Source of the DNA: Xanthomonas sp. CFBP 8443
GTDB taxonomy: Bacteria; Pseudomonadota; Gammaproteobacteria; Xanthomonadales; Xanthomonadaceae
Reading direction: 5' to 3'
DNA length: 64,000 bases
NCBI RefSeq assembly: GCF_025666195.1
Contig: NZ_CP102592.1
Coordinates: 1,922,001 to 1,986,000, forward strand
Each line of letters starts with the position of its first letter. The stretch's first letter is position 1. Below, piece after piece: positions 1-64,000 of the stretch. The position numbers and the translations under genes were made by a program. Under the pieces are notes generated by a model, which saw only the letters and a list, made by a program, of their open reading frames with translations, was not told the origin of the DNA and did not search any database.

Positions 1-244
1 GGCCGCCGAGGAAAGCGACGACAGCGGCGTGCCGACGGCGGACCTGTTGGCCCTGGAAGGCATGGACGAAGCCACCGCCTATGCGCTGGCCAGCCATGGC
101 GTGCGGACCAGCGAGGACCTGTCGGATCTGGCCGCCGACGAAATCCTCGAGTTCGGCATCGAGGACCTGGACCAGGAGCGCGCCGCCGCGCTCATCCTGG
201 CCGCCCGTGCCGAGGAGATCGCCCGATTGGAACGCGGCGAATGA
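1..244 (+). CDS. nusA: Transcription termination/antitermination factor NusA, C-terminal end (partial)
   Basis: Only the last 80 or so codons are inside the window; the reading frame is open from base 2 to the TGA at 242-244. The visible part is an acidic helix-hairpin-helix-like repeat (LLALEGMDEATAYALASHG, then DLSDLAADEILEFGIEDLD), typical of the C-terminal acidic repeats of NusA that contact RNA polymerase alpha. NusA binds elongating RNA polymerase and nascent RNA and controls pausing and termination. The position directly before infB fits the conserved nusA-infB operon. The gene start lies upstream of the window. Confidence 0.9.
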   Translation, partial: AAEESDDSGVPTADLLALEGMDEATAYALASHGVRTSEDLSDLAADEILEFGIEDLDQERAAALILAARAEEIARLERGE

Positions 245-260
245 GTCAGCGATGAATGCC

Positions 261-279
261 GCCCTGAACCGATCAGGGC
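261..279 (+). other. Hairpin between nusA and infB
   Basis: A perfect 7-bp stem (gccctga / tcagggc) with a 5-base loop lies in the 92-base gap between nusA and infB. No T tract follows, so it looks like an RNA-processing or attenuating structure rather than an intrinsic terminator. Confidence 0.4.
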
Positions 280-336
280 TTAGAATCCGCGCTACCTTCG
301 CACGCGAGGGGGCGCCAACCAGATCATAGGATCCGA

Positions 337-3042
337 ATGTCGCAGCAAACCACCATCCGCAAGCTGGCCGAACTGGTGAACACGCCGGTCGATAAACTGC
401 TGGTTCAACTGGCCGAGGCCGGGATGAAGTTCAGCGGTCCCGACCAGGTCGTGACCAGCACCGAAAAGATGAAGCTGCTCGGCTTCCTGCGCCGTACCCA
501 CGGCAAGACCGACAAGCCGGTCGAGGAAGAAGCCCAGGCCGCGCCGAAGAAGATCACCCTGAACCGGCGCAAGCTGCAGGAAGTGACGGTCAGCGCCGGG
601 CGCAGCAAGACCACGGTCAACGTCGAGGTCCGGCAGAAGCGGACCTACGTCAAGACCGCCGAGGACCTGGCCGCCGAGCGCGCGGGCATGTCGTCGGGCG
701 GGCGGGTGGATGACGAGCGCGCCGAGATCCTGCGCAAGCTGGAAGCCTCCAAGCAGCGCAATCTGGCCGAACAGCAGAAGCTCGCCGAGCAGGACCGCGC
801 GCGCGCCGAGGAAATCGAGCGCAAGCGCCAGGCCGAGCAGGACGCGCGCGACCGCGTGGAAGCCGAGCGCAAGGCCGCGCAGGCCGCTGCGGAAGCCGAG
901 TCGGCGCCGCCGGCGGCTGCGCCTGTCGCCGCTGCGACGCCGAATGCCGGTGCCGCCACTGGCGGCGCCGCCGCCGCGCCGCGCGCGCCGCGTCCGGCCA
1001 CCGCGCCGCACCATCCGCCGAAGCCGGCCGCGCCGCGCAGCGACGACCGCAACGCCGGCAACAAGCACAAGACCCGCGGCTCGCACGTGATGGTCGCCGG
1101 CGTCGAGGACGACGACAGCACCAGCCGCTTCGCCGGCCAGTTGCACCTGTCCGCCGCCGATCGCGCGCGCCGTTCCAACGTGCGCGGCAAGCCGCGCGGC
1201 GGCAACAGCGGCGGCCGTCGCCAGCCCGAGGTCTCGCGCAGCGGCGGCGGCGCGCACGGCTTCGAGCGTCCGACCGCACCGGTGGTGCGCGAAGTGGCGA
1301 TCGGCGAGACGATCACCGTGGCCGACCTGGCACAGAAGCTCGCGCTGAAGGGCGGCGACGTGGTCAAGGCGCTGTTCAAGATGGGCGTGATGGCCACCAT
1401 CACCCAGTCCATCGACCACGACACCGCGGCGCTGATCACCGAAGAGCTCGGCCACAAGCCGGTGCGCGCGGGCAGTGCCGACGCCGAGGACGCGCTGCTG
1501 GCGCACACCGAGGACGAGCAGGGCGAGAAGCTGCCGCGGCCGCCGGTTGTCACCATCATGGGCCACGTCGACCACGGCAAGACTTCGCTGCTGGACTACA
1601 TCCGCCGCACCAAGGTCGCCTCCGGCGAAGCCGGCGGCATCACCCAGCACATCGGTGCCTACCACGTCGAAACCGACCGTGGCGTCATCAGCTTCCTGGA
1701 CACCCCGGGCCACGCGGCCTTCACCTCGATGCGCGCGCGCGGCGCCAAGCTGACCGACATCGTGGTGCTGGTGGTGGCGGCCGACGACGGCGTGATGCCG
1801 CAGACGATCGAGGCGGTCAAGCACGCCAAGGCGGCCGGCGTGCCGCTGATCGTGGCGGTCAACAAGATCGACAAGTCCGGCGCCGATCCGCTGCGGGTCA
1901 AGAACGAACTGCTCTCGCAGGACGTGGTCGCCGAGGAATTCGGCGGCGACACCCAGTTCGTCGAAGTCTCGGCCAAGACCGGCGCGGGCATCGATACGCT
2001 GCTCGACGCGATCTCGCTGCAGGCCGAAGTGCTGGAACTGAAGGCGGTGTTCGATGGCCGCGCCAGCGGCGTGGTGATCGAATCCTCGCTGGACAAGGGC
2101 CGCGGCCCGGTGGCGACGGTGCTGGTGCAGCAGGGCAGCCTGAAGAAGGGCGACTACCTGGTGTGCGGCGTGCAGTACGGCCGCGTGCGTGCGCTGTTCG
2201 ACGAGACCGGCGGCCAGCCGTCCGAGGCGGGTCCGTCGATCCCGGTGCAGGTGCTGGGTCTGTCCGGCGTCCCGGATGCGGGCGACGACTTCGTCGTGGT
2301 CGACGACGAGCGCCTGGCCAAGGACGTGGCGCAGCAGCGCGAGACCAAGCGCCGCGAATCGCGCCTGGTGTCCTCGGCGGGCAGCCGCATGGAAGACATC
2401 ATGTCGCAGCTCGGCAAGGGCGAAGGCCAGCTGTCGCTGAACTTGGTGATCAAGGCCGACGTGCAGGGTTCGGTGGAAGCGCTCAAGCAGTCGCTGGTGG
2501 CGTTGTCCAACGAGCAGATCCGCATCAACGTGATCCACTCCGGCGTGGGCGGCATCACCGAGTCCGATGCGAACTCGGCGCTGGCTTCCAAGGCCACGGT
2601 GATCGGCTTCAACGTGCGTGCGGACGCCTCGGCGCGTCGCATCATCGAAACCAACGGCATCGACCTGCGCTACTTCTCGATCATCTACGACGTGATCGAC
2701 CAGGTGAAGCAGGTGGCCTCCGGTCTGCTCGGCGTGGAAATCCGCGAAGAGATCATCGGTACCGCCGAGGTGCGCGACGTGTTCCGCAGCTCCAAGTTCG
2801 GCGCGGTCGCCGGCTGCATGGTCGTGGAGGGCGTGGTCAAGCGCAACAAGCCGATCCGCGTGCTGCGCGACAACACCGTGGTGTTCGAAGGCGAGCTGGA
2901 ATCGCTGCGTCGCTTCAAGGAGAACGTCGACGAGGTGCGCAACGGCACCGAATGCGGCATCGGCGTGAAGGCGTACAACGACGTCAAGCCGGGCGACCAG
3001 ATCGAGTGCTTCGAGCGCATCGAAGTGCAGCGCACGCTGTGA
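337..3042 (+). CDS. infB: Translation initiation factor IF-2
   Basis: GTPase that places initiator fMet-tRNA on the 30S subunit and promotes 50S joining. The 901-residue length is normal for a long proteobacterial IF-2. Visible parts are an N-terminal IF2_N domain (about residues 1-55), a charged Lys/Arg/Glu helix and Ala/Pro-rich linker (about 120-310), a second IF2_N-like domain (about 315-365), and the G domain with GHVDHGKT at residue 409, DTPGH near 455 and NKID near 509, then domains II-IV. The ATG at 337 has a purine-rich AGGA upstream. It sits between nusA and rbfA as in the classical operon. Confidence 0.98.
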
Positions 3043-3048
3043 TGTAGC

Positions 3049-3138
3049 CGGGACTCGGGTCCCGGGACTCGGGACTCGGAAAAGCAGGAGCTATCGCTTT
3101 TGCTCCTCCGAGTCCCGAGTCCCGAGTCCCGAGTCCCG
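3049..3138 (+). repeat. Heptad inverted repeat (GGGACTC / CCCGAGT) between infB and rbfA
   Basis: About 30 bases built from GGGACTC heptads (3049-3080) face about 32 bases of CCCGAGT heptads (3107-3138) across a short spacer, so the transcript can fold into a long stem. The related unit recurs at 3768-3805 and, as AATCCCC, at 28478-28504. Confidence 0.85.
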
Positions 3139-3159
3139 CATTAAAAGAGATCCCGGACC

Positions 3160-3564
3160 ATGGCAACAAAATCCTTCCACCGCACCGATCGCGTGTCCGC
3201 GCAGGTCCGCCGCGACCTGGGCACGATCGTGCATTCGGCCGTGCGCGATCACGGCCTGCCGTCGGTCAGCGTGTCCGATGTCGAGATCAGCCGCGACCTG
3301 GCCCATGCCAAGGTGTTCGTCACCGCGTTGCTGCCGGAGCGTTCCGCCGAAGCGGTCAAGGGCCTGAAAGAGCTGGCGCCGCAGTTGCGCAGCGAGCTGG
3401 CGCGGGCGATGAAGCTGCGCCACGTGCCCGAACTGCATTTCCACTACGACGATTCGGTCGACCGCGGCGAGCGCATCGACAACCTGCTGCGCGACATGCC
3501 CGAACTGCAGCAGTCCGAAGACGAAAGCGACAGCGATAGCGAGCCGGCTCCGTCCAAGGAGTGA
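3160..3564 (+). CDS. rbfA: Ribosome-binding factor A
   Basis: A 134-residue protein that binds the 30S precursor and helps mature the 5' end of 16S rRNA, important in the cold. The sequence carries the family start (FHRTDRVSAQVRRDLGTIV), the DVEISRDLAHAKVFVT strand, and the LRHVPELHFHYDDSVDRGERID motif near residues 86-107. The tail is acidic and Ser-rich. An ATG preceded by AAAGAGA is used. Gene order infB-rbfA-truB is conserved. Confidence 0.97.
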   Translation: MATKSFHRTDRVSAQVRRDLGTIVHSAVRDHGLPSVSVSDVEISRDLAHAKVFVTALLPERSAEAVKGLKELAPQLRSELARAMKLRHVPELHFHYDDSVDRGERIDNLLRDMPELQQSEDESDSDSEPAPSKE

Positions 3565-3767
3565 ACGGTCGCACGATGCGAAAGCATCGATGCCGTACGC
3601 AAGCCGCATTGGCGAACGGCAAGCAGGTTTTTGCATCGATGGCCGTGCTTTTCCAGCGTCGTCGCCTGCGATAGTCGTACCCGCTGTCCGCTGACCATTC
3701 GGCAGCTATCACCAAGTCCAGCCTGCGCCATCGCAGGCTTTCACCGTCCGACTCCCGATTGCGCTTT

Positions 3768-3805
3768 CCCGAGTCCCGAGTCCCGAGTCCCCGGTCCCGA
3801 ACCCC
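3768..3805 (+). repeat. CCCGAGT heptad tract abutting the truB start
   Basis: Four to five imperfect copies of CCCGAGT end immediately before the truB ATG at 3806. The tract leaves no recognisable Shine-Dalgarno sequence before that start. Confidence 0.8.
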
Positions 3806-4732
3806 ATGCCCGTCTTCGGCCCCCGACTGCCCCGCATTTCCTTTCGTCGCCTCGACGGCATCGTGCTGCTCGACAAGCCGGCCGGCATGAGCTCCAACGC
3901 CGCGCTGCAGGCGGCGCGGCGCCTGTTCCGCGCGGAGAAGGGCGGCCATACCGGCAGCCTGGATCCGCTGGCCACCGGCCTGTTGCCGTTGTGCTTCGGC
4001 GAAGCGACCAAGCTGGCCGGGCTGCTGTTGGGCTCGGCCAAGGCCTACGAGGCGCAGATCGTGCTGGGCGTCACCACCGACAGCGACGATGCCGACGGCG
4101 CGGTGCTGCGCACCCGGCCGGTGCCGCCGATCGATGCGGCGGCCCTGCAGGCGGCGCTGGCGCCGCTGCGCGGTCGCATCCGCCAGCGCGCGCCGATCTA
4201 TTCGGCGCTCAAGCAGGGCGGCGAGCCGCTGTACGCGAAGGCGCGCCGCGGCGAGGCGATCGAGGCGCCGGAGCGCGAGGTCGAGGTGCACGCCATCGAC
4301 GTACTCGCCCACGAGGGCGAGCGCCTGCACCTGCACGTGGCTTGCGGCTCCGGCACCTATATCCGCAGCCTGGCCCGCGACCTGGGCGAGACGCTGGGCT
4401 GCGGCGCGCATATCGCCGGGCTGCGGCGGTTGTGGGTGGAGCCGTTCCGGGAGCCGCGGATGGTGACCCTGGAGCAGCTGCAGCGGCTCGCCACGCAGGA
4501 CCCGGCGGCGCTGGACGCGCTGCTGCTGCCGCTGGCCGCCGGCCTGGCCGATTTCCCGCCGCTGTGCCTGGACCATGCTGCGGCGCAGCGCTTCCGCATG
4601 GGCCAGCGCCTGCGCGATGCCGCCTGGGCGCCGGGCGCGGTCGCGGTGTTCGGCGCCGACGACCTGCCGCTGGGGCTGGGCCAGGTCGACTCCAGCGGGC
4701 TGCTGGCGCCGCAGCGCATGTTCAACCTGTGA
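3806..4732 (+). CDS. truB: tRNA pseudouridine(55) synthase TruB
   Basis: Makes pseudouridine 55 in the T-loop of tRNAs. The 308-residue length is normal for the family. Recognised motifs are [14 protein letters not shown] (residues 18-31), [15 protein letters not shown] (about 49-63) with the catalytic Asp in GSLDP, the YEAQIVLG strand, and [12 protein letters not shown]; the C-terminal region is PUA-like. The start at 3806 is the only in-frame ATG before the first motif and sits next to a heptad repeat with no obvious ribosome-binding site. Confidence 0.97.
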
Positions 4733-4812
4733 TCCGGCGCGCGCAGGGCGCACCGGCGGGTCCCGGAAGGGCGGTCGGGCGCGCGGTCGAATCGTGACGC
4801 AGCGTTAACACC

Positions 4813-4841
4813 TTGTCCGCCAGGGCTGGGACCGGTACAAT
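4813..4841 (+). promoter_or_regulatory. Candidate sigma-70 promoter for rpsO
   Basis: TTGTCC (4813-4818) and TACAAT (4836-4841) are separated by 17 bases, a good -35/-10 pair, and lie 114 bases before the rpsO start. The resulting leader could hold the S15 autoregulatory structure known from other bacteria, which I did not model. Confidence 0.6.
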
Positions 4842-4954
4842 TCCGCGGCCTTTACGGCATCCCTGCGCTCCGGCGCAATCCTTCGCAATCGGCGAGCCAG
4901 GCGGTGCGTCATCAGCACGTTCCTGCCGGCCCCGCATCTCAGAGAAAACACACC

Positions 4955-5215
4955 ATGTCCGTCGACACCCAGAAAGTCATCGAAGAAAACAAGCGCGGCG
5001 CCGCCGATACCGGCTCCCCGGAAGTGCAGGTGGCCCTGCTGACCGCCCGCATCGAGCTGCTGACCGGCCACTTCAAGACCCACAAGAAGGATCATCACAG
5101 CCGCCGCGGCCTGCTGCAGATGGTCAACCGCCGCCGCAGCCTGCTCGACTACCTGAAGAAGAAGGATGGCGAGCGCTACAAGGCGCTGATCGAGAAGCTC
5201 GGCCTGCGTCGCTGA
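4955..5215 (+). CDS. rpsO: 30S ribosomal protein S15
   Basis: Primary 16S rRNA-binding protein of the small-subunit platform. The 86 residues match the family in length and sequence ([22 protein letters not shown], then [15 protein letters not shown] and LLDYLKKKD). I chose the ATG at 4955 because it follows AGAGAAAA and gives the standard MSVDT start; an in-frame ATG at 4904 would add 17 unrelated residues. A strong terminator follows and pnp is next, the usual rpsO-pnp order. Confidence 0.98.
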
Positions 5216-5229
5216 GGCAACGAACCCCA

Positions 5230-5262
5230 CCGCGGCGCAGTGATGCGCCGCGGTTTTGTTTT
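5230..5262 (+). terminator. Intrinsic terminator after rpsO
   Basis: A perfect 10-bp GC-rich stem (CCGCGGCGCA / TGCGCCGCGG) with a 4-base loop is followed by TTTTGTTTT. It begins 14 bases after the rpsO stop and probably allows partial readthrough into pnp, for which I see no clear separate promoter. Confidence 0.9.
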
Positions 5263-5379
5263 GGGTAGTACCGTGGCCCGGGGAATGCTCCGCGCCGCCG
5301 GCCGGATCCTCCCGGCCACCCGCCAGCGGCATGGGCCGTCAGCGGTCCATTCGAAGACAGCATCATCCAAGGAAACCCC

Positions 5380-7488
<2,109 letters not shown>

Positions 7489-7515
7489 GCCGTCGGCGTC
7501 ATCGCTGCGAAAAAA

Positions 7516-7538
7516 GCGGGCTTCGGCCCGCTTTTTTT
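7516..7538 (+). terminator. Intrinsic terminator after pnp
   Basis: A 6-bp stem GCGGGC / GCCCGC closed by the stable TTCG tetraloop, preceded by an A tract and followed by seven T residues. Confidence 0.93.
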
Positions 7539-7610
7539 ATGGGCGCGGCGTTGGGTGGAGTGGGGCTTCGTGAATGGTCGGGAGCGGCAGGCACGACCGG
7601 TCCCTGTACC

Positions 7611-7682
7611 TGTAGGAGCGGCTTCAGCCGCGACCGGGGCCTTCCCGGTGAATGCCCGGTCGCGGCTGAAGCCGCTCCTACA
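7611..7682 (+). repeat. REP-like palindrome, copy 1
   Basis: A 72-base near-perfect palindrome whose arms are TGTAGGAGCGGCTTCAGCCG and its complement, with a variable centre. The arms themselves contain CGGCTTCAGCCG, so this is a nested hairpin. Related copies lie at 7795, 18759, 42489 and 44959. Confidence 0.9.
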
Positions 7683-7794
7683 ACATCTATCCAGATCCTC
7701 TGGAGATTCGCCGCGGGCTTAGGTTTTATGGGCGGCGTGGGCACGAAGCACGCATGCTGGCTCGGCGCTAGAGGCACCAAGAGGCAAGGAACAT

Positions 7795-7862
7795 TGTGGG
7801 AGCGACTTCAGTCGCGACGGGCTGTACCGGCAATGCCCGTCGCGACTGAAGTCGCTCCCACA
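7795..7862 (+). repeat. REP-like palindrome, copy 2 (variant arms)
   Basis: A 68-base palindrome with TGTGGGAGCGACTTCAGTCG arms. Compared with copy 1, the paired bases differ on both arms (GGCTTCAGCC against GACTTCAGTC), that is, compensatory changes that keep the stem. Copies 1 and 2 occupy the gap between pnp and the EAL gene. Confidence 0.9.
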
Positions 7863-7918
7863 ACGCCGTCCAGCTGCGATACCCCGGCCGACATGCCCCG
7901 GCGAAGCTTGTAGCCGAC

Positions 7919-9289
7919 TCAGACAGGCTCGTCGCCGGCCGCCGGATACCGCGCCAGGTGCGCCGACAGCGGTCCCGGATGCGCCAGCTGGTAGCCCTGG
8001 CCGTAGCGCGCGCCCAGCGCCTGCAGCGTGGCCAGTTCGCTCTCGGTCTCGATGCCCTCGACGATCACGCTGGCGTCGGTCTCGGCGGCGAAGGACAGGA
8101 TCGCCAGCGCCAGCCGCTGGCGCCGCGGTTCGGCGTCGATGCCGCGGGTCAGGGTCAGGTCCAGCTTGATGATGTCCGGCGCCAGGTGCAGCAGGTGGCG
8201 CAGGCTGGCGAAGCCGGTGCCGGCGTCGTCCAGGGCGATGCGCAGGCCCTGCCGCTGCAGCGCGCCGATATGCTCGGACAGGCGCGGATAGTCCGGCGCC
8301 TGCAACTGCTCGGTGATCTCCAGCACCACCCGCGACAGGTCGTGGCCGTGCAGCAGCGCCTCCAGCTGCGGATGCAGCAGGGTCTGCGCGGAGACGTTGA
8401 TCGCCAGGTACAGCGGCGGCGGCAGCTGCGCCAGCAGGTTCAGCGCCTTGCGCGCGGCGGCCAGTTCCAGCTCCAGCGCCAGCCCGGCCTTGCGCGCGTC
8501 GTCGAACCAGCGCAGCGGCGGCAGGCCGGGATGGGACGGGAACCGTGAGAGTGCCTCGACCCCGACGATGCGCCGCGAGGCCAGCGCCAGTACCGGCTGG
8601 GTCACGATCTGCAGGCGCGCGTTGGCGACCGTCTCGCGGATCCGCGTGGCGATCGCCGCCTTCTCGCGGAACGCGTGTTTCTCCGCGTCCTGCCGGCGCG
8701 CGATATCGGTCTGCAGCGCGGCGCGGTCCATCGCCAGCGCCAGGGTCGCGCCGACCAGGGTCGCCAGCATCTCCAGCGTGCGCACGTCCTGCGGGGTGTA
8801 GCTGCAGCGGTAGGGCGACATCACCTTGAGCACGCCGATGCCGCGCTCGCCGTAGCGCAGCGGCGCCACCAGCATCGAGCGCAGGCCGACCTTGCGGCAG
8901 GCCTCGCGATTGACCCGCGGGTCTTCTTCCGAATCGTCGCAGCGCAGCACCTGGCCGCTGCGCATACACAGCCCGGACAGGCTGCTGCCGCTGGGCAGGC
9001 GCAGGCCCAGGTGCTGTTCGGCGACGCCGCTGGCCGACCAGTACAGCATGTCGTCGCCGTCGCGCATCTCCACCACCGCGCCGGTGGAGCGGGTCAGCTC
9101 CTGCGCGCGACGCGTCACCACGTCGACCACCTGCAGCGGGTCGCTGCCGGCCGCGGCGATCTCGCCCTGGGCGAGGATGATCCGCGACAGCAGCAAGGCG
9201 TCTTCGCTCATCGCCGAGGCGGGGCCGCGCTCGGCAGCGGCATCGGCAGGGCGCTGGACCCGGTCCGAAACGTCGGGTTGCTTGGTCAT
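7919..9289 (-). CDS. GAF-EAL domain cyclic-di-GMP phosphodiesterase
   Basis: A 456-residue soluble signalling protein: a GAF sensor domain (about residues 45-190) and an EAL domain (about 215-445), with no GGDEF domain. EAL enzymes hydrolyse c-di-GMP to pGpG and favour motility over biofilm. The catalytic set looks complete: E245 of EAL, N298 (NVS), E324 (EIT), D354-D355 (DDAG), K375 (KLD), E411 (EGIE) and Q431. I chose the ATG at 9289; a longer open frame to 9511 would add a low-quality Arg/Cys-rich extension. The GAF ligand is not predictable. Confidence 0.88.
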   Translation of the reverse strand: MTKQPDVSDRVQRPADAAAERGPASAMSEDALLLSRIILAQGEIAAAGSDPLQVVDVVTRRAQELTRSTGAVVEMRDGDDMLYWSASGVAEQHLGLRLPSGSSLSGLCMRSGQVLRCDDSEEDPRVNREACRKVGLRSMLVAPLRYGERGIGVLKVMSPYRCSYTPQDVRTLEMLATLVGATLALAMDRAALQTDIARRQDAEKHAFREKAAIATRIRETVANARLQIVTQPVLALASRRIVGVEALSRFPSHPGLPPLRWFDDARKAGLALELELAAARKALNLLAQLPPPLYLAINVSAQTLLHPQLEALLHGHDLSRVVLEITEQLQAPDYPRLSEHIGALQRQGLRIALDDAGTGFASLRHLLHLAPDIIKLDLTLTRGIDAEPRRQRLALAILSFAAETDASVIVEGIETESELATLQALGARYGQGYQLAHPGPLSAHLARYPAAGDEPV

Positions 9290-9404
9290 GTCCGGATCAT
9301 GCGCCGATGGGTCGGCGCAGAGCAACGGGGCGCCCGGAGCGGTCAGCCGGGCGCGGGATCGCCGCATGCGCCGGGCTGCGCCGCCGCGCGCCGGGCCGCG
9401 GCAT

Positions 9405-9722
9405 TCAAACGGCGGTGCGGTCCTTGCGCGGCTTGCCGTACAGGCTGCGCAGTTCGTCCTTGGCCTGCTCCAGCACTTCGCGGCGCTGCGCCGGCAGCTG
9501 CTTGCCGGCACGGTTGATGTAGAAGGTCAGCATCGACATCGCCGAGCGGTAGGGACCGGTGCGGCGGCGCGCGCTCTGGTCGGCGGAGTGCTTGAGCGAA
9601 CGGGCGATGGACACCGGGTCGTCGCGTTCGAACACGCTGGGCGTGAGATCCAGCGCATCGCTGCTGTCGTTGATGCGCTGTACCCAGTGGGCGGTGGAAA
9701 CGTTCGGGCTGCTGTGTGCCAT
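9405..9722 (-). CDS. DUF3175-like small protein
   Basis: A 105-residue protein of unknown function. The core SDALDLTPSVFERDDP, the SIARSLKHSADQSARRRTGPY stretch and SAMSMLTFYINRAGKQLP followed by LEQAKDELR resemble the DUF3175 family as I remember it; no function has been assigned. It is basic with a likely nucleic-acid-like charge and no signal peptide. The ATG at 9722 follows AAGGAG at good spacing, so this start is firm; the open frame upstream of it is not coding. Confidence 0.7.
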   Translation of the reverse strand: MAHSSPNVSTAHWVQRINDSSDALDLTPSVFERDDPVSIARSLKHSADQSARRRTGPYRSAMSMLTFYINRAGKQLPAQRREVLEQAKDELRSLYGKPRKDRTAV

Positions 9723-10264
9723 GGACGATGCTCCTTGCTGGTGACGAAGTGGAACGAGGGCGTTAACGCAGGAACTGCGCGGCGCCGACAGTAGGCGCAG
9801 GGGTGGGAAGGCGATATGCGCTGCGCGCATGTACGCCGGCGGCATGCACGCACGCTTCACCGCGCTCGGGGGTGCGACGGGCGGCGCGGCCGATGCGTTC
9901 GAACAACGCCGGCGCGAATGCCTGCCGACGTCGACGCTGCTGTTCGATCATGCTGCCATGCCGCATGCAGGACTCCCCGAGCGAGTGTCATGTCCGTTGC
10001 CGATGCTGGATGCGCAAACGTGACGACGTCGACAACATAACCGCGCATCTCGGGTCTCGTGGTAGACAGTGCGATTTCCGATGAACGATTAACCGGAAAC
10101 CCCTGCAAAACAGCGGCGTCGCGCCTGCACGCTTGATCGGCGCTGGTAACGTCACCAGTTATCGCTGGGTACGCCGTTGCCGCGATTGTCGCGTGAGACA
10201 ATCGGTCGGGTCCGCTTCCGCCGGCCTTGCACTCGCTCGCAATGGCCGCGCCGCAGGAGACCGC
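9723..10264. other. 542-base intergenic region between divergent DUF3175-like gene and lhr
   Basis: No convincing gene; the short open frames here lack ribosome-binding sites and look like composition artefacts. A near-palindrome CTGGTAACGTCACCAG lies at 10142-10157, about 110 bases before lhr, and could be an operator. Promoters of both divergent genes must be here but I cannot place them with confidence. Confidence 0.5.
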
Positions 10265-13200
10265 ATGTCGTTGCCGCAAGCACGCTTCCATCCCGCCGTC
10301 GCTCGCTGGTTCGAGCGCCGTTTCCCTGCGCCGACGCCGGCGCAGGCGGCCGCGTGGCCGGCGATCCAGGCCGGGCGGCATACGCTGGTGGCGGCGCCGA
10401 CCGGCTCCGGCAAGACCCTGACCGCGTTCCTCGCCGCGCTCGATGCGCTGGTGCGTGAAGGCCTGCGCGAGGGCGGGCTCGCCGATCGCACCCAGGTGCT
10501 GTACGTGTCGCCGTTGAAAGCGCTGTCCAACGACATCCAGCTCAATCTCGACGCGCCATTGGCCGGCATCCGCGCCGAACTGGCCGCGCTCGGCCTGCCC
10601 GACGTGGAGATCCGCACCGCGGTGCGCACCGGCGACACGCCGCAGCGCGAGCGCGCGCAGGCGCGGCGGCGCCCGCCGCACGTGCTGGTGACCACGCCCG
10701 AATCGCTGTACGTGCTGCTCGGCTCGGTCTCCGGTCGCGACGCGCTGCGCCACGTGCGCACGGTGATCGTCGACGAGATCCATGCGCTGGCGGCGAACAA
10801 GCGCGGCAGCCACCTGGCGCTTTCGCTGCAGCGCCTGCAGCAGCTGTGTGCGGTGCCGCCGCTGCGCATCGGCCTGTCGGCGACGCAGAAACCGATCGAT
10901 GCGGTCGCGCGCTTCCTGGTCGGCAGCGCGGCGGTACACGACGGCCAGCCCGATTGCGAGATCGTCGACATCGGCTATGCGCGCGCCCGCGACCTGGCGC
11001 TGGAACTGCCGCCGACGCCGCTGAGCGTGAGCATGTCCAACGACCAGTGGCAGCAGGTGTATGCGCGCCTGGCCGAGCTGGTGCGCACGCATCGCACCAC
11101 GCTGGTGTTCGTCAACACCCGGCGCATGGCCGAACGCACCGCGCGTCATCTCGGCGAGTTGCTCGGCAACGAGGCGGTGGCGGCGCATCACGGCAGCCTG
11201 GCGCGCGAGGCGCGGCTGCTCGCCGAGCAGCGCCTCAAGGCCGGCCAGTTGCAGGTGCTGGTCGCCACCGCATCGCTGGAACTGGGCCTGGACATCGGCG
11301 ACGTGGACCTGGTGTGCCAGCTCGGCTCGCCGCGCTCGATCGCCAGTTTCCTGCAGCGCGCCGGGCGCTCCGGCCATGCCGTCGGCGGCACCCCGAAGGC
11401 GCGGCTGTTTCCGCAGTCGCGCGACGACCTGGTCGAATGCGCGGCGCTGCTGGACTGCGTGCGCCGCGGCGAACTGGATGCGCTGCACATGCTCGACGCG
11501 CCGCTGGATGTGCTGGCGCAACAGCTGGTCGCCGAGGTGGCGTGCCAGGAATGGGAAGAAGACGCGCTGTACGCGCTGGTGCGCGGCGCCTGGCCATACG
11601 CGACGCTGCCGCGCGAGCGCTTCGACGCGGTGCTGCGGATGCTCAGCGACGGCTTCAGTACCCGGCTCGGCCCGCGCGCCGGATATCTGCATCGCGACGC
11701 GGTGCACCGCCGCGTGCGCGAGCGCCGCGGCGCGCGCATGGCCGCATTGACCTCCGGCGGCACCATTCCCGAGACCGGCGACTACAGCGTGCTGCTGGAG
11801 CCGCAGGCCGAGAACATCGGCACGGTCAACGAGGACTTCGCGGTCGAGAGCCTCAGCGGCGACGTGTTCCAGCTCGGCAACGCCAGCTACCGCATCCTGC
11901 GCGTGGAACCGGGGCGGGTGCGGGTGGAGGACGCGCGCGGCGCGCCGCCGAACATCCCGTTCTGGCTCGGCGAGGCGCCGGGGCGCAGCGACGAACTGTC
12001 GGCCGGCGTGTCGCGGCTGCGCGCGCAGTTGGAGCAGTGCATGGAGCGGGGCGGCGCGGCGCAGGCGCTGGCCTGGCTGCACGAGGAAGTGGCGCTGGAC
12101 GCGGCCGCGGCGCAGCAGCTGGTCGACTACCTGGGCCGCGCGCGTACCGCGCTGGGTGCGCTGCCCACGCAGCGCTGCATCGTGCTGGAGCGCTTCTTCG
12201 ACGACAGCGGCGGCACCCAGCTGGTGATCCACAGCGTGCACGGCAGCCGCATCAATCGCGCCTGGGGCCTGGCCCTGCGCAAGCGCTTCTGCCGCACCTT
12301 CAATTTCGAACTGCAGGCGGCCGCCACCGAGGACGCGATCGTGCTGTCGCTGTCGACCCGGCACAGCTTCGCGCTGGAGGAGGTCGCGCGCTACCTGCAC
12401 CCGTCGTCGGCGCTGGACGTGCTGGTGCAGGCGCTGCTGGAGGCGCCGCTGTTCGGCGTGCGCTGGCGCTGGAACGCGACCAACGCGCTGGCCTTGCCGC
12501 GCTTCACCGGCGGGCGCAAGGTCGCCCCGCAGCTGCAGCGGATGAAGTCCGAGGATCTGCTGGCCACAGTGTTCCCGGACCAGGTGGCCTGCGCCGAGAA
12601 CCTGGTCGGCGAGCGTGAGATTCCCGAGCACCCGCTGGTCGCGCAGACGCTGCACGACTGCCTGCACGAGGCGATGGACAGCGACGGCTGGCTGCAGCTG
12701 CTGCGCGGCATCGCGGACGGCAGCGTGCGCGTGCTGGCGCGCGATCTTGCCGCGCCGTCGCCGCTGGCGGCCGAGGCGCTGGATGCACGGCCGTACGCGT
12801 TCCTCGACGATGCGCCGCTGGAGGAGCGCCGCACCCAGGCCGTGCACAGCCGCCGCTACCAGGATCCGGACAGCGCCGACGATCTCGGCCGGCTCGATCC
12901 GGAGGCGATCGCCGCGGTGCGCGAGGAGGCCTGGCCGCAACCGCGCAGCCGCGACGAGATGCACGAGGCGCTGGTCGCGCTTGGTGCGCTGGACGCCGCC
13001 GAAGCCGCTGCGCACGACGCGTGGCCGGCCTGGCTGGCGGAACTGGCGGCCGATGCGCGTGCCACCCGGTTGCAGGGCGTCGGCAGCGACGGCGCCGCGC
13101 TGTGGGTCGCGGCCGAGTCGCTGGCGCTGGTCGCGCCGCTGTATCCGCAGGCCGCGGCGCAGCCGCGCATCGCCGTGCCCGACGGCTATGCGATCGACGA

Positions 13201-14623
13201 CTGGCAGCGCGACAGCGCGCTGCGCGAGCTGCTGCGCCTGCGCCTGGCTGCGCTGGGGCCGGTGACCGCGGTCGCGCTGGCGGCGCCGCTGCGGCTGCCG
13301 CTGCGCGAGGTGCAGGCGGCCTTGCTGGCGTTGCAGAGTGACGGCTACGTGCTGCCGGGCCGCTTCAATGCCGATGCCGGCGACGACGAGTGGTGCGAGC
13401 GCCATCTGCTGGCGCGCATCCATCGCTACACCCTGGGCCGGTTGCGCCGCGAGATCGAACCGGTCGCGCCGCGCGACTACGCGCGTTTCCTGTTCCGCTG
13501 GCAGCACCTGGACGGCGAAGGCCGGGTCGCCGGGGCCGAAGCGCTGGCCAGCGTGCTGGCGCAACTGGAAGGCTTCGAGGCGCCGGCGGCGCTGTGGGAA
13601 AGCGAGCTGTTGCCGGCGCGCGTACGCGACTACGCCCCGGCCTGGCTGGACGAACTGTGCAGCGCCGGACGCACGCTGTGGACGCGGCTGCGCCCGGCCG
13701 CGGCCAGCGCCGGCGGCGCCGGCTCGCTGCGCAGCACCCCGATCCTGTTGTTGCCGCGGCGCAGTGCCGCGCAATGGTCGCGGCTGCTGCCGGCGGCGGC
13801 TGCGCCGGTCGCGCTCGGCTCGCGCGCGCAGAAGGTCGCCGACTACCTGGAGGCGCACGGCGCTTCGTTCTTCGACGAGATCGCCGACGCCACGCGGTTG
13901 CTGTCCACCGAACTGGAAGAGGCGCTGGCGGACCTGGTGGCGGCCGGCCGCATCCACTGCGACAGCTACGCCGGGCTGCGCGCCTTGCTGGTGCCTGCCT
14001 CCAAGCGGCCCTCGGCGCTGTCGCGGCGGCGGCGCCGGGTGCCGTTGTACGGCATCCAGGATGCGGGCCGCTGGGCGCTGTTGCGCGGCGCTGCCGATGG
14101 CGGCGATGCGGCCGTACGTGGCGAGGCCATCGAACACCTGGCGCGGACCCTGCTGCGCCGCTACGGCGTGGTCTGCTGGCGCCTGCTCGAGCGCGAGGCG
14201 GCGTGGCTGCCGCCGTGGCGCGAGCTGCTGCGCGTCTATCACCGGCTGGAGGCGCGCGGCGAGATCCGCGGCGGTCGCTTCATCAGCGGGCTGTCCGGCG
14301 AGCAGTTCGCGCTGCCCGAGGCGATCGGCCTGCTGCGCCAGCTGCGGCGCCAGCCGCACGATGGCGCCTGGCTGTGCATCGCCGCCGCCGACCCGGCGAA
14401 CCTGCTCGGCGGCGTACTGCCGGGCAACCGCGTGCCGCGGGTGCCCGGCGCGCGCGTGCTGTACCGCGACGGGCTGCCGATGGCGACTTGGGTCGCGGAG
14501 CGTTTCGAACCGTTGCAGGACATGAGCGCCGCCGACAGCGCCGCGGCGCGGCAACGGCTGAGCGAGCCGGTCGCGTCCGGCACGCGCGACGCCATCGCCG
14601 CGATGCTCGCCTGCATGGGCTGA
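10265..14623 (+). CDS. lhr: Large ATP-dependent DEAD/DEAH-type helicase Lhr
   Basis: A 1452-residue superfamily 2 helicase close to the size of full-length Lhr, implicated in DNA repair. The N-terminal helicase core shows PTPAQAAAWPAI, APTGSGKT (about residue 45), YVSPLKALSND, TTPESLYVLL, the DEIH box (about 170), LSATQ, FVNTRR, and the LGLDIGDVDLV / QRAGRSGH motifs. A winged-helix and long Lhr-specific C-terminal region follow. The ATG at 10265 follows CAGGAGA; the earlier in-frame ATG at 10133 is less likely. The gene is single, with no partner in the same direction. Confidence 0.95.
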   Translation: MSLPQARFHPAVARWFERRFPAPTPAQAAAWPAIQAGRHTLVAAPTGSGKTLTAFLAALDALVREGLREGGLADRTQVLYVSPLKALSNDIQLNLDAPLAGIRAELAALGLPDVEIRTAVRTGDTPQRERAQARRRPPHVLVTTPESLYVLLGSVSGRDALRHVRTVIVDEIHALAANKRGSHLALSLQRLQQLCAVPPLRIGLSATQKPIDAVARFLVGSAAVHDGQPDCEIVDIGYARARDLALELPPTPLSVSMSNDQWQQVYARLAELVRTHRTTLVFVNTRRMAERTARHLGELLGNEAVAAHHGSLAREARLLAEQRLKAGQLQVLVATASLELGLDIGDVDLVCQLGSPRSIASFLQRAGRSGHAVGGTPKARLFPQSRDDLVECAALLDCVRRGELDALHMLDAPLDVLAQQLVAEVACQEWEEDALYALVRGAWPYATLPRERFDAVLRMLSDGFSTRLGPRAGYLHRDAVHRRVRERRGARMAALTSGGTIPETGDYSVLLEPQAENIGTVNEDFAVESLSGDVFQLGNASYRILRVEPGRVRVEDARGAPPNIPFWLGEAPGRSDELSAGVSRLRAQLEQCMERGGAAQALAWLHEEVALDAAAAQQLVDYLGRARTALGALPTQRCIVLERFFDDSGGTQLVIHSVHGSRINRAWGLALRKRFCRTFNFELQAAATEDAIVLSLSTRHSFALEEVARYLHPSSALDVLVQALLEAPLFGVRWRWNATNALALPRFTGGRKVAPQLQRMKSEDLLATVFPDQVACAENLVGEREIPEHPLVAQTLHDCLHEAMDSDGWLQLLRGIADGSVRVLARDLAAPSPLAAEALDARPYAFLDDAPLEERRTQAVHSRRYQDPDSADDLGRLDPEAIAAVREEAWPQPRSRDEMHEALVALGALDAAEAAAHDAWPAWLAELAADARATRLQGVGSDGAALWVAAESLALVAPLYPQAAAQPRIAVPDGYAIDDWQRDSALRELLRLRLAALGPVTAVALAAPLRLPLREVQAALLALQSDGYVLPGRFNADAGDDEWCERHLLARIHRYTLGRLRREIEPVAPRDYARFLFRWQHLDGEGRVAGAEALASVLAQLEGFEAPAALWESELLPARVRDYAPAWLDELCSAGRTLWTRLRPAAASAGGAGSLRSTPILLLPRRSAAQWSRLLPAAAAPVALGSRAQKVADYLEAHGASFFDEIADATRLLSTELEEALADLVAAGRIHCDSYAGLRALLVPASKRPSALSRRRRRVPLYGIQDAGRWALLRGAADGGDAAVRGEAIEHLARTLLRRYGVVCWRLLEREAAWLPPWRELLRVYHRLEARGEIRGGRFISGLSGEQFALPEAIGLLRQLRRQPHDGAWLCIAAADPANLLGGVLPGNRVPRVPGARVLYRDGLPMATWVAERFEPLQDMSAADSAAARQRLSEPVASGTRDAIAAMLACMG

Positions 14624-14910
14624 CGACGCCGCAGTGAGACCCGATCGCCGCTCTCGCTCGACAAGCAGCGCGATGCCGTTCGATTGAGGTTCTTCACGTG
14701 TTGTCTACAAATTATTGTGGTGCAAATCACCATTTTTTTCGGGATTCCGGGGCGGTAATTTCCCGTTGAGAAAAGTGCGGCACTAAGCGGCAGGCATGGG
14801 CCGCGTACCTTTGCCGACCGAAGAGCCTCGCCCAGAAAGGTCCTATCCGTATTCAGCGAAGGTCCGCCGTCGCCCGCGTCTGTGCGCAATTCCGCACTTG
14901 TGGTGGCGAT

Positions 14911-14937
14911 TAAAGGGGAATCGGGGAGCGCCGATAG
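14911..14937 (+). promoter_or_regulatory. Sigma-28 (FliA)-type promoter for the chemoreceptor gene
   Basis: TAAA (14911-14914) and GCCGATAG (14930-14937) are exactly 15 bases apart, matching the flagellar sigma-28 consensus TAAA-N15-GCCGATAA except for the last base. It lies about 150 bases upstream of the chemoreceptor ATG in a 465-base gap that otherwise holds no gene. A FliA promoter is what one expects for chemotaxis genes. Confidence 0.75.
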
Positions 14938-15088
14938 CTCTCAGGCAACGGGCGATGCAGCGCTACGCAGCGCATCGCTGCAGTCCGCACGTTGATGCTC
15001 GTTTCCGAGCCCAGCAGGGTGCAACGGGAAGGACATCCGGACGCGTCGTCTTGGCGCGGTCGTTACCAAACAAATCGGGGAAGACATC

Positions 15089-16753
15089 ATGTTGGGCAAT
15101 ATGAAGATCGGTATCAGGCTTACCTGCGCGTTCCTGATCGTGGCCGCCATCGGCGCCTGCATCGGCGCGATCGGCATCCGCAATTCAGGACGCATCAACG
15201 ACTACGCCACGCAGTTGTACGAGCGCGAACTGGTCGGCCTGTCCAATATCAAGGAAGCCAACATCAACCTGATCTACGCCGGCCGCGCGCGCTCCAACCT
15301 GCAGCTGTCGACCACGCAAGAGGACCGTGCCAAGCACCTGGCCAGCATCGACAAGTACACCGCGAACGTGGTCGATTACGTCGCCAAGGCGCGCGTTTCG
15401 TTCAGCAGCCCGGAGTCCAAGGCCAAGCTGGCGCGTTTCGACGAGGTATGGAAGCAGTACTTGCTGCATCGCGGCCAGTTCATCGAAAAGGTCGCCAAGG
15501 AGCCGCTGCAGGAAGCCAATCCGGAACTCATCGCGCTGTCGGCCTCGGTGCGCAGCGCCTCCGACGAGCTCGACGTGCTGATGAGCGAACTGGCCACCAT
15601 CAAGGAAGCCCGCGCGGCCGAGGCAAGCGCGGAAACCGGCGCGATCCATGTCAGCGGCGCCAGGATGCTGACCGCGATCATCATCGGCGGCGTGTTGCTC
15701 GGCGTGTGCCTGGGCTTCTTCATCAGCCGCAGCGTGACCAAGCCGATCGGCAAGGCGGTGGACGTGGCCAATGCGCTGGCCGACGGCGACCTGAGCGTCG
15801 TGATCGAAACCACTTCGAAGGACGAGGCGGGCCAGTTGCTGCTGGCGATGCGGCGCATGGTCGAGAAGCTGCAGCAGGTGGTCGGCGAGGTCAACGCCAG
15901 CGCGCAGACCCTGGCCGGCGCGTCGGAGGAGGTCAGCGCCACCGCGCAGTCGCTGAGCCAGGCCTCGACCGAGCAGGCCGCGGGCGTGGAGGAAACCAGT
16001 GCATCGCTGGAGCAGATGACCGCGTCGATCGGGCAGAACACCGAGAACGCGCGCATCACCGACGGCATGGCCGCGCAGGCCGCCAAGGAAACCGTGGAAG
16101 GCGGCGAAGCGGTGGTCGCCACCGTGGCGGCGATGAAGCAGATCGCGCAGAAGATCGGCATCATCGACGACATCGCCTACCAGACCAACCTGCTCGCGCT
16201 CAACGCGGCGATCGAGGCCGCGCGCGCCGGCGAGCACGGCAAGGGCTTCGCCGTCGTCGCTGCGGAAGTGCGCAAGCTGGCCGAGCGCAGCCAGGTCGCC
16301 GCACAGGAGATCGGCGAAGTGGCCGGTTCCAGCGTCGAGCTGGCGGAAAAGGCCGGGCGCCTGCTGGAGACCATCGTGCCCAGCATCAAGCGGACCTCCG
16401 ACCTGGTGCAGGAAATCGCCGCGGCCTCGCTGGAGCAGTCCTCCGGCGTGGCGCAGATCAACTCGGCGGTGGTGCAGCTGAGCCAGACCACGCAGCAGAA
16501 CGCCACCGCGTCCGAGGAACTGGCCGCGACCGCCGAGGAAATGAGTTCGCAGGCCGAGTACCTGCAGCAGTCGATGGCGTTCTTCCGCCTGGGCCATGGC
16601 GAGGCACCGCGCCCGCCGCGCGCAGCCGACAAGCCCAGCGCCAAGGCGCTCGGCAGCAGCCGCATCGAGCCCAAGCGCGTGCGTCCGCGTGCGCCGCAGC
16701 CGGCGTACGCGATGACGGCGGGTCCGGACGAATCGCAGTTCGCCAGCTTCTGA
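15089..16753 (+). CDS. Methyl-accepting chemotaxis protein (transmembrane chemoreceptor)
   Basis: A 554-residue receptor of the inner membrane. Order: first membrane helix (about 8-30), periplasmic four-helix-bundle-like sensor (about 31-190, sequence [16 protein letters not shown]), second membrane helix (about 192-213), HAMP (about 214-268), then a long cytoplasmic coiled coil with the conserved hairpin tip [20 protein letters not shown] near 365-385. The C terminus is Arg/Pro-rich and lacks a visible NWETF-type CheR-docking pentapeptide. GGGGAAG precedes the start. It is followed 10 bases later by cheW and preceded by a sigma-28-type promoter. The ligand is unknown. Confidence 0.95.
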
Positions 16754-16763
16754 GGAGCACGCC

Positions 16764-17294
16764 ATGCGCGCACAACTTGGCAACGCAGCGGCCGTGCCGC
16801 TGGACGCGGATCCGGCGCTGGCGTCGGTCCCGGCGCAGTTCCTGACCTTCCAACTGGAACAGGAACTGTTCGGCCTGAACATCGACGGCATCCACGAGAT
16901 CATCGAATACCGTCCGCCGACCGCGGTGCCGACCATGCCTGCCTGCGTGCGCGGCGTGATCAACCTGCGCGGCGCGGTGGTGCCGGTGGTGGACCTGCAA
17001 CTGCGGCTCGGCCGCGCGCCCAGCCGCGTCACCCGGCGCAGCTGCATCGTGATCGTGACCGCAGAGGACGCCGGCACCACCCAAGCGTTCGGCCTGCTGG
17101 TCGATGCGGTCAGCGCAGTGCTGGACATCCCGGCGCAGCAGATCGAGGCGGCGCCGTCGTTCGGCAGCGGCATCCGCCAGGAGTTGCTGCAGGGCATGGG
17201 CAAGCTGGAGGACCGCCTGGTGATCCTGCTGGACCGCGCGCGCCTGCTGCGCGTGGACGACATCGCCGAGACGGCGCTGCCGGCCGCGGCCTGA
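16764..17294 (+). CDS. cheW: Chemotaxis coupling protein CheW
   Basis: A 176-residue single CheW domain that links chemoreceptors to the CheA kinase. Typical stretches are FLTFQLEQELFGLNIDGIHEIIEY, VRGVINLRGAVVPVVDLQLRLG and FGLLVDAVSAVLDI. About 20 extra N-terminal residues precede the domain. It starts 10 bases after the chemoreceptor stop with TGAGGAGCACG, so the two genes form an operon, probably a dedicated receptor-CheW pair. Confidence 0.95.
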   Translation: MRAQLGNAAAVPLDADPALASVPAQFLTFQLEQELFGLNIDGIHEIIEYRPPTAVPTMPACVRGVINLRGAVVPVVDLQLRLGRAPSRVTRRSCIVIVTAEDAGTTQAFGLLVDAVSAVLDIPAQQIEAAPSFGSGIRQELLQGMGKLEDRLVILLDRARLLRVDDIAETALPAAA

Positions 17295-17482
17295 GGGCGG
17301 AAGAGTGCACCGATCGCGTGGCATACGCCGACGCGATGCGCGAGAGTCGGTGCATGGTCGCGCGGCTGTTTGCAGGAAGGCACGTCATCCGCATCGAAGG
17401 CTGCGCCGTGATACGCGCATCACGGCTGCCTCGCTAGTGTTTGCGGGACAGGGCATGCGCCCGCCACAGCGAGGTCCGGACC

Positions 17483-17650
17483 ATGGCAGACAAAGACAAG
17501 CAGCAGCAGGGCAAGCAGCAAGGAATCCAGGAGGGCCGACAGGACCGGGCGCAGGACGAGGTGGCCAAGCAGCGCCCCGGTCTGGAGGACCAGAAGCTGC
17601 GCGAAGCGCACGAGCGCGGGCCCAAGTCCGGCAACGACCAGGCCGGCTGA
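17483..17650 (+). CDS. Small hydrophilic protein of unknown function (55 aa)
   Basis: A 55-residue, highly charged, Gln/Lys/Asp-rich peptide with no hydrophobic core (MADKDKQQQGKQQG at the start). It resembles disordered stress-type small proteins but I do not recognise a family. The ATG at 17483 sits behind GAGGTCCGG. An in-frame ATG at 17441 exists but adds a Cys/Arg-rich run that looks non-coding. It may be a real gene or a chance open frame in GC-rich DNA. Confidence 0.45.
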   Translation: MADKDKQQQGKQQGIQEGRQDRAQDEVAKQRPGLEDQKLREAHERGPKSGNDQAG

Positions 17651-17737
17651 GCCGTACGTCGCGGACCGGCTGGTCCGCCAGCCTGCGGCGCAGGGCAACG
17701 GTGCGCTGGCATCCCGCAGGCGGCACCCCGAAGACAC

Positions 17738-17766
17738 AAAAAAGCCCCGGAGTCGCCTCCGGGGCT
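17738..17766 (-). terminator. Intrinsic terminator for tRNA-Ala (minus strand)
   Basis: A perfect 10-bp stem (AGCCCCGGAG / CTCCGGGGCT) with a 4-base loop. Read on the minus strand it is followed by six T residues, so it best terminates the tRNA transcript; on the plus strand only three T follow. Confidence 0.88.
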
Positions 17767-17779
17767 TTCGTCTGAAAAG

Positions 17780-17855
<76 letters not shown>

Positions 17856-18051
17856 ACATCAGACGCGTAGTCTAACTGGCCCGGGGCATGCGTGCCAAGA
17901 GGGCGATGCGGATCGGCGGCGGCGCTGCGTCCCAAGCGCGGCGCGAGGCGGCGGCAAGCCAGGGCGCCGCATGCGCGATCGTCGCCGCGTCCGGCTGCGG
18001 CCGAAGTAGGGAATGCGGCGCCGCATTTGGGCAACCGCCTAACGGAGTCGA

Positions 18052-18057
18052 TATAAT
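18052..18057 (+). promoter_or_regulatory. Candidate -10 box upstream of the H-NS-like gene
   Basis: A perfect TATAAT, rare in this GC-rich sequence, lies 89 bases before the start. The best -35 candidate, TTGGGC at 18027-18032, is 19 bases upstream, a little far. Confidence 0.5.
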
Positions 18058-18146
18058 CGCAGGTCGAAATCCTCGTCAGACGATTTCGTCGTTCCGGATG
18101 AAATATTCCGTCCGTTCCAAATCTTTTATTCACGGGTCCTTGAAAA

Positions 18147-18551
18147 ATGACGGAAGTTCGCAACTTGCAACAAATCGCCGAAGCCAAGGCCAAGCTGCAG
18201 GAAGAGATGCGCAAGCTGGAAGAGCAGGAGAAGCAGGCGCGCGAAGGCGAGACCAGCGCTGCGCATGCCAACGTGCTGTCGCTGCTGGAGCAGTTCGCCG
18301 AGTTCTTCAGCGCCAAGCAGCGCAACGAGATCGCCGCCTACGTGACCAGCGCCGCGCCGAAGGCCGCCAGCGCCAAGTCCGCCGGTGGCCGCAGCGAGGT
18401 CAAGCCGAAGTACCAGCTGCCGCATACCGGCGAGACCTGGTCCGGCCGTGGCCGCACGCCGAAGGCGTTCGCCGCCTGGGAAGGCACCGCCGCCTACAAC
18501 GAATGGAAGGCGCGCCACCCGGATCTGAAGTTCCCGCTGGTCAAATACTGA
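18147..18551 (+). CDS. H-NS family histone-like nucleoid protein
   Basis: A 134-residue DNA-binding protein. An N-terminal coiled coil (about 5-60) for oligomerisation, a flexible Ala/Lys/Ser linker (about 68-85), and the C-terminal DNA-binding motif TWSGRGRTPKAF (about residues 97-108). H-NS proteins coat AT-rich DNA and silence genes; in xanthomonads such proteins affect virulence regulation. Translation starts at ATG 18147 with a weak ribosome-binding site. A strong intrinsic terminator follows, so it is a single-gene transcript. Confidence 0.92.
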   Translation: MTEVRNLQQIAEAKAKLQEEMRKLEEQEKQAREGETSAAHANVLSLLEQFAEFFSAKQRNEIAAYVTSAAPKAASAKSAGGRSEVKPKYQLPHTGETWSGRGRTPKAFAAWEGTAAYNEWKARHPDLKFPLVKY

Positions 18552-18563
18552 TCGGGCGAAAAA

Positions 18564-18588
18564 GGCCAGGTATCCCCTGGCCTTTTTT
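18564..18588 (+). terminator. Intrinsic terminator after the H-NS-like gene
   Basis: Stem GGCCAGG / CCTGGCC with a 5-base loop, A tract before and six T residues after. Confidence 0.92.
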
Positions 18589-18758
18589 ATGGGCGAGGGT
18601 TTTATGCGCGGCATTGCCGCCGCTTGCGTTTCTCCACGATAAACCGCGGCGGAGAAATCGAACGGTGCATGGAAGGCGCATGGAATGATCCAAGCCTGAT
18701 GGCGGCATCTTCTCCACCGTCGCGGCTGCAGGGGGCGATGTGCGTAGGCAACCAACCC

Positions 18759-18826
18759 TGTAGGAGCGGCTTCAGCCGCGACAGGCGTTACCGGTAACGC
18801 CTGTCGCGGCTGAAGCCGCTCCTACA
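18759..18826 (+). repeat. REP-like palindrome, copy 3
   Basis: A perfect long palindrome with TGTAGGAGCGGCTTCAGCCG arms, ending 8 bases before the rnd stop codon on the minus strand. It may stabilise or end the rnd transcript. Confidence 0.9.
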
Positions 18827-18833
18827 AATGCCT

Positions 18834-19916
18834 TCAGATCTTGCCCAGCAGCGGCTGCAGCGTCGCTTCCAGTTCGCGGCGGCGCCAGCCGGCCAGCGGT
18901 TGCGGCCATTGCCCGCTTTCCAGCAGCGCTTCCAGGTGCTTGCGCGAGGCCAGCAGGCCGTCGGGCAGGCCCAGTTCGGCGCTGCGTGCGGATACCGCGT
19001 CCTGCAGGCGCTTCAATGCCGCCTTGTTGTCGTCGCTGGCGGCCAGCGCCAGCGGTGCCTCGGCTTCGTCGGGCAGTGGCGTGGTCAGCGCCTGCCACAA
19101 TGCGTCGCCGAGCTTGCGCGGCGCCTTGGGATGCTTGTCGAGCAGCGCCTGCAGGCCGTTGCGGTCGTCCGGCGGGAAACGCGCCAGGGTGGCGGCCAGT
19201 TCGTTGTCCAGGATCCAGCTGCGCGGCTTGTCGCTGTGCCGGGCCTGTACGTCGCGCCAGCGCAGCAGGCGCAGCAGGCGCTGTTGCGACGGCGGATCCA
19301 TGAACTGCGCCGCGCGCATGCCCAGGTGCGGCCAGCGCTCGCCTTCGTCGTGCTCCACGGTGCCGAGCAGGCGTTCGCCGTCCTCGTGCAGCCAGGCGCT
19401 GCGGTCCAGCGCCTGCAGCCGCTGCTGCAACGCGTCGTGGATCGCGAACAGGTGGCGCACGTCGTCGGCGGCGTATTCCAGCTGCGCCGGCGACAGCGGG
19501 CGGCGCAGCCAGTCCGAGCGGGTCTCGCCCTTGGCCAGGTGCACGCCGGTGATCTCCAGCACCAGCTTCTGGTAGCCCATGCCGGCGCCGATGCCGGCCA
19601 GGCCGGCGCCGATCTGGGTATCGAACAACGGCCGCGGCAGCGCGCCGCAGGCGCACTTGAACGCGACCAGGTCTTCGCTGGCGCTGTGCATGACCTTGAG
19701 GATGGCAGGGTCCGACAACCACGGCGCCAGCGCCTGCGGCATGCCGGGGATCAGCGGATCGATCAGCAGGATCTCGTCGGCCACCGCCATCTGCACCAGC
19801 GCCAGCTGCGGCCAGTAGGTGCGTTCGCGGACGAATTCGGTATCCAGGCCGATCCTGGCCGGGCGCTGCGCCAGCCGTTCGGTCAGCTCGGCGGGTTGCT
19901 TGATCCAATAGGGCAC
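18834..19916 (-). CDS. rnd: Ribonuclease D
   Basis: A 360-residue 3'-5' exoribonuclease that trims tRNA 3' ends. The DEDD catalytic motifs are visible: IGLDTEFVRERTYWPQL near the N terminus, HSASEDL in the second motif, and YAADDVRHLF for the third; HRDC-like helices make up the C-terminal half. The start is GTG at 19916 (GTGCCCTATTGGATC) after GGAAACC; no nearby ATG exists. It is transcribed towards a REP-like palindrome. Confidence 0.95.
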   Translation of the reverse strand: MPYWIKQPAELTERLAQRPARIGLDTEFVRERTYWPQLALVQMAVADEILLIDPLIPGMPQALAPWLSDPAILKVMHSASEDLVAFKCACGALPRPLFDTQIGAGLAGIGAGMGYQKLVLEITGVHLAKGETRSDWLRRPLSPAQLEYAADDVRHLFAIHDALQQRLQALDRSAWLHEDGERLLGTVEHDEGERWPHLGMRAAQFMDPPSQQRLLRLLRWRDVQARHSDKPRSWILDNELAATLARFPPDDRNGLQALLDKHPKAPRKLGDALWQALTTPLPDEAEAPLALAASDDNKAALKRLQDAVSARSAELGLPDGLLASRKHLEALLESGQWPQPLAGWRRRELEATLQPLLGKI

Positions 19917-20020
19917 GTGGTTTCCGTCGAATGCAGGGTTTGCTCAGGCAGGCGAGAATAGCCTAACGTCGGCCCGCCGGCCGTACGGACGTCGATGGCG
20001 CGGATGTCGTCGGAAGGCAA

Positions 20021-21907
20021 ATGTCGTTTGGAGGATGCGTGCGCACGAGCGGTTCTGTGATCGCCTGGACCCTGCTGGCCGCGCTGCTGGGCGGCTGCAC
20101 CGGGCAGGCGCCCGCGCCTGCGCCTGCCAAGCCGGCGCCGCAGGCCAGGCCCGCGCCGGCCAAGCCGGTGCAGGCGCCCAGCGTCACCATCGGCGGCGAG
20201 GATGCGGCGGAGACGGTGGCGCGCTGGCAGCCGCCGCTGCCGACGCTCGATCGCGGCGGCCTGGCCCAGGCGCGGCGCGATGCCGCGCGCGCACTGGCCG
20301 AAGACCGCCTGTTCGAGGACCCGCAATCGGCGATCCCGCTGTACCTGGCGATCCGCGCGCTGGCGCCGGAGGACAAGGTGGCGCGCGACGGCCTGCGCAA
20401 GGCGCGGTTGCGGTTGCTGCAACTCGGCGATGCGCTGCTGCACGCGTCGGAGCAGCAGGAGCAGGCACTGGAGCGCGCTGGCCTCATCGCGATGGTGGCG
20501 CTGTCGCTGGATGCCGACGATCCGGCGGTGCGGCGCCTGCAGCAGCGGGTGGAGGTCGCGCTGCGGGTGCTGGCCTACAACCGTGCCGGCGAGGAGGATC
20601 TGCGCGCCGGCAGGCTCGGCGAGGACGGCAACGGCGCATTGGCCAACTTCCGCGAAGCGCTGCAGCTGGACGCCGACGATGCGCGCGCGCGGCAGGGCGT
20701 GGCGGCGGTGGAGAGCGCGGTGATCCGGCGCGCCGAGGCGGCTGCGGCGGTGTCCGATTTCGCCGCAGCCGGCAGCTGGCTGGCGCGCGCCGCACGCATC
20801 CGCGACGGCGCCGCCACGGTGCGCGATGCGCGCGCGCGGGTGGAGGGCGTGCGCACCGCGCGCATCGCCGGCCTGCGCGATGCCGGCCTGCGCGACCTGG
20901 CCACGCCGGCCGGGCTGAAGGCCGCGCGCGAGAAGCTGGGCGAGGTGTTGCGCATCGCCGACCCGGGCGATCCGGTGGCGGCGATGCTGCGCGAGCGCAT
21001 CGACCTGGCCACCCACTACGGCAGCTTCCGCCCCGGCCAGGTGTTCACCGACGGCATGAGCAGCGGCGAGCGCGGGCCGCAGATGATCGTGGTGCCGCAC
21101 GGCGGCTTCCGCATGGGCGCCAGCGCGACCGAGCCCGGCGCGGTGCCGGCGGAGCAGCCGCAACACTACGTGCGCTTCGAGCGCGGTTTCGCGATGTCGA
21201 TCACCGAGGTCACCGTGGCCGAGTTCCGCCGTTTCGTCGAGGCCAGCGGCGCGCGGCCGCGCGCGACCCGGCGCGGGCATTCGATCGTCTACGACGAACG
21301 CAGCGGCAATTTCGTGCGCCGCAGCGGCACCGACTGGCAATCGGACTACAACGGCGCGCGCGCCGCGCCCAACAGCCCGGTGATGCACGTCAGCGTGCGC
21401 GATGCCGAGGCTTATGCGGCATGGCTGTCGCTGCAGACCGGGCGCCACTACCGGCTGCCCAGCGAAGCCGAGTTCGAATATGCGCTGCGCGCCGGCAGCC
21501 GCGGCCGCTATCCGTGGGGCAACGCAGGCGTGCCGCCGCGCGGCAGCGGCAACTTCACCGGCGGCGGCGACGTCTCGCCCAGCGGCCGGCACTGGAACAA
21601 CGCCTTCGTCGGCTACGCCGACGGCTTCTGGGGACCGGCCCCGGTCGCCAGCTTCAAGGCCAATGCCTGGGGCCTGCACGACATGGGCGGCAACCTCAGC
21701 GAATGGGTCGCCGATTGCTGGCATTCCAGCTACCGCCGCGCGCCCGCCGACGGCAACGCCTGGTACAACCCCGGCTGCCGCTCGCGGCTGGTGCGCGGCG
21801 GCAACTGGGCCAATGCGCCGGAGCAGACCCGTGCCGCGTGGCGGCTGATGCAGGACTCCGACACCACCAGCGCCCGGGTCGGTTTCCGCCTGGTGCGCGG
21901 AATTTGA
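20021..21907 (+). CDS. Lipoprotein with C-terminal formylglycine-generating-enzyme-like (SUMF1) domain
   Basis: A 628-residue envelope protein with a lipobox (LLAALLGGC) after an N-terminal hydrophobic segment. The middle (about 75-330) is Ala/Arg-rich and helical, TPR-like. The C terminus (about 345-628) has the FGE-sulfatase fold pattern: HGGFRMGASATEPGA, SITEVTVAEFRRFVE, PVMHVSVRDAEAYAAW, RLPSEAEFEYALRAG, GNLSEWVADCW, RGGNWA. The active-site Cys pair of true formylglycine-generating enzymes is not in the expected final segment, so a structural or binding role is more likely. A GTG at 20039 (six codons in, after GGAGG) gives a shorter, better signal peptide and may be the true start. Confidence 0.82.
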   Translation: MSFGGCVRTSGSVIAWTLLAALLGGCTGQAPAPAPAKPAPQARPAPAKPVQAPSVTIGGEDAAETVARWQPPLPTLDRGGLAQARRDAARALAEDRLFEDPQSAIPLYLAIRALAPEDKVARDGLRKARLRLLQLGDALLHASEQQEQALERAGLIAMVALSLDADDPAVRRLQQRVEVALRVLAYNRAGEEDLRAGRLGEDGNGALANFREALQLDADDARARQGVAAVESAVIRRAEAAAAVSDFAAAGSWLARAARIRDGAATVRDARARVEGVRTARIAGLRDAGLRDLATPAGLKAAREKLGEVLRIADPGDPVAAMLRERIDLATHYGSFRPGQVFTDGMSSGERGPQMIVVPHGGFRMGASATEPGAVPAEQPQHYVRFERGFAMSITEVTVAEFRRFVEASGARPRATRRGHSIVYDERSGNFVRRSGTDWQSDYNGARAAPNSPVMHVSVRDAEAYAAWLSLQTGRHYRLPSEAEFEYALRAGSRGRYPWGNAGVPPRGSGNFTGGGDVSPSGRHWNNAFVGYADGFWGPAPVASFKANAWGLHDMGGNLSEWVADCWHSSYRRAPADGNAWYNPGCRSRLVRGGNWANAPEQTRAAWRLMQDSDTTSARVGFRLVRGI

Positions 21908-21989
21908 CGCGGCCGCGCGGCCGCGGCGGCTACAGTGCGGCGCACGGGCAGGCGCCGTCGCCACCCACCAGCCAGCAAGGGGATTGGAC

Positions 21990-22901
21990 ATGAGCAACGT
22001 CTTCGGCCGCCAGCGCGGGGAGCAGGGCGGTAGCCGCCGCGGGCCGCTGGGCGGGCTGCGCTGGCTGGTGCTGCTGGGCTTCGCCGTGTACGCGGGGTTC
22101 TACTGGTTCTCCAATCGCAGCGAGGACCCGTATACCGGCGAGAAGGTGCTGATCGACAGTTCGCTCGGCGTGGAGGACGAGAAGGCGCTGGGATTGCAGG
22201 CCTACCAGGAGATCCTGGCGCAGGAGCGTCCGCTCGATCCGCAATCGAAGGTGGCGCAGCAGGTGCGCGCGATCGCGCAGCGGCTGATCGCCAAGGTCGA
22301 CGTGGTCGAGGATGCGTTGGCCGCCGAGCACGGCATGCAGGCCAAGCACTATGCGCGCGGTTTCGACTGGGACGTCAACGTGATCGAGTCCGAGCAGGCC
22401 AATGCGTTCTGCCTGCCGGGCGGCAAGATGGCGGTCTATACCGGCCTGCTGCCGGTGGCCAAGAACGCCGATGCGGTGGCGGTGGTGATGGGCCACGAGA
22501 TCGCGCACGCGTTGCTGCGCCATGGCGCGCAGCGCATGGCGCAGCAGAAGCTGACCCAGATCGGGCAGATGGCCGGCGCGGCCAGCGGCATGGATCCGCA
22601 ACAGCAGCAGATGGCGATGGCGGCGATGGGCTACGGCTACCTGCTGCCGTACGCGCGCAGCCACGAGACCCAGGCCGACGAGGTCGGGCTGATGCTGGCC
22701 GCAGCGGCCTGCTTCGATCCGCAGGAGGCCATCCCGCTGTGGGAGCGGATGAGCGCCAGCAGCGGCGGCCAGGCGCCGCCGGAGTTCTCCTCAACGCACC
22801 CGAACCCGGGCACGCGGATCCAGAACCTGCAGGCGCTGATGCCCAAGGCGATGGAATACCGGCAGCGCTTCTGCGAAACGGCGAAGACTGCGCAGCGGTA
22901 G
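21990..22901 (+). CDS. M48 family zinc metalloprotease, membrane-anchored
   Basis: A 303-residue protein with one N-terminal membrane helix or uncleaved signal (about 22-42) and a periplasmic M48 protease domain. The zinc motif HEIAH starts at H169, with the third ligand in SHETQADEVGL. Members such as BepA and LoiP degrade misassembled outer-membrane proteins. ATG 21990 follows AAGGGGA. It is 82 bases downstream of the SUMF1-like lipoprotein and in the same direction, and may share its transcript. Confidence 0.92.
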   Translation: MSNVFGRQRGEQGGSRRGPLGGLRWLVLLGFAVYAGFYWFSNRSEDPYTGEKVLIDSSLGVEDEKALGLQAYQEILAQERPLDPQSKVAQQVRAIAQRLIAKVDVVEDALAAEHGMQAKHYARGFDWDVNVIESEQANAFCLPGGKMAVYTGLLPVAKNADAVAVVMGHEIAHALLRHGAQRMAQQKLTQIGQMAGAASGMDPQQQQMAMAAMGYGYLLPYARSHETQADEVGLMLAAAACFDPQEAIPLWERMSASSGGQAPPEFSSTHPNPGTRIQNLQALMPKAMEYRQRFCETAKTAQR

Positions 22902-22966
22902 CGGTAGTAGGCGTCGTAGGCGTCGTAGGCGTGGCGCTCGCGCGCTCGCGCGTGTCGTGCCTAACA

Positions 22967-22996
22967 GGACTGCGCACGCGGTTGCGTGCGCAGTCC
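22967..22996. terminator. Perfect hairpin between converging genes (possible bidirectional terminator)
   Basis: A 13-bp perfect stem (GGACTGCGCACGC and its complement) with a 4-base loop lies between the stops of the M48 and von Willebrand genes. There is no T run on either side, so any termination would be weak. A threefold repeat of GTAGGCGTC-like 9-mers lies just before it at about 22908-22932. Confidence 0.55.
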
Positions 22997-23012
22997 GCCG
23001 CCGGTTGCCGGA

Positions 23013-24761
23013 TCAGCGTGTGGACACCTGGACCGGCGTCGCCGCCTCGGGCGCGACCAGCCCTTGCCCGATCGCCAGCAGTTCGACGAACTCGCGGCGG
23101 CTGCCGCTGCGGTCCTCGCCGGTCGCCGCGCGCGCCGCGCTGGCCACCTGCGCCCAGCCCCAGCCATCGATGTGCGTGCCGCCGCGCAGCAGGTCGGCGT
23201 AGGCGGCGACCGCGGCGGCGAAGCGCAGATCCGCGCTCGGCTGCGTCGTCGCCGACGCGGTGGCGATCGTGCTCTGCAGCAGGCGGCTGCGTTCCTGGCC
23301 GGGCAGTTTGTAGCGCAGCCGCAATTGCGCCAGTTCGCCAGCCTGGCGCGGCGCCTGCGGCTGCGCCGGTGCGGCATAGCGCAGGGCCGGCAGGCGCGGC
23401 GCCGCGCTGCCAACCGGGGTGATCTCGTACAGCGCGGTGACGCTGTGGCCGGCGCCGATGTCGCCGGCATCGACCTTGTCGTTGGCGAAGTCCTCGCGCG
23501 CCAGCAGCCGGTTCTCGTAGCCGATCAGGCGGTACTCAGCGACCTGCGCCGGATTGAACTCGACCTGGATCTTGACGTCGCGGGCGATGGTCAACAGCGT
23601 GGCCTGCATCTGCCGCACCAGCACCTTGTGCGCCTCGCGCGCCGAATCGATGTAGGCGTGGTTGCCGTCGCCGACGTCGGCCAGGCGCTCGGCCATCGCA
23701 TCGTTGTAGTTGCCGCGGCCGAAGCCGAGCGTGCTCAGCGCCACGCCGCTGCGGCGCTGGTCGGCGACCAGGGTTTCCAGCGCGCCCTGGTCGACGGTGC
23801 CGACGTTGAAGTCGCCGTCGGTGGCCAGGATCACCCGGTTGCTGCCGCCGGCGACGAAGCCCTGCCGCGCGGTCGCATAGGCCAGGCGGATGCCGTCGCC
23901 GCCATTGGTGCTGCCGCCGGCCTGCAGCCGCTCCAGCGCGGCGAGGATCTCGGCATGGCGGTCGCCGGGCGTCGGCGGCAACACCAGCCCGGCGGAGCCG
24001 GCGTAGACCACGATCGAGACCCGGTCCTGCGCGCGCAGCTGCGGCACCAGCATGGCGAAGGCCTGCTTGAGCAGGGGCAGCTTGTCCGCCGAGGCCATCG
24101 AGCCGGAGGTGTCGATCAGGAACACCAGGTTGGCCGGCGGCAACGCCTGGCGCGGCACGTCGTAGCCCTTGATGCCGATCATCAGCAGCTGCCGCTGCGG
24201 ATTCCACGGCGCGGCGGCCAGTTCGGTGGTGACGCGGAACGGCGTGTCGGTATCGCGCGGGGCCGGATGCGCGTAGTCGAAGTAGTTGATGAATTCTTCG
24301 GCGCGCACCGCGTCGGCCGGTGGGCGCTGGCCGTCGTGCAGCATGCGCCGCACGTTGGTGTAGCTGCCGGTGTCCACGTCGATCGAAAAGGTGGACAGCG
24401 GTTGCTCGCGCGCGCTGTGCACGGGGTTGTCGGACGCGTGCTGGTAGTGCTCGCGATCGGCTTGCGGCGGCGGTGCGCTCAGCGGCATGCGCTTGGCCGC
24501 CGCATTGCGTGCGTACGACTGTGCCGGCGCGATGGCCCGGGCCGGTGGAGCGGGCGGCGCGGGCGCCGACACCAGTTGCGGCTCGGAGCTTGCCCTGCCT
24601 TCGAGCAGCAGCTGCGGCGACGCGTACGTTTCGGTGGCGCTAGCGGCATCCGCCGATGCCGATGCCGGCGTGGCGGTGCGTTCGTCGGCGGTACTGCACC
24701 CGGCCAGCAGCGTGGCGAGGATCAGGCAGGTCAGGGTGGGGCGGTGCGGGCGTGGGTGCAT
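23013..24761 (-). CDS. von Willebrand factor type A lipoprotein (YfbK-like)
   Basis: A 582-residue lipoprotein (LATLLAGC lipobox near residue 24). After a low-complexity Ala/Ser/Pro stretch come the YfbK-type N-terminal domain (NPVHSAREQPLSTFSIDVDTG, VRAEEFINYFDY), a VWA domain with an intact metal site (DTSGSM, then DGDFNVG), and a C-terminal domain ending near the stop. The family's role is unknown; VWA domains usually mediate metal-dependent protein contacts. I chose the ATG at 24761 because it gives the signal peptide; the open frame continues upstream without one. It is divergent from the small lipoprotein gene that follows. Confidence 0.92.
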   Translation of the reverse strand: MHPRPHRPTLTCLILATLLAGCSTADERTATPASASADAASATETYASPQLLLEGRASSEPQLVSAPAPPAPPARAIAPAQSYARNAAAKRMPLSAPPPQADREHYQHASDNPVHSAREQPLSTFSIDVDTGSYTNVRRMLHDGQRPPADAVRAEEFINYFDYAHPAPRDTDTPFRVTTELAAAPWNPQRQLLMIGIKGYDVPRQALPPANLVFLIDTSGSMASADKLPLLKQAFAMLVPQLRAQDRVSIVVYAGSAGLVLPPTPGDRHAEILAALERLQAGGSTNGGDGIRLAYATARQGFVAGGSNRVILATDGDFNVGTVDQGALETLVADQRRSGVALSTLGFGRGNYNDAMAERLADVGDGNHAYIDSAREAHKVLVRQMQATLLTIARDVKIQVEFNPAQVAEYRLIGYENRLLAREDFANDKVDAGDIGAGHSVTALYEITPVGSAAPRLPALRYAAPAQPQAPRQAGELAQLRLRYKLPGQERSRLLQSTIATASATTQPSADLRFAAAVAAYADLLRGGTHIDGWGWAQVASAARAATGEDRSGSRREFVELLAIGQGLVAPEAATPVQVSTR

Positions 24762-24936
24762 GGCGGTGCGCTCGGTGGTGGTCCGATGCTGCAAACGCGC
24801 GACGGGCGGGATCGGGGTTGGCCGGCGCTCGCTGCCGTGCGCGCGGCGCATGCCTTCACGCTGGATGCGCCTGGTTTGCACATGGCCTGGCAACGGCGGG
24901 TGCATCATGCGTCCATCGCCACCGGGAGCATTCGCC

Positions 24937-25425
24937 ATGAACCGCCTCTTGCCGCCGTTGCTCGGACTGGCCGTGCTGCTGGCCGGCTGCGCCACCAACC
25001 GCCTCAGCGATGCCGAGCGCCTGTCGCTGTACCGCGCCAACGCCGGCGCGCCGGTGCGCCACTTCCAGTACTTCAACCGGCTCAGCGGCTGGACCGCGCT
25101 GGGCGACAGCGCGCTGGCGGTGTGGACGCGCCCGAACCAGGCCTATCTGCTGGAGCTCAGCGGCCGCTGCATGGATCTGGATTTCGCTCCGTCGATCGCC
25201 ATCACCCATTTCGGCAGCCGGGTTTCGGCGCGGTTCGACGACGTCATCGTGTTCGGCGGTTCCTCGCGCACGATCCGGCTGCCGTGCCGCATCCAGAGCG
25301 TCCGTCCGCTCGATGTGAAGGCGCTGCGGATGTCGGAGAAGGAGTTGCGCGAGGCGAAGATGCAGGCGCGCGCGGAGCAGGCGCCGGACGAGAAGGCGGC
25401 CGACGAGAACGCGCCGGACGAATAG
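24937..25425 (+). CDS. Small lipoprotein of the DUF6491 type
   Basis: A 162-residue predicted lipoprotein (LLGLAVLLAGC). The core VRHFQYFNRLSGWTALGDSALAVW, YLLELSGRC and PCRIQSVRPLD resembles a small lipoprotein family common in xanthomonads that I know as DUF6491; no function is known. The tail is acidic and Ala-rich. GGGAG precedes the ATG at 24937. A longer in-frame ATG at 24487 would run antisense through the VWA gene and is rejected. Confidence 0.75.
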   Translation: MNRLLPPLLGLAVLLAGCATNRLSDAERLSLYRANAGAPVRHFQYFNRLSGWTALGDSALAVWTRPNQAYLLELSGRCMDLDFAPSIAITHFGSRVSARFDDVIVFGGSSRTIRLPCRIQSVRPLDVKALRMSEKELREAKMQARAEQAPDEKAADENAPDE

Positions 25426-25465
25426 CGCCGGCGCCAGGCATCGTGCGCGCCGCGGCGCACACGGC

Positions 25466-25744
25466 TCAGGATTCCTGTTCGGGTTCCACGTAGCCTTCGG
25501 GCTTGGCGGCGCCGCCCTGGAACAGGAATTTCTCCAGTTCCGTCTCCAGAAACGCGCGGTGCTTGGGGTCGCGCGGCGACAAGCGGTTCTCGTTGATCAG
25601 CATGGTCTGGTGCGCCAGCCATGCCTGCCAGCCGGCCTTGCCGATCTGCGCGAACACGCGCTGGCCGAGTTCGCCGGGATACGGCACGTAGTCGAGGCCT
25701 TCGGCGTCGCGTTGCTGGTACTGGCAGAAGACGGTGCGGGACAT
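25466..25744 (-). CDS. yggX: Oxidative damage/Fe(II) trafficking protein YggX
   Basis: A 92-residue cytosolic protein that protects iron-sulfur clusters from oxidation. The family start [10 protein letters not shown] with its conserved Cys7, then [16 protein letters not shown], and [17 protein letters not shown] are all visible. It starts 30 bases after mutY; the mutY-yggX order is the same as in Escherichia coli. Confidence 0.96.
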
Positions 25745-25774
25745 GGCGGTTCCTGGTGGCGCGGCGGGCGACGA

Positions 25775-26836
25775 TCAGAGGCCGTCGAGCAGTTTGCGGA
25801 TCGGCGCGGGCAGGCCGAGCGCGGACAAGTCGGCGCGCGCGACCCAGCGCAGGTCGTCATTGTCGCGCACTGCGTCGCGCAAGGCGACCTTGCGCAGGCG
25901 CAGCGGCTGCAGGTGCAGGCGATAGTGGCTGAAGGTGTGGACGATGGGCGGCATCGGCTCGGCGTCGTCGAAGGCGCGGCCGCGGGTCTCGCGCTCGAGC
26001 CAGGCGCGCAGTTCGGTCTCGCTGTCCGCCTGCGGCAGCGTCCACAGCGAGGCCCAGATGCCGCTCGGCGGACGCCGCTGCAGCAGCAGTTCGCCGGCGG
26101 CGTTCTCCAGCAGCAGCGCCAGCGCCTCGCGCTCGGGCAGGGTCTTGCCCGGCTTGGGCGTGGGCAGCGCCTCGACCAGGCCGTCGCGGCGCGCCACGCA
26201 GTCGTCCTGCAGCGGACACAGCACGCAGGCCGGGTTGGCGCGGGTGCACAGGGTGGCGCCGAAATCCATCTGCGCCTGGGTGTAGTCGGCCATGCGCCCG
26301 TCGGCGACCACGGCCACGTGCGCCTGCGCGATCGCCCACAGCGGCTTCTCCACCGCCGGCAGGCCCGGATAGCCGGCAATGCCGTGGTAGCGGGTCAGCA
26401 CGCGCTTGACGTTGCCGTCCAGGATCGGGAAGCGGTCGTTCCAGGCCTGGCTCAGGATGGCGCCGGCGGTGCTGCGGCCGATGCCGGGCAGCGCGTGCAG
26501 CGCGTCGAAATCGCGCGGCAGCTCGCCGCCGTGCAGCTCCACGCAGCGCTTGGCGGCGGCGTGCAGGTTGCGCGCGCGGGCGTAGTAGCCCAGCCCGGCC
26601 CACTGCGCCATCACCGCATCGGTACCGGCCGCGGCCAGGTCGGGCAGGCTCGGGAAGTGCTGCAAGAAGCGCAGGAAATACGGGATCACCACCGCGACCT
26701 GGGTCTGCTGCAGCATGATCTCCGACAGCCATACCCGGTAGGGACTGCGCGGGTGCTGCCAGGGCAGGTCGTGACGGCCGGAGCGGTCGAACCAGGCGAG
26801 CAGGCGGGGGGCGAAGGTGTCTGGGGGCTGGCTCAT
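25775..26836 (-). CDS. mutY: Adenine DNA glycosylase MutY
   Basis: A 353-residue base-excision enzyme that removes A mispaired with 8-oxoguanine. Seen: LSEIMLQQTQV, the helix-hairpin-helix HALPGIGRSTAGAIL with catalytic Asp in ILDGNVKRVL, the [4Fe-4S] loop C-X6-C-X2-C-X5-C (CTRANPACVLCPLQDDC), and a C-terminal NUDIX-like 8-oxoG-recognition domain (from about residue 225). The ATG at 26836 gives the normal N terminus; the longer frame reads through an intergenic repeat. Operon with yggX, which protects its cluster. Confidence 0.97.
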   Translation of the reverse strand: MSQPPDTFAPRLLAWFDRSGRHDLPWQHPRSPYRVWLSEIMLQQTQVAVVIPYFLRFLQHFPSLPDLAAAGTDAVMAQWAGLGYYARARNLHAAAKRCVELHGGELPRDFDALHALPGIGRSTAGAILSQAWNDRFPILDGNVKRVLTRYHGIAGYPGLPAVEKPLWAIAQAHVAVVADGRMADYTQAQMDFGATLCTRANPACVLCPLQDDCVARRDGLVEALPTPKPGKTLPEREALALLLENAAGELLLQRRPPSGIWASLWTLPQADSETELRAWLERETRGRAFDDAEPMPPIVHTFSHYRLHLQPLRLRKVALRDAVRDNDDLRWVARADLSALGLPAPIRKLLDGL

Positions 26837-26853
26837 GCTGGCATCGAGTCGTT

Positions 26854-26996
26854 CCTTCTCCCATCGGGAGAAGGTGCCCCGCAGGGGCGGATGAGGGTAC
26901 GGGCGAAGCCTGTGCGGTTCGGGCAGCGCAAGTGCCTGCGCCAGCGGACTTTGCCGTACCCTCACCCCAACCCCTCTCCCGGTGGGAGAGGGGCTT
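26854..26996. repeat. Intergenic repeat of the GAGAAGGTGCCCC / CCCTCACCCCAACC family
   Basis: Contains a TTCTCCC-ATC-GGGAGAA hairpin, GTGCCCCGCAGGGGC, GATGAGGGTACGGGCGAAGCC, then GTACCCTCACCCCAACCCC and CTCTCCCGGTGGGAGAG. The same blocks recur at 40455-40862 and 45806-46180. It separates mutY from ftsY. Confidence 0.85.
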
Positions 26997-27000
26997 TAGG

Positions 27001-28347
27001 TCAGGCGCCGAGCGCTTCCGGCAGCAGCGCGTCGACGAAGGCTTCGGCGTCGAACACGCGCAGGTCTTCCGGGCGCTCGCCGATGCCGGCGAAACGGATC
27101 GGGATGCCGAACTCGCGCGCCAGCGCGAACACCACGCCGCCCTTGGCAGTGCCGTCGAGCTTGGTCACCACCAGCCCGGTGACGCCGACCGCGGCGTGGA
27201 ACTGGCGCAGCTGCGACAGCGCGTTCTGGCCGGTAGTGCCGTCGATCACCATCAGCACTTCGTGCGGCGCGGCCGGGTCGATCTTGCCGAGCACGCGGCG
27301 GATCTTGCCCAGCTCGTTCATCAGCCCGGTCTGGGTGTGCAGGCGCCCGGCGGTGTCGGCGATCAGCACCTCGGTGCCGCGCGCCTTGCCGGCCTGCAGC
27401 GCATCGAACGCGACCGAGGCGGCGTCGGCGTTCTGGCCCTGCGCGATCACGGTCACGCCGTTGCGGTCGCCCCAGGCCTGCAGCTGCGCCACCGCGGCGG
27501 CGCGGAAGGTGTCGCCGGCGGCCAGCATCAGGCTGTGGCCCTCGTCCTTGAAGCGCTTAGCCAGCTTGCCGATGGTGGTGGTCTTGCCGACGCCGTTGAC
27601 GCCGACGGTGAGCACCACGAAGGGCTTGGCGCTGCGGTCGATCTGCAGCGGCCTGGCGACCGGCTGCAGGATCGCGATCAGGTCGGCGCGCAGCGCGCGC
27701 AGCAGCGCCTGGGCGTCGACGAATTCGCGCGCCTTCATGCGCTTGCGCAGGTTCTCGATCAGCGCCGTGGTCGCCGGCACGCCGACGTCGGCGCTGATCA
27801 GCGCGGTCTCGATCTCGTCGAGCAGGTCGTCGTCGAGCTTGGGATTGCGCGAGAACAGGCCGCCGAAGCTGCGCGCGATGGTGCTGTTGCGCAGGCGTTC
27901 GCGCCAACCGGACTTGCCGGCCGCGGCGGCGGGCGGCGCGTCGGCGCGCACGTCGAAGGCCGCCGCGAAGGCCGCGGCCGGATCGGCAAGCGGCGCCGCC
28001 GCAGCCGGGGCCGGGGCCGCCATTGGCGCCGGCACGCGCGTCTCGGGCGGCGGCGTGGGCGCCTGCGGCGGGAGCGCGACGTGGCCAGGCGCGGGAATGG
28101 GATCGGGCGCGGCCGTGGGCGCATCGCGCAGGGCGGCGGGCGCGGCGACCTCGGGCGGCGGCGATGCCGGGGCGGCTTCGGCCGCGGGCGCAGCAGGAGC
28201 AGCCGGTGCCGGCGTTGCGGCTTCAGTTGCGGCTTCGCCGGCCGACTTGGGGAAGGCGGCGGCCAGTTCCTCGATGCTGTAGCGCTGGGTGCTGCGGCTG
28301 TCGCCAGCGTTGTCCTGGGGCTTGTTGCGGCGGAATAGGCTGACCAT
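27001..28347 (-). CDS. ftsY: Signal recognition particle receptor FtsY
   Basis: A 448-residue SRP receptor GTPase that brings ribosome-nascent chains to the Sec translocon. A long Ala/Pro-rich N-terminal linker (about 35-140) precedes the N domain (about 145-235) and the G domain with TVGVNGVGKTTTIGKL (about 247-262), DTAGRLHTQTGLMNEL, TKLDGTAKGG and the closing FAGIGERPEDLRVFD. The N-terminal start MVSLFRRNK is usual for xanthomonads. Confidence 0.97.
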   Translation of the reverse strand: MVSLFRRNKPQDNAGDSRSTQRYSIEELAAAFPKSAGEAATEAATPAPAAPAAPAAEAAPASPPPEVAAPAALRDAPTAAPDPIPAPGHVALPPQAPTPPPETRVPAPMAAPAPAAAAPLADPAAAFAAAFDVRADAPPAAAAGKSGWRERLRNSTIARSFGGLFSRNPKLDDDLLDEIETALISADVGVPATTALIENLRKRMKAREFVDAQALLRALRADLIAILQPVARPLQIDRSAKPFVVLTVGVNGVGKTTTIGKLAKRFKDEGHSLMLAAGDTFRAAAVAQLQAWGDRNGVTVIAQGQNADAASVAFDALQAGKARGTEVLIADTAGRLHTQTGLMNELGKIRRVLGKIDPAAPHEVLMVIDGTTGQNALSQLRQFHAAVGVTGLVVTKLDGTAKGGVVFALAREFGIPIRFAGIGERPEDLRVFDAEAFVDALLPEALGA

Positions 28348-28410
28348 GGGTAACGCGTGGACCTTAAACCATGAATGCTACCACTTGCGCCTGTTAGGCC
28401 CTTGTGGGGC

Positions 28411-28504
28411 CGGGATTCGAGATTGGAGATTCGCAAGGGGCGCTGCATTGCGGAGTTGCGGGAACGCCGCTTTTACGAATCCCCAATCCCCAATCCCCAA
28501 TCCC
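28411..28504 (+). repeat. Heptad inverted repeat (GAGATTG / AATCCCC)
   Basis: Degenerate GGGATTC/GAGATTG heptads at 28411-28434 face three and a half exact AATCCCC copies at 28478-28504. Same design as the GGGACTC/CCCGAGT pair at 3049-3138. It lies at the 3' end of the AraC-type gene and may act in its termination. Confidence 0.8.
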
Positions 28505-28510
28505 AGCCCC

Positions 28511-29224
28511 TCAGAGCTTCCCCTTCATCGACCGGTAGTCCCGCGGCGTCATCCCCACCGTGGCCTTGAACTGGCGCGCGAACGCGCTCTGGTCGGCGAA
28601 GCCGCAGGCCTGGCCGATGCTGGCGATGCTGTCCTCGCCGTGCAGCAGGCGCATCGCCGCTTCGATCCGCATCTTGGTCAGCAGTTGCTGCGGGGTCAGC
28701 TGGAACACGCGGCGGAAGTGCCGCTCCAGCTGCGCCACCGACAGTTCCGCCAGGTCGGCCAGGGTCTGCACGCGCAGGTTGTCGCCGTAGTGGATCTGCA
28801 TGTGCTCCATCGCGCGGCTGATGCGTTCGTAGGCGGAGTGGCGGCTGTCGGGCTGGCCCAGGTCGCGGGAGATGCCGACCACGCCGATCACCTCGTTGTG
28901 CTCGCACAGCGGGCGCTTGAAGGTCAGGCACCAGCCGGGGGTGCGGTTCGGGAACAGGTGCACTTCCAGCTGGTTCTCGATCATCTCCCCGCACAGCACG
29001 CGCCGGTCCTGCATCAGGTAGCTGCCGCCCAGCGGCAGCGGGAACACTTCCAGCGCCGATTTGCCGATCAGGTCGGTGCGGTATTTCTTGCCCAGGCGCC
29101 GCACCAGGGTCAGATTGACGTGGGTGTAGCGGCCGTCGCGGTCCTTGACGAAGAACACCACGTCCGGCAACGCATCGAACAGCGTCTGCATTTCCAGCGC
29201 CGAAATCATCGTCTCCATCTGCAT
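28511..29224 (-). CDS. PAS-domain AraC-family transcriptional regulator, probable regulator of hydroxyproline catabolism
   Basis: A 237-residue regulator: a PAS domain (about residues 8-122, ALPDVVFFVKDRDGRYTHVN) and a C-terminal AraC double helix-turn-helix domain (about 135-235, ELSVAQLERHFRRVFQLTP and ACGFADQSAFARQFKATVGMTPRDYR). It is divergent from the hydroxyproline epimerase gene across 167 bases, which suggests it controls that operon; a PAS rather than cupin sensor is less usual for AraC proteins. The ligand could be hydroxyproline or a catabolite. ATG at 29224 with a weak ribosome-binding site. Confidence 0.9.
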   Translation of the reverse strand: MQMETMISALEMQTLFDALPDVVFFVKDRDGRYTHVNLTLVRRLGKKYRTDLIGKSALEVFPLPLGGSYLMQDRRVLCGEMIENQLEVHLFPNRTPGWCLTFKRPLCEHNEVIGVVGISRDLGQPDSRHSAYERISRAMEHMQIHYGDNLRVQTLADLAELSVAQLERHFRRVFQLTPQQLLTKMRIEAAMRLLHGEDSIASIGQACGFADQSAFARQFKATVGMTPRDYRSMKGKL

Positions 29225-29253
29225 TCACCGGGCGGTTGTAGGCTGTTGCGACA

Positions 29254-29271
29254 GGTACGCCGCGGCGTACC
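29254..29271. promoter_or_regulatory. 18-bp perfect palindrome in the divergent regulator-operon gap
   Basis: GGTACGCCGCGGCGTACC is perfectly self-complementary and flanked by ACA...CTGT. It lies 30 bases upstream of the AraC-type gene and 120 bases upstream of the epimerase. TGTAGG occurs on both sides (about 29237 and 29274). It is a plausible operator. Confidence 0.55.
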
Positions 29272-29391
29272 CCTGTAGGTCGATCCTAGCCTATGTGGGG
29301 CGCCCCGGGCGATTGGGGTTGTGCGAACTTCCGCATTTATGACAGGCAAACGCTGCTAGCCCGCGGCAGCCCGGAATGTGAGCATGGGCCT

Positions 29392-30333
29392 ATGCATACA
29401 CTCGATGTGATCGACTCGCATACCGGCGGCGAACCGACCCGTGTCGTCGTCGCCGGCTTTCCCGACCTGGGCACCGGCCCGCTCGCGCAACGGCGCGATC
29501 TGTTCCGCGATCGTTTCGATCGCTGGCGCAGCGCCATCGCCTGCGAGCCGCGCGGCTCGGACACGATGGTCGGCGCGCTGCTGCTGCCGCCGATCGCCGC
29601 CGACGCCTGCGCCGCGGTGATCTTCTTCAACAACGTCGGTTACCTGGGCATGTGCGGCCACGGCACCATCGGCCTGGTGCGCACGCTGGCCGACATGGGC
29701 CGGCTGGCGCCGGGTACGCATCGCCTGGAGACGCCGGTGGGCACGGTCGGGGTGGAACTGCACGGCGACGGACGGGTGTCGGTGGACAACGTGGAGAGCT
29801 ACCGCCACGCCAGCGGCATCGAAGTGCAGGTGCCCGGCTACGGCCGCGTGCGCGGCGATGTGGCCTGGGGCGGCAACTGGTTCTTCATCACCGAACAGAC
29901 CCCGTGCGCGCTGGAACTGCGCAACCAGCGCGCGCTGACCGCCTACACCGAGGCGCTGCGGCTGGCGCTGGAGGCGGCCGGCATCCGCGGCGCCGACGAC
30001 GGCGAGATCGACCATATCGAGATCAACGGTCCGGCGCCGGACGCCAGCGCCGATGCGCGCAACTTCGTGCTGTGCCCGGGGCTGGCCTACGACCGCTCGC
30101 CGTGCGGCACCGGCACCAGCGCCAAGCTGGCGTGCCTGGCCGCCGACGGCAAGCTGGCCGCCGGCCAGGTGTGGCGCCAGCAGGGCATCCTCGGCAGCCT
30201 GTTCGAAGCCAGCTACGTGCCGGGCACCCGCGGCGTGCTGCCGCGGATCACCGGGCAGGCCCACCTCACCGCGCGCGCGCAGCTGCTGATCGATCCGCAG
30301 GATCCGTTCGCCTGGGGCATCGGCGCCGAATGA
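29392..30333 (+). CDS. 4-hydroxyproline 2-epimerase (proline racemase family)
   Basis: Converts trans-4-hydroxy-L-proline to cis-4-hydroxy-D-proline, the first step of bacterial hydroxyproline breakdown. The 313-residue length fits. Both catalytic cysteines are present: C88 in MCGHGTIG and C238 in [11 protein letters not shown], so it is an epimerase/racemase, not a Thr-type dehydratase. Also seen: [13 protein letters not shown]. Proline racemase activity cannot be excluded from sequence, but the downstream genes match the hydroxyproline route exactly. ATG at 29392 is preferred to an upstream in-frame ATG at 29293 because it gives the family N terminus [15 protein letters not shown]. The stop overlaps the next start (ATGA). 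Confidence 0.92.
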
Positions 30334-31430
30334 GCGGCTTCGACCTGATCGTCGTCGGCGCCGGCATCGTCGGCGCAGCCTGCGCCGATGCGGCCGCGGC
30401 CGCTGGCCTGCGGGTGGCGATCGTCGAGTCGGGCAGCATCGGCGGCGGCTCCACCGCCGCGGCGATGGGCCATCTGGTGGCGATGGACGATGACCCGGCG
30501 GAACTGGCGCTGTCGGCGTATTCGCTGCGCCTGTGGGAACAATTCGCGCAGCTGCCGGAGGCCGAGTACAGCCGCTGCGGCACGCTGTGGGTGGCGCGGC
30601 AGGCGCGCGAGCTGGAGGCGATCCCGGCCAAGATCCAGCGCCTGGCCGCCGCCGGCGTGCGCGCCGAGGCGATCGGCGCCGAGGCGCTGTACCAGTTGGA
30701 GCCGGCATTGGTGCCGGGCCTGGCCGGCGGCATGCGCGTGGCCGCCGAGGCGGTGGTGTATCCGCCGCGGATGGCGCGGCACCTGGTCGGCCGCGCGCTC
30801 GCCGCCGGTGCGCAGCTTTTCGCCGGGCGCCGCGCGCTGGCGCTGGCCGCCGACGGGCTGCGCCTGGACGACGGCAGCCGCCTGAGCGGGCCGGTGCTGG
30901 TCGCCACCGGCTGCGCGCTACCGGAGCTGCTGCCGGAACTGCCGATGCGGGCGCGCAAGGGCCAGTTGGTGATCACCGACCGCTATCCCGGCTTCGTCGG
31001 CCATCAGTTGCTGGAGCTGGGCTATGCCGACAGCGCGCACGGCAGCGACGGCAGCAGCGTGGCGTTCAACGTGCAGCCGCGGCCGACCGGACAGATCCTG
31101 ATCGGCTCCTCGCGCGAATTCGACGCCAGCGACCGCGGCGTGTCGATGCCGATGCTGCAGCGCATGCTCGAGCGCGCGTTCGCGTTCCTGCCCGGGCTGC
31201 GCCAGTTGCAGGCGATCCGGGTCTGGACCGGACTGCGTCCGGCCACGCCGGACGGCCGTCCGTACCTGGGCGCGGTGCCGCAGCGCAACGGCGTGTGGGT
31301 CGCCGCCGGCCACGAAGGCCTGGGCGTGACCACCGCGCTGGGCAGCGCACGGCTGCTGCTGGATCTGCTGCTGCAGCGACCTCCCGCACTGGACCCGGCG
31401 CCGTTCGCGCCGGCGCGGGCGCTGTCGTGA
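30330..31430 (+). CDS. FAD-dependent oxidoreductase, D-hydroxyproline dehydrogenase catalytic subunit
   Basis: A 366-residue DadA/GlcD-amine-oxidase-like flavoprotein with the N-terminal dinucleotide fold [20 protein letters not shown] and a C-terminal FAD motif ([32 protein letters not shown]). In the known pathway it oxidises cis-4-hydroxy-D-proline to 1-pyrroline-4-hydroxy-2-carboxylate, passing electrons to partner subunits. The next two genes encode a [2Fe-2S] subunit and a second flavoprotein, the same three-part make-up as the multi-subunit enzymes of pseudomonads. Starts within the stop of the previous gene (ATGA) and overlaps the next (GTGA). Confidence 0.88.
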
Positions 31431-31675
31431 GCGCGCCGATGCTGCGCCTGCAGGTCAACGGCCAGGCCCTGGAAGTGCTGGCCGGCAGCAGCGTGGCTGC
31501 GGCGGTGGCGCAGGTCGCGGTGCATTTCCGCCGCTCGCGCAGCGGCCAGCCGCGCGCGCCGCTGTGCGGCATGGGCGTGTGCAGCGAATGCCGGGTGCGC
31601 ATCGACGGCGTCGGCCAGTTGCGCGCCTGCATCACCCCGGCGCGCGACGGCATGCAGGTGTGGACCGATGGCTGA
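31427..31675 (+). CDS. [2Fe-2S] ferredoxin-like subunit of D-hydroxyproline dehydrogenase
   Basis: An 82-residue protein with a plant-type [2Fe-2S] pattern, CGMGVCSEC then a distant CIT (four Cys). It most likely carries electrons between the two flavoprotein subunits encoded on either side. The GTG at 31427 overlaps the previous stop (GTGA); an ATG at 31439, four codons later, is an alternative. It overlaps the following gene by 8 bases, which starts at 31668. Confidence 0.87.
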   Translation: MSAPMLRLQVNGQALEVLAGSSVAAAVAQVAVHFRRSRSGQPRAPLCGMGVCSECRVRIDGVGQLRACITPARDGMQVWTDG

Positions 31676-33008
31676 GCCGCGCGCGCTGCATTACGACGTG
31701 GTCGTGGCCGGCGCCGGTCCGGCCGGCCTGGCGGCGGCGTTGGCCGCGGCCGGGCACGGCCGGCGCGTGGCGCTGGTCGACCTGCAGGCGCGCGCCGGCG
31801 GCCAGATCTGGCGCCACGACGTCGCCCACGCGCCGCCGCGGCTGGCCGCGCGCGTGCTGGCGCAGCTGGCGGCGAGCAAGATCGAATTCCTGTCGCAGAC
31901 CCAGTTGCTGATGGCGCAGGACCGGCAACTGCTGGCCGATGGCCCGCAGGGCGCGCGCTGGATCGGCTACGACGCGCTGGTGCTGGCCACCGGTGCGCGC
32001 GAACTGCTGCTGCCGTTCCCGGGCTGGACCTTGCCCGGCGTCACCGGCGCCGGCGGCGCGCAGGCGCTGGCCAAGCAGGGCTGGCCGCTGGCCGGCAAGC
32101 GCGTGCTGGTCGCCGGCAGCGGTCCGCTGTTGCTGGCCAGCGCGGCGACGCTGCGCCGGCACGGCGCGCAGGTGTTGGGCATCGTCGAACAGGCGCCGCT
32201 GCGCGCGCTGGCCGGCTTCGCCGCGCAGTTGCCGTGGCGCTGGCCGGACAAGGCGCTGCAGGCGCTGGCGCTGCGCGCGCAACTGGCCGGCGTCGGCTAC
32301 CACAGCGGCAGCGTGGTGCTGGCCGCGCACGGCGAGGGCCAACTGCAGTCGGTGGAGATCGACGGCCCGCGCGGCCGCCGCCGCATCGACTGCGACCAGC
32401 TGGCGGTGGGCTACGGCCTGGTGCCGAACGTGGAGCTGGCGCAGCTGCTCGGCTGCCGCCTGGCGCACAGCGGCGCGCATCCGTGCGTGGCGGTGGACGC
32501 GCAACTGCGCACCAGCGTCGAGGGCGTGTACGCGGCCGGCGAAGCGCTGGGCATCGGCGGCCGCGACTGCGCGCGGGTCGAAGGCGCCATCGCCGGGCAC
32601 CTGGCGGCCGGGCAGGGCGCCGCCGCGCAGGCACTGCACCCGCAACGGCGGCGCGCGCGCGCGTTCGCCACCTTGCTGCAGCGCCACTTCGCGCTGGACC
32701 CGCGTATCCACGCGCTGGCCGCGCCGGACACGCTGGTGTGCCGCTGCGAGGACGTGCCGCTGTCGGCGCTGCGCGGCTACGACGATCTGCGCGACGCCAA
32801 GCTGGCCACGCGTTGCGGCATGGGCGCCTGCCAGGGCCGCATCTGCGGCAGCGCGCTGACCGAGCTGGGGCTGGCGCCGCGGCGCGACGATTTCTCCGAC
32901 GACGGCCGCCGGCCGCCGCTGTTCCCGGTGCGGCTGGCCGCGCTGGCCGATTGCCTGCCCAGCGCTTCCCCTCCCGACCACTCCTTCCCAACCCTCGACA
33001 AGGTGTAA
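31668..33008 (+). CDS. NAD(P)/FAD-type oxidoreductase with BFD-like [2Fe-2S] domain, D-hydroxyproline dehydrogenase subunit
   Basis: A 446-residue flavoprotein: dinucleotide folds VVVAGAGPAGLAAALAA (about 11-27) and KRVLVAGSGPLLLASAATL (about 144), a GVYAAGEALGIGG FAD motif, and a C-terminal BFD-like domain with VCRCEDV and TRCGMGACQGRICG (four Cys). The same architecture is found in octopine/nopaline and hydroxyproline dehydrogenase alpha subunits. It accepts electrons from the catalytic subunit. Overlaps the upstream [2Fe-2S] gene and is 4 bases from the next. Confidence 0.88.
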   Translation: MAEPRALHYDVVVAGAGPAGLAAALAAAGHGRRVALVDLQARAGGQIWRHDVAHAPPRLAARVLAQLAASKIEFLSQTQLLMAQDRQLLADGPQGARWIGYDALVLATGARELLLPFPGWTLPGVTGAGGAQALAKQGWPLAGKRVLVAGSGPLLLASAATLRRHGAQVLGIVEQAPLRALAGFAAQLPWRWPDKALQALALRAQLAGVGYHSGSVVLAAHGEGQLQSVEIDGPRGRRRIDCDQLAVGYGLVPNVELAQLLGCRLAHSGAHPCVAVDAQLRTSVEGVYAAGEALGIGGRDCARVEGAIAGHLAAGQGAAAQALHPQRRRARAFATLLQRHFALDPRIHALAAPDTLVCRCEDVPLSALRGYDDLRDAKLATRCGMGACQGRICGSALTELGLAPRRDDFSDDGRRPPLFPVRLAALADCLPSASPPDHSFPTLDKV

Positions 33009-33012
33009 TCCC

Positions 33013-33918
33013 ATGAGCAAGGCTTCCTTCTGGTACGGCGTGCTGCCGGCCATCACCACTCCGTTCAATGCCGACGGCAGCATCGACCACGCGTTCCTGG
33101 CCAAGCATGCGCAGGTCATGGTCGACGCCGGCTGCACCGCGATCGTGCCGCTGGGTTCGCTCGGCGAAGCGGCCACGCTCAGCTTCGACGACAAGGTCGC
33201 GGTCCTGAAGACCCTGGTGCAGGCGCTGGACGGCCGCATCCCGGTGGTGCCGGGCATCGCCGCGCTGTCCACCGACGAGGCCGTGCGCCTGGCGCAGGCC
33301 GCCAAGCAGGTCGGCTGCGGCGGGATCATGGTGCTGCCGCCGTACGTGTACTCCACCGACTGGCGCGAGATGGGCGCGCATGCGCGTGCGGTGATCGCCG
33401 CCACCGACCTGCCGGTGATCCTGTACAACAACCCGGTGGCCTACAAGACCGATTTCAGCCCGGCGCAGATCGCCGAGCTGGCCGCCGAATTCCCGAACCT
33501 GCAGGCGGTCAAGGAATCCTCCGGCGACGTGCGCCGCTTCGCCGCGCTGGGCGAGCTGCTCAACGACCGCCTGGTGCTGCTGGTGGGCATGGACGATGCG
33601 ATCGTCGAAGGCCTCAGCATGGGCGCCAAGGGCTGGATCGCCGGCCTGGTCAACGCGTATCCGAAGGAGTCGGTGAAGCTGTTCGAGCTGGCCCGCGACG
33701 GCGGCTATCCGGCGGCCAAGGCGCTGTACGACTGGTTCCTGCCGCTGCTGCGCCTGGACACCGTGCCCAAGTTCGTGCAGCTGATCAAGCTGGTGCAGGA
33801 GAAGGTCGGCCTGGGCAGCGAGCGCGTGCGCGCACCGCGCCTGGTCGTCGACGGCGCCGAGCGCGAAGCGGCGCTGAAGGTGATCGACCACGCCATCGCC
33901 ACCCACCCCGGGCTCTGA
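33013..33918 (+). CDS. 1-pyrroline-4-hydroxy-2-carboxylate deaminase (DHDPS family)
   Basis: A 301-residue Schiff-base lyase of the dihydrodipicolinate-synthase family that converts 1-pyrroline-4-hydroxy-2-carboxylate to 2-oxoglutarate semialdehyde and ammonia. The active-site Lys167 (AVKESSGDVRR) and Tyr138 (VILYNNPVAYKTD) are present, with the loop PLGSLGEAATLS. Sequence alone does not separate it from dihydrodipicolinate synthase; position between the hydroxyproline dehydrogenase subunits and the semialdehyde dehydrogenase does. AAGGTG precedes the start. Confidence 0.9.
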   Translation: MSKASFWYGVLPAITTPFNADGSIDHAFLAKHAQVMVDAGCTAIVPLGSLGEAATLSFDDKVAVLKTLVQALDGRIPVVPGIAALSTDEAVRLAQAAKQVGCGGIMVLPPYVYSTDWREMGAHARAVIAATDLPVILYNNPVAYKTDFSPAQIAELAAEFPNLQAVKESSGDVRRFAALGELLNDRLVLLVGMDDAIVEGLSMGAKGWIAGLVNAYPKESVKLFELARDGGYPAAKALYDWFLPLLRLDTVPKFVQLIKLVQEKVGLGSERVRAPRLVVDGAEREAALKVIDHAIATHPGL

Positions 33919-33919
33919 G

Positions 33920-35512
33920 ATGAGCATGCAGCCGCTGTTGCTCGCCGGCCACTGGCAGCCCTCGCTGGAACTGCGCGGCAGCTTCCGCGCCGAGGACCCG
34001 CGCGACGGGAACGCATTCGGCCCGGAGTTCCCGGTCAGCGGCGCCGCCGACCTGGAAGCGGCGCTGAGCGCGGCGGTGCTGGTCGCCGACGCGCTGGCCG
34101 CGGCGTCGCCCGAGCGCATCGCCGGCTTCCTCGACGCCTACGCCGCGGCGATCGAGGCCGACGTCGAGCAGTTGGTCGCGCTGGCGCATGCCGAGACCGG
34201 CCTGCCGGTCGAGCCGCGCCTGGCCAAGGTGGAACTGCCGCGCGCCAGCGGCCAGTTGCGCCAGGCCGCGCAGGCGGTGCGCAGCCATAGCTGGACGCAG
34301 CCGGTGATCGACACCGCGGCCGGGCTGCGCGCGCAGCTGGGGCCGCTGCACAAGCCGGTATTGGTGTTCGGCCCGAACAACTTCCCGTTCGCGTTCAATG
34401 CGGTGGCCGGCAGCGATTTCGCCTCGGCGATCGCCGCGCGCAATCCGGTCATCGCCAAGGCGCATCCCTCGCACCCGGCCACCAGCCAGCGCCTGGCGCA
34501 GCTCGCGCACCAGGCACTGCTGGACAACGGCCTGCCAGCCGCGGCGGTGCAGCTGCTGTACCACTTCGACAACGCGCTGGGCCTGGAACTGGCCGGCGAT
34601 CCGCGGCTGGGCGCGATCGGCTTCACCGGCAGCCGTGCCGGCGGGCTGGCGCTGAAGGCCGCGGCCGACCGCGCCGGCGTGCTGGCCTACGTCGAGCTGT
34701 CCAGCGTCAATCCGGTGTTCCTGCTGCCGGGCGTGCTGGCCGAGCGCGGCACGGCGCTGGCGCAGGAGTTCTTCTCCTCGTGCACGATGGGCAGCGGCCA
34801 GTTCTGCACCAATCCCGGCATCCTGGTGGTGCCCGAGGGCGAGGCCGGCGATGCGTTCGTCGCCGCAGCCGCGGCGCACTTCGCCGGCGCCGCGCCGAGC
34901 CTGCTGTTCTCGCGCGGCGTGCTCGAGCACCTGCAACGCGGCGTGGCCACGCTGCGCGACGCCGGTGCTGCGCTGCTGGCCGGCGGCGACGCGGCAGCGG
35001 CGCCGGGCTATCGGCATGCGCCGACCCTGCTGCAGGTCTCGGCGCAGGCCTTCCTGCAACAGCCCGAGGCGCTGCAGACCGAGGCGTTCGGCCCGGTCAG
35101 CCTGGTGGTGCGTGTCGCCGGCCTGGCGGAAATGACCGCACTGGCGCACAGCCTGGAGGGCAACCTCACCGGCACCGTGTACCGTGCCGCCGACGGCAGC
35201 GACGACGTGCTATTCGCCGCGGTGGCCGCGGCGTTGCGGCCGCGGGTGGGGCGCCTGATCTGCAACAAGATGCCGACCGGCGTGGCGGTCAGCGCGGCGA
35301 TGAACCACGGCGGGCCGTACCCGAGCACCGGCCATCCCGGCTTCACCGCGGTCGGCATGCCGGCCGCGATCCGCCGCTTCGCCGCGCTGCACAGCTACGA
35401 CGGCCTGCCCGATGCGCTGCTGCCGGCACTGCTGCGCGACCGCAATCCTGGCGGCGTGCAGCGGCTGATCGACGGCCAGTGGAGCGCTGCCGACGTGGGG
35501 CAGGCGACATGA
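33920..35512 (+). CDS. 2-oxoglutarate semialdehyde dehydrogenase (NADP+ type)
   Basis: A 530-residue aldehyde dehydrogenase, the last step from hydroxyproline to 2-oxoglutarate. Catalytic C296 (SGQFCTNPG) and E259 (VELSSVNPVFLLPG) are present along with PNNFPFAFNAVAG and FTGSRAGG. The length and SSCTMGSGQFCTNPG are typical of the ketoglutarate-semialdehyde/glucarate branch. Starts 1 base after the deaminase stop; its stop overlaps the next start (ATGA). Confidence 0.92.
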   Translation: MSMQPLLLAGHWQPSLELRGSFRAEDPRDGNAFGPEFPVSGAADLEAALSAAVLVADALAAASPERIAGFLDAYAAAIEADVEQLVALAHAETGLPVEPRLAKVELPRASGQLRQAAQAVRSHSWTQPVIDTAAGLRAQLGPLHKPVLVFGPNNFPFAFNAVAGSDFASAIAARNPVIAKAHPSHPATSQRLAQLAHQALLDNGLPAAAVQLLYHFDNALGLELAGDPRLGAIGFTGSRAGGLALKAAADRAGVLAYVELSSVNPVFLLPGVLAERGTALAQEFFSSCTMGSGQFCTNPGILVVPEGEAGDAFVAAAAAHFAGAAPSLLFSRGVLEHLQRGVATLRDAGAALLAGGDAAAAPGYRHAPTLLQVSAQAFLQQPEALQTEAFGPVSLVVRVAGLAEMTALAHSLEGNLTGTVYRAADGSDDVLFAAVAAALRPRVGRLICNKMPTGVAVSAAMNHGGPYPSTGHPGFTAVGMPAAIRRFAALHSYDGLPDALLPALLRDRNPGGVQRLIDGQWSAADVGQAT

Positions 35513-36714
35513 GCGCGGCGCAGATCGGCGGGCTGAGCCTGGCCATGGCGCAGGCGCAGCTGGCGCCGTGGCCGACGCCGGCGCCGCCGATCCAGCCGCA
35601 GGAATACCAGCAGCGGCTGGCGCAGGCGCGCACGTTGTTGCGCGCGCACGGCGCCGACGCGCTGCTGATCGGCGCCGGCGCCTCGCTGCGCTATTTCACC
35701 GGCGTGCCATGGGGCGCCAGCGAGCGCCTGGTGGCGATGCTGCTGACTGCCGAGGGCGATCCGCTGCTGATCTGCCCGGCGTTCGAGGAAGGCTCGCTGG
35801 ACGCGGTGCTGCGCATCCCGGTGCGCAAGCGGCTGTGGGAAGAACACGAGGACCCGCACGGGCTGGTCGCCGAGGCGCTGAGCGAACTCGGCGCGCAGGC
35901 GCTGGCGTTGGATCCGGGCATCGCCTTCGCGGTGCACAGCGGGTTGAGCGCGGTGCTGGACCGGGTCGCGATCCGCGATGCGGCGCCGATCGTGGACGGC
36001 TGCCGCATGCGCAAGTCGGCGGCGGAACTGGCGCTGATGCAGCAGGCCTGCGACATGACCCTGCAGGTGCAACGCCTGGCCGCGGGACTGGTCCACGAAG
36101 GCATCACCACCGCCGAACTGGTGCGCTTCATCGACCAGGCGCACCGCGCGCTCGGCGCCGACAACGGCTCCACCTTCTGCATCGTGCAGTTCGGCCATGC
36201 GACCGCCTATCCGCACGGCATCCCCGGGGTGCAGGCGCTGCGTCCGGGCGAACTGGTGCTGATCGATACCGGCTGCACCGTGCACGGCTACCACTCCGAC
36301 ATCACCCGCACCTACATCTTCGGCGAGCCGAGCGAGAAGCAGCGGCGCATCTGGCAGCTGGAGCACGATGCGCAGGCGGCCGCGTTCGCCGCGGTGCGCC
36401 CGGGCGTGAGCTGCGCATCAGTGGACCAGGCGGCGCGCGAGGTGCTGCAGGCCGCGGGCCTTGGGCCCGACTATCGCTTGCCGGGGCTGCCGCATCGCAC
36501 CGGCCACGGCTGCGGCATGAGCATCCACGAGGCGCCGTACCTGGTGCGCGGCAATGCGCTGGCGCTGGCGCCGGGCATGTGCTGCAGCAACGAGCCGATG
36601 ATCGTGGTGCCGGGCGAGTTCGGCGTGCGCCTGGAAGACCATTTCTACGTCACCGAACACGGCGCGCAGTGGTTCACGCCGCCGTCGCCGGCGATCGACC
36701 GGCCGTTCGCCTGA
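35509..36714 (+). CDS. M24 family metallopeptidase (Xaa-Pro dipeptidase/aminopeptidase type)
   Basis: A 401-residue creatinase/prolidase-fold enzyme: an N-terminal domain (about 20-165) and the pita-bread catalytic domain. The five metal ligands are present in LVLIDTGCTVHGYHSDITRTY (two Asp), GHGCGMSIHEAPYL (His), CSNEPMIVV and VRLEDHFYV (Glu). Such enzymes cleave X-Pro bonds; in this operon it could release hydroxyproline from dipeptides. No signal peptide, so cytoplasmic. Translationally coupled to the upstream dehydrogenase gene (ATGA). Confidence 0.9.
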   Translation: MSAAQIGGLSLAMAQAQLAPWPTPAPPIQPQEYQQRLAQARTLLRAHGADALLIGAGASLRYFTGVPWGASERLVAMLLTAEGDPLLICPAFEEGSLDAVLRIPVRKRLWEEHEDPHGLVAEALSELGAQALALDPGIAFAVHSGLSAVLDRVAIRDAAPIVDGCRMRKSAAELALMQQACDMTLQVQRLAAGLVHEGITTAELVRFIDQAHRALGADNGSTFCIVQFGHATAYPHGIPGVQALRPGELVLIDTGCTVHGYHSDITRTYIFGEPSEKQRRIWQLEHDAQAAAFAAVRPGVSCASVDQAAREVLQAAGLGPDYRLPGLPHRTGHGCGMSIHEAPYLVRGNALALAPGMCCSNEPMIVVPGEFGVRLEDHFYVTEHGAQWFTPPSPAIDRPFA

Positions 36715-36793
36715 TGCGCGCGGCGGCCGCCAGCGCCTTGCGCCAATCGCGCGTGCCGCCGCCCGCGTTCCATCTGTTTGCCGGAGTCCGCCG

Positions 36794-38623
36794 ATGAGAT
36801 GCGTCCGCCTGTTCGTCCCCGGCGCGCTGGCCGCGGCGTTGCTGGCCGCCTGCCAGCCGGCCACGCCGTCGGCAGTACCGCAGCCGGCAACCGCGGCGGC
36901 CACGCCGGCGCAGAAGCCCGACCAGGCCTTCGCCGCCTTGCTCGACGCGCAGTGGCAGTACCAGCTCGAACACCATCCGGAGTTCGCCAGCATCATCGGC
37001 GACACGCGCTACAACGACCGCTGGAGCGATTATTCGCCGGCGGCGCTGCAGGCCGAGCGGCAGGCTACCGCCGAGTTCCTGAAGCGCTTCGAGGCGGTGG
37101 ATGCGACGGCGCTGTCGGCGCAGGACCAGCTGAGCCTGCAGATGATGCTGCGCCAGTTGCGCGACCGGCTGGAGGCGATCGCGCTGAACAACGATGCGAT
37201 GCCGCTGGAGCCGGTCGGCGGCATCCAACTGGCGTTGCCGGGCTATGCGCAGGCGTTCCCGTTCGCCAGCGTCAAGGACTACGAGGACTACATCAAGCGC
37301 CTGCAGGCGATCCCGGCCCTGCTCGACCAGGTGGTGGCGCTGTCGCGCGCCGGCGCCAAGGACGGGCTGGTGCAGCCCAAATACCTGCTAGAGCGCATTC
37401 CGGCGCAGGTGCGCGAGATCGCCGCGCCGGCCGGGGCCGACAGCCCGTTCGCGCTGCCGCTGCAGACATTCCCCGACGCGGTGCCGGCGGCCGAGCGCGC
37501 GCGCCTGCGTGCGGCGATGCTCGCGGCGATCGACCAGCAGGTGCGCCCGGCCTACGCCAAGCTGGCCGATTTCGTCGCCGACGAATACGCGCCGCAGGGC
37601 CGCGCCCACGAAGGGCTGTGGTCGCTGCCCGATGGCGAGCGCCGCTACCGCTACGCGATCCATACCCAGACCACCACCGACAAGTCGCCCGAGCAGATCC
37701 ACCAGATCGGCCTGGCCGAAGTGGCGCGCATCGAAGGCGAGATGAGCGCCATCGCCAAACAGCTCGGCTATGCCGACCTGGCCGCGCTGCGCGAGGCGGT
37801 GGCGCGCGACCGCAGGTTCTTCGCCAGTTCGCGCGAGCAGATCCTGCAGCGCTACCGCGACGACATCGCACAGATGCAGCCGCAGCTGCCCAAGCTGTTC
37901 GGCACCTTGCCGAAGACGCCGCTGGAAGTGCGCGCGATGGCTGAGTTCCGCAGCACCGCGCCGGGCGCGGAGTACTGGCAGAGCGACGCGCAGGGCAGCA
38001 AGCCGGCGCTGGTGATGGTCAACACCAGCGACTACGCGCAGCGTACCCTGGTCAACATCGAGGCCACCGCGTATCACGAAGGCGTGCCCGGCCATCACCT
38101 GCAGATCTCGCTCGCGCAGACCCTGCCGCTGCCGCCGTTCCGCCAGCAGTCCGGCTACAACGCCTACGTCGAAGGCTGGGCACTGTATGCCGAACGCCTG
38201 GGCAAGGACGTGGGGTTCTACAAGGATCCGTACAGCGACTACGGCCGCCTGGCCGGCGAGCTGCTGCGCGCCAACCGGCTGGTGCTGGACACCGGCGTGC
38301 ACTACAAGCGCTGGACCCGGCAGCAGATGATCGACTTCTTCCACGCGCATCCGTCCGATGACGAACCCAGCATCCAGGCCGAGACCGACCGCTACATCGC
38401 CTGGCCGGGCCAGGCACTGGGCTACAAGCTCGGCGAGCTGGACATCCTGGCGCTGCGCGAGAAGGCCAAGCGCGAACTCGGCGCGGGTTTCGACATCCGC
38501 GCCTTCCACGACCAGATCCTCGGCGGCGGCGCGATGCCGCTGGACCTGCTGGATGCGCGCATCGACGCGTGGATCGCGCAGGCCAAGGCCGCTGCGGTCG
38601 CCACCCCGGAGAAACCCCGATGA
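36794..38623 (+). CDS. DUF885 family lipoprotein, probable peptidase (copy 1)
   Basis: A 609-residue predicted lipoprotein (ALAAALLAAC at the N terminus). DUF885 proteins carry an HExxPGHxxQ zinc-protease-like motif, here HEGVPGHHLQ from H428, with EGWALYAERLGKD downstream; their substrates are poorly known. It starts 79 bases after the M24 gene and overlaps the next DUF885 gene (ATGA), so it appears to belong to the hydroxyproline operon, perhaps cutting peptides in the periplasm. Confidence 0.88.
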   Translation: MRCVRLFVPGALAAALLAACQPATPSAVPQPATAAATPAQKPDQAFAALLDAQWQYQLEHHPEFASIIGDTRYNDRWSDYSPAALQAERQATAEFLKRFEAVDATALSAQDQLSLQMMLRQLRDRLEAIALNNDAMPLEPVGGIQLALPGYAQAFPFASVKDYEDYIKRLQAIPALLDQVVALSRAGAKDGLVQPKYLLERIPAQVREIAAPAGADSPFALPLQTFPDAVPAAERARLRAAMLAAIDQQVRPAYAKLADFVADEYAPQGRAHEGLWSLPDGERRYRYAIHTQTTTDKSPEQIHQIGLAEVARIEGEMSAIAKQLGYADLAALREAVARDRRFFASSREQILQRYRDDIAQMQPQLPKLFGTLPKTPLEVRAMAEFRSTAPGAEYWQSDAQGSKPALVMVNTSDYAQRTLVNIEATAYHEGVPGHHLQISLAQTLPLPPFRQQSGYNAYVEGWALYAERLGKDVGFYKDPYSDYGRLAGELLRANRLVLDTGVHYKRWTRQQMIDFFHAHPSDDEPSIQAETDRYIAWPGQALGYKLGELDILALREKAKRELGAGFDIRAFHDQILGGGAMPLDLLDARIDAWIAQAKAAAVATPEKPR

Positions 38624-40443
38624 GCCTGAGTTCCCGACTTCGCGCGCCGCTGCTGCTGGCGATCGTCTGCACGCTTGCGGGGCAGGGCGCCGCCACTGCG
38701 GCCGAACCCGCGCAGGCCGCCGCAGCGACCACCAGCGACGCCGGCGCGCGCTTCAAGGCGTTGTACCTGCGCGAGTGGAAATGGCGCCAGGAGCAGTCCG
38801 CCGGCGCCGACGACGAGGACAGCCAGGGCGCCGCGGCCGACCATCTGCCCAAGGTCGACCTGGCCACGCAGAACCAGCGCACCGCGTATTGGCAGCAGGT
38901 GCTGCGCGAGCTGGATGCGATCGCGCCGGCGCAGCTGTCGGCGCAGGACCAGGTGAACTACCAGGTCTACCGCCAGCAGATCGCGGTGTTCCTGGACCAG
39001 CAGCGCTTCCGCGCCTGGGAGATGCCGTTCAACAGCGACACCGCGTTCTGGAGCAACCTCGGCTTCAGCGCCCGCGCCACGCTGCGCACCCGCGACGACT
39101 ACCAGCGCTACCTGAAGGTGCTGGCCGACATCCCGCGCTACTTCGACGAGCAGATCGTCAACATGCGCGCCGGCCTGGCGCGCGGTTTCAGCCAGCCGAA
39201 GGTGACGTTGGCCGGCCGCGACCAGTCGATCGCCGACGTGGCCTCGGCCAGCGGCGAGGCCAACCTGTTCTACACCCCGTTCAAGAAGATGCCGGCCAGC
39301 ATCCCGGCCGAGGTGCAGGCGCAACTACGGCAACAGGCGCTGGACGCGATCGCGCACAGCGTGGTGCCGGCCTACACCGACCTGCTGCGCTTCATGCGCG
39401 AGGAATACCAGCCCAAGGCGCGCAACACGCTCGCCGGCGAGGCGTTGCCGGACGGCAAGGACTATTACCGCGCGCAGATCCGCGAGTTCACCACGCTGGA
39501 CCTGTCGCCCGAGCAGATCCACCAGATCGGGCTGCGCGAAGTGGCCAAGCTGCGCAAGGACATGGACCAGACCATCGCCGCCAGCGGCTTCGTCGCGCCG
39601 CCGGGGCAGGCGACCTTCCCGGCGTTCCTGAAATTCCTGCGCACCGACCCGCAGTTCTATCCGAAGACGCCGGAGGAGTTGCTCAAGCAGGCGGCGTGGA
39701 TCTCCAAGCGCGTGGACGCCAAGGTCGGCGACTACATCGGCCGGCTGCCGCGGCAGCGCTTCGCGATCGAGCCGGTGCCGCCGGACCTGGCGCCGTTCTA
39801 CACCGGCGGCCGCGGCGGCCCGGGCATCTACCTGGTCAACACCTACGACCTGCCGTCGCGGCCGCTGTACAACCTGACCGCGCTGACCCTGCACGAATCC
39901 TCGCCCGGCCACGCGCTGCAGATGCCGCTGGCGGCCGAACAGCAGGGCCTGCCGGACTTCCGCCGTTACGGCTACATCTCCGCTTACGGCGAAGGCTGGG
40001 CGCTGTACTCGGAATACCTTGGGCGGGAGATGGGGATGTACGACACCGCGTACGACCGCTTCGGCTACCTGACCTACCAGATGTGGCGCGCCTGTCGGCT
40101 GGTGATCGACACCGGCATCCACCACAAAGGCTGGACCCGCGAACAGGCGCAGGCCTACCTGCGCGACAACACCGCGCTGAGCGAACACGAAGTCACCACC
40201 GAGGTCGACCGCTACATCGCCTGGCCGGGACAGGCGCTGTCGTACTACCTGGGCGAGCTGAAGATCATCGAGCTGCGGCGCAAGGCCGAAGCCGCGCTCG
40301 GCGAAAAGTTCGACATCCGCGCCTTCCACGACGCGATCCTGGAAACCGGCTCGGTGCCGCTGCCGGTGCTGGAGCAGCGCATCGACCGTTTCATCGCAGA
40401 GGGTGGGAAATCGCCTTGGGCGCAGGAGGCGCCAAAGCAATAG
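38620..40443 (+). CDS. DUF885 family secreted protein, probable peptidase (copy 2)
   Basis: A 607-residue paralogue of the preceding gene. It has a Sec signal peptide (about 1-27, no lipobox) and the motif HESSPGHALQ from H425, then EGWALYSEYLGREMG. Both copies share TDRYIAWPGQAL-type and FDIRAFHD C-terminal blocks. The ATG at 38620 overlaps the stop of copy 1. An in-frame ATG at 38569 would place 17 residues inside copy 1 and lacks a signal peptide. Confidence 0.88.
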   Translation: MSLSSRLRAPLLLAIVCTLAGQGAATAAEPAQAAAATTSDAGARFKALYLREWKWRQEQSAGADDEDSQGAAADHLPKVDLATQNQRTAYWQQVLRELDAIAPAQLSAQDQVNYQVYRQQIAVFLDQQRFRAWEMPFNSDTAFWSNLGFSARATLRTRDDYQRYLKVLADIPRYFDEQIVNMRAGLARGFSQPKVTLAGRDQSIADVASASGEANLFYTPFKKMPASIPAEVQAQLRQQALDAIAHSVVPAYTDLLRFMREEYQPKARNTLAGEALPDGKDYYRAQIREFTTLDLSPEQIHQIGLREVAKLRKDMDQTIAASGFVAPPGQATFPAFLKFLRTDPQFYPKTPEELLKQAAWISKRVDAKVGDYIGRLPRQRFAIEPVPPDLAPFYTGGRGGPGIYLVNTYDLPSRPLYNLTALTLHESSPGHALQMPLAAEQQGLPDFRRYGYISAYGEGWALYSEYLGREMGMYDTAYDRFGYLTYQMWRACRLVIDTGIHHKGWTREQAQAYLRDNTALSEHEVTTEVDRYIAWPGQALSYYLGELKIIELRRKAEAALGEKFDIRAFHDAILETGSVPLPVLEQRIDRFIAEGGKSPWAQEAPKQ

Positions 40444-40454
40444 GCATACCCAAA

Positions 40455-40862
40455 ACCCCTCTCCCCTCGGGGCGACAGGGCACAGCTTGCGCGCCACCGG
40501 CGCGCGTGCTCTGGAGCCCGCGCCGCTGGCGCGGGCCGGGGCGCGGAGCGGGGGTGAGGGTACGGCGCGAAGCCTCATGCGGTCGAAGCGACACGAGGCT
40601 CGCCCGGACCCTCATCCGCCCCTTCGGGGCACCTTCCCCCGAGAAGGGGGCCATGGTCCCGGGGGGAAAAGGGGGGGGAGGAAGCTTGCAATTGGAGCAG
40701 GAAGCACCTGGGCGCGTCGCTTTGAGCCCCTCTCCCTTCGGGAGAGGGGTTGGGGTGAGGGTACGGCGCGAAGCCTCATGCAGTCGAAACGACACGAGGC
40801 TTCGCCCGTACCCTCATCCGCCCCTTCGGGGCACCTTCTCCCGAAGGGAGAAGGGAACAGTA
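40455..40862. repeat. Tandem intergenic repeats before the permease gene
   Basis: Fills most of the 457-base gap. Two copies, 201 bases apart, of a block beginning GGTGAGGGTACGGCGCGAAG (40553 and 40754) and ending in CTCATCCGCCCCTTCGGGGC and a GGGAGAAGG-type hairpin. Poly-G/C runs occur at 40660-40680. Same family as 26854-26996 and 45806-46180. No gene is visible in it. Confidence 0.85.
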
Positions 40863-40900
40863 GTTAGGAATAGCCGGTTACAACTTCCAGCGGGGGCACC

Positions 40901-42472
40901 ATGGCCACACAAGGCAAGTTCCACAAGCGTCTGAGCCTGACCGACCTGACCTTCATCGGGCTCGGTTCGATCTTCGGTTCCGGTTGGCTGTTCTCGGCCA
41001 GCCACGTGTCGGCCATCGCCGGTCCGGCCGGCATCGTGTCGTGGATCGCCGGCGGCGTGGCGGTGCTGCTGCTGGGCCTGGTGTACTGCGAACTGGGCGC
41101 GGCGCTGCCGCGTGCCGGCGGCGTGGTGCGCTACCCGGAGTATTCGCACGGCGCGCTGCTCGGCTGGTTGATGGGCTTCATCACCCTGATCGCGTTTTCC
41201 AGCCTCATCGCGATCGAGGTCGAGGCCGCTCGGCAGTACGCCGCGGCCTGGTTTCCCTCGCTGAACCAGGCCGGCAGCAGCCATCCCAGCATCGCCGGGT
41301 GGCTGCTGCAGTTCGCGCTGCTGCTGGTGTTCTTCCTGCTCAACTACTTCAGCGTCAAGACCTTCGCCACCGCCAACAACATCGTCAGCGTGTTCAAGTT
41401 CCTGGTGCCGGTGTTGATCATCGTGCTGCTGATGGCGCACTTCAATCCGCAGAACCTGCACGTGCAGGGCTTCGCGCCGTTCGGCGCGGCCGGGGTGGAA
41501 GCGGCGATCTCGGCCGGCGGCATCATCTTCGCCTACCTCGGGCTGACCCCGATCGTGTCGGTGGCCAGCGAGGTGCGCGATCCGCAGCGCAACATCCCGA
41601 TCGCGCTGATCCTGTCGGTGGCGCTGTCCACGGTCATCTACGTGCTGCTGCAGCTGGCGTTCCTGGGCAGCGTGCCGGGCAGCTATCTGGCCCAGGGCTG
41701 GGGCGGCATCGACAAGGCGTTCGCGCTGCCGTACCACGACATCGCGCTGGCGCTGGGCCTGGGTTGGCTGGCGGCGCTGGTGATCTGCGACGCGATGATC
41801 TCGCCCAGCGGCACCGGCAACATCTACATGAACGCCACCCCGCGCGTGGTCTACGGCTGGGCGCGCAGCGGCGGCTTCCTGCCGGTGCTGACCAAGGTGG
41901 ACGCCAAGTCCGGCATTCCGCGCCCGGCGCTGTGGCTGAGCCTGGCGATGTCGGTGTTCTGGACCCTGCCGTTCCCGTCGTGGGAGACGCTGATCCAGGT
42001 GGTGTCGGCGGCGCTGGTGCTGAGCTATGCGGTGGCGCCGGTCACCGTGGCCGCGCTGCGGCGCAGCGCGCCGGAGCTGCCGCGGCCGTTCCTGCTGCGT
42101 GGCATGGGGCTGCTCGGGCCGCTGTCGTTCATCGTCGCCGCGCTGATCGTGTACTGGTCCACCTGGAAAACCTTGTCGTGGCTGCTCGGCCTGCAGATCG
42201 CGATGTTCGCGCTGTACGTGCTGTACCGGCTGCCGCGCGCGTCCGCACGCGCGCTGCTGTGGCGGCAGGTGCGCGGCGCCTTGTGGCTGATCGGCTTCTT
42301 CGTGCTGGTGTTGCTGGTGTCCTACCTGGGCACCTTCGGCGGCATCGGCTGGATCGCGCATCCCTGGGACACGCTGAGCGTGGCGGTGATCGCGTTCGGC
42401 TGCTACCACTGGGGCGCGCGCACCGGATTGCGCAGCGACGAACTGGCGCTGGAAGAGGACGACGGGGAATAG
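40901..42472 (+). CDS. APC superfamily amino acid permease
   Basis: A 523-residue integral membrane protein with about 12-14 hydrophobic helices. The N terminus KRLSLTDLTFIGLGSIFGSGWLFSA carries the APC-family GxGxG-like first helix, and GLTPIVSVASEVRDPQRNIP matches the family helix 6 region. The substrate is not predictable; the position after the hydroxyproline operon makes proline, hydroxyproline or a small peptide-derived amino acid plausible. It is separated from the operon by repeats, so it probably has its own promoter. GGGGGCACC lies before the ATG. Confidence 0.88.
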   Translation: MATQGKFHKRLSLTDLTFIGLGSIFGSGWLFSASHVSAIAGPAGIVSWIAGGVAVLLLGLVYCELGAALPRAGGVVRYPEYSHGALLGWLMGFITLIAFSSLIAIEVEAARQYAAAWFPSLNQAGSSHPSIAGWLLQFALLLVFFLLNYFSVKTFATANNIVSVFKFLVPVLIIVLLMAHFNPQNLHVQGFAPFGAAGVEAAISAGGIIFAYLGLTPIVSVASEVRDPQRNIPIALILSVALSTVIYVLLQLAFLGSVPGSYLAQGWGGIDKAFALPYHDIALALGLGWLAALVICDAMISPSGTGNIYMNATPRVVYGWARSGGFLPVLTKVDAKSGIPRPALWLSLAMSVFWTLPFPSWETLIQVVSAALVLSYAVAPVTVAALRRSAPELPRPFLLRGMGLLGPLSFIVAALIVYWSTWKTLSWLLGLQIAMFALYVLYRLPRASARALLWRQVRGALWLIGFFVLVLLVSYLGTFGGIGWIAHPWDTLSVAVIAFGCYHWGARTGLRSDELALEEDDGE

Positions 42473-42488
42473 GTTGTGCTCGCTTTTT

Positions 42489-42573
42489 TGTAGGAGCGGC
42501 TTCAGCCGCGACAGGCGCTCTGCAGCATCCTGTCGCGGCTGATGGCCCGAGGCCACGTAGAGCCGCTCCTACA
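42489..42573 (+). repeat. REP-like palindrome, copy 4, right arm interrupted
   Basis: Left arm TGTAGGAGCGGCTTCAGCCG is intact; the right arm is split by about 19 bases (GATGGCCCGAGGCCACGTA) between CGCGGCT and AGCCGCTCCTACA. The inserted bases include GGCCCGAGGCC, itself a small palindrome. Confidence 0.85.
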
Positions 42574-42606
42574 GAAGAGCCGGAATTCAGGGGATATCGG
42601 AACGTA

Positions 42607-44940
42607 ATGAACAGACTCCTTACATCGATCGTGCTGGCCGCGGCGTCCTTCGCCGGCCAGGCCCAGGCCGCGCCCAGCGCGGCCGACTACCAGCGCTCGC
42701 TCGGCCTGCGCGAAGCGTGGATGACCTTGACCGAGAACGTCGCGTGGCCGGCGCAGTGGCGCGACGACGGTGCGTTCTACTACCGCAAGACGGTGCCCGG
42801 CGGTTTCGCCTTCGTGCTCGAGGACGTGGCCGGCCAGCGCAAGCAGCCGGCGTTCGATGCGGTGCGGCTGGCGCGCGGGCTGAGCGAGGCGGCAGGCACC
42901 GACTACCCGGCGTTGCGCCTGCCGTTCGACCGCTTCGACTATGCGGCCGACGCCGGCCGCGCCAATGCCGCGATCGTGTTCCAGATCGACTACGCGCCGT
43001 GGCGCTGCACGCTCGCCGATTATGTCTGCGCGCGCGCCGAGGCCGGTCCGCAGCCGCGTCCGCGCGGCTTCGGGGTGGTCCGCGATCCGGCGGTGGCCGC
43101 CGACAACACGCCGCGGCGTTCGCCTGACGGGCGCTGGGAGGCGTTCGCCGACGGCCACGACATCGTGCTGCGCAGCGTCGCCGACGGCCACGTGCTGCGC
43201 CTGAGCGAGGATGGCCGCGCCGACGAGTTCTACGATCCGGAAACGCTGGCCTGGTCGCCGGATTCGCAGCGGCTGGCGCTGTACCGGGTACGGCCCGGAT
43301 TCGCGCGGCGGGTGACGCGGGTGGAGGCGGCGCCGCCGGGCGGCGGCCAGCCGCGCGTGCGTACCCAGTTGTATCCAAAACCTGGCGACGCGGTGGATGT
43401 CGAGCGGCCGGTGCTGTTCGACCTCGGCGGCATGTCCACCGGCGCCGGCGCGCGCCGCATCGACATCGACGCTGCGCTGTTCGCCAATCCCTACCAGCTG
43501 TCGCCGATCCAGTGGCGCAAGGACGGCCGCAGCTTCGTCTTCGACTACGTGCAGCGCGGCTTCCAGCGCATGCGCGCGATCGCGGTGGACGCGGCGAGCG
43601 GCCGCGCGCACGTGGCGGTGGGCGAGGACGCCAAGACCTTCGTCTACGCCGACCGCAGCTTCCGCCACGACGTGGACGGGCTCGGCTCGGAGATCCTGTG
43701 GATCTCCGAGCGCGACGGCTGGCGCCACCTGTACCTGTTCGACGGTGCCAGCGGCAAGGTCAAGCGCCAGATCACCAAGGGCGACTGGATCGTGCGCGAG
43801 GTGCTGCGCGTGGACGATGCGCAGCGGCGCATCTGGTTCTCTGCCAGCGGCATGGACGCGGGCAAGGATCCGTACTACCGGCAACTGTTCGCGGTGGATT
43901 TCGACGGCGGCCGGCTGACCCGGTTGAGCACGGCCGATGCCGACCACGACGTGGCCATCGCCGGCGACGGCCGCCACTACGTGGACACCTATTCGCGCCC
44001 GGACCTGCCGCCGGTGATGGAACTGCATGCCATCGACGGCGCGCTGCTGCAGGTGGTCGAACGCGGCGACATCGGCGAGCTGCAGGCCGCCGGCTGGCGC
44101 GCGCCGCAGACGTTCGTCGCCAAGGGCCGCGACGGCCGCACCGACATCTGGGGCATGGTGGTGCGCCCGCGCGACTACGATCCGCACAAGAAGTACCCTG
44201 TGATCGAGAACATCTACGCCGGCCCGCACGACAGCTTCGTGCCCAAGACCTTCTGGCCGTTCGGCTACCACTCCGGCGGCGACAAGCAGATCGGCATGCA
44301 GGCGCAGGCCGACCTGGGTTTCATCGTGGTGATGATCGACGGCATGGGCACCGCCAACCGTTCCAAGGCGTTCCACGACGTGGCCTGGAAGAACCTCGGC
44401 GATTCCGGCTTCCCCGACCGCATCGCCTGGCACAAGGCGCTGGCCGCGCAGGACCCGTCCTACGATATTTCCCGCGTCGGCATCTACGGCGCCTCGGCCG
44501 GCGGGCAGAGCACGCTCGGCGCGCTGGAACGGCATCCGGACTTCTACAAGGTCGGCGTGGCGTTCGCCGGCTGCTACGACAACCGCATGGACAAGATCAG
44601 CTGGAACGAGCAGTGGATGGGCTGGCCGGTGGATGCCAGCTACGCCGCCGCCTCCGGCGTGGACAACGCGACGAAGCTGCGCGGCGAGCTGCTGCTGATC
44701 GTCGGCGAGCAGGACAGCAACGTCGACCCCGCCTCGACCGCGCAGGTGGTGGATGCGCTGATCAAGGCCGGCAAGGATTTCGACCTGTTGAACGTGCCCG
44801 GCGGCGAGCATTCGGTGGGCCGTTCCAGCGGTCCGATCGACTACGTGCAGCGGCGCCAGTACGACTTCTTCGTGCGGCATCTGCTGGATGCGCCGACGCC
44901 GCGCTGGAATGCGCTGCCGTCGGGCGGGCGCGGTGACTGA
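42607..44940 (+). CDS. S9 family prolyl oligopeptidase/dipeptidyl-peptidase-IV-like protein (copy 1)
   Basis: A 777-residue secreted serine peptidase with a signal peptide (about 1-22), a DPP-IV-type beta-propeller (about 40-510) and a C-terminal alpha/beta hydrolase domain (about 530-777). The triad is S630 ([10 protein letters not shown]), D703 (GEQDSNVDP) and H735 (PGGEHSVG). S9B enzymes remove X-Pro or X-Ala dipeptides. Its nearest neighbour in sequence is the S9 gene at 57801 (see findings). ATG at 42607 gives the signal peptide; the long upstream frame is a shadow of the permease. Confidence 0.93.
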
Positions 44941-44958
44941 AGCACTCGTCGCCTCGCC

Positions 44959-45042
44959 TGAGGAGCGGCTTCGGCCGCGACGTCGGAGTCGCACGATCCC
45001 GGCGTCGGGGAATCTCTGTCGCGGCTGAAGCCGCTCCTACAG
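44959..45042 (+). repeat. REP-like palindrome, copy 5
   Basis: About 84 bases. Arms TGAGGAGCGGCTTCGGCCGC and TGTCGCGGCTGAAGCCGCTC pair with a few mismatches around a longer, less symmetrical centre than the other copies. It lies just after the S9 peptidase stop. Confidence 0.8.
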
Positions 45043-45268
45043 GGAGCGGCGGCGAGCGTTTGGCGCCGCGGTCCCGGTCAAGCCTGCGCCTTGGCCGCAG
45101 GTTGAGCCAGGAAGGCAGCGCTGGGGTCGGGCGGTGACGGAACGTCGCTGCCTTCGCAGAGGCGGATCCCGGCATCGGCCGATCCGCACAGCGCTGGCCC
45201 TGCTGCACGCGCCGGCGTCGGAAACGGCAGTCGAAGGTGTCCCTGGTCGCAGGTTTCAGTTCCCGCAG
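45043..45268. other. Intergenic stretch with no supported gene
   Basis: Between the REP-like element and the sigma-28-type promoter. Open frames exist on both strands but none has a ribosome-binding site or recognisable protein. A minus-strand frame ending near 45078 (tail FLAQPAAKAQA) is the most protein-like and could be a gene remnant. Confidence 0.4.
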
Positions 45269-45295
45269 TAAAGTTGTCGGCGATCGTGCCGATGG
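45269..45295 (+). promoter_or_regulatory. Sigma-28 (FliA)-type promoter for the flagellar-rod-like gene
   Basis: TAAAGTT at 45269-45275 and GCCGATGG at 45288-45295, with exactly 15 bases between TAAA and GCCGAT, close to the consensus TAAAGTTT-N11-GCCGATAA. It lies about 194 bases before the start of a flagellar-rod-like gene, the expected target type. Confidence 0.7.
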
Positions 45296-45488
45296 CAACA
45301 ACGGGCAACCATTGCGCCTGGAGCAGGGCCGCCACGTTCGTGGCGGTGGCCGGTACGTACGCCTGTCGAGCGGCGACGCGACCGGCTGCGGCCGCAAGCG
45401 CTGCGCAATGGCCACGACGCGCTGCGGGAGACTGTGGCAACTTACCGACCTTGCGACCGCACCGCGGCCGCCCGACGAGCAAACGCGC

Positions 45489-45797
45489 ATGAGTTCCATC
45501 GCCTCGGTGTCCTCGATCGCCCTGTCCGGCATGCGCGCCGCCGCGTCCGGGTTGCAGGCCCGTGCGCACAATGTGGCCAACGCCGCCACCGAGGGCTTCC
45601 AGCGCCAGGTGACGGTGAACCAGGAAGCGCCCGGCGGCGGCGTGACCAGCCAGGTGCAGGCGGTGGGCGGCGAGGGCAGCGACCTGGTCGACGACATGGT
45701 CGGCGGGCTGTCCGCGCGCAACGAATTCCAGGCCAACGCGCGAGTGCTGCGCGCGGCCGACGACACGGTCGGCAGCCTGCTGGACGTCCTGGCCTGA
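45489..45797 (+). CDS. Short flagellar basal-body rod-like protein
   Basis: A 102-residue protein made only of the two end modules of flagellar rod/hook proteins: an N-terminal helix (ALSGMRAAASGLQARAHNVANAATEGFQRQ) like FlgC/FlgG, and a C-terminal helix (NEFQANARVLRAADDTVGSLLDVLA). The central D1-type domain is absent, so it is shorter than FlgC (about 135). It stands alone, far from other flagellar genes, but behind a sigma-28-type promoter. The ribosome-binding site is weak and the leader is long. Function unknown; a structural accessory of the rod or hook is plausible. Confidence 0.75.
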   Translation: MSSIASVSSIALSGMRAAASGLQARAHNVANAATEGFQRQVTVNQEAPGGGVTSQVQAVGGEGSDLVDDMVGGLSARNEFQANARVLRAADDTVGSLLDVLA

Positions 45798-45805
45798 GGC
45801 CACGG

Positions 45806-46180
45806 CCACTCCTTCTTCCATCGGGACCATGGCCCCCTTCTCGGGGGAAGGTGCCCCGAAGGGGCGGATGAGGGTAGGGCAAAGCCTCGTGCACCCAACT
45901 CCGTGAGACGCTTCGCGCCGTACCCTCACCCCAACCCCTCTCCCGGTGGGAGAGGGGCTAGCCGGCCGTTCCTTTTGCCATCGGAGGGAAGGTGCCCCGA
46001 AGGGGCGGATGAGGGTACGGGCAAAGCCTCGTGCACCCAACTCCGTGAGACGCTTCGCGCCGGACCCTCACCCCAACCCCTCTCCCGGTGGGAGAGGGGC
46101 TAGCCGGCCGTTCCTTTTGCCATCGGGGAGAAGGCGCCCCGATGGGGACGAGGGTACGCGCAAAGCCTCATGCAGCCGGT
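45806..46180. repeat. 142-bp tandem repeat, about 2.5 copies
   Basis: GTGCACCCAACTCCGTGAGA occurs at 45889 and 46031, and GCTAGCCGGCCGTTCC at 45957 and 46099, both 142 bases apart. Each unit holds GTGCCCCGAAGGGGC, GATGAGGGTA, CCCTCACCCCAACC and CTCTCCCGGTGGGAGAG hairpins. It fills the gap before the Tat-exported glycosidase-like gene; no gene is visible in it. Confidence 0.9.
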
Positions 46181-46336
46181 CTTGCACAACCTCCGATGGC
46201 ACGCGCGAAGCCTCGTGCCGTCGCCGCCGCCCCGCCCCAGCTATGCAATTTTCCGCACCGATCCGCGCCACAGCGCACAAGACGTAGCGCCACCTGCGGC
46301 GCACGATGATGCGCTATTGCTCATCGGGGACGGGAC

Positions 46337-48706
46337 ATGGATCGGAGAGATTTCCTGCGTCAGGGGCTGGCGGTCGGCGCGGTGGCCGGGGTCGAAGCGC
46401 TCGCCGGCAGCGTCGCTGCGGCCGCCAACGCGGTGCCGGCAGCGCCGTCTGCGCCTGCGCCGCTGCGCCTGCAGCCGCTGGCCGCCGATGCGCTCGCCGG
46501 CCACACCCTGCAATGCCGCTTCGTCGAGGCCGGCGCGCAATGGCAGGTGTACGAAGACCTGCGCAGCGCCGACGGCGACTTGACCCTGCTCGGCCCGGGC
46601 GGCGCGCTGGTGCTCGGCAAGCGCACCGAAGCGGTCTATCCCAGCGCGCAGGCGCCGTACTTCGGCATGAAACTGGCCGACGTGGCGATGGCCGAAGCCG
46701 ACCTGCTCGCCGACCGCCTGCTGCGCGACGGCGATCCGCGCCCGGACGAGGTGCGCGACGCGGCGCCGCCACCGGCCTCGCAACTGGATCCCAAGGACTA
46801 CAACGGCCGCCTGCCGTGGACCACCTTCGTCGGTACCCGCGAATGCGCCGACACCATGCCGGTGTACCCGGACGGGCGCACCCGCGCCTATCGCGCGCTG
46901 CACGCGTTCCCCGAGCTGGGCAAGGCCGACCTCGTCGCGCGCCGCCACGAGGGCCTGATCGGCGGCTGGATGCCGGCGGTGCGCAAGGTGGTGCCGGCTG
47001 GCGAAGGTCGCTACTACGACGTGCTGCTGTTCGCCGACGTGCTGGCCACCGATCGCTTCATCGTGCAGACCTGGCACCGCAGCGCGCTGGTCGAGCACGG
47101 CAAGGTGACCAAGGTGGTGTACGGCTACAGCTATCCCGACTACCCGCCGCGGCGCGGCCCGCGCAGCGCCGAGGACTTCTACCGCGGCCTGCTGGCCTTC
47201 GCCGGCTACTGGCAGGGGCTGCTGGCCGACACCGTGCAGGCGCGGCTGCCCGACCCGAGCTGGAGCGACATGGCGCGCTTCGCCTTCGCCCGCGAACTGG
47301 TGGTGCGCCCCGGCGGCACCTATCCGAAATACGGCGCGGTCGATCGCGACTACTACGGCAACGAATACGACGGCTTCCAGGACACCTTCACCAGCTCGCT
47401 GTACGCGAACCTGGAGTGGGGCCGCTTCGCCCAGGCCGCGGCGGTGCTGGACGGCTACTTCAGCGACTTCGTGCAGGACGACGGCATGGTCAACATGCGC
47501 GGCGCGGAGACCGGCCAGTTCGGCCTGACCCTGTCGCTGCTGGCGCGCTATCTGCGCTACACCGGCGATGCGGCGCTGCTGCGCAAGCACCGCGGCAAGA
47601 TCGCCGCGACCGCGCAGATCCTGCTGGAACTGCACGACGCCAGCCTGCAGCTGCCGGCGAAGGCGCCCGGGCATGGCCTGATCCATGGCTGGAACGAATC
47701 CGACGCCTGCCTGTTCCCGGACCCGACCCTGTGGTGGAAGCCGTACTACGCCAACAGCGCGCTGGCGATCCGCGGCTGGCAGGACATCGCCGCGGTGTGG
47801 ACCACCATCGCCGGTCCGGGCGCGCAAGGCACCGCGGCGCAGTGGCGGCGGCGCGCGCAGCAACTCACCGCGCAATTGCACAAGACCCTGCGCGGCAATA
47901 TCCGCCGCGATCTGACCCCGCCTTACATCGGCCCGCTGCCGGGGGTGAAGCTGACCTTTCGCCAGTCGCTGCAGCAGGAAAAACCCAGCGAGCAGGGCTG
48001 GCCGCACCGCGTCTATGCCGAGCTGCTGCAGGCCGACGTGCTGCCCGACGACCTCGCGCACCTGGTCATCGACTGCGTGCGCGGTCATGGCGGCACCAGC
48101 CTGGGCGTGGTCGGCAACATCGCCCCGCCCACGCCGGAAGGGCGCGACCTGCTCGGTTTCATTTCCTACGGCTACGCGCAGCAACTGCTGCGCCTGGACC
48201 GGATCGAGGAATACCTGCTGTTCCTGTACGCGCACCGCTACCACGTGCACACGCGCGGCAGCTGGACCGCGGGCGAGGTCAGCGGCATCACTGGCGGCAT
48301 GCCGCTGTTCTGCATCCCGGCGCAGATGACCATCCCGCTGCTGCTGCGCTGGATGCTGGTGTTCGAGGACAGCGTTGGCGAGGAGCTGTTCCTGGCGCGC
48401 GCGCTGCCGCGCGACTGGCTGGGCAGCGGCGAGGCGATCGCAATCGAGGCCGCGCCGACCCGGTGGGGCGCGGTGTCGCTGGCGCTGCGCGCCGACCCGG
48501 CGCGCAAGCGCATCGACGGCACGCTGACCCTGCCGGCGCAGGCGCCGGCCCGGACCTGGCTGACCCTGCGCGTGCCGGCCGGCATGCAGCTGCGCGAGGT
48601 GCTGATCGACGGGCGCGCGGTGGCCTTGTCCGGGCCGCGCAACGAGCGCGTTCAGGTGCCGGCCGGCGCGGCGCGGCAGATGACGATTTCGGCCGCCTAC
48701 GGCTGA
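46337..48706 (+). CDS. Tat-exported six-hairpin glycosidase-like protein
   Basis: A 789-residue protein with a twin-arginine signal (RRDFLRQG, about residues 3-30). The body looks like an (alpha/alpha)6 glycosidase: repeated Trp/Tyr-rich helices such as EDFYRGLLAFAGYWQGLL, YDGFQDTFTSSLYANLEWG, HGLIHGWNESDACLFPDPTLWWKPYYAN and HTRGSWTAGEVSGITGG, ending in a small beta domain. I cannot assign a CAZy family. The glycan genes downstream suggest a role in sugar removal. The ATG follows GGGGACGGGAC. A candidate for the least understood enzyme of the locus. Confidence 0.75.
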   Translation: MDRRDFLRQGLAVGAVAGVEALAGSVAAAANAVPAAPSAPAPLRLQPLAADALAGHTLQCRFVEAGAQWQVYEDLRSADGDLTLLGPGGALVLGKRTEAVYPSAQAPYFGMKLADVAMAEADLLADRLLRDGDPRPDEVRDAAPPPASQLDPKDYNGRLPWTTFVGTRECADTMPVYPDGRTRAYRALHAFPELGKADLVARRHEGLIGGWMPAVRKVVPAGEGRYYDVLLFADVLATDRFIVQTWHRSALVEHGKVTKVVYGYSYPDYPPRRGPRSAEDFYRGLLAFAGYWQGLLADTVQARLPDPSWSDMARFAFARELVVRPGGTYPKYGAVDRDYYGNEYDGFQDTFTSSLYANLEWGRFAQAAAVLDGYFSDFVQDDGMVNMRGAETGQFGLTLSLLARYLRYTGDAALLRKHRGKIAATAQILLELHDASLQLPAKAPGHGLIHGWNESDACLFPDPTLWWKPYYANSALAIRGWQDIAAVWTTIAGPGAQGTAAQWRRRAQQLTAQLHKTLRGNIRRDLTPPYIGPLPGVKLTFRQSLQQEKPSEQGWPHRVYAELLQADVLPDDLAHLVIDCVRGHGGTSLGVVGNIAPPTPEGRDLLGFISYGYAQQLLRLDRIEEYLLFLYAHRYHVHTRGSWTAGEVSGITGGMPLFCIPAQMTIPLLLRWMLVFEDSVGEELFLARALPRDWLGSGEAIAIEAAPTRWGAVSLALRADPARKRIDGTLTLPAQAPARTWLTLRVPAGMQLREVLIDGRAVALSGPRNERVQVPAGAARQMTISAAYG

Positions 48707-49037
48707 GTGGCGAAAAAGTCGGAAACGTCCCGAAACCTGTCGCGCAGTGCGATATTCCGCACATTTTCCCGATAAATACGACAAGACGGGGCCATCACCC
48801 TACGCGCACATTGTGGCCGTGCAGTGAAATCTCCGGGGGAGATTCCTGCACGAAGTAGCCGGACGCAACGCGTCGTCGTACGCGTCGCCGCGGGCGCGGC
48901 GGTGGGACCCTCCACCTGCCGTCGCGCCCGCGGACGTCCTTTCCGTACCCGCCACCGACCACTGGCGATGGGGACGGCCGCCCGGGGATGGGCGCCGACC
49001 TCGCCGATCGCCATGCCTCGCCGCCCAGGAGATTCCG
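48707..49037. other. 331-base region upstream of the first TonB receptor
   Basis: No gene supported. The first 80 bases are relatively AT-rich (48710-48790) and probably contain the promoter, but no consensus -35/-10 pair stands out. TGGCGAAAA at 48708 resembles TGGCGACGA at 60176 and the TGGCGACAA pair at 63485 and 63520, all just after the preceding stop. Confidence 0.4.
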
Positions 49038-51872
49038 ATGTCGTCTTTGTCCCAACGCGTTGCGCCGCTTTTCCCGTCGTCATGGCGCCGCGTGCAGCGG
49101 CCAGGTCCGCTGGCGGCGGCGATCTGCAGCGCACTGGCGGTCGCCGCGGTGGCGCCGTGCGCGCTGGCGCAGGAGGCCGCCGCCGCCGATCCGGCGGCGA
49201 CCACGCTGGAACGGGTCAGCGTGACCGGCAGCCACATCCGCCGCGTCGATGCGGAAACCGCCAGCCCGGTGATCACCATCGACCGGCAGCGGATCGAGGA
49301 CAGCGGCCAGAACACGCTCGGGCAACTGCTGCAGCAGCTGCCGGCGATGGCCGGCAACATGCCCAACATCTCACTCAACTCCGGCTTCAGCCACGGCCGC
49401 GCGCTGGTGTCGCTGCGCAACCTCGGCGCCGAGCGCACCCTGGTGCTGGTCAACGGCCACCGCATGGCCGGCCCGGCCAGCAGCGTCTCCGCCGCGCCCG
49501 GCGTGGACATCAACGCGATCCCGGCGGCGATGGTCGAGCGCATCGAAGTGCTGACCGACGGCGCCTCCTCGGTGTACGGCTCCGACGCCATCGCCGGCGT
49601 GGTCAACATCATCCTCAAGGACAAGTACGACGGCGCCGCGGCGACCGTCGACTACGGCCAGAGCACCCATGGCGACGGCAACCGCCGCACGCTGGGCGTG
49701 GAGTGGGGCAAGACCTGGGAGCGCGGCGGGCTGATCCTGGGCCTGAGCCGCAGCTCGATGAACGCGCTGTACGACGAAGACCGCAGCTACGCCAAGACCG
49801 CGGTGAACTACCTCAACGGGCAGGTGGTGGAACGCCGCGGCAACGGCACCCGCGCCTTCCTCAGCGACGGCAGCGTGCTGACCCCGAACAGCAACCTGGC
49901 GCCCGGCGCGGTCGACGCCGGCGACTTCCACACCTACAGCCAGGCGGTCGAGGGCTACAACTCCTACACCGGGCAGTACCTGATCACCCCGGTGGAGCGC
50001 ACCAATTTCTCCGCCCACGCCAGCTTCGATTTCACTCCGGACGTGCAGGGCTACCTGGACATGTTCTGGACCCGCAGCAAGACCACCTCGCAACTGACCG
50101 CCTTCGGCCTGGAGCTGCCCAACGCCGCGCAGAACTACTACAACCCGTTCGGCAGCGACCTGTCGCGCTACCTGCTGCGCTCGGTGCCGGCCAACACCCG
50201 CGTCTACTCCTCGACCATGACCCAGACCAACATCGTGGCCGGGTTGCGCGGCAAGTTCTCCGACAGCAGCTGGCAATGGGACGCGGCGGCCGGCTATGCG
50301 CGCTACAAGGACACCCTGGTGCGCAACGGCTTCTCGATCACCTCGGCGCTGAACAACGCGGCCGGCGCCTCGTTCCTGGACAGCGACGGCGTGGTCAAGT
50401 GCGGCACGCCCGGCAACGTGATCGCCGGCTGTACCCCGATCAACGTGTTCAACCCGGACGATCCGGCCACCATCGCCGGGATCAAGGCCACCCAGAGCGC
50501 GGTCGACCTGATCGACGAAAGCACGATGAAGTTCGCCGAGGCCAGCGTCAACGGCGACCTGTTCAAGATGCCGGCGGGAATGGTGCAGGCCGCGTTCGGG
50601 CTGTCGTTGCGCAAGAACGATTTCTCGCAGGGCACCAGCAATCCGGTCGCCGCCGCCGATGCGGGCGGCAGCTGCGACTACAACGACGGCTGCATCATGA
50701 ACCAGGGCCACGACGAGACCATCAAGGAGGCCTATGCCGAAGTGCTGATCCCGCTGCTCAAGGATCTGCCCGGCGCACAGGCGCTGAACCTCAACCTGGG
50801 CACGCGCTATTCCAAGTACGACTACTGGGGCAACACCACCAACAGCAAGATCGCGCTGGAATGGCGGCCGATCGACAACCTGCTGATCCGCGCCACCGGC
50901 TCGGAAGTGTTCCGCGCGCCGGCGCTGGGCGACCTGTACGGTTCGCCGTTCAACGCGGTGATCGATGCCAGCGGCGACTTCACCGATCCGTGCGCCGGCT
51001 ACACCGGCAGCGGCAATGCCGCGGCCTGCGCCAACGTGCCCACCGACGGCAGCTTCGTCAACACCTCCTCGTTCACCGTGCTGACCACCGGCTCGGCCAA
51101 CGCCGGCTTCAAGATCAAGCCCGAGCAGGGCCGTTCCTACAACCTCGGCGCGGTCTACGATCCGGGTTGGGCGGACGGCCTGTCGTTGAACCTGGACAGC
51201 TGGCGGGTCACGCTCGACGACATGATCAACGGTTCCGGCCTGGACCAGGTGCTGCAGAACTGCTACGACGGGCAGAGCGCGTATTGCCCGCTGATCCAGC
51301 GCAACGCCAGCGGGCAGCTGGTCAGCGTCACCGTGCCGTTCGCGATCAACAGCGGCAAGGTCGATATCCGCGGCTACGACATCGGCATCAAGTACGCGCT
51401 GCGCGACACCGCCTGGGGCAGCTTCCAGGCCGGCGTCGACGCCACCTTCCTGTCCAGCTACAAGTTCAGCGGCGACGACCACAACTACGTCGGCGAGACC
51501 TCCAGCTACGGCAACATGCCGCGCTGGCGCGCCAGCTTCAACCTGGGCTGGGACAACGGGCCGTGGCACGCCAGCTGGAACACGCGCCTGCTCGGCCCGA
51601 CCACGGTCGGCAGTGCCTACGAGGACTTCTGCGTGAACACCGCCGCCGACGGCAGCTGCGTGTACTTCCGCGTCGGCACGGTGACCTACCACGACGCCTC
51701 GCTGAGCCGGAAGTTCGAGAGCCTGCACACCACGCTGTCGGCCGGCGTCAACAACCTCGGCGACCGCAAGCCGCCGCAGTACTACGGCTATGCCAGCGCG
51801 GCCAACACCGATGCGTTCACCTACGACACGTTGGGGCGGTATTTCTGGGCGCGGCTCAGGACCGAGTTTTGA
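49038..51872 (+). CDS. TonB-dependent outer-membrane receptor (copy 1)
   Basis: A 944-residue outer-membrane transporter with signal peptide (about 1-45, ending ALAQ), plug domain (ERVSVTGSHIRR, LVNGHRMAGPAS, IEVLTDGASSVYGSDAIAGVVNIILK) and a 22-strand barrel ending in the aromatic residue expected for outer-membrane proteins (RTEF). The plug pattern belongs to the oligosaccharide/peptide-type receptors common in Xanthomonas. It precedes the glycosidase genes in what looks like one transcription unit (stop overlaps the next start) and likely imports the released oligosaccharide or glycopeptide. Confidence 0.93.
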   Translation: MSSLSQRVAPLFPSSWRRVQRPGPLAAAICSALAVAAVAPCALAQEAAAADPAATTLERVSVTGSHIRRVDAETASPVITIDRQRIEDSGQNTLGQLLQQLPAMAGNMPNISLNSGFSHGRALVSLRNLGAERTLVLVNGHRMAGPASSVSAAPGVDINAIPAAMVERIEVLTDGASSVYGSDAIAGVVNIILKDKYDGAAATVDYGQSTHGDGNRRTLGVEWGKTWERGGLILGLSRSSMNALYDEDRSYAKTAVNYLNGQVVERRGNGTRAFLSDGSVLTPNSNLAPGAVDAGDFHTYSQAVEGYNSYTGQYLITPVERTNFSAHASFDFTPDVQGYLDMFWTRSKTTSQLTAFGLELPNAAQNYYNPFGSDLSRYLLRSVPANTRVYSSTMTQTNIVAGLRGKFSDSSWQWDAAAGYARYKDTLVRNGFSITSALNNAAGASFLDSDGVVKCGTPGNVIAGCTPINVFNPDDPATIAGIKATQSAVDLIDESTMKFAEASVNGDLFKMPAGMVQAAFGLSLRKNDFSQGTSNPVAAADAGGSCDYNDGCIMNQGHDETIKEAYAEVLIPLLKDLPGAQALNLNLGTRYSKYDYWGNTTNSKIALEWRPIDNLLIRATGSEVFRAPALGDLYGSPFNAVIDASGDFTDPCAGYTGSGNAAACANVPTDGSFVNTSSFTVLTTGSANAGFKIKPEQGRSYNLGAVYDPGWADGLSLNLDSWRVTLDDMINGSGLDQVLQNCYDGQSAYCPLIQRNASGQLVSVTVPFAINSGKVDIRGYDIGIKYALRDTAWGSFQAGVDATFLSSYKFSGDDHNYVGETSSYGNMPRWRASFNLGWDNGPWHASWNTRLLGPTTVGSAYEDFCVNTAADGSCVYFRVGTVTYHDASLSRKFESLHTTLSAGVNNLGDRKPPQYYGYASAANTDAFTYDTLGRYFWARLRTEF

Positions 51873-54800
51873 GGCTGGCGGCAAGCGGCGGCAAGGCCGC
51901 CTCAGGCTGGCGGCGCCGCGCCGCAGTGGCACTGACCGCGGCGCTGTTCGGCGCCGCGGTCGCCACGGTGGCGGCCGCGGCAAGCGACGGCGAAGGATTG
52001 CAGGACAGCAACGCCACGCTCGGCTATCCGCGCTTCAAGGGCGATGCGCAGCCACTGCCGGACAATGGCGTGGCCTTCGCCCCGGGCGGCCATCTGCGGC
52101 GGGTGTTCGCCGCGGACCTGGCGGCCGGCGCCGGCAGCGCGCCCGGCAAGGATTTCTGGATCGACCGCATGCTCGCGCGCAGCGGCACCGGCGGCGGCTT
52201 CGACGACAGCAACAACTGGCTGTTCAGCCGCGGCCGCGCCGCGTACATGTACACGCACGCGCCGCAGCAGCCGGGCTTCGTCGGCGACGTCGCCTACGCG
52301 CACAAGACCGGCCACGACGCGTTGTTCCGGCTGCAGCTCGAGCGCGACGGCACGCCATTGCAGCTGGTCGAGGACAGCGCGCAGCGGCGGCAGACGCCGA
52401 GCTACTTCAGCAGCGTCTACACGGATGCCGCCGCGGGCGTGCGGCTGCGCCTGGTCAAGTTCATCAGCGAGCAGAACGTGGCCGTGGCCGAGGCCACGCT
52501 ATCCAGCAGCGACGGCGTGGCGCGGACGCTGACCCTGCGCGCGACCTCGCCGATGGCCACGCATGCCGACGGCGCCGAACTCACCGGCGCGTTCGTCACC
52601 CATAACGCGATCACCACGGTGTTCCCGCGGTTGTCCGGCGACGGCTTCGCGGTCGACGGCGGCTCCATCGCGCGCCGCGTGACAGTGCCGGCGCGCGGCG
52701 AGGCGGCCACGCTGAAGGTGCAGCTCGGGCTGGTCACGCGCGAGTTGCCGGCATCGCTGCAGGAATACCGGCGCATCGCCGCGCAGTCGCCGCAGCAGGC
52801 TTACAGCGAACACGTCGTCGCCTACAACCGCTGGTGGGCCGACAACCTGCCATACCTGGACACGCCCGAGGACAACATCGACAAGACGTTGTTCTACCGC
52901 TGGTGGCTGCTGCGCTTCAATTTCCTCGACGCCGCGGTGCCCGGCAACGACTACCAGTTCCCGGTGGCGATCGAAGGCGTGCTCGGCTACGACAACGCGA
53001 TCGTGCTGACCACCGGCATGTTCATCGACGACCTCAAGTACCTGCGCGATCCCAGCTATGCCTACGGCTCCTGGCTGGGCGCCGGCGAGACCGCCGGCGG
53101 CGGCAAGTACGTGGACAACCCCGGCGCGCCGGAGAACTGGTCCAATTCCTACGCCCAGTACCTCAGCGCCGCCGCCTGGCGCGCCTACCAACTGCACGGT
53201 GGGCCGCCGGCGGTGGCCGCGCAACTGGCGCGCTACGCCAGCGCCGACGTGGACGCGCTGCTGCGCGCCTACGACCGCAACGGCAACGGCCTGATCGAGT
53301 ACGACTGGGCGGCGATGACCGGCAACGACGCCGACGCGGTCTCCTTCGACTGGGCCAAGCAGCACGGCCAGGCGCGCATGGACCGCAGCGAGAGCGCCTA
53401 CGTCTACGCCAATGCGCTGGCCGCGGCGCAGGCCGCGCAACTGGCCGGCGACAGCGCCACCGCGACGCGGATGCAGGCGCTGGCGGCGAAGATCCGCAGC
53501 GCCGTGCTCGCCGTGCTGTGGCAGGACCGCAGCGCGGGCGCGGACGGCATGGGCGTGCATGGCGACCTGCTGAAGCAGCGCCAGGCCGACGGTGCGCGGT
53601 TGCCGGTGGACTGGAAGGAGACCAACAACTACTACCCGTTCAGCGTCGGCCTGATGCCGAAGCAGGGCGAGGCCGACTACGACCCGAAGTATGTCCGCGC
53701 GCTGCGCCTGTTCGCCGACGCGCGGCAGTACCCGCTGTTCCCGTTCTACACCGCCAACCAGGCTGACCAGCAGGCGCGCGGCGACGGTGGCAGCAACAAC
53801 TTCTCGGTGATCAATTCCACCGTGGCGTTCCGCCTGCTGGGCAGCGCCTTGCGCGACTATCCCAGCCCGTACCTGGACGCGAGCAGCTATCGCAAGCTGC
53901 TGTACTGGAACGCCTGGGCGCACTACATCGACGGCGACAACCGCTATCCGGACCAGAACGAGTTCTGGGCCCAGGGCAGCGCCGCCGACGGCGGCCGCAT
54001 CGGCTACCGCTCGTGGATCCACCACACCCAGCTCGGCGCGACCAACTTCACCGTGATCGAGGACGCGATGGGGCTGCGCGCGCGCAGCGACGGCAGGATC
54101 GAACTGTTTCCGATCGACATCGGCTGGGACCACTTCGCCGCCGACGCGCTGCGCTACCGCGACCGCGACCTGAGCATCGTCTGGGATCGTGACGGCCGCC
54201 ACTACGGTGGCGCGGTGCCCAAGGGCTATTCGGTGTATCTGGACGGGAAGCTCGCGTTCACCGTCGATCGCCTGGCGCACGTGATCTACGACCCGGCCAG
54301 CGGCCAGGTACAGGCGGCGCCGGACGCGGTCAATGCCGATGCCGCGCAGGTGCGGGTGCTGGCTGCGCACGCGCGTGCGCTGCAGACGCCGGAGCAGGTG
54401 CGCTTCGCCGCCGATGCGCGCATCGCCGCCGTGCTGGCCGACGCCGGCGTGGACACGGCGTTGCCGGCTTCGGCGCGCAACCTCGCGCAGGGCGCGACGG
54501 TAAGCGCCAGCTACGCCGCCGACGGCTTCCCGGCCACTGCGGCGGTGGACGGCAGCACCGCCAACGAACCGTTCTGGGGCAGCGCCGGCTCGCCGTCGCG
54601 CAGCGACTGGATCGAACTCGACCTGGGCCGACCGCAACTGCTGGACGACGTGCGCCTGTATTTCTACCGCAGCTCCTCGCCGCCCGGCGAACAGCACGGC
54701 TTTGCCTCCGGCACCCGCGCCGGCTATGCGCCGCCGTGGCTGTACGCGCTGCAGTATTTCGACGGTCGCGAGTGGAAGGCCGTGCCCGGCCAGGTGCGCG

Positions 54801-56200
54801 ATGCGCCGATCGCGCAGGGCAACCGCAACCGCGTGCGCTTCCCGGCGCTGCGCGTGCAGCGGCTGCGCGTGTTGGTCACGCATGCCGGCGCGCTGCGCAC
54901 CGGCATCAAGGAAATCCAGGCCTACGCCAGTGGCGCGACGCTGCCGACGACCCGCGCCAACCAGGCGCCGCAGGTCGAGGCCTGGCAGGAGGACGGCGCC
55001 GGCGGCGGTGCGCTGCGCCTGGTCGGCCGGGTCGGCGACGACGCGTTGCCGAACGGCACGCTGGCGCTGCACTGGCGCGTGCTGCAGGCAGCGCCTGGGG
55101 GCGCGGCGATCTTCGAGGACCCGCAGGCGGCGAGCACCAGCGTGCGCTTCACCGCGCCCGGCGCCTATACGTTGCGGCTGCAGGCCGACGACGGCGCGTT
55201 GCAGGGCCATGCCGACGTGGCCGTGGTCGCCGCGGCGTTGCCCGCCGGGCAGGGGTTGCAGGTGCAGGGCGAGGCCGAGGCCAGCGCGCAGGTCACCGCC
55301 GGCCATCATCGGCTGCAGGCGCTCAACGACGGGCTGCTGCCCGAGCCTGGCCAGGCGCCGGCGCCGGACCGGCGCTGGGGCAGCTGGGGCCGCGCGCAAC
55401 CGGCCTCGGTGTGGGTGCAGTATCAATGGCCGCAACCGCAGCGGGTGAACGCGGCGGCGCTGTACTTCTGGGACGACCAGCCGCAGGGCGGGGTGGCGCC
55501 GCCGCGCGCGTGGAAGCTGCAGTACCGCGACGGCGAGCAGTGGCGCGATATCGCGGTGCGCGGCGGCTATGCAGTCGCCGCGCGCGGCGCACCCAGCCGC
55601 GTGGCGTTCGCGCCGGTGACCACCACCGCCTTGCGTGCGGTGCTGGACACCGCCGCGCAGGGAGACCGCCACGCCGCGGTCGGCCTGGACGAGTGGCAGG
55701 TATTCGCCGAACGCGCCGACAGCACCGAGCCGGTCGACGTGCGCGTGGCGCCGGGGCAGATGCCCGCGTTGCCGCAACGCATCGCCGGCTATTTCGCCGA
55801 CGGCAGCTGGGCGTGGCTGGGCGTGCGCTGGCCGCAGCTCGAACCGGCCGCGCTGGCCGGCGAAGGCCGCGTGCAGCTGCAGGGCCTGGCCGACGGCGGC
55901 GTGCCGGTCGCCGCCAGCATCTGGGTGCGCGCCAGTGCGCCAGGGCAGATCAACACCGTGCAGGCGCCGCCGCCGGTGCATGTGCGGGCCGGGCAGGTGC
56001 CGGCGCTGCCGGAGTACGTCAACGTGCAATACAACGATGGTTCGCGCGAACGCGTGCCGGTGCAGTGGCCGTCGCTGGCGCCGGCCGCGTCCGCCGCGCC
56101 GGGCAACGCCAGCATCGTCGGCAGCGTGCAAGGGCGCGGCGGCAGCGGGCAGCTGCCGGTGCGGCTGCAGATCGTGGTCGATGCGGCGGTGGCGCCATGA
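51869..56200 (+). CDS. Large secreted multidomain glycosidase-like protein
   Basis: A 1443-residue exported protein. The TTG at 51869 overlaps the receptor stop (TTGA), follows AGGACCGAG, and gives a good signal peptide (WRRRAAVALTAALFG). Order: beta-sandwich (about 35-300), six-hairpin catalytic-like region (about 320-800; YDNAIVLTTGMFIDDLKYL, WKETNNYYPFSVGLMP, NEFWAQGS), F5/8-type sugar-binding domain (about 870-1025), Ig-like domain (about 1035-1120), a second discoidin-like module (about 1140-1285), and two Big_4-like domains (about 1290-1440). The most likely family is GH121 or a relative (beta-L-arabinobiosidase), inferred from the neighbouring GH43 and GH127 genes; it is not proven. 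ATGA overlap with the GH43 gene follows. Confidence 0.8.
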   Translation: MRLAASGGKAASGWRRRAAVALTAALFGAAVATVAAAASDGEGLQDSNATLGYPRFKGDAQPLPDNGVAFAPGGHLRRVFAADLAAGAGSAPGKDFWIDRMLARSGTGGGFDDSNNWLFSRGRAAYMYTHAPQQPGFVGDVAYAHKTGHDALFRLQLERDGTPLQLVEDSAQRRQTPSYFSSVYTDAAAGVRLRLVKFISEQNVAVAEATLSSSDGVARTLTLRATSPMATHADGAELTGAFVTHNAITTVFPRLSGDGFAVDGGSIARRVTVPARGEAATLKVQLGLVTRELPASLQEYRRIAAQSPQQAYSEHVVAYNRWWADNLPYLDTPEDNIDKTLFYRWWLLRFNFLDAAVPGNDYQFPVAIEGVLGYDNAIVLTTGMFIDDLKYLRDPSYAYGSWLGAGETAGGGKYVDNPGAPENWSNSYAQYLSAAAWRAYQLHGGPPAVAAQLARYASADVDALLRAYDRNGNGLIEYDWAAMTGNDADAVSFDWAKQHGQARMDRSESAYVYANALAAAQAAQLAGDSATATRMQALAAKIRSAVLAVLWQDRSAGADGMGVHGDLLKQRQADGARLPVDWKETNNYYPFSVGLMPKQGEADYDPKYVRALRLFADARQYPLFPFYTANQADQQARGDGGSNNFSVINSTVAFRLLGSALRDYPSPYLDASSYRKLLYWNAWAHYIDGDNRYPDQNEFWAQGSAADGGRIGYRSWIHHTQLGATNFTVIEDAMGLRARSDGRIELFPIDIGWDHFAADALRYRDRDLSIVWDRDGRHYGGAVPKGYSVYLDGKLAFTVDRLAHVIYDPASGQVQAAPDAVNADAAQVRVLAAHARALQTPEQVRFAADARIAAVLADAGVDTALPASARNLAQGATVSASYAADGFPATAAVDGSTANEPFWGSAGSPSRSDWIELDLGRPQLLDDVRLYFYRSSSPPGEQHGFASGTRAGYAPPWLYALQYFDGREWKAVPGQVRDAPIAQGNRNRVRFPALRVQRLRVLVTHAGALRTGIKEIQAYASGATLPTTRANQAPQVEAWQEDGAGGGALRLVGRVGDDALPNGTLALHWRVLQAAPGGAAIFEDPQAASTSVRFTAPGAYTLRLQADDGALQGHADVAVVAAALPAGQGLQVQGEAEASAQVTAGHHRLQALNDGLLPEPGQAPAPDRRWGSWGRAQPASVWVQYQWPQPQRVNAAALYFWDDQPQGGVAPPRAWKLQYRDGEQWRDIAVRGGYAVAARGAPSRVAFAPVTTTALRAVLDTAAQGDRHAAVGLDEWQVFAERADSTEPVDVRVAPGQMPALPQRIAGYFADGSWAWLGVRWPQLEPAALAGEGRVQLQGLADGGVPVAASIWVRASAPGQINTVQAPPPVHVRAGQVPALPEYVNVQYNDGSRERVPVQWPSLAPAASAAPGNASIVGSVQGRGGSGQLPVRLQIVVDAAVAP

Positions 56201-57786
56201 GCCTGCGCCGCGCTGGGCTCGGCTGGACGTGGCTGTTGCTGGCCGCCGGTGTGGCGTCCGCCGCCGGCGCACAGGCGGCACCGGCGGACGCGCGCAGCGT
56301 GCACGCCGCCGGCAATCCGATCCTGGCCGACGGCCGCGACTATTCCGCAGATCCGGCGCCACTGGTCGCCGACGGCAAGCTCTACATCATCGCCGGCCGC
56401 GACGAGGCGCCGCCGGACGTCAACGACTTCGTGATGCGCCGCTGGCAGTTGCTGGCCACCGACGACGTCGGCAGCGGCCGCTGGACCCACTATCCGTCGC
56501 TGCTGCGCCCGGAGCAGGTATTCGCCTGGGCCGTGGCGGGCCGCGCCTACGCCGCGCAGATCGTGCAGGGGCCGGACCGGCGCTACTACCTGTACGCACC
56601 GGTCCACGAGAAGCATTCGCCCAACGCCGATCCGTTCGCGATCGGCGTGGCGGTCGCCGACAGCCCGCTGGGGCCGTGGCGCGACGCGCATCCGCAAGGA
56701 CCGATCCTGTCGCAGTCGCTGCCGGTCAGGAACACCATCCAGAACATCGACCCGACCGTGCTGGTCGACGACGACGGCCGCGTGTATCTGTACTGGGGCA
56801 CTTTCGGCAAACTGTTCGGCATCGAACTGGAACGCGACATGGTCACGCCCAAGGGCGAGGCGGTGGCGGTCACCACGCTGGACGGCTATTTCGAAGCGCC
56901 ATGGCTGTTCAAGCGCAACGGCACCTACTACCTGGCCTATGCCGGCAACCGCGCCGGGCCGGATTCGGAATGCACGCCGGCGCTCTACCACGCCTGCATC
57001 GCCTACGGCACGGCGCCGTCGCCGCTGGGGCCGTGGACCTACCGCGGGGTGATCCTGCCGCCGGTGTCCTCCACTACCTCGCATCCGGGCATCGTCGACT
57101 TCAAGGGCCAGTGGTATCTGGTCTACCACACCGCCGACGCCAAGGGCGGCGGCCACTTCCGGCGCAGCGTGGCGATCGACCGGCTGCAGTGGGACGACAC
57201 GCAGCGGCCGGCGCGGATCCGCCCGGTGCAGGCCACGCGCCGGGCGCAGCCGCCGCTGCCGCCGCAGCGCAATGTCGCCCGTTTCGCCCAGGCCAGCGCT
57301 TCCAACGGCCCGGACATCCCGCACCAGTACTGGATCGCCGCGCTCAACGACGGCGTGGTCAAGCGCAACCCGCTGCCGCCGCAGATGTGGGGCAGCTGGA
57401 GCGCGCACAATCCGCCGCAGCAGTGGATCCAGTACAGCTGGGCGCAGCCGGTGGCGCTGGAGCGCAGCCGCATCGTGTTCTGGGCCGACCACGCGCCCGG
57501 CGCGAACGAAGGCGTGGCGCCGCCGGCGCGCTGGCGCCTGGAATACCGCAAGGACGGACAGTGGCTGCCGTTGGCGCAGGCGGCGCACGCGCCGGTCGCC
57601 GACCGCGTGCAGACGCTGCGCTTCGCGCCGGTGACCACGCGCTGCGTGCGCGCGGTGTTCGATGCGTCCGGCGCCGACGGCCGCTACGCCGCCGTGGCGG
57701 TGCAGGAGTGGGAAATGTGGGCCACGCGTGCGCAGCGCCTGGCGCCGGCCGAGGCGGCGGCTGCGCAACAGTGCGACGATCGTTGA
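56197..57786 (+). CDS. GH43 family alpha-L-arabinofuranosidase-like enzyme
   Basis: A 529-residue secreted protein (signal peptide about 1-28). The five-bladed propeller of GH43 holds the expected acidic residues D52 (DYSADPAPLV), D185 (QNIDPTVLVDDDG) and E233 (YFEAPWLFKRNG). A C-terminal module (about 365-515; WGSWSAHNPPQQWIQYSW, FAPVTTRCVRAVFD) is homologous to one in the neighbouring 1443-residue protein. GH43 enzymes act mostly on arabinofuranosyl or xylosyl linkages. A relative encoded in Xanthomonas euvesicatoria is reported to act on the terminal alpha-arabinose of extensin glycans (from memory). Starts inside the previous stop (ATGA). Confidence 0.9.
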   Translation: MSLRRAGLGWTWLLLAAGVASAAGAQAAPADARSVHAAGNPILADGRDYSADPAPLVADGKLYIIAGRDEAPPDVNDFVMRRWQLLATDDVGSGRWTHYPSLLRPEQVFAWAVAGRAYAAQIVQGPDRRYYLYAPVHEKHSPNADPFAIGVAVADSPLGPWRDAHPQGPILSQSLPVRNTIQNIDPTVLVDDDGRVYLYWGTFGKLFGIELERDMVTPKGEAVAVTTLDGYFEAPWLFKRNGTYYLAYAGNRAGPDSECTPALYHACIAYGTAPSPLGPWTYRGVILPPVSSTTSHPGIVDFKGQWYLVYHTADAKGGGHFRRSVAIDRLQWDDTQRPARIRPVQATRRAQPPLPPQRNVARFAQASASNGPDIPHQYWIAALNDGVVKRNPLPPQMWGSWSAHNPPQQWIQYSWAQPVALERSRIVFWADHAPGANEGVAPPARWRLEYRKDGQWLPLAQAAHAPVADRVQTLRFAPVTTRCVRAVFDASGADGRYAAVAVQEWEMWATRAQRLAPAEAAAAQQCDDR

Positions 57787-57800
57787 AAAGGAGCGCGGCA

Positions 57801-60140
57801 ATGCAGAGGGATCGTGGTCATCGCATCGGGCGACAGGCGTGGCTGCTGGGCGCGCCGCCGCGTGCGGTGGCAGCGCTGCTGCTGGCACTCGCGCTGGCGC
57901 CGTGCGCGCTGGCGGCGCCGGGCGCGGACGACTACCAGCGTGCGCAGGCACTGAGTCGCCGCTACGAGGCGCTGGTCGATCGCGAACCGTCGCAACCGGT
58001 GTGGCTGGACGCCGGGCATTTCCTGTATCGGCGTTCGCTCGCGCGCGCCGGCGCCGCACCGGCGATCGAATACCGGCGCGCGGCCGTGGACAGCGGCAGC
58101 AACGAACTCGCCTTCGACCACGTGCGGCTGGCGGCGGCGCTGTCCGCAAGTGGCGGGCAGCCGGTCGATGCGACGGCGTTGCAGTTGTCCGAAGTAACGC
58201 TGAGCGAGCGCCAGTTGGACTTCGAGCGCGATCGCGTGCGCTGGCGCTGCGCCTTGCCGGACTACCGCTGCATGCGCAGCGACCTGGGCGCGCGAGAACC
58301 CGATTCCTACGACATGAGCATCCCGCTGAAGCAGGGCCCGGCGCATGCGCAGGCCTCGCCGGACGGCAAGTGGCGGGCCTGGGTCGAAGCCGGCAACGTG
58401 GTGGTCGCGGCGACGGCCGGCGGCGCGCCCTTTGCGCTCAGCCACGACGGCAGCGCGGCCGGGTACTACGCGGTGGACAGCTTCGCCTGGTCGCCGGACT
58501 CGACCCGGCTGGTCGCCTACCGGGTCACGCCGGCGCCGCCGCGCACGGTGTACTACATCGAGTCGGCGCCCTCCGACCAACTGCAGCCGAAGCTGCACCA
58601 GCAGGCCTACGCCAAGCCCGGCGATCCGCTGCCGGTGCTGCGGCCGGTGCTGTTCGACCTGGCCTCGCGCCGCGCGCAGGCGGTGCCGGCGACGCTGTTC
58701 CCGAATGCGTTCACCCTGGGCTGGCCGCAGTGGCGCCGCGACGGCAGCGGCTTCACCTTCGAGTACAACGAACGCGGCCATCAGCGCTACCGGGTCATCG
58801 AGGCGGACGGGCGCAGCGCGCAGGCGCGCACGCTGATCGAGGAAACCTCGCCGACCTTCATCGAATACAGCGCGCTCAGCGGCGACGGCGGCAAGTACTA
58901 CCGGCACGACTTCGCCGACGGCGCGCGCACCTTGTGGGCGTCCGAGCGCGACGGCTGGGAGCATCTGTACCTGTACGACACGCGCAGCGACGCCGCGCCG
59001 CGCCAGGTCACCCGCGGCGAGTGGGTGGTGCGCAAGGTCGATCGCGTCGACGAGGCGGCGCAGCAGGTGTACTTCACCGCCTCCGGCATGCTCCCGGGCG
59101 AGGACCCGTACTACCAGCACGCCTACCGCATCGGCCTGGACGGCCGCGGCCTGACCGCGCTGACCCCGGCGCCGGCCGATCACCAGGTGGTCTATTCGCC
59201 CGACGGGCGCTGGCTGCTCGACCTGTATTCGCGCGTGGATCTGGGGCCGGTGCTGGAACTGCGCCGCAGCGACGACGGCGCGCTGGTGCGGGAGGTCGAG
59301 CGCACCGACCTGTCGCGGCTGCTCGCCGCCGGCTGGGTGCCGCCGCTGCCGCTGCATGCGCCCGGCCGCGACGGCAAGACCGAGATCTGGGGCGTGATCC
59401 ATCGTCCGCAGGGGTTGGATCCGCAGCGCCGCTACCGCGTGGTCGAGAACATCTATGCCGGCCCGCACGGCGCGTTCGTGCCCAAGCGCTTCAGCGCACG
59501 CGTGCCGGCGCTGACCGCGCTCGGCTTCGCCGTGGCGCAGATCGACGGCATGGGCACCAACAACCGCTCGCGCGCGTTCCACGACGTGGCCTGGCGCAAC
59601 CTCAAGGACGCCGGTTTTCCCGATCGCATCGTCTGGCATCGCGCCGCCGCGGCGCAGTATCCGTGGTACGCGATCGAGCAGGGCGTGGGCATCTACGGCA
59701 CCTCCGCCGGCGGCCAGAGCGCGCTCGGCGCGTTGCTGTTCCATCCCGAGTTCTATGCCGCCGCGGTGGCCAATTCCGGCTGCCACGACAACCGCATGGA
59801 CAAGATCTGGTGGAACGAGCAGTGGATGGGCTGGCCGATCGGGCCGTGGTATTCGGCCTCGTCCAATGTGGACAACGCCTGGCGCCTGCAAGGGCATCTG
59901 CTGCTGGTGACCGGCGACATGGATCAGAACGTGGATCCGGCCAGCACCTTCCAGGTCGCCGATCGCCTGATCAAGGCCGGCAAGGATTTCGATCTGCTGG
60001 TGGTGCCGGGCGGCGACCACGGCGCCGGCGGCGCGTACGGCCAGCGCCGGCTGCTGGATTTCTTCGTGCGCTGGCTGCAGCAGGCGCCGACGCCGGACTG
60101 GAACCGCCAGGCGGCGGCGCCGACAGCGGTCGCGCACTGA
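57801..60140 (+). CDS. S9 family prolyl oligopeptidase/dipeptidyl-peptidase-IV-like protein (copy 2)
   Basis: A 779-residue secreted serine peptidase with signal peptide (about 1-40), beta-propeller and alpha/beta-hydrolase domain. Triad: S635 (GIYGTSAGGQ), D708 (GDMDQNVDP), H740 (PGGDHGAGG). It aligns with the copy at 42607 from end to end, for example HLYLYDTRSDAAPRQVTRGEW against [29 protein letters not shown] precedes ATG 57801, 14 bases after the GH43 gene. Within a glycan locus, a prolyl peptidase points to a glycoprotein substrate. Confidence 0.93.
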   Translation: MQRDRGHRIGRQAWLLGAPPRAVAALLLALALAPCALAAPGADDYQRAQALSRRYEALVDREPSQPVWLDAGHFLYRRSLARAGAAPAIEYRRAAVDSGSNELAFDHVRLAAALSASGGQPVDATALQLSEVTLSERQLDFERDRVRWRCALPDYRCMRSDLGAREPDSYDMSIPLKQGPAHAQASPDGKWRAWVEAGNVVVAATAGGAPFALSHDGSAAGYYAVDSFAWSPDSTRLVAYRVTPAPPRTVYYIESAPSDQLQPKLHQQAYAKPGDPLPVLRPVLFDLASRRAQAVPATLFPNAFTLGWPQWRRDGSGFTFEYNERGHQRYRVIEADGRSAQARTLIEETSPTFIEYSALSGDGGKYYRHDFADGARTLWASERDGWEHLYLYDTRSDAAPRQVTRGEWVVRKVDRVDEAAQQVYFTASGMLPGEDPYYQHAYRIGLDGRGLTALTPAPADHQVVYSPDGRWLLDLYSRVDLGPVLELRRSDDGALVREVERTDLSRLLAAGWVPPLPLHAPGRDGKTEIWGVIHRPQGLDPQRRYRVVENIYAGPHGAFVPKRFSARVPALTALGFAVAQIDGMGTNNRSRAFHDVAWRNLKDAGFPDRIVWHRAAAAQYPWYAIEQGVGIYGTSAGGQSALGALLFHPEFYAAAVANSGCHDNRMDKIWWNEQWMGWPIGPWYSASSNVDNAWRLQGHLLLVTGDMDQNVDPASTFQVADRLIKAGKDFDLLVVPGGDHGAGGAYGQRRLLDFFVRWLQQAPTPDWNRQAAAPTAVAH

Positions 60141-60428
60141 CGGTGATGCGCATGCGGCATGCGGAAGTCGCCGCGTGGCGACGACCGCGATCGGCTGCGA
60201 CATATCGACAAATTTCCACATCAAAGGCGACGTTTTTCCACAAGACGCTGCGCCTGCAAGCGTGAAACCCTGCAAGTGCGCTGCGCAGTGACGCGCAACG
60301 CATTCTGCGCCGTGCGGGGAAGCACGGCCTCCATCGATCGATGCAGGTTCCCGCCGCCTTGGGCCACGGGGACGTGGCGTCGTGCGGCCTGGATTTTTCG
60401 TGCAGGCCGACCAACCGAGAGACACGCC
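60141..60428. promoter_or_regulatory. Upstream region of the second TonB receptor
   Basis: A 288-base gap with an AT-richer stretch at 60200-60250 (ACAAATTTCCACATC, GTTTTTCCAC) that is likely to hold the promoter, since the receptor is not overlapped with the peptidase gene. I cannot assign boxes confidently. Confidence 0.4.
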
Positions 60429-63400
60429 ATGCGCCAGGTTCGCTTGCCTTCCCTCCGTCCAGCTTCTTCCTGTCGCGATCGCCGCCGGCAAGGGCGCAGC
60501 CTGTTGTGCGGCGCGATCGCCATGGCCTTGCTGGTGGCGCTACCCGCCGCGGCGCAGGACGCTGCCAAGGCGCCCGATAAGGCAACCGCTGCCGCCGATG
60601 GCGGCGACACCGCCGCCGACGCCAAGACCCTGGACAGCGTGGTCGTCACCGGCTCGCGCATCCGCCGCAACGATGCGCTGGACGGCCCGACGCCGCTGAC
60701 CGTGATCGGCGCCGAGCAGATTCGCGCCGCCGGCTATACCGAGATCGCCGACGTGGTGAACCAGCTGCCGAGCCTGGCGCTGACCCAGACCAGCCAGACC
60801 GGCAACCTGGCCGGCAATCCCGGCATCAACGCGCTGGACCTGCGCGGCATGGGCACGCAACGCACGCTGGTGCTGGTCGACGGCCGCCGCCAGGTGCCGG
60901 CGATTCCCGGCACCTCGGCGGTGGACGTCAGCAACATCCCCTCCAGCCTGGTCGAGCGCGTGGAAGTCATCACCGGCGGCGCCTCGGCGCTGTACGGCGC
61001 CGACGCGGTCACCGGCGTGGCCAACTTCATCCTGAAGAAAGACTTCCAGGGCGTGGACGCCAGCGCCCGCTATGGCGCGTCCAGCCGCGGCGACATGCGC
61101 AGCACCAGCATCGACGCGCTGTTCGGCCGCAATTTCGCCGACAACCGCGGCAACGTCACCGTGTACGGTTTCTACGAACGCGAGCCCGATTCGGTGTCCG
61201 GCCAGGACCGGCCGTGGACCGCGATGGGCTATCCGATGTACACGCGCAACAACCGCAACCAGCGCTACTGGATCTCCGACAAAAACCGCAACATCAACAA
61301 CGCCGAGGATGCGCAGCTGATCCTGGGCGGGCGCCACTATGCGATGACCGCCGACGGGCGCCTGCGCGCGCCGGTGCTGGGACCGGGCGGCTACGTCAAC
61401 GCCGCACCGCTGAGCCTGGCCAATCCGGTCGACGCGCTGGGCAGCCTGCTCACCGACGGCGGCGAGTACGGCGGCCGCTACGACTCGTGGTACCTGTCGG
61501 TGCCGTCGGACCGCTTCTCCAGCCGCGCCACGTTCAATTTCGATTTCAGCGACAGCCTGCGCCTGTTCGCCAACGTCGGCTATTCGCAGAACAGTTCGCG
61601 CTCGGCCTGGCGCGCGCTGAGCGCGTTCGGCAGCGAGGCGGTGCCGGCCGACAGCCCGTTCATCACCGACGAGATGCGCGCGGCCAACGGCGGCACGATC
61701 ACCGACGGCGTGTACTTCGCGCGGCACTTCGACGACGAACTGGGGCAGGGCGGCAGCGAATACCGGCGCCGGCTGTTCCAGGGCGTGGTCGGGCTGGAGG
61801 GCGACTTCAGCCTGGGCGGGCGGGCGTGGAACTACGCGGCGTACTACTCCTACGGCCGCACCCGGCAGCGCAACCGCGACATCGACACGGTGGCCTACGA
61901 CCGCTACTACCTGGCGGTCGATTCCACCACCGCCGCCGACGGCAGCGCGATCTGCCGCAGTACGCTCGACGACCCGGGCAACGGCTGCGTGCCGTTGAAC
62001 CCGTTCAAGCGGCTGACCGCCGAGGAGATCGGCTACCTGCGCTACGACTCGGACTGGGCCACCACCACGATGACCCAGCAGGTGCTGTCGGCCTATGCCT
62101 CCGGCGGCATCTTCGACCTGCCCGGCGGCGAGGCGCAGATCGTGTTCGGCGGCGAGTACCGCAAGGAGCGCAACGACATCGGCGCGATCGCCCAGTACGA
62201 CCCGGCCAACCCGGCCTACGACGCCACCCTCGGCACCACCCAGCTGCCGTTGCGCGGGCAGTACGACGTCAAGGAGCTGTACAGCGAACTGCACCTGCCG
62301 CTGCTGGCCGGCAAGCCGTTCGCCGAGCGGCTGGGCGTGGACGCGGCGGTACGCGTGTCCGACTACAACACCGCCGGCCGCACCGTCACCAACAAGTTCG
62401 GCATCGACTGGTCGCCGATCCGCGACATCACCCTGCGCGGCACCTACGGCAAGGCGGTGCGCGCGCCCAACATCGGCGAGCTGTACACCGCCAGCAGCAT
62501 CGGCGGCATGTGGATCACCGACCCGTGCAACACCTACAACCTGCGCTATCGCACCGACCGCAGCCAGTACGCAGCGGCCAACTGCGCGCAGCTCAACCCG
62601 TCCGACAAGGACACCTACTGGCTGTACCGCGACATCATCACCAAGGGCAACCTGGACCTGGGCAACGAGACCGCCAAGACCCGCACCGTCGGCGTGGTGC
62701 TGCGGCCGCGCTTCCTGGAGGATTTCTCGCTGTCGGTGGACTACTACAACATCGATCTGCGCGGCGCGATCGATTCGTTCCCGGCGCAGACCATCATCAA
62801 CAAGTGCGTCGACGCGCCGACCCTGGACAACCAGTTCTGTTCGTTCGTCGGCCGCGACGCCGGCGGCAATCTGCTCGACGTGATCACGCAGAAGCTGAAC
62901 CTGTCGCGCTACCTGACCCGCGGCGTCGATTTCGCCGCGCAATACCGCTACGACCTGGCCGGACTCTGGGGCCAGAACGCCGGCGCGCTGTCGTTCGACC
63001 TCAACTACACGCGCCTGATCCGCCAGGACTACACCCTGGATCCGGACCAGCCGGAAGACGTCACCCGCTTCGCCGGCGTGTTCGGCTCGCCGCAGTGGAA
63101 GGGCGTGCTGCGCAGCACCTGGTCCAACCAGCATGCCGGCGCGACCTGGTCGCTGCGGCACATCGCCAAGATGCGCACCAGCACCCAGATCACCGACACC
63201 GACTACCAGAAGGTCTGGACCGGCAACGTGTTCTACAGCGACGTGTCCGGCTACTACCGGCTCAAGTCGGGGCTGGAACTGTTCGGCGGCATCACCAACG
63301 CATTCGACCGCGCGCCGCCGCGGGTGCCGGGCGCGGAGGCCGGTGGCGCCAATTTCGAACTCGGCTACCACGCCGGCGTGTACGACGTGATCGGGCGGAT

Positions 63401-63431
63401 GTACTACGGCGGGATCCGCCTGGCGCTGTGA
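60429..63431 (+). CDS. TonB-dependent outer-membrane receptor (copy 2)
   Basis: A 1000-residue receptor with signal peptide (about 1-43, ALPAAAQ), plug (LDSVVVTGSRIRRNDALDGPTPLTVIGAEQI, DLRGMGTQRTLVLVDGRRQVP, VEVITGGASALYGADAVTGVANFILKK) and a C-terminal barrel. It belongs to the same Xanthomonas/Caulobacter-type branch as copy 1 but is not a recent duplicate. The ATG at 60429 gives the signal peptide; an earlier in-frame ATG at 60159 adds 90 non-homologous residues. It directly precedes the GH127 gene. Confidence 0.93.
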   Translation: MRQVRLPSLRPASSCRDRRRQGRSLLCGAIAMALLVALPAAAQDAAKAPDKATAAADGGDTAADAKTLDSVVVTGSRIRRNDALDGPTPLTVIGAEQIRAAGYTEIADVVNQLPSLALTQTSQTGNLAGNPGINALDLRGMGTQRTLVLVDGRRQVPAIPGTSAVDVSNIPSSLVERVEVITGGASALYGADAVTGVANFILKKDFQGVDASARYGASSRGDMRSTSIDALFGRNFADNRGNVTVYGFYEREPDSVSGQDRPWTAMGYPMYTRNNRNQRYWISDKNRNINNAEDAQLILGGRHYAMTADGRLRAPVLGPGGYVNAAPLSLANPVDALGSLLTDGGEYGGRYDSWYLSVPSDRFSSRATFNFDFSDSLRLFANVGYSQNSSRSAWRALSAFGSEAVPADSPFITDEMRAANGGTITDGVYFARHFDDELGQGGSEYRRRLFQGVVGLEGDFSLGGRAWNYAAYYSYGRTRQRNRDIDTVAYDRYYLAVDSTTAADGSAICRSTLDDPGNGCVPLNPFKRLTAEEIGYLRYDSDWATTTMTQQVLSAYASGGIFDLPGGEAQIVFGGEYRKERNDIGAIAQYDPANPAYDATLGTTQLPLRGQYDVKELYSELHLPLLAGKPFAERLGVDAAVRVSDYNTAGRTVTNKFGIDWSPIRDITLRGTYGKAVRAPNIGELYTASSIGGMWITDPCNTYNLRYRTDRSQYAAANCAQLNPSDKDTYWLYRDIITKGNLDLGNETAKTRTVGVVLRPRFLEDFSLSVDYYNIDLRGAIDSFPAQTIINKCVDAPTLDNQFCSFVGRDAGGNLLDVITQKLNLSRYLTRGVDFAAQYRYDLAGLWGQNAGALSFDLNYTRLIRQDYTLDPDQPEDVTRFAGVFGSPQWKGVLRSTWSNQHAGATWSLRHIAKMRTSTQITDTDYQKVWTGNVFYSDVSGYYRLKSGLELFGGITNAFDRAPPRVPGAEAGGANFELGYHAGVYDVIGRMYYGGIRLAL

Positions 63432-63647
63432 CGACCGCCTGCCGCCCGCGCCATTCGGCACAAATCCGCATGTCTGCGCAGCCGTGGCGACAAGACGCGA
63501 TGACGTATCGATGACACAGTGGCGACAACCCGTCCTGTTGTGGCCGCGGCCGGGCCTGCCTGCCGCCGCCACGTGCAAAGGAGCAAGCGCTATGTATTGC
63601 CATGTTTTCTCGCCGCGTCCCGAGGCCGTCCAGCAGAGCGGTGCCCG

Positions 63648-64000
63648 ATGAGTCCGGGTTCGGGTCATGTCCATACGGCGCAGTGCGCGCACGCCGCCGC
63701 CGCCGATGCGGCGGCGCTGGATCCATCGCGCCGCCGCTTCCTGCAATGGAGCGCGCTGGCGATGGCCGCCGGGTTGCTGCGCTTCCCGCTGGATGCGGCC
63801 GCATCCAGCGCCGGGCGCGTGCAGGCGTTACCGCTGCAGCAGGTCACGCTCAAACCCTCGCTGTTCCTGGATTCGCTGCAGACCAATCGCCGCTACCTGA
63901 TGGAGCTCGAACCGGACCGGCTGCTGCACAATTTCCTGCAGTACGCGGGGCTGCCGCCGAAGGGTGCGGTCTACGGCGGCTGGGAAGGCGACACCATCGC
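63648..64000 (+). CDS. GH127 family glycosidase, probable beta-L-arabinofuranosidase (partial, N-terminal)
   Basis: Open from ATG 63648 to the window end (about 117 codons, no stop). A twin-arginine signal (SRRRFLQWSALAMAAG) comes first, then the family N terminus: VTLKPSLFLDSLQTNRRYLM, LEPDRLLHNFLQYAGLPPKG and YGGWEGD, which I recognise as GH127/DUF1680. The first GH127 enzyme, HypBA1 of Bifidobacterium longum, removes beta-L-arabinofuranose from hydroxyproline-linked arabino-oligosaccharides. The catalytic Cys/Glu region is beyond the window. Confidence 0.85.
   Translation, partial: MSPGSGHVHTAQCAHAAAADAAALDPSRRRFLQWSALAMAAGLLRFPLDAAASSAGRVQALPLQQVTLKPSLFLDSLQTNRRYLMELEPDRLLHNFLQYAGLPPKGAVYGGWEGDTI

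Follow-up and report, generated by a model that had tools for sequence, protein, structure and literature searches.

Bacterial catabolism of trans-4-hydroxyproline (Hyp) proceeds through an epimerase, a D-Hyp dehydrogenase, a deaminase and a 2-oxoglutarate semialdehyde dehydrogenase, and the CUT loci of Xanthomonas place TonB receptors near plant-glycan hydrolases. The closest described glycosidase system is that of X. euvesicatoria, in which XeHypAA (XCV2728), XeHypBA2 (XCV2729) and XeHypBA1 (XCV2724) strip Ara4-Hyp, with XeHypBA2 releasing beta-Ara2 from Ara3-Hyp (PMC6085000). Decay of genes of this kind in some Xanthomonas has been reported by Nakamura et al. The beta-arabinooligosaccharide cluster HypBA1/HypBA2/HypAA of Bifidobacterium longum (GH127, GH121 and GH43) likewise acts on Hyp-arabinosides; it uses the arabinose (PMC6085000) and has an ABC transporter for uptake (PMC7263609), and the passages available to us contain no peptide or Hyp catabolism. 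A GH127 enzyme of Latescibacteria has been proposed to act on extensin, again in passages with no Hyp catabolism (PMC4454575). In the available main text, the CUT-locus paper of Blanvillain 2007 (PMC1790865) makes no mention of arabinofuranosidase, peptidase or hydroxyproline, a paper dealing with epimerase gene neighbourhoods (PMC4113996) does not use the words "plant" or "glycoside", and PMC6085000 mentions no epimerase, receptor, TonB, galactosidase or catabolism. Among open-licence papers, we found none joining Hyp catabolism with GH121/GH127.

We analysed a 64,000-nucleotide stretch (the window) of the 5.24-Mb chromosome of Xanthomonas sp. CFBP 8443, in which genes of both kinds are neighbours (Table 1). 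The neighbourhood is probably a single nutrient-acquisition locus for arabinosylated, Hyp-rich plant glycoproteins of the extensin type. Its apparently new part is the physical linkage of a glycosidase half with a Hyp half, the GH121/GH43/GH127 trio being already known (PMC6085000). The original prediction had named that trio as an extensin gene set of X. euvesicatoria, and every part that it listed is in the sequence, with the correction that the GH127 gene merely begins in the window and extends past the edge to 66068.

Table 1. Features of the locus in window numbering; signal peptides were judged by eye and with simple patterns.
Feature	Position	Strand	Basis
PAS-AraC type regulator	28511..29224	-	Pfam HTH_18, PAS_4; divergent from Hyp operon
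4-hydroxyproline 2-epimerase (L-Hyp to D-Hyp)	29392..30333	+	NCBIfam NF010577, 458.4 bits (cut-off 442)
FAD-dependent D-Hyp oxidase/dehydrogenase subunit (DAO)	30330..31430	+	Pfam DAO 213.9 bits; role by context
2Fe-2S subunit of dehydrogenase	31439..31675	+	Pfam Fer2_4; role by context
Pyridine nucleotide-disulphide oxidoreductase subunit of dehydrogenase	31668..33008	+	Pfam Pyr_redox_2; role by context
DHDPS-family enzyme, likely pyrroline-4-hydroxy-2-carboxylate deaminase	33013..33918	+	Pfam DHDPS; role by operon context
Aldehyde dehydrogenase, likely 2-oxoglutarate semialdehyde dehydrogenase	33920..35512	+	Pfam Aldedh; role by operon context
M24 X-Pro-type peptidase	35509..36714	+	Pfam Peptidase_M24 201 bits
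DUF885 protein 1, putative peptidase, lipobox-like N-terminus	36794..38623	+	Pfam DUF885 577 bits; lipobox pattern
DUF885 protein 2, signal-like N-terminus	38620..40443	+	Pfam DUF885 527 bits
Amino-acid permease	40901..42472	+	Pfam AA_permease_2 157 bits
S9 dipeptidyl-peptidase-IV-type peptidase	42631..44940	+	Pfam DPPIV_N + Peptidase_S9; top PDB 2ecf dipeptidyl peptidase IV
GHx789, six-hairpin glycosidase-like, Tat-type signal, 789 aa	46337..48706	+	Predicted structure, fold match
TonB-dependent receptor 1	49149..51872	+	Pfam
GH121 beta-L-arabinobiosidase (predicted) with F5/8 type C and Big_4 domains	51926..56200	+	6m5a HypBA2 match, Pfam
GH43 arabinofuranosidase, HypAA type by context	56197..57786	+	Pfam GH43 PF04616 117.9 bits
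Second S9 prolyl-type peptidase, signal-like N-terminus	57801..60140	+	Pfam Peptidase_S9 + DPPIV_N
TonB-dependent receptor 2	60522..63431	+	Pfam
GH127 beta-L-arabinofuranosidase, Tat-type signal, 5' part	63648..64000	+	Pfam GH127 PF07944 423 bits; start ~63648 read by eye
GH27 alpha-galactosidase, just beyond window	66125-67711	+	Pfam Melibiase_2 246 bits
TonB receptor 3, beyond window edge	68387-71230	+	BLAST likeness and reading only
Ldh_2-family dehydrogenase, beyond window edge	71642-72619	-	

The Hyp operon of the window comprises seven genes, the last of which encodes the M24 peptidase and overlaps the aldehyde dehydrogenase gene by 4 bases; the DAO gene shares 4 bases with the end of the epimerase gene. 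The top PDB match of the epimerase is 4juu from X. campestris (555 bits), and residues C88 and C238, which we take to be the catalytic Cys pair, are both invariant. No NCBIfam model scored above its cut-off for the DHDPS-family protein, any of the three dehydrogenase subunits or the aldehyde dehydrogenase, and their Pfam classes and order fit the pathway. The operon would lead from trans-4-hydroxyproline to 2-oxoglutarate: all the expected enzyme classes are present in order, the epimerase exceeds the NF010577 cut-off, and the putative roles of the downstream enzymes are assigned by Pfam class and context. Known Hyp operons have the same enzyme classes in one operon, whereas that of the window adds the overlapping M24 gene, whose product has no export signal discernible by eye at its N-terminus, and adjoins a glycosidase/TonB-receptor locus. 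The PAS-AraC regulator, which likely regulates the adjoining operon, also heads the Hyp operon in the loci of five other genomes (G061, G145, G120, G130 and G074). Further downstream, the first DUF885 protein has PDB relatives 3o0y and 3iuk.

In the GH127 protein, residues E333, C335, C402 and C403 are invariant among 8 sequences and presumably form the zinc site. The GH121 protein, 1424 residues long from the start chosen here (the original prediction had a glycosidase-like protein of 1443 residues), matches HypBA2 (6m5a) over residues 28-843 with an E value of 7.6e-219, a stretch that spans the HypBA2 catalytic domain, and is predicted from this likeness to be a beta-L-arabinobiosidase. Its gene overlaps the GH43 gene by 4 bases, just as xehypBA2 and xehypAA overlap in X. 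euvesicatoria (PMC6085000), where the GH127, GH121 and GH43 set is also accompanied by an adjacent prolyl oligopeptidase gene. The nearest PDB sequences of the GH43 protein are xylosidase/arabinofuranosidases; because its gene overlaps that of GH121, we infer a specificity for the alpha-1,3 linkage of Ara4-Hyp. (The gene order in X. axonopodis, seen in L107 and L108, would fit the XCV numbering.) Just beyond the window, the putative GH27 alpha-galactosidase would suit the alpha-galactose that extensin serine bears (PMC5371791).

The gene that best marks the locus was absent from the parts list of the original prediction. It encodes GHx789, a 789-residue protein with no match in Pfam, NCBIfam or PDB sequences; of 8000 scored candidates, 1581 are its relatives. 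Several GH families have a six-hairpin (alpha/alpha)6 architecture, and an AlphaFold model of GHx789 (pLDDT 88.6, pTM 0.90) shows this fold, an (alpha/alpha)6 barrel with a beta-sandwich domain, although there is no sequence-level match and identity is only about 10%, with many families tied and no individual GH family standing out. Assignment of GHx789 to GH127 or GH121 was rejected (hhalign probabilities of 6% and 1%, respectively, and no Pfam match). Acidic residues and two cysteines are invariant in an alignment of 44 sequences. The most likely target of GHx789 is a further part of the Hyp-glycan that GH43, GH121 and GH127 would strip.

The original prediction had staked itself on the two halves occurring together, and they do. 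Samples of 151, 398, 299 and 150 genomes were searched. Within the genus, GHx789 and the 4-Hyp epimerase are linked in 20 of 20 genomes, with a gap of 13.4-17.4 kb; in the order, GHx789 is borne by 8 of 151 genomes, the epimerase lies 9.6-19.0 kb away in all 8, and the five bearers outside the genus all have the whole Hyp operon at the locus. Of the 20 order genomes that have a full-length epimerase match of at least 56% identity, 12 have the epimerase without GHx789, so that it can serve free Hyp. By a coordinate fit, which covered 32 of 50 loci and is ambiguous for several that lie at contig ends, the distance between GHx789 and the epimerase is below 35 kb in 29 of the 32; direct overlap of the GHx789 locus with the Hyp region was checked for L009 and L028. 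(Note that the samples overlap, in that G061 is L021, G120 is L036, G130 is L044, G074 is L063, G145 is L071 and G890 is L060, and that the linkage counts are not independent, as the members of each group are mostly relatives of one another.)

Linkage of the halves extends, in rearranged form, to more distant bacteria. A family from a different class of the same phylum (that of G505) has GHx789 in 4 of 299 genomes, and all four have the epimerase, DHDPS, permease, M24, GH127 and TonB receptor genes within 25 kb, in differing orders. Three alphaproteobacterial loci (L046, L061 and L062) contain rearranged epimerase, DHDPS and GH127 genes, their epimerases being 36-39% identical to that of the window. 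All five epimerases tested from these loci and from G505 and G770 belong to subfamily NF010578 (496-553 bits, cut-off 376), and because the other-class epimerases thus fall in a different NCBIfam subfamily, the sequences suggest that the halves were assembled repeatedly. In one family of Acidobacteria, GHx789 occurs in 9 of 150 genomes, five of which have the epimerase on the same contig within 22 kb; in G1001, the S9, GHx789, full Hyp operon, GH127 and GH43 genes lie within 23 kb. The epimerase is present in 8 of the 9 bearers versus 41 of the 141 other genomes (Fisher p 5.7e-4, the genomes not being independent). Six acidobacterial loci were checked for Hyp genes, which lie on another contig in L050, L054, L055, L056 and L066; L050, L055, L056 and L066 do not overlap the Hyp region of their genome and were counted as unlinked. 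In L060 (G890) the two stretches do not touch, yet both are on contig C5. GHx789 and the Hyp genes also appear unlinked in L047, GHx789 is present with no epimerase match in G927, L053 and L075, and the epimerase matches of G373 and L059 reach only 38% and 34%, that of G373 being on another contig. GH121, too, is missing from many relatives: a match was found in 25 of 71 related loci (a count limited by locus ends), and G167 has the gene only in pieces.

The two halves are associated more closely than chance would allow. A single inherited arrangement in Xanthomonas, where the S9 and GHx789 genes of the window are about 1.4 kb apart, would look the same if two independent loci were neighbours merely by descent and had no functional tie; however, the arrangements differ in the other classes and in Acidobacteria, and the other classes have a different epimerase subfamily, so that we regard this explanation as scarcely credible. 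We would go further, tentatively and at slightly worse than even chances, in proposing a recurrent glycoprotein utilisation locus with the protein backbone as its main nutrient, put together separately in Xanthomonadales, Alphaproteobacteria and Acidobacteriota with GHx789 at its core. GHx789 would then be the founder of a new GH family for Hyp-linked glycans and might, like GH127, have a Cys-dependent active site.

No L-arabinose isomerase was found in any of the 20 genus genomes (a control search was positive in 5 of 14 genomes), and X. euvesicatoria is reported to be unable to use L-arabinose (PMC6085000). Both observations argue against the idea that the glycosidases serve to gain arabinose, with the glycan as the main meal, as in Bifidobacterium, and the Hyp operon salvaging a by-product. 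The GH43/GH121/GH127 set of B. longum does supply arabinose as food (PMC6085000), and TonB receptors are located among the glycosidase genes, but the Hyp operon, M24 and DUF885 genes are kept beside GHx789 in G145, G120, G130 and G074 with neither GH121 nor GH43 in the 39 kb read, and we consider a sugar-driven locus quite improbable. Peptide and Hyp, rather than arabinose, would be the main gain.

The natural substrate might instead be another protein with arabinosylated Hyp, such as arabinogalactan proteins, solanaceous lectins, algal wall proteins or secreted glycopeptide hormones. GHx789 loci do occur in soil Acidobacteria, and 30 of 71 related loci encode a GH35/DUF5597 protein that would suit beta-galactosides. 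Nevertheless, XeHypBA2 and XeHypAA are reported to be specific for Ara3-Hyp and Ara4-Hyp, respectively (PMC6085000), Hyp-Araf4 is reported to be exclusive to extensins (PMC5371791), and GH27 fits Ser-alpha-Gal, which makes a substrate other than extensin rather unlikely.

For an extensin-type substrate, exported GH43 would remove the alpha-1,3 arabinose, GH121 would take off beta-1,2 arabinobiose and GH127 the last arabinose on Hyp, while GH27 would remove alpha-galactose from serine and GHx789 its part of the Hyp-glycan. The S9 and DUF885 peptidases could then cut the bared peptide, with TonB receptors importing sugars or glycopeptides and the permease importing dipeptides or amino acids; a cytosolic M24 enzyme would release Hyp, and the Hyp operon would convert it to 2-oxoglutarate. 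(Gene content, families and conserved linkage are observed; localization, step order, transport cargo and the GHx789 reaction we infer.) The co-occurrence of the halves, together with the match to a trio that strips Ara4-Hyp (PMC6085000), largely supports the prediction of a gene set for stripping arabinose, cutting the peptide and burning Hyp, and the complete-system reading leans also on GH27 and GHx789, neither of which had been named. Such a locus would link deglycosylation, proteolysis and catabolism of the amino acid that marks plant wall proteins, and would differ from bacterial glycan loci as usually read, namely as sugar-eating. It offers an answer to the question raised in PMC6085000 of why a non-user of L-arabinose retains three arabinose-releasing enzymes, gives the conserved, uncharacterised GHx789 family a specific substrate hypothesis, and suggests a way in which the carbon and nitrogen of extensin may be recycled by bacteria of soil and plants.

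Removal of wall glycoproteins could also disarm plant defence, in which case virulence would come first and nutrition second. We think this very unlikely. The X. euvesicatoria operon is HrpX-induced, yet the triple deletion strain stayed pathogenic (PMC6085000); 9 of the 71 related loci (25 with a GH121 match) have a PIP-box-like site ahead of GH121, but none was found before this gene in the window, L006, L007, L008, L012, L038 or L058, and soil Acidobacteria and Sphingomonas are among the relatives. We rejected HrpX control for the strain studied here: the window has a single PIP-like site (48710-48734, minus strand), no more than expected by chance (mean 1.2). A PIP-like match before GHx789 in L014 was set aside, as were matches near the permease starts of several loci; these lie between 112 bases inside and 173 bases upstream of the predicted start, apparently in a conserved coding stretch.

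The contig is one piece of 5,238,480 bases, of which the window makes up bases 1922001-1986000, and gene calls and domain scans confirmed the gene list of the original prediction. At 29392-36714 lie seven genes that overlap or almost touch (gaps of -4, 8, -8, 4, 1 and -4), specifying, in order, a 4-hydroxyproline epimerase, an FAD oxidase, a 2Fe-2S protein, a Pyr_redox_2 protein, a DHDPS-family protein, an aldehyde dehydrogenase and an M24 peptidase; a divergent PAS-AraC regulator gene stands at the head of this hydroxyproline (Hyp) operon. Downstream of the M24 gene are genes for two DUF885 proteins, a permease and a DPP-IV-type S9 peptidase, the last of which is separated by 1.4 kb from the gene for GHx789 (a 789-residue protein with a predicted six-hairpin glycosidase-like fold, used here as a locus marker). 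There follow TonB receptor 1, GH121, an overlapping GH43, a second S9 peptidase, TonB receptor 2 and GH127 and, past the window edge, GH27, TonB receptor 3 and an Ldh_2-family dehydrogenase. The window comes from a Xanthomonas: among the 71 loci bearing GHx789 relatives (L numbers; G numbers denote genomes), those nearest to its GHx789 are in X. bonasiae FX4 (95% identity) and Xanthomonas sp. AmX2 (92%).

Additional features in and around GHx789 loci
Feature	Location	Strand	Basis
102-residue ORF between the halves	window 45489-45797		
Ldh_2-family dehydrogenase, near cluster	window coordinates 71642-72619 (past edge) = L004:8642-9619	-	Pfam
Ldh_2-family dehydrogenase (Asticcacaulis), near cluster	L062:12187-13227		Pfam
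RHS-repeat protein, 1736 residues	window coordinates 73117-78327 (past edge) = L004:10117-15327		Pfam RHS_repeat, 69.6 bits
GH35/DUF5597 protein	L015:5531-7171; L046:18212-19720; G505 (L081:4237-5838)		Pfam
PIP-box-like site before GH121	L016, L018, L028, L029, L033, L034, L037, L057, L064		

The proposal that the Hyp and peptidase genes form one neighbourhood with the glycosidase and TonB receptor genes held up. In the genus, epimerase and GHx789 occurred together in 20/20 genomes, 13.4-17.4 kb apart, and GH121 was matched in all 20 (as fragments only in G167 and broken near its N-terminus in G151, which fits the decay that has been reported for these genes in certain Xanthomonas). In the order, 8 of 151 genomes carried full-length GHx789, two weak partial matches of <100 residues having been dropped, and in 8/8 the epimerase was on the same contig, at gaps of 9.6-19.0 kb; none of the 151 had GHx789 without an epimerase. 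Epimerase matches were found in 56/151 genomes (Fisher p 2.6e-4 for the association using all 56, a guide only because the genomes are related). Twenty of these were full-length at >=56% identity, and 12 of the 20 lacked GHx789; thus, the epimerase often occurs alone.

The linkage extends beyond the order. In a family of another class of the same phylum, GHx789 was present in 4/299 genomes, all four with epimerase, DHDPS, permease, M24, GH127 and TonB receptor within 25 kb and three with DUF885, in differing gene orders. Three loci of Alphaproteobacteria, L046 (Stakelama), L061 (Sphingomonas) and L062 (Asticcacaulis), also have epimerase, DHDPS and GH127 near GHx789, with M24 in two and permease-like matches in two. 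The epimerases of these loci are 36-39% identical to that of the window, with both Cys kept. Because they, like those of G505 and G770, fall in another NCBIfam family (NF010578, 496-553 bits; cut-off 376), the same function was recruited via a different subfamily. This favours functional selection over shared descent.

Within one Acidobacteria family, 9/150 genomes carried GHx789 and 49/150 the epimerase, with both in 8 of the 9. Five of these had the two on a shared contig within 22 kb (gaps of 2.8, 7.4, 12.7, 19.5 and 21.2 kb) and three had the epimerase on other contigs; the epimerase search of the ninth bearer, G927, gave no match. A 23-kb stretch of G1001 holds S9, GHx789, a complete Hyp operon, GH127 and GH43. 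Across 51 GHx789-bearing genomes (those of 50 of the 71 loci, plus G373), 49 had an epimerase match, those of G373 and L059 being only 38% and 34% identical; the genomes of L053 and L075 had none. In L047 the two genes seem unlinked. In the Bryobacterales loci L066 and L073, GHx789 adjoins M24 and S9 peptidase genes, with GH127-type matches (several in L066); no Hyp gene was detected in either locus.

The 1424-residue GH121 protein has a match in HypBA2 of B. longum (6m5a, E 7.6e-219). The X. euvesicatoria counterparts have been shown to act serially on Ara4-Hyp, in the order GH43, GH121, GH127 (PMC6085000). Repeats of extensin bear one to five Hyp-linked arabinoses and a serine-linked alpha-galactose, and Hyp-Araf4 is described as unique to extensins (PMC5371791). 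Since extensin serine bears alpha-galactose, GH27 supplies the enzyme class for the remaining sugar, and we infer that this alpha-galactosidase is paired with it. GHx789 also has a GH27 relative as a neighbour in L040, in L044 (a locus of genome G130) and in G1021; in G1032 one lies ~16 kb off.

L-arabinose isomerase (PF02610) was found in 0/20 genomes of the genus, with the control search positive in 5/14 known genomes. X. euvesicatoria is reported to be unable to use L-arabinose, and the authors of that report ask why it keeps these arabinose-releasing enzymes (PMC6085000). The overlap of M24 with the Hyp operon, the presence of four other peptidase-like genes (S9 and DUF885, two of each) and the conserved epimerase linkage suggest that the released sugar may be an obstacle to remove and the peptide, with its Hyp, the gain.

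PIP-box-like sites, counted without a shuffle control, precede GH121 in 9/71 loci (25 with a GH121 match), consistent with reported HrpX control. Upstream of GH121 in the window and in its six closest-clade loci, no such site was detected. Control by virulence regulation seems to have been added later to a nutritional locus.

Each half of the locus is already known; in the open-access literature searched, we found no report joining Hyp catabolism with the GH121/GH127 half. In X. axonopodis DSM 3585, one contig carries GH127, TonB receptor, S9, GH43, GH121, TonB receptor and GHx789 and, beyond it, S9, permease, DUF885, M24 and Hyp genes. Given this order, the same arrangement would be expected in X. 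euvesicatoria around XCV2724-XCV2729.

Some Ldh_2-family members reduce pyrroline-2-carboxylate, an activity that would suit proline or 3-Hyp salvage; an NCBIfam search of the dehydrogenase gave nothing over cut-off. A GH35/DUF5597 protein of ~500-550 residues stands alongside GHx789 in many relatives (matches in 30/71 loci), and the gap before GHx789 in the window is too small for its gene. The 102-residue ORF, without a Pfam match, resembles by eye a flagellar rod-protein (FlgC-type) fragment, and several Xanthomonas loci have a relative of it at the corresponding position. The RHS-repeat protein is positioned after the cluster, and its C-terminal third appears repetitive by eye.
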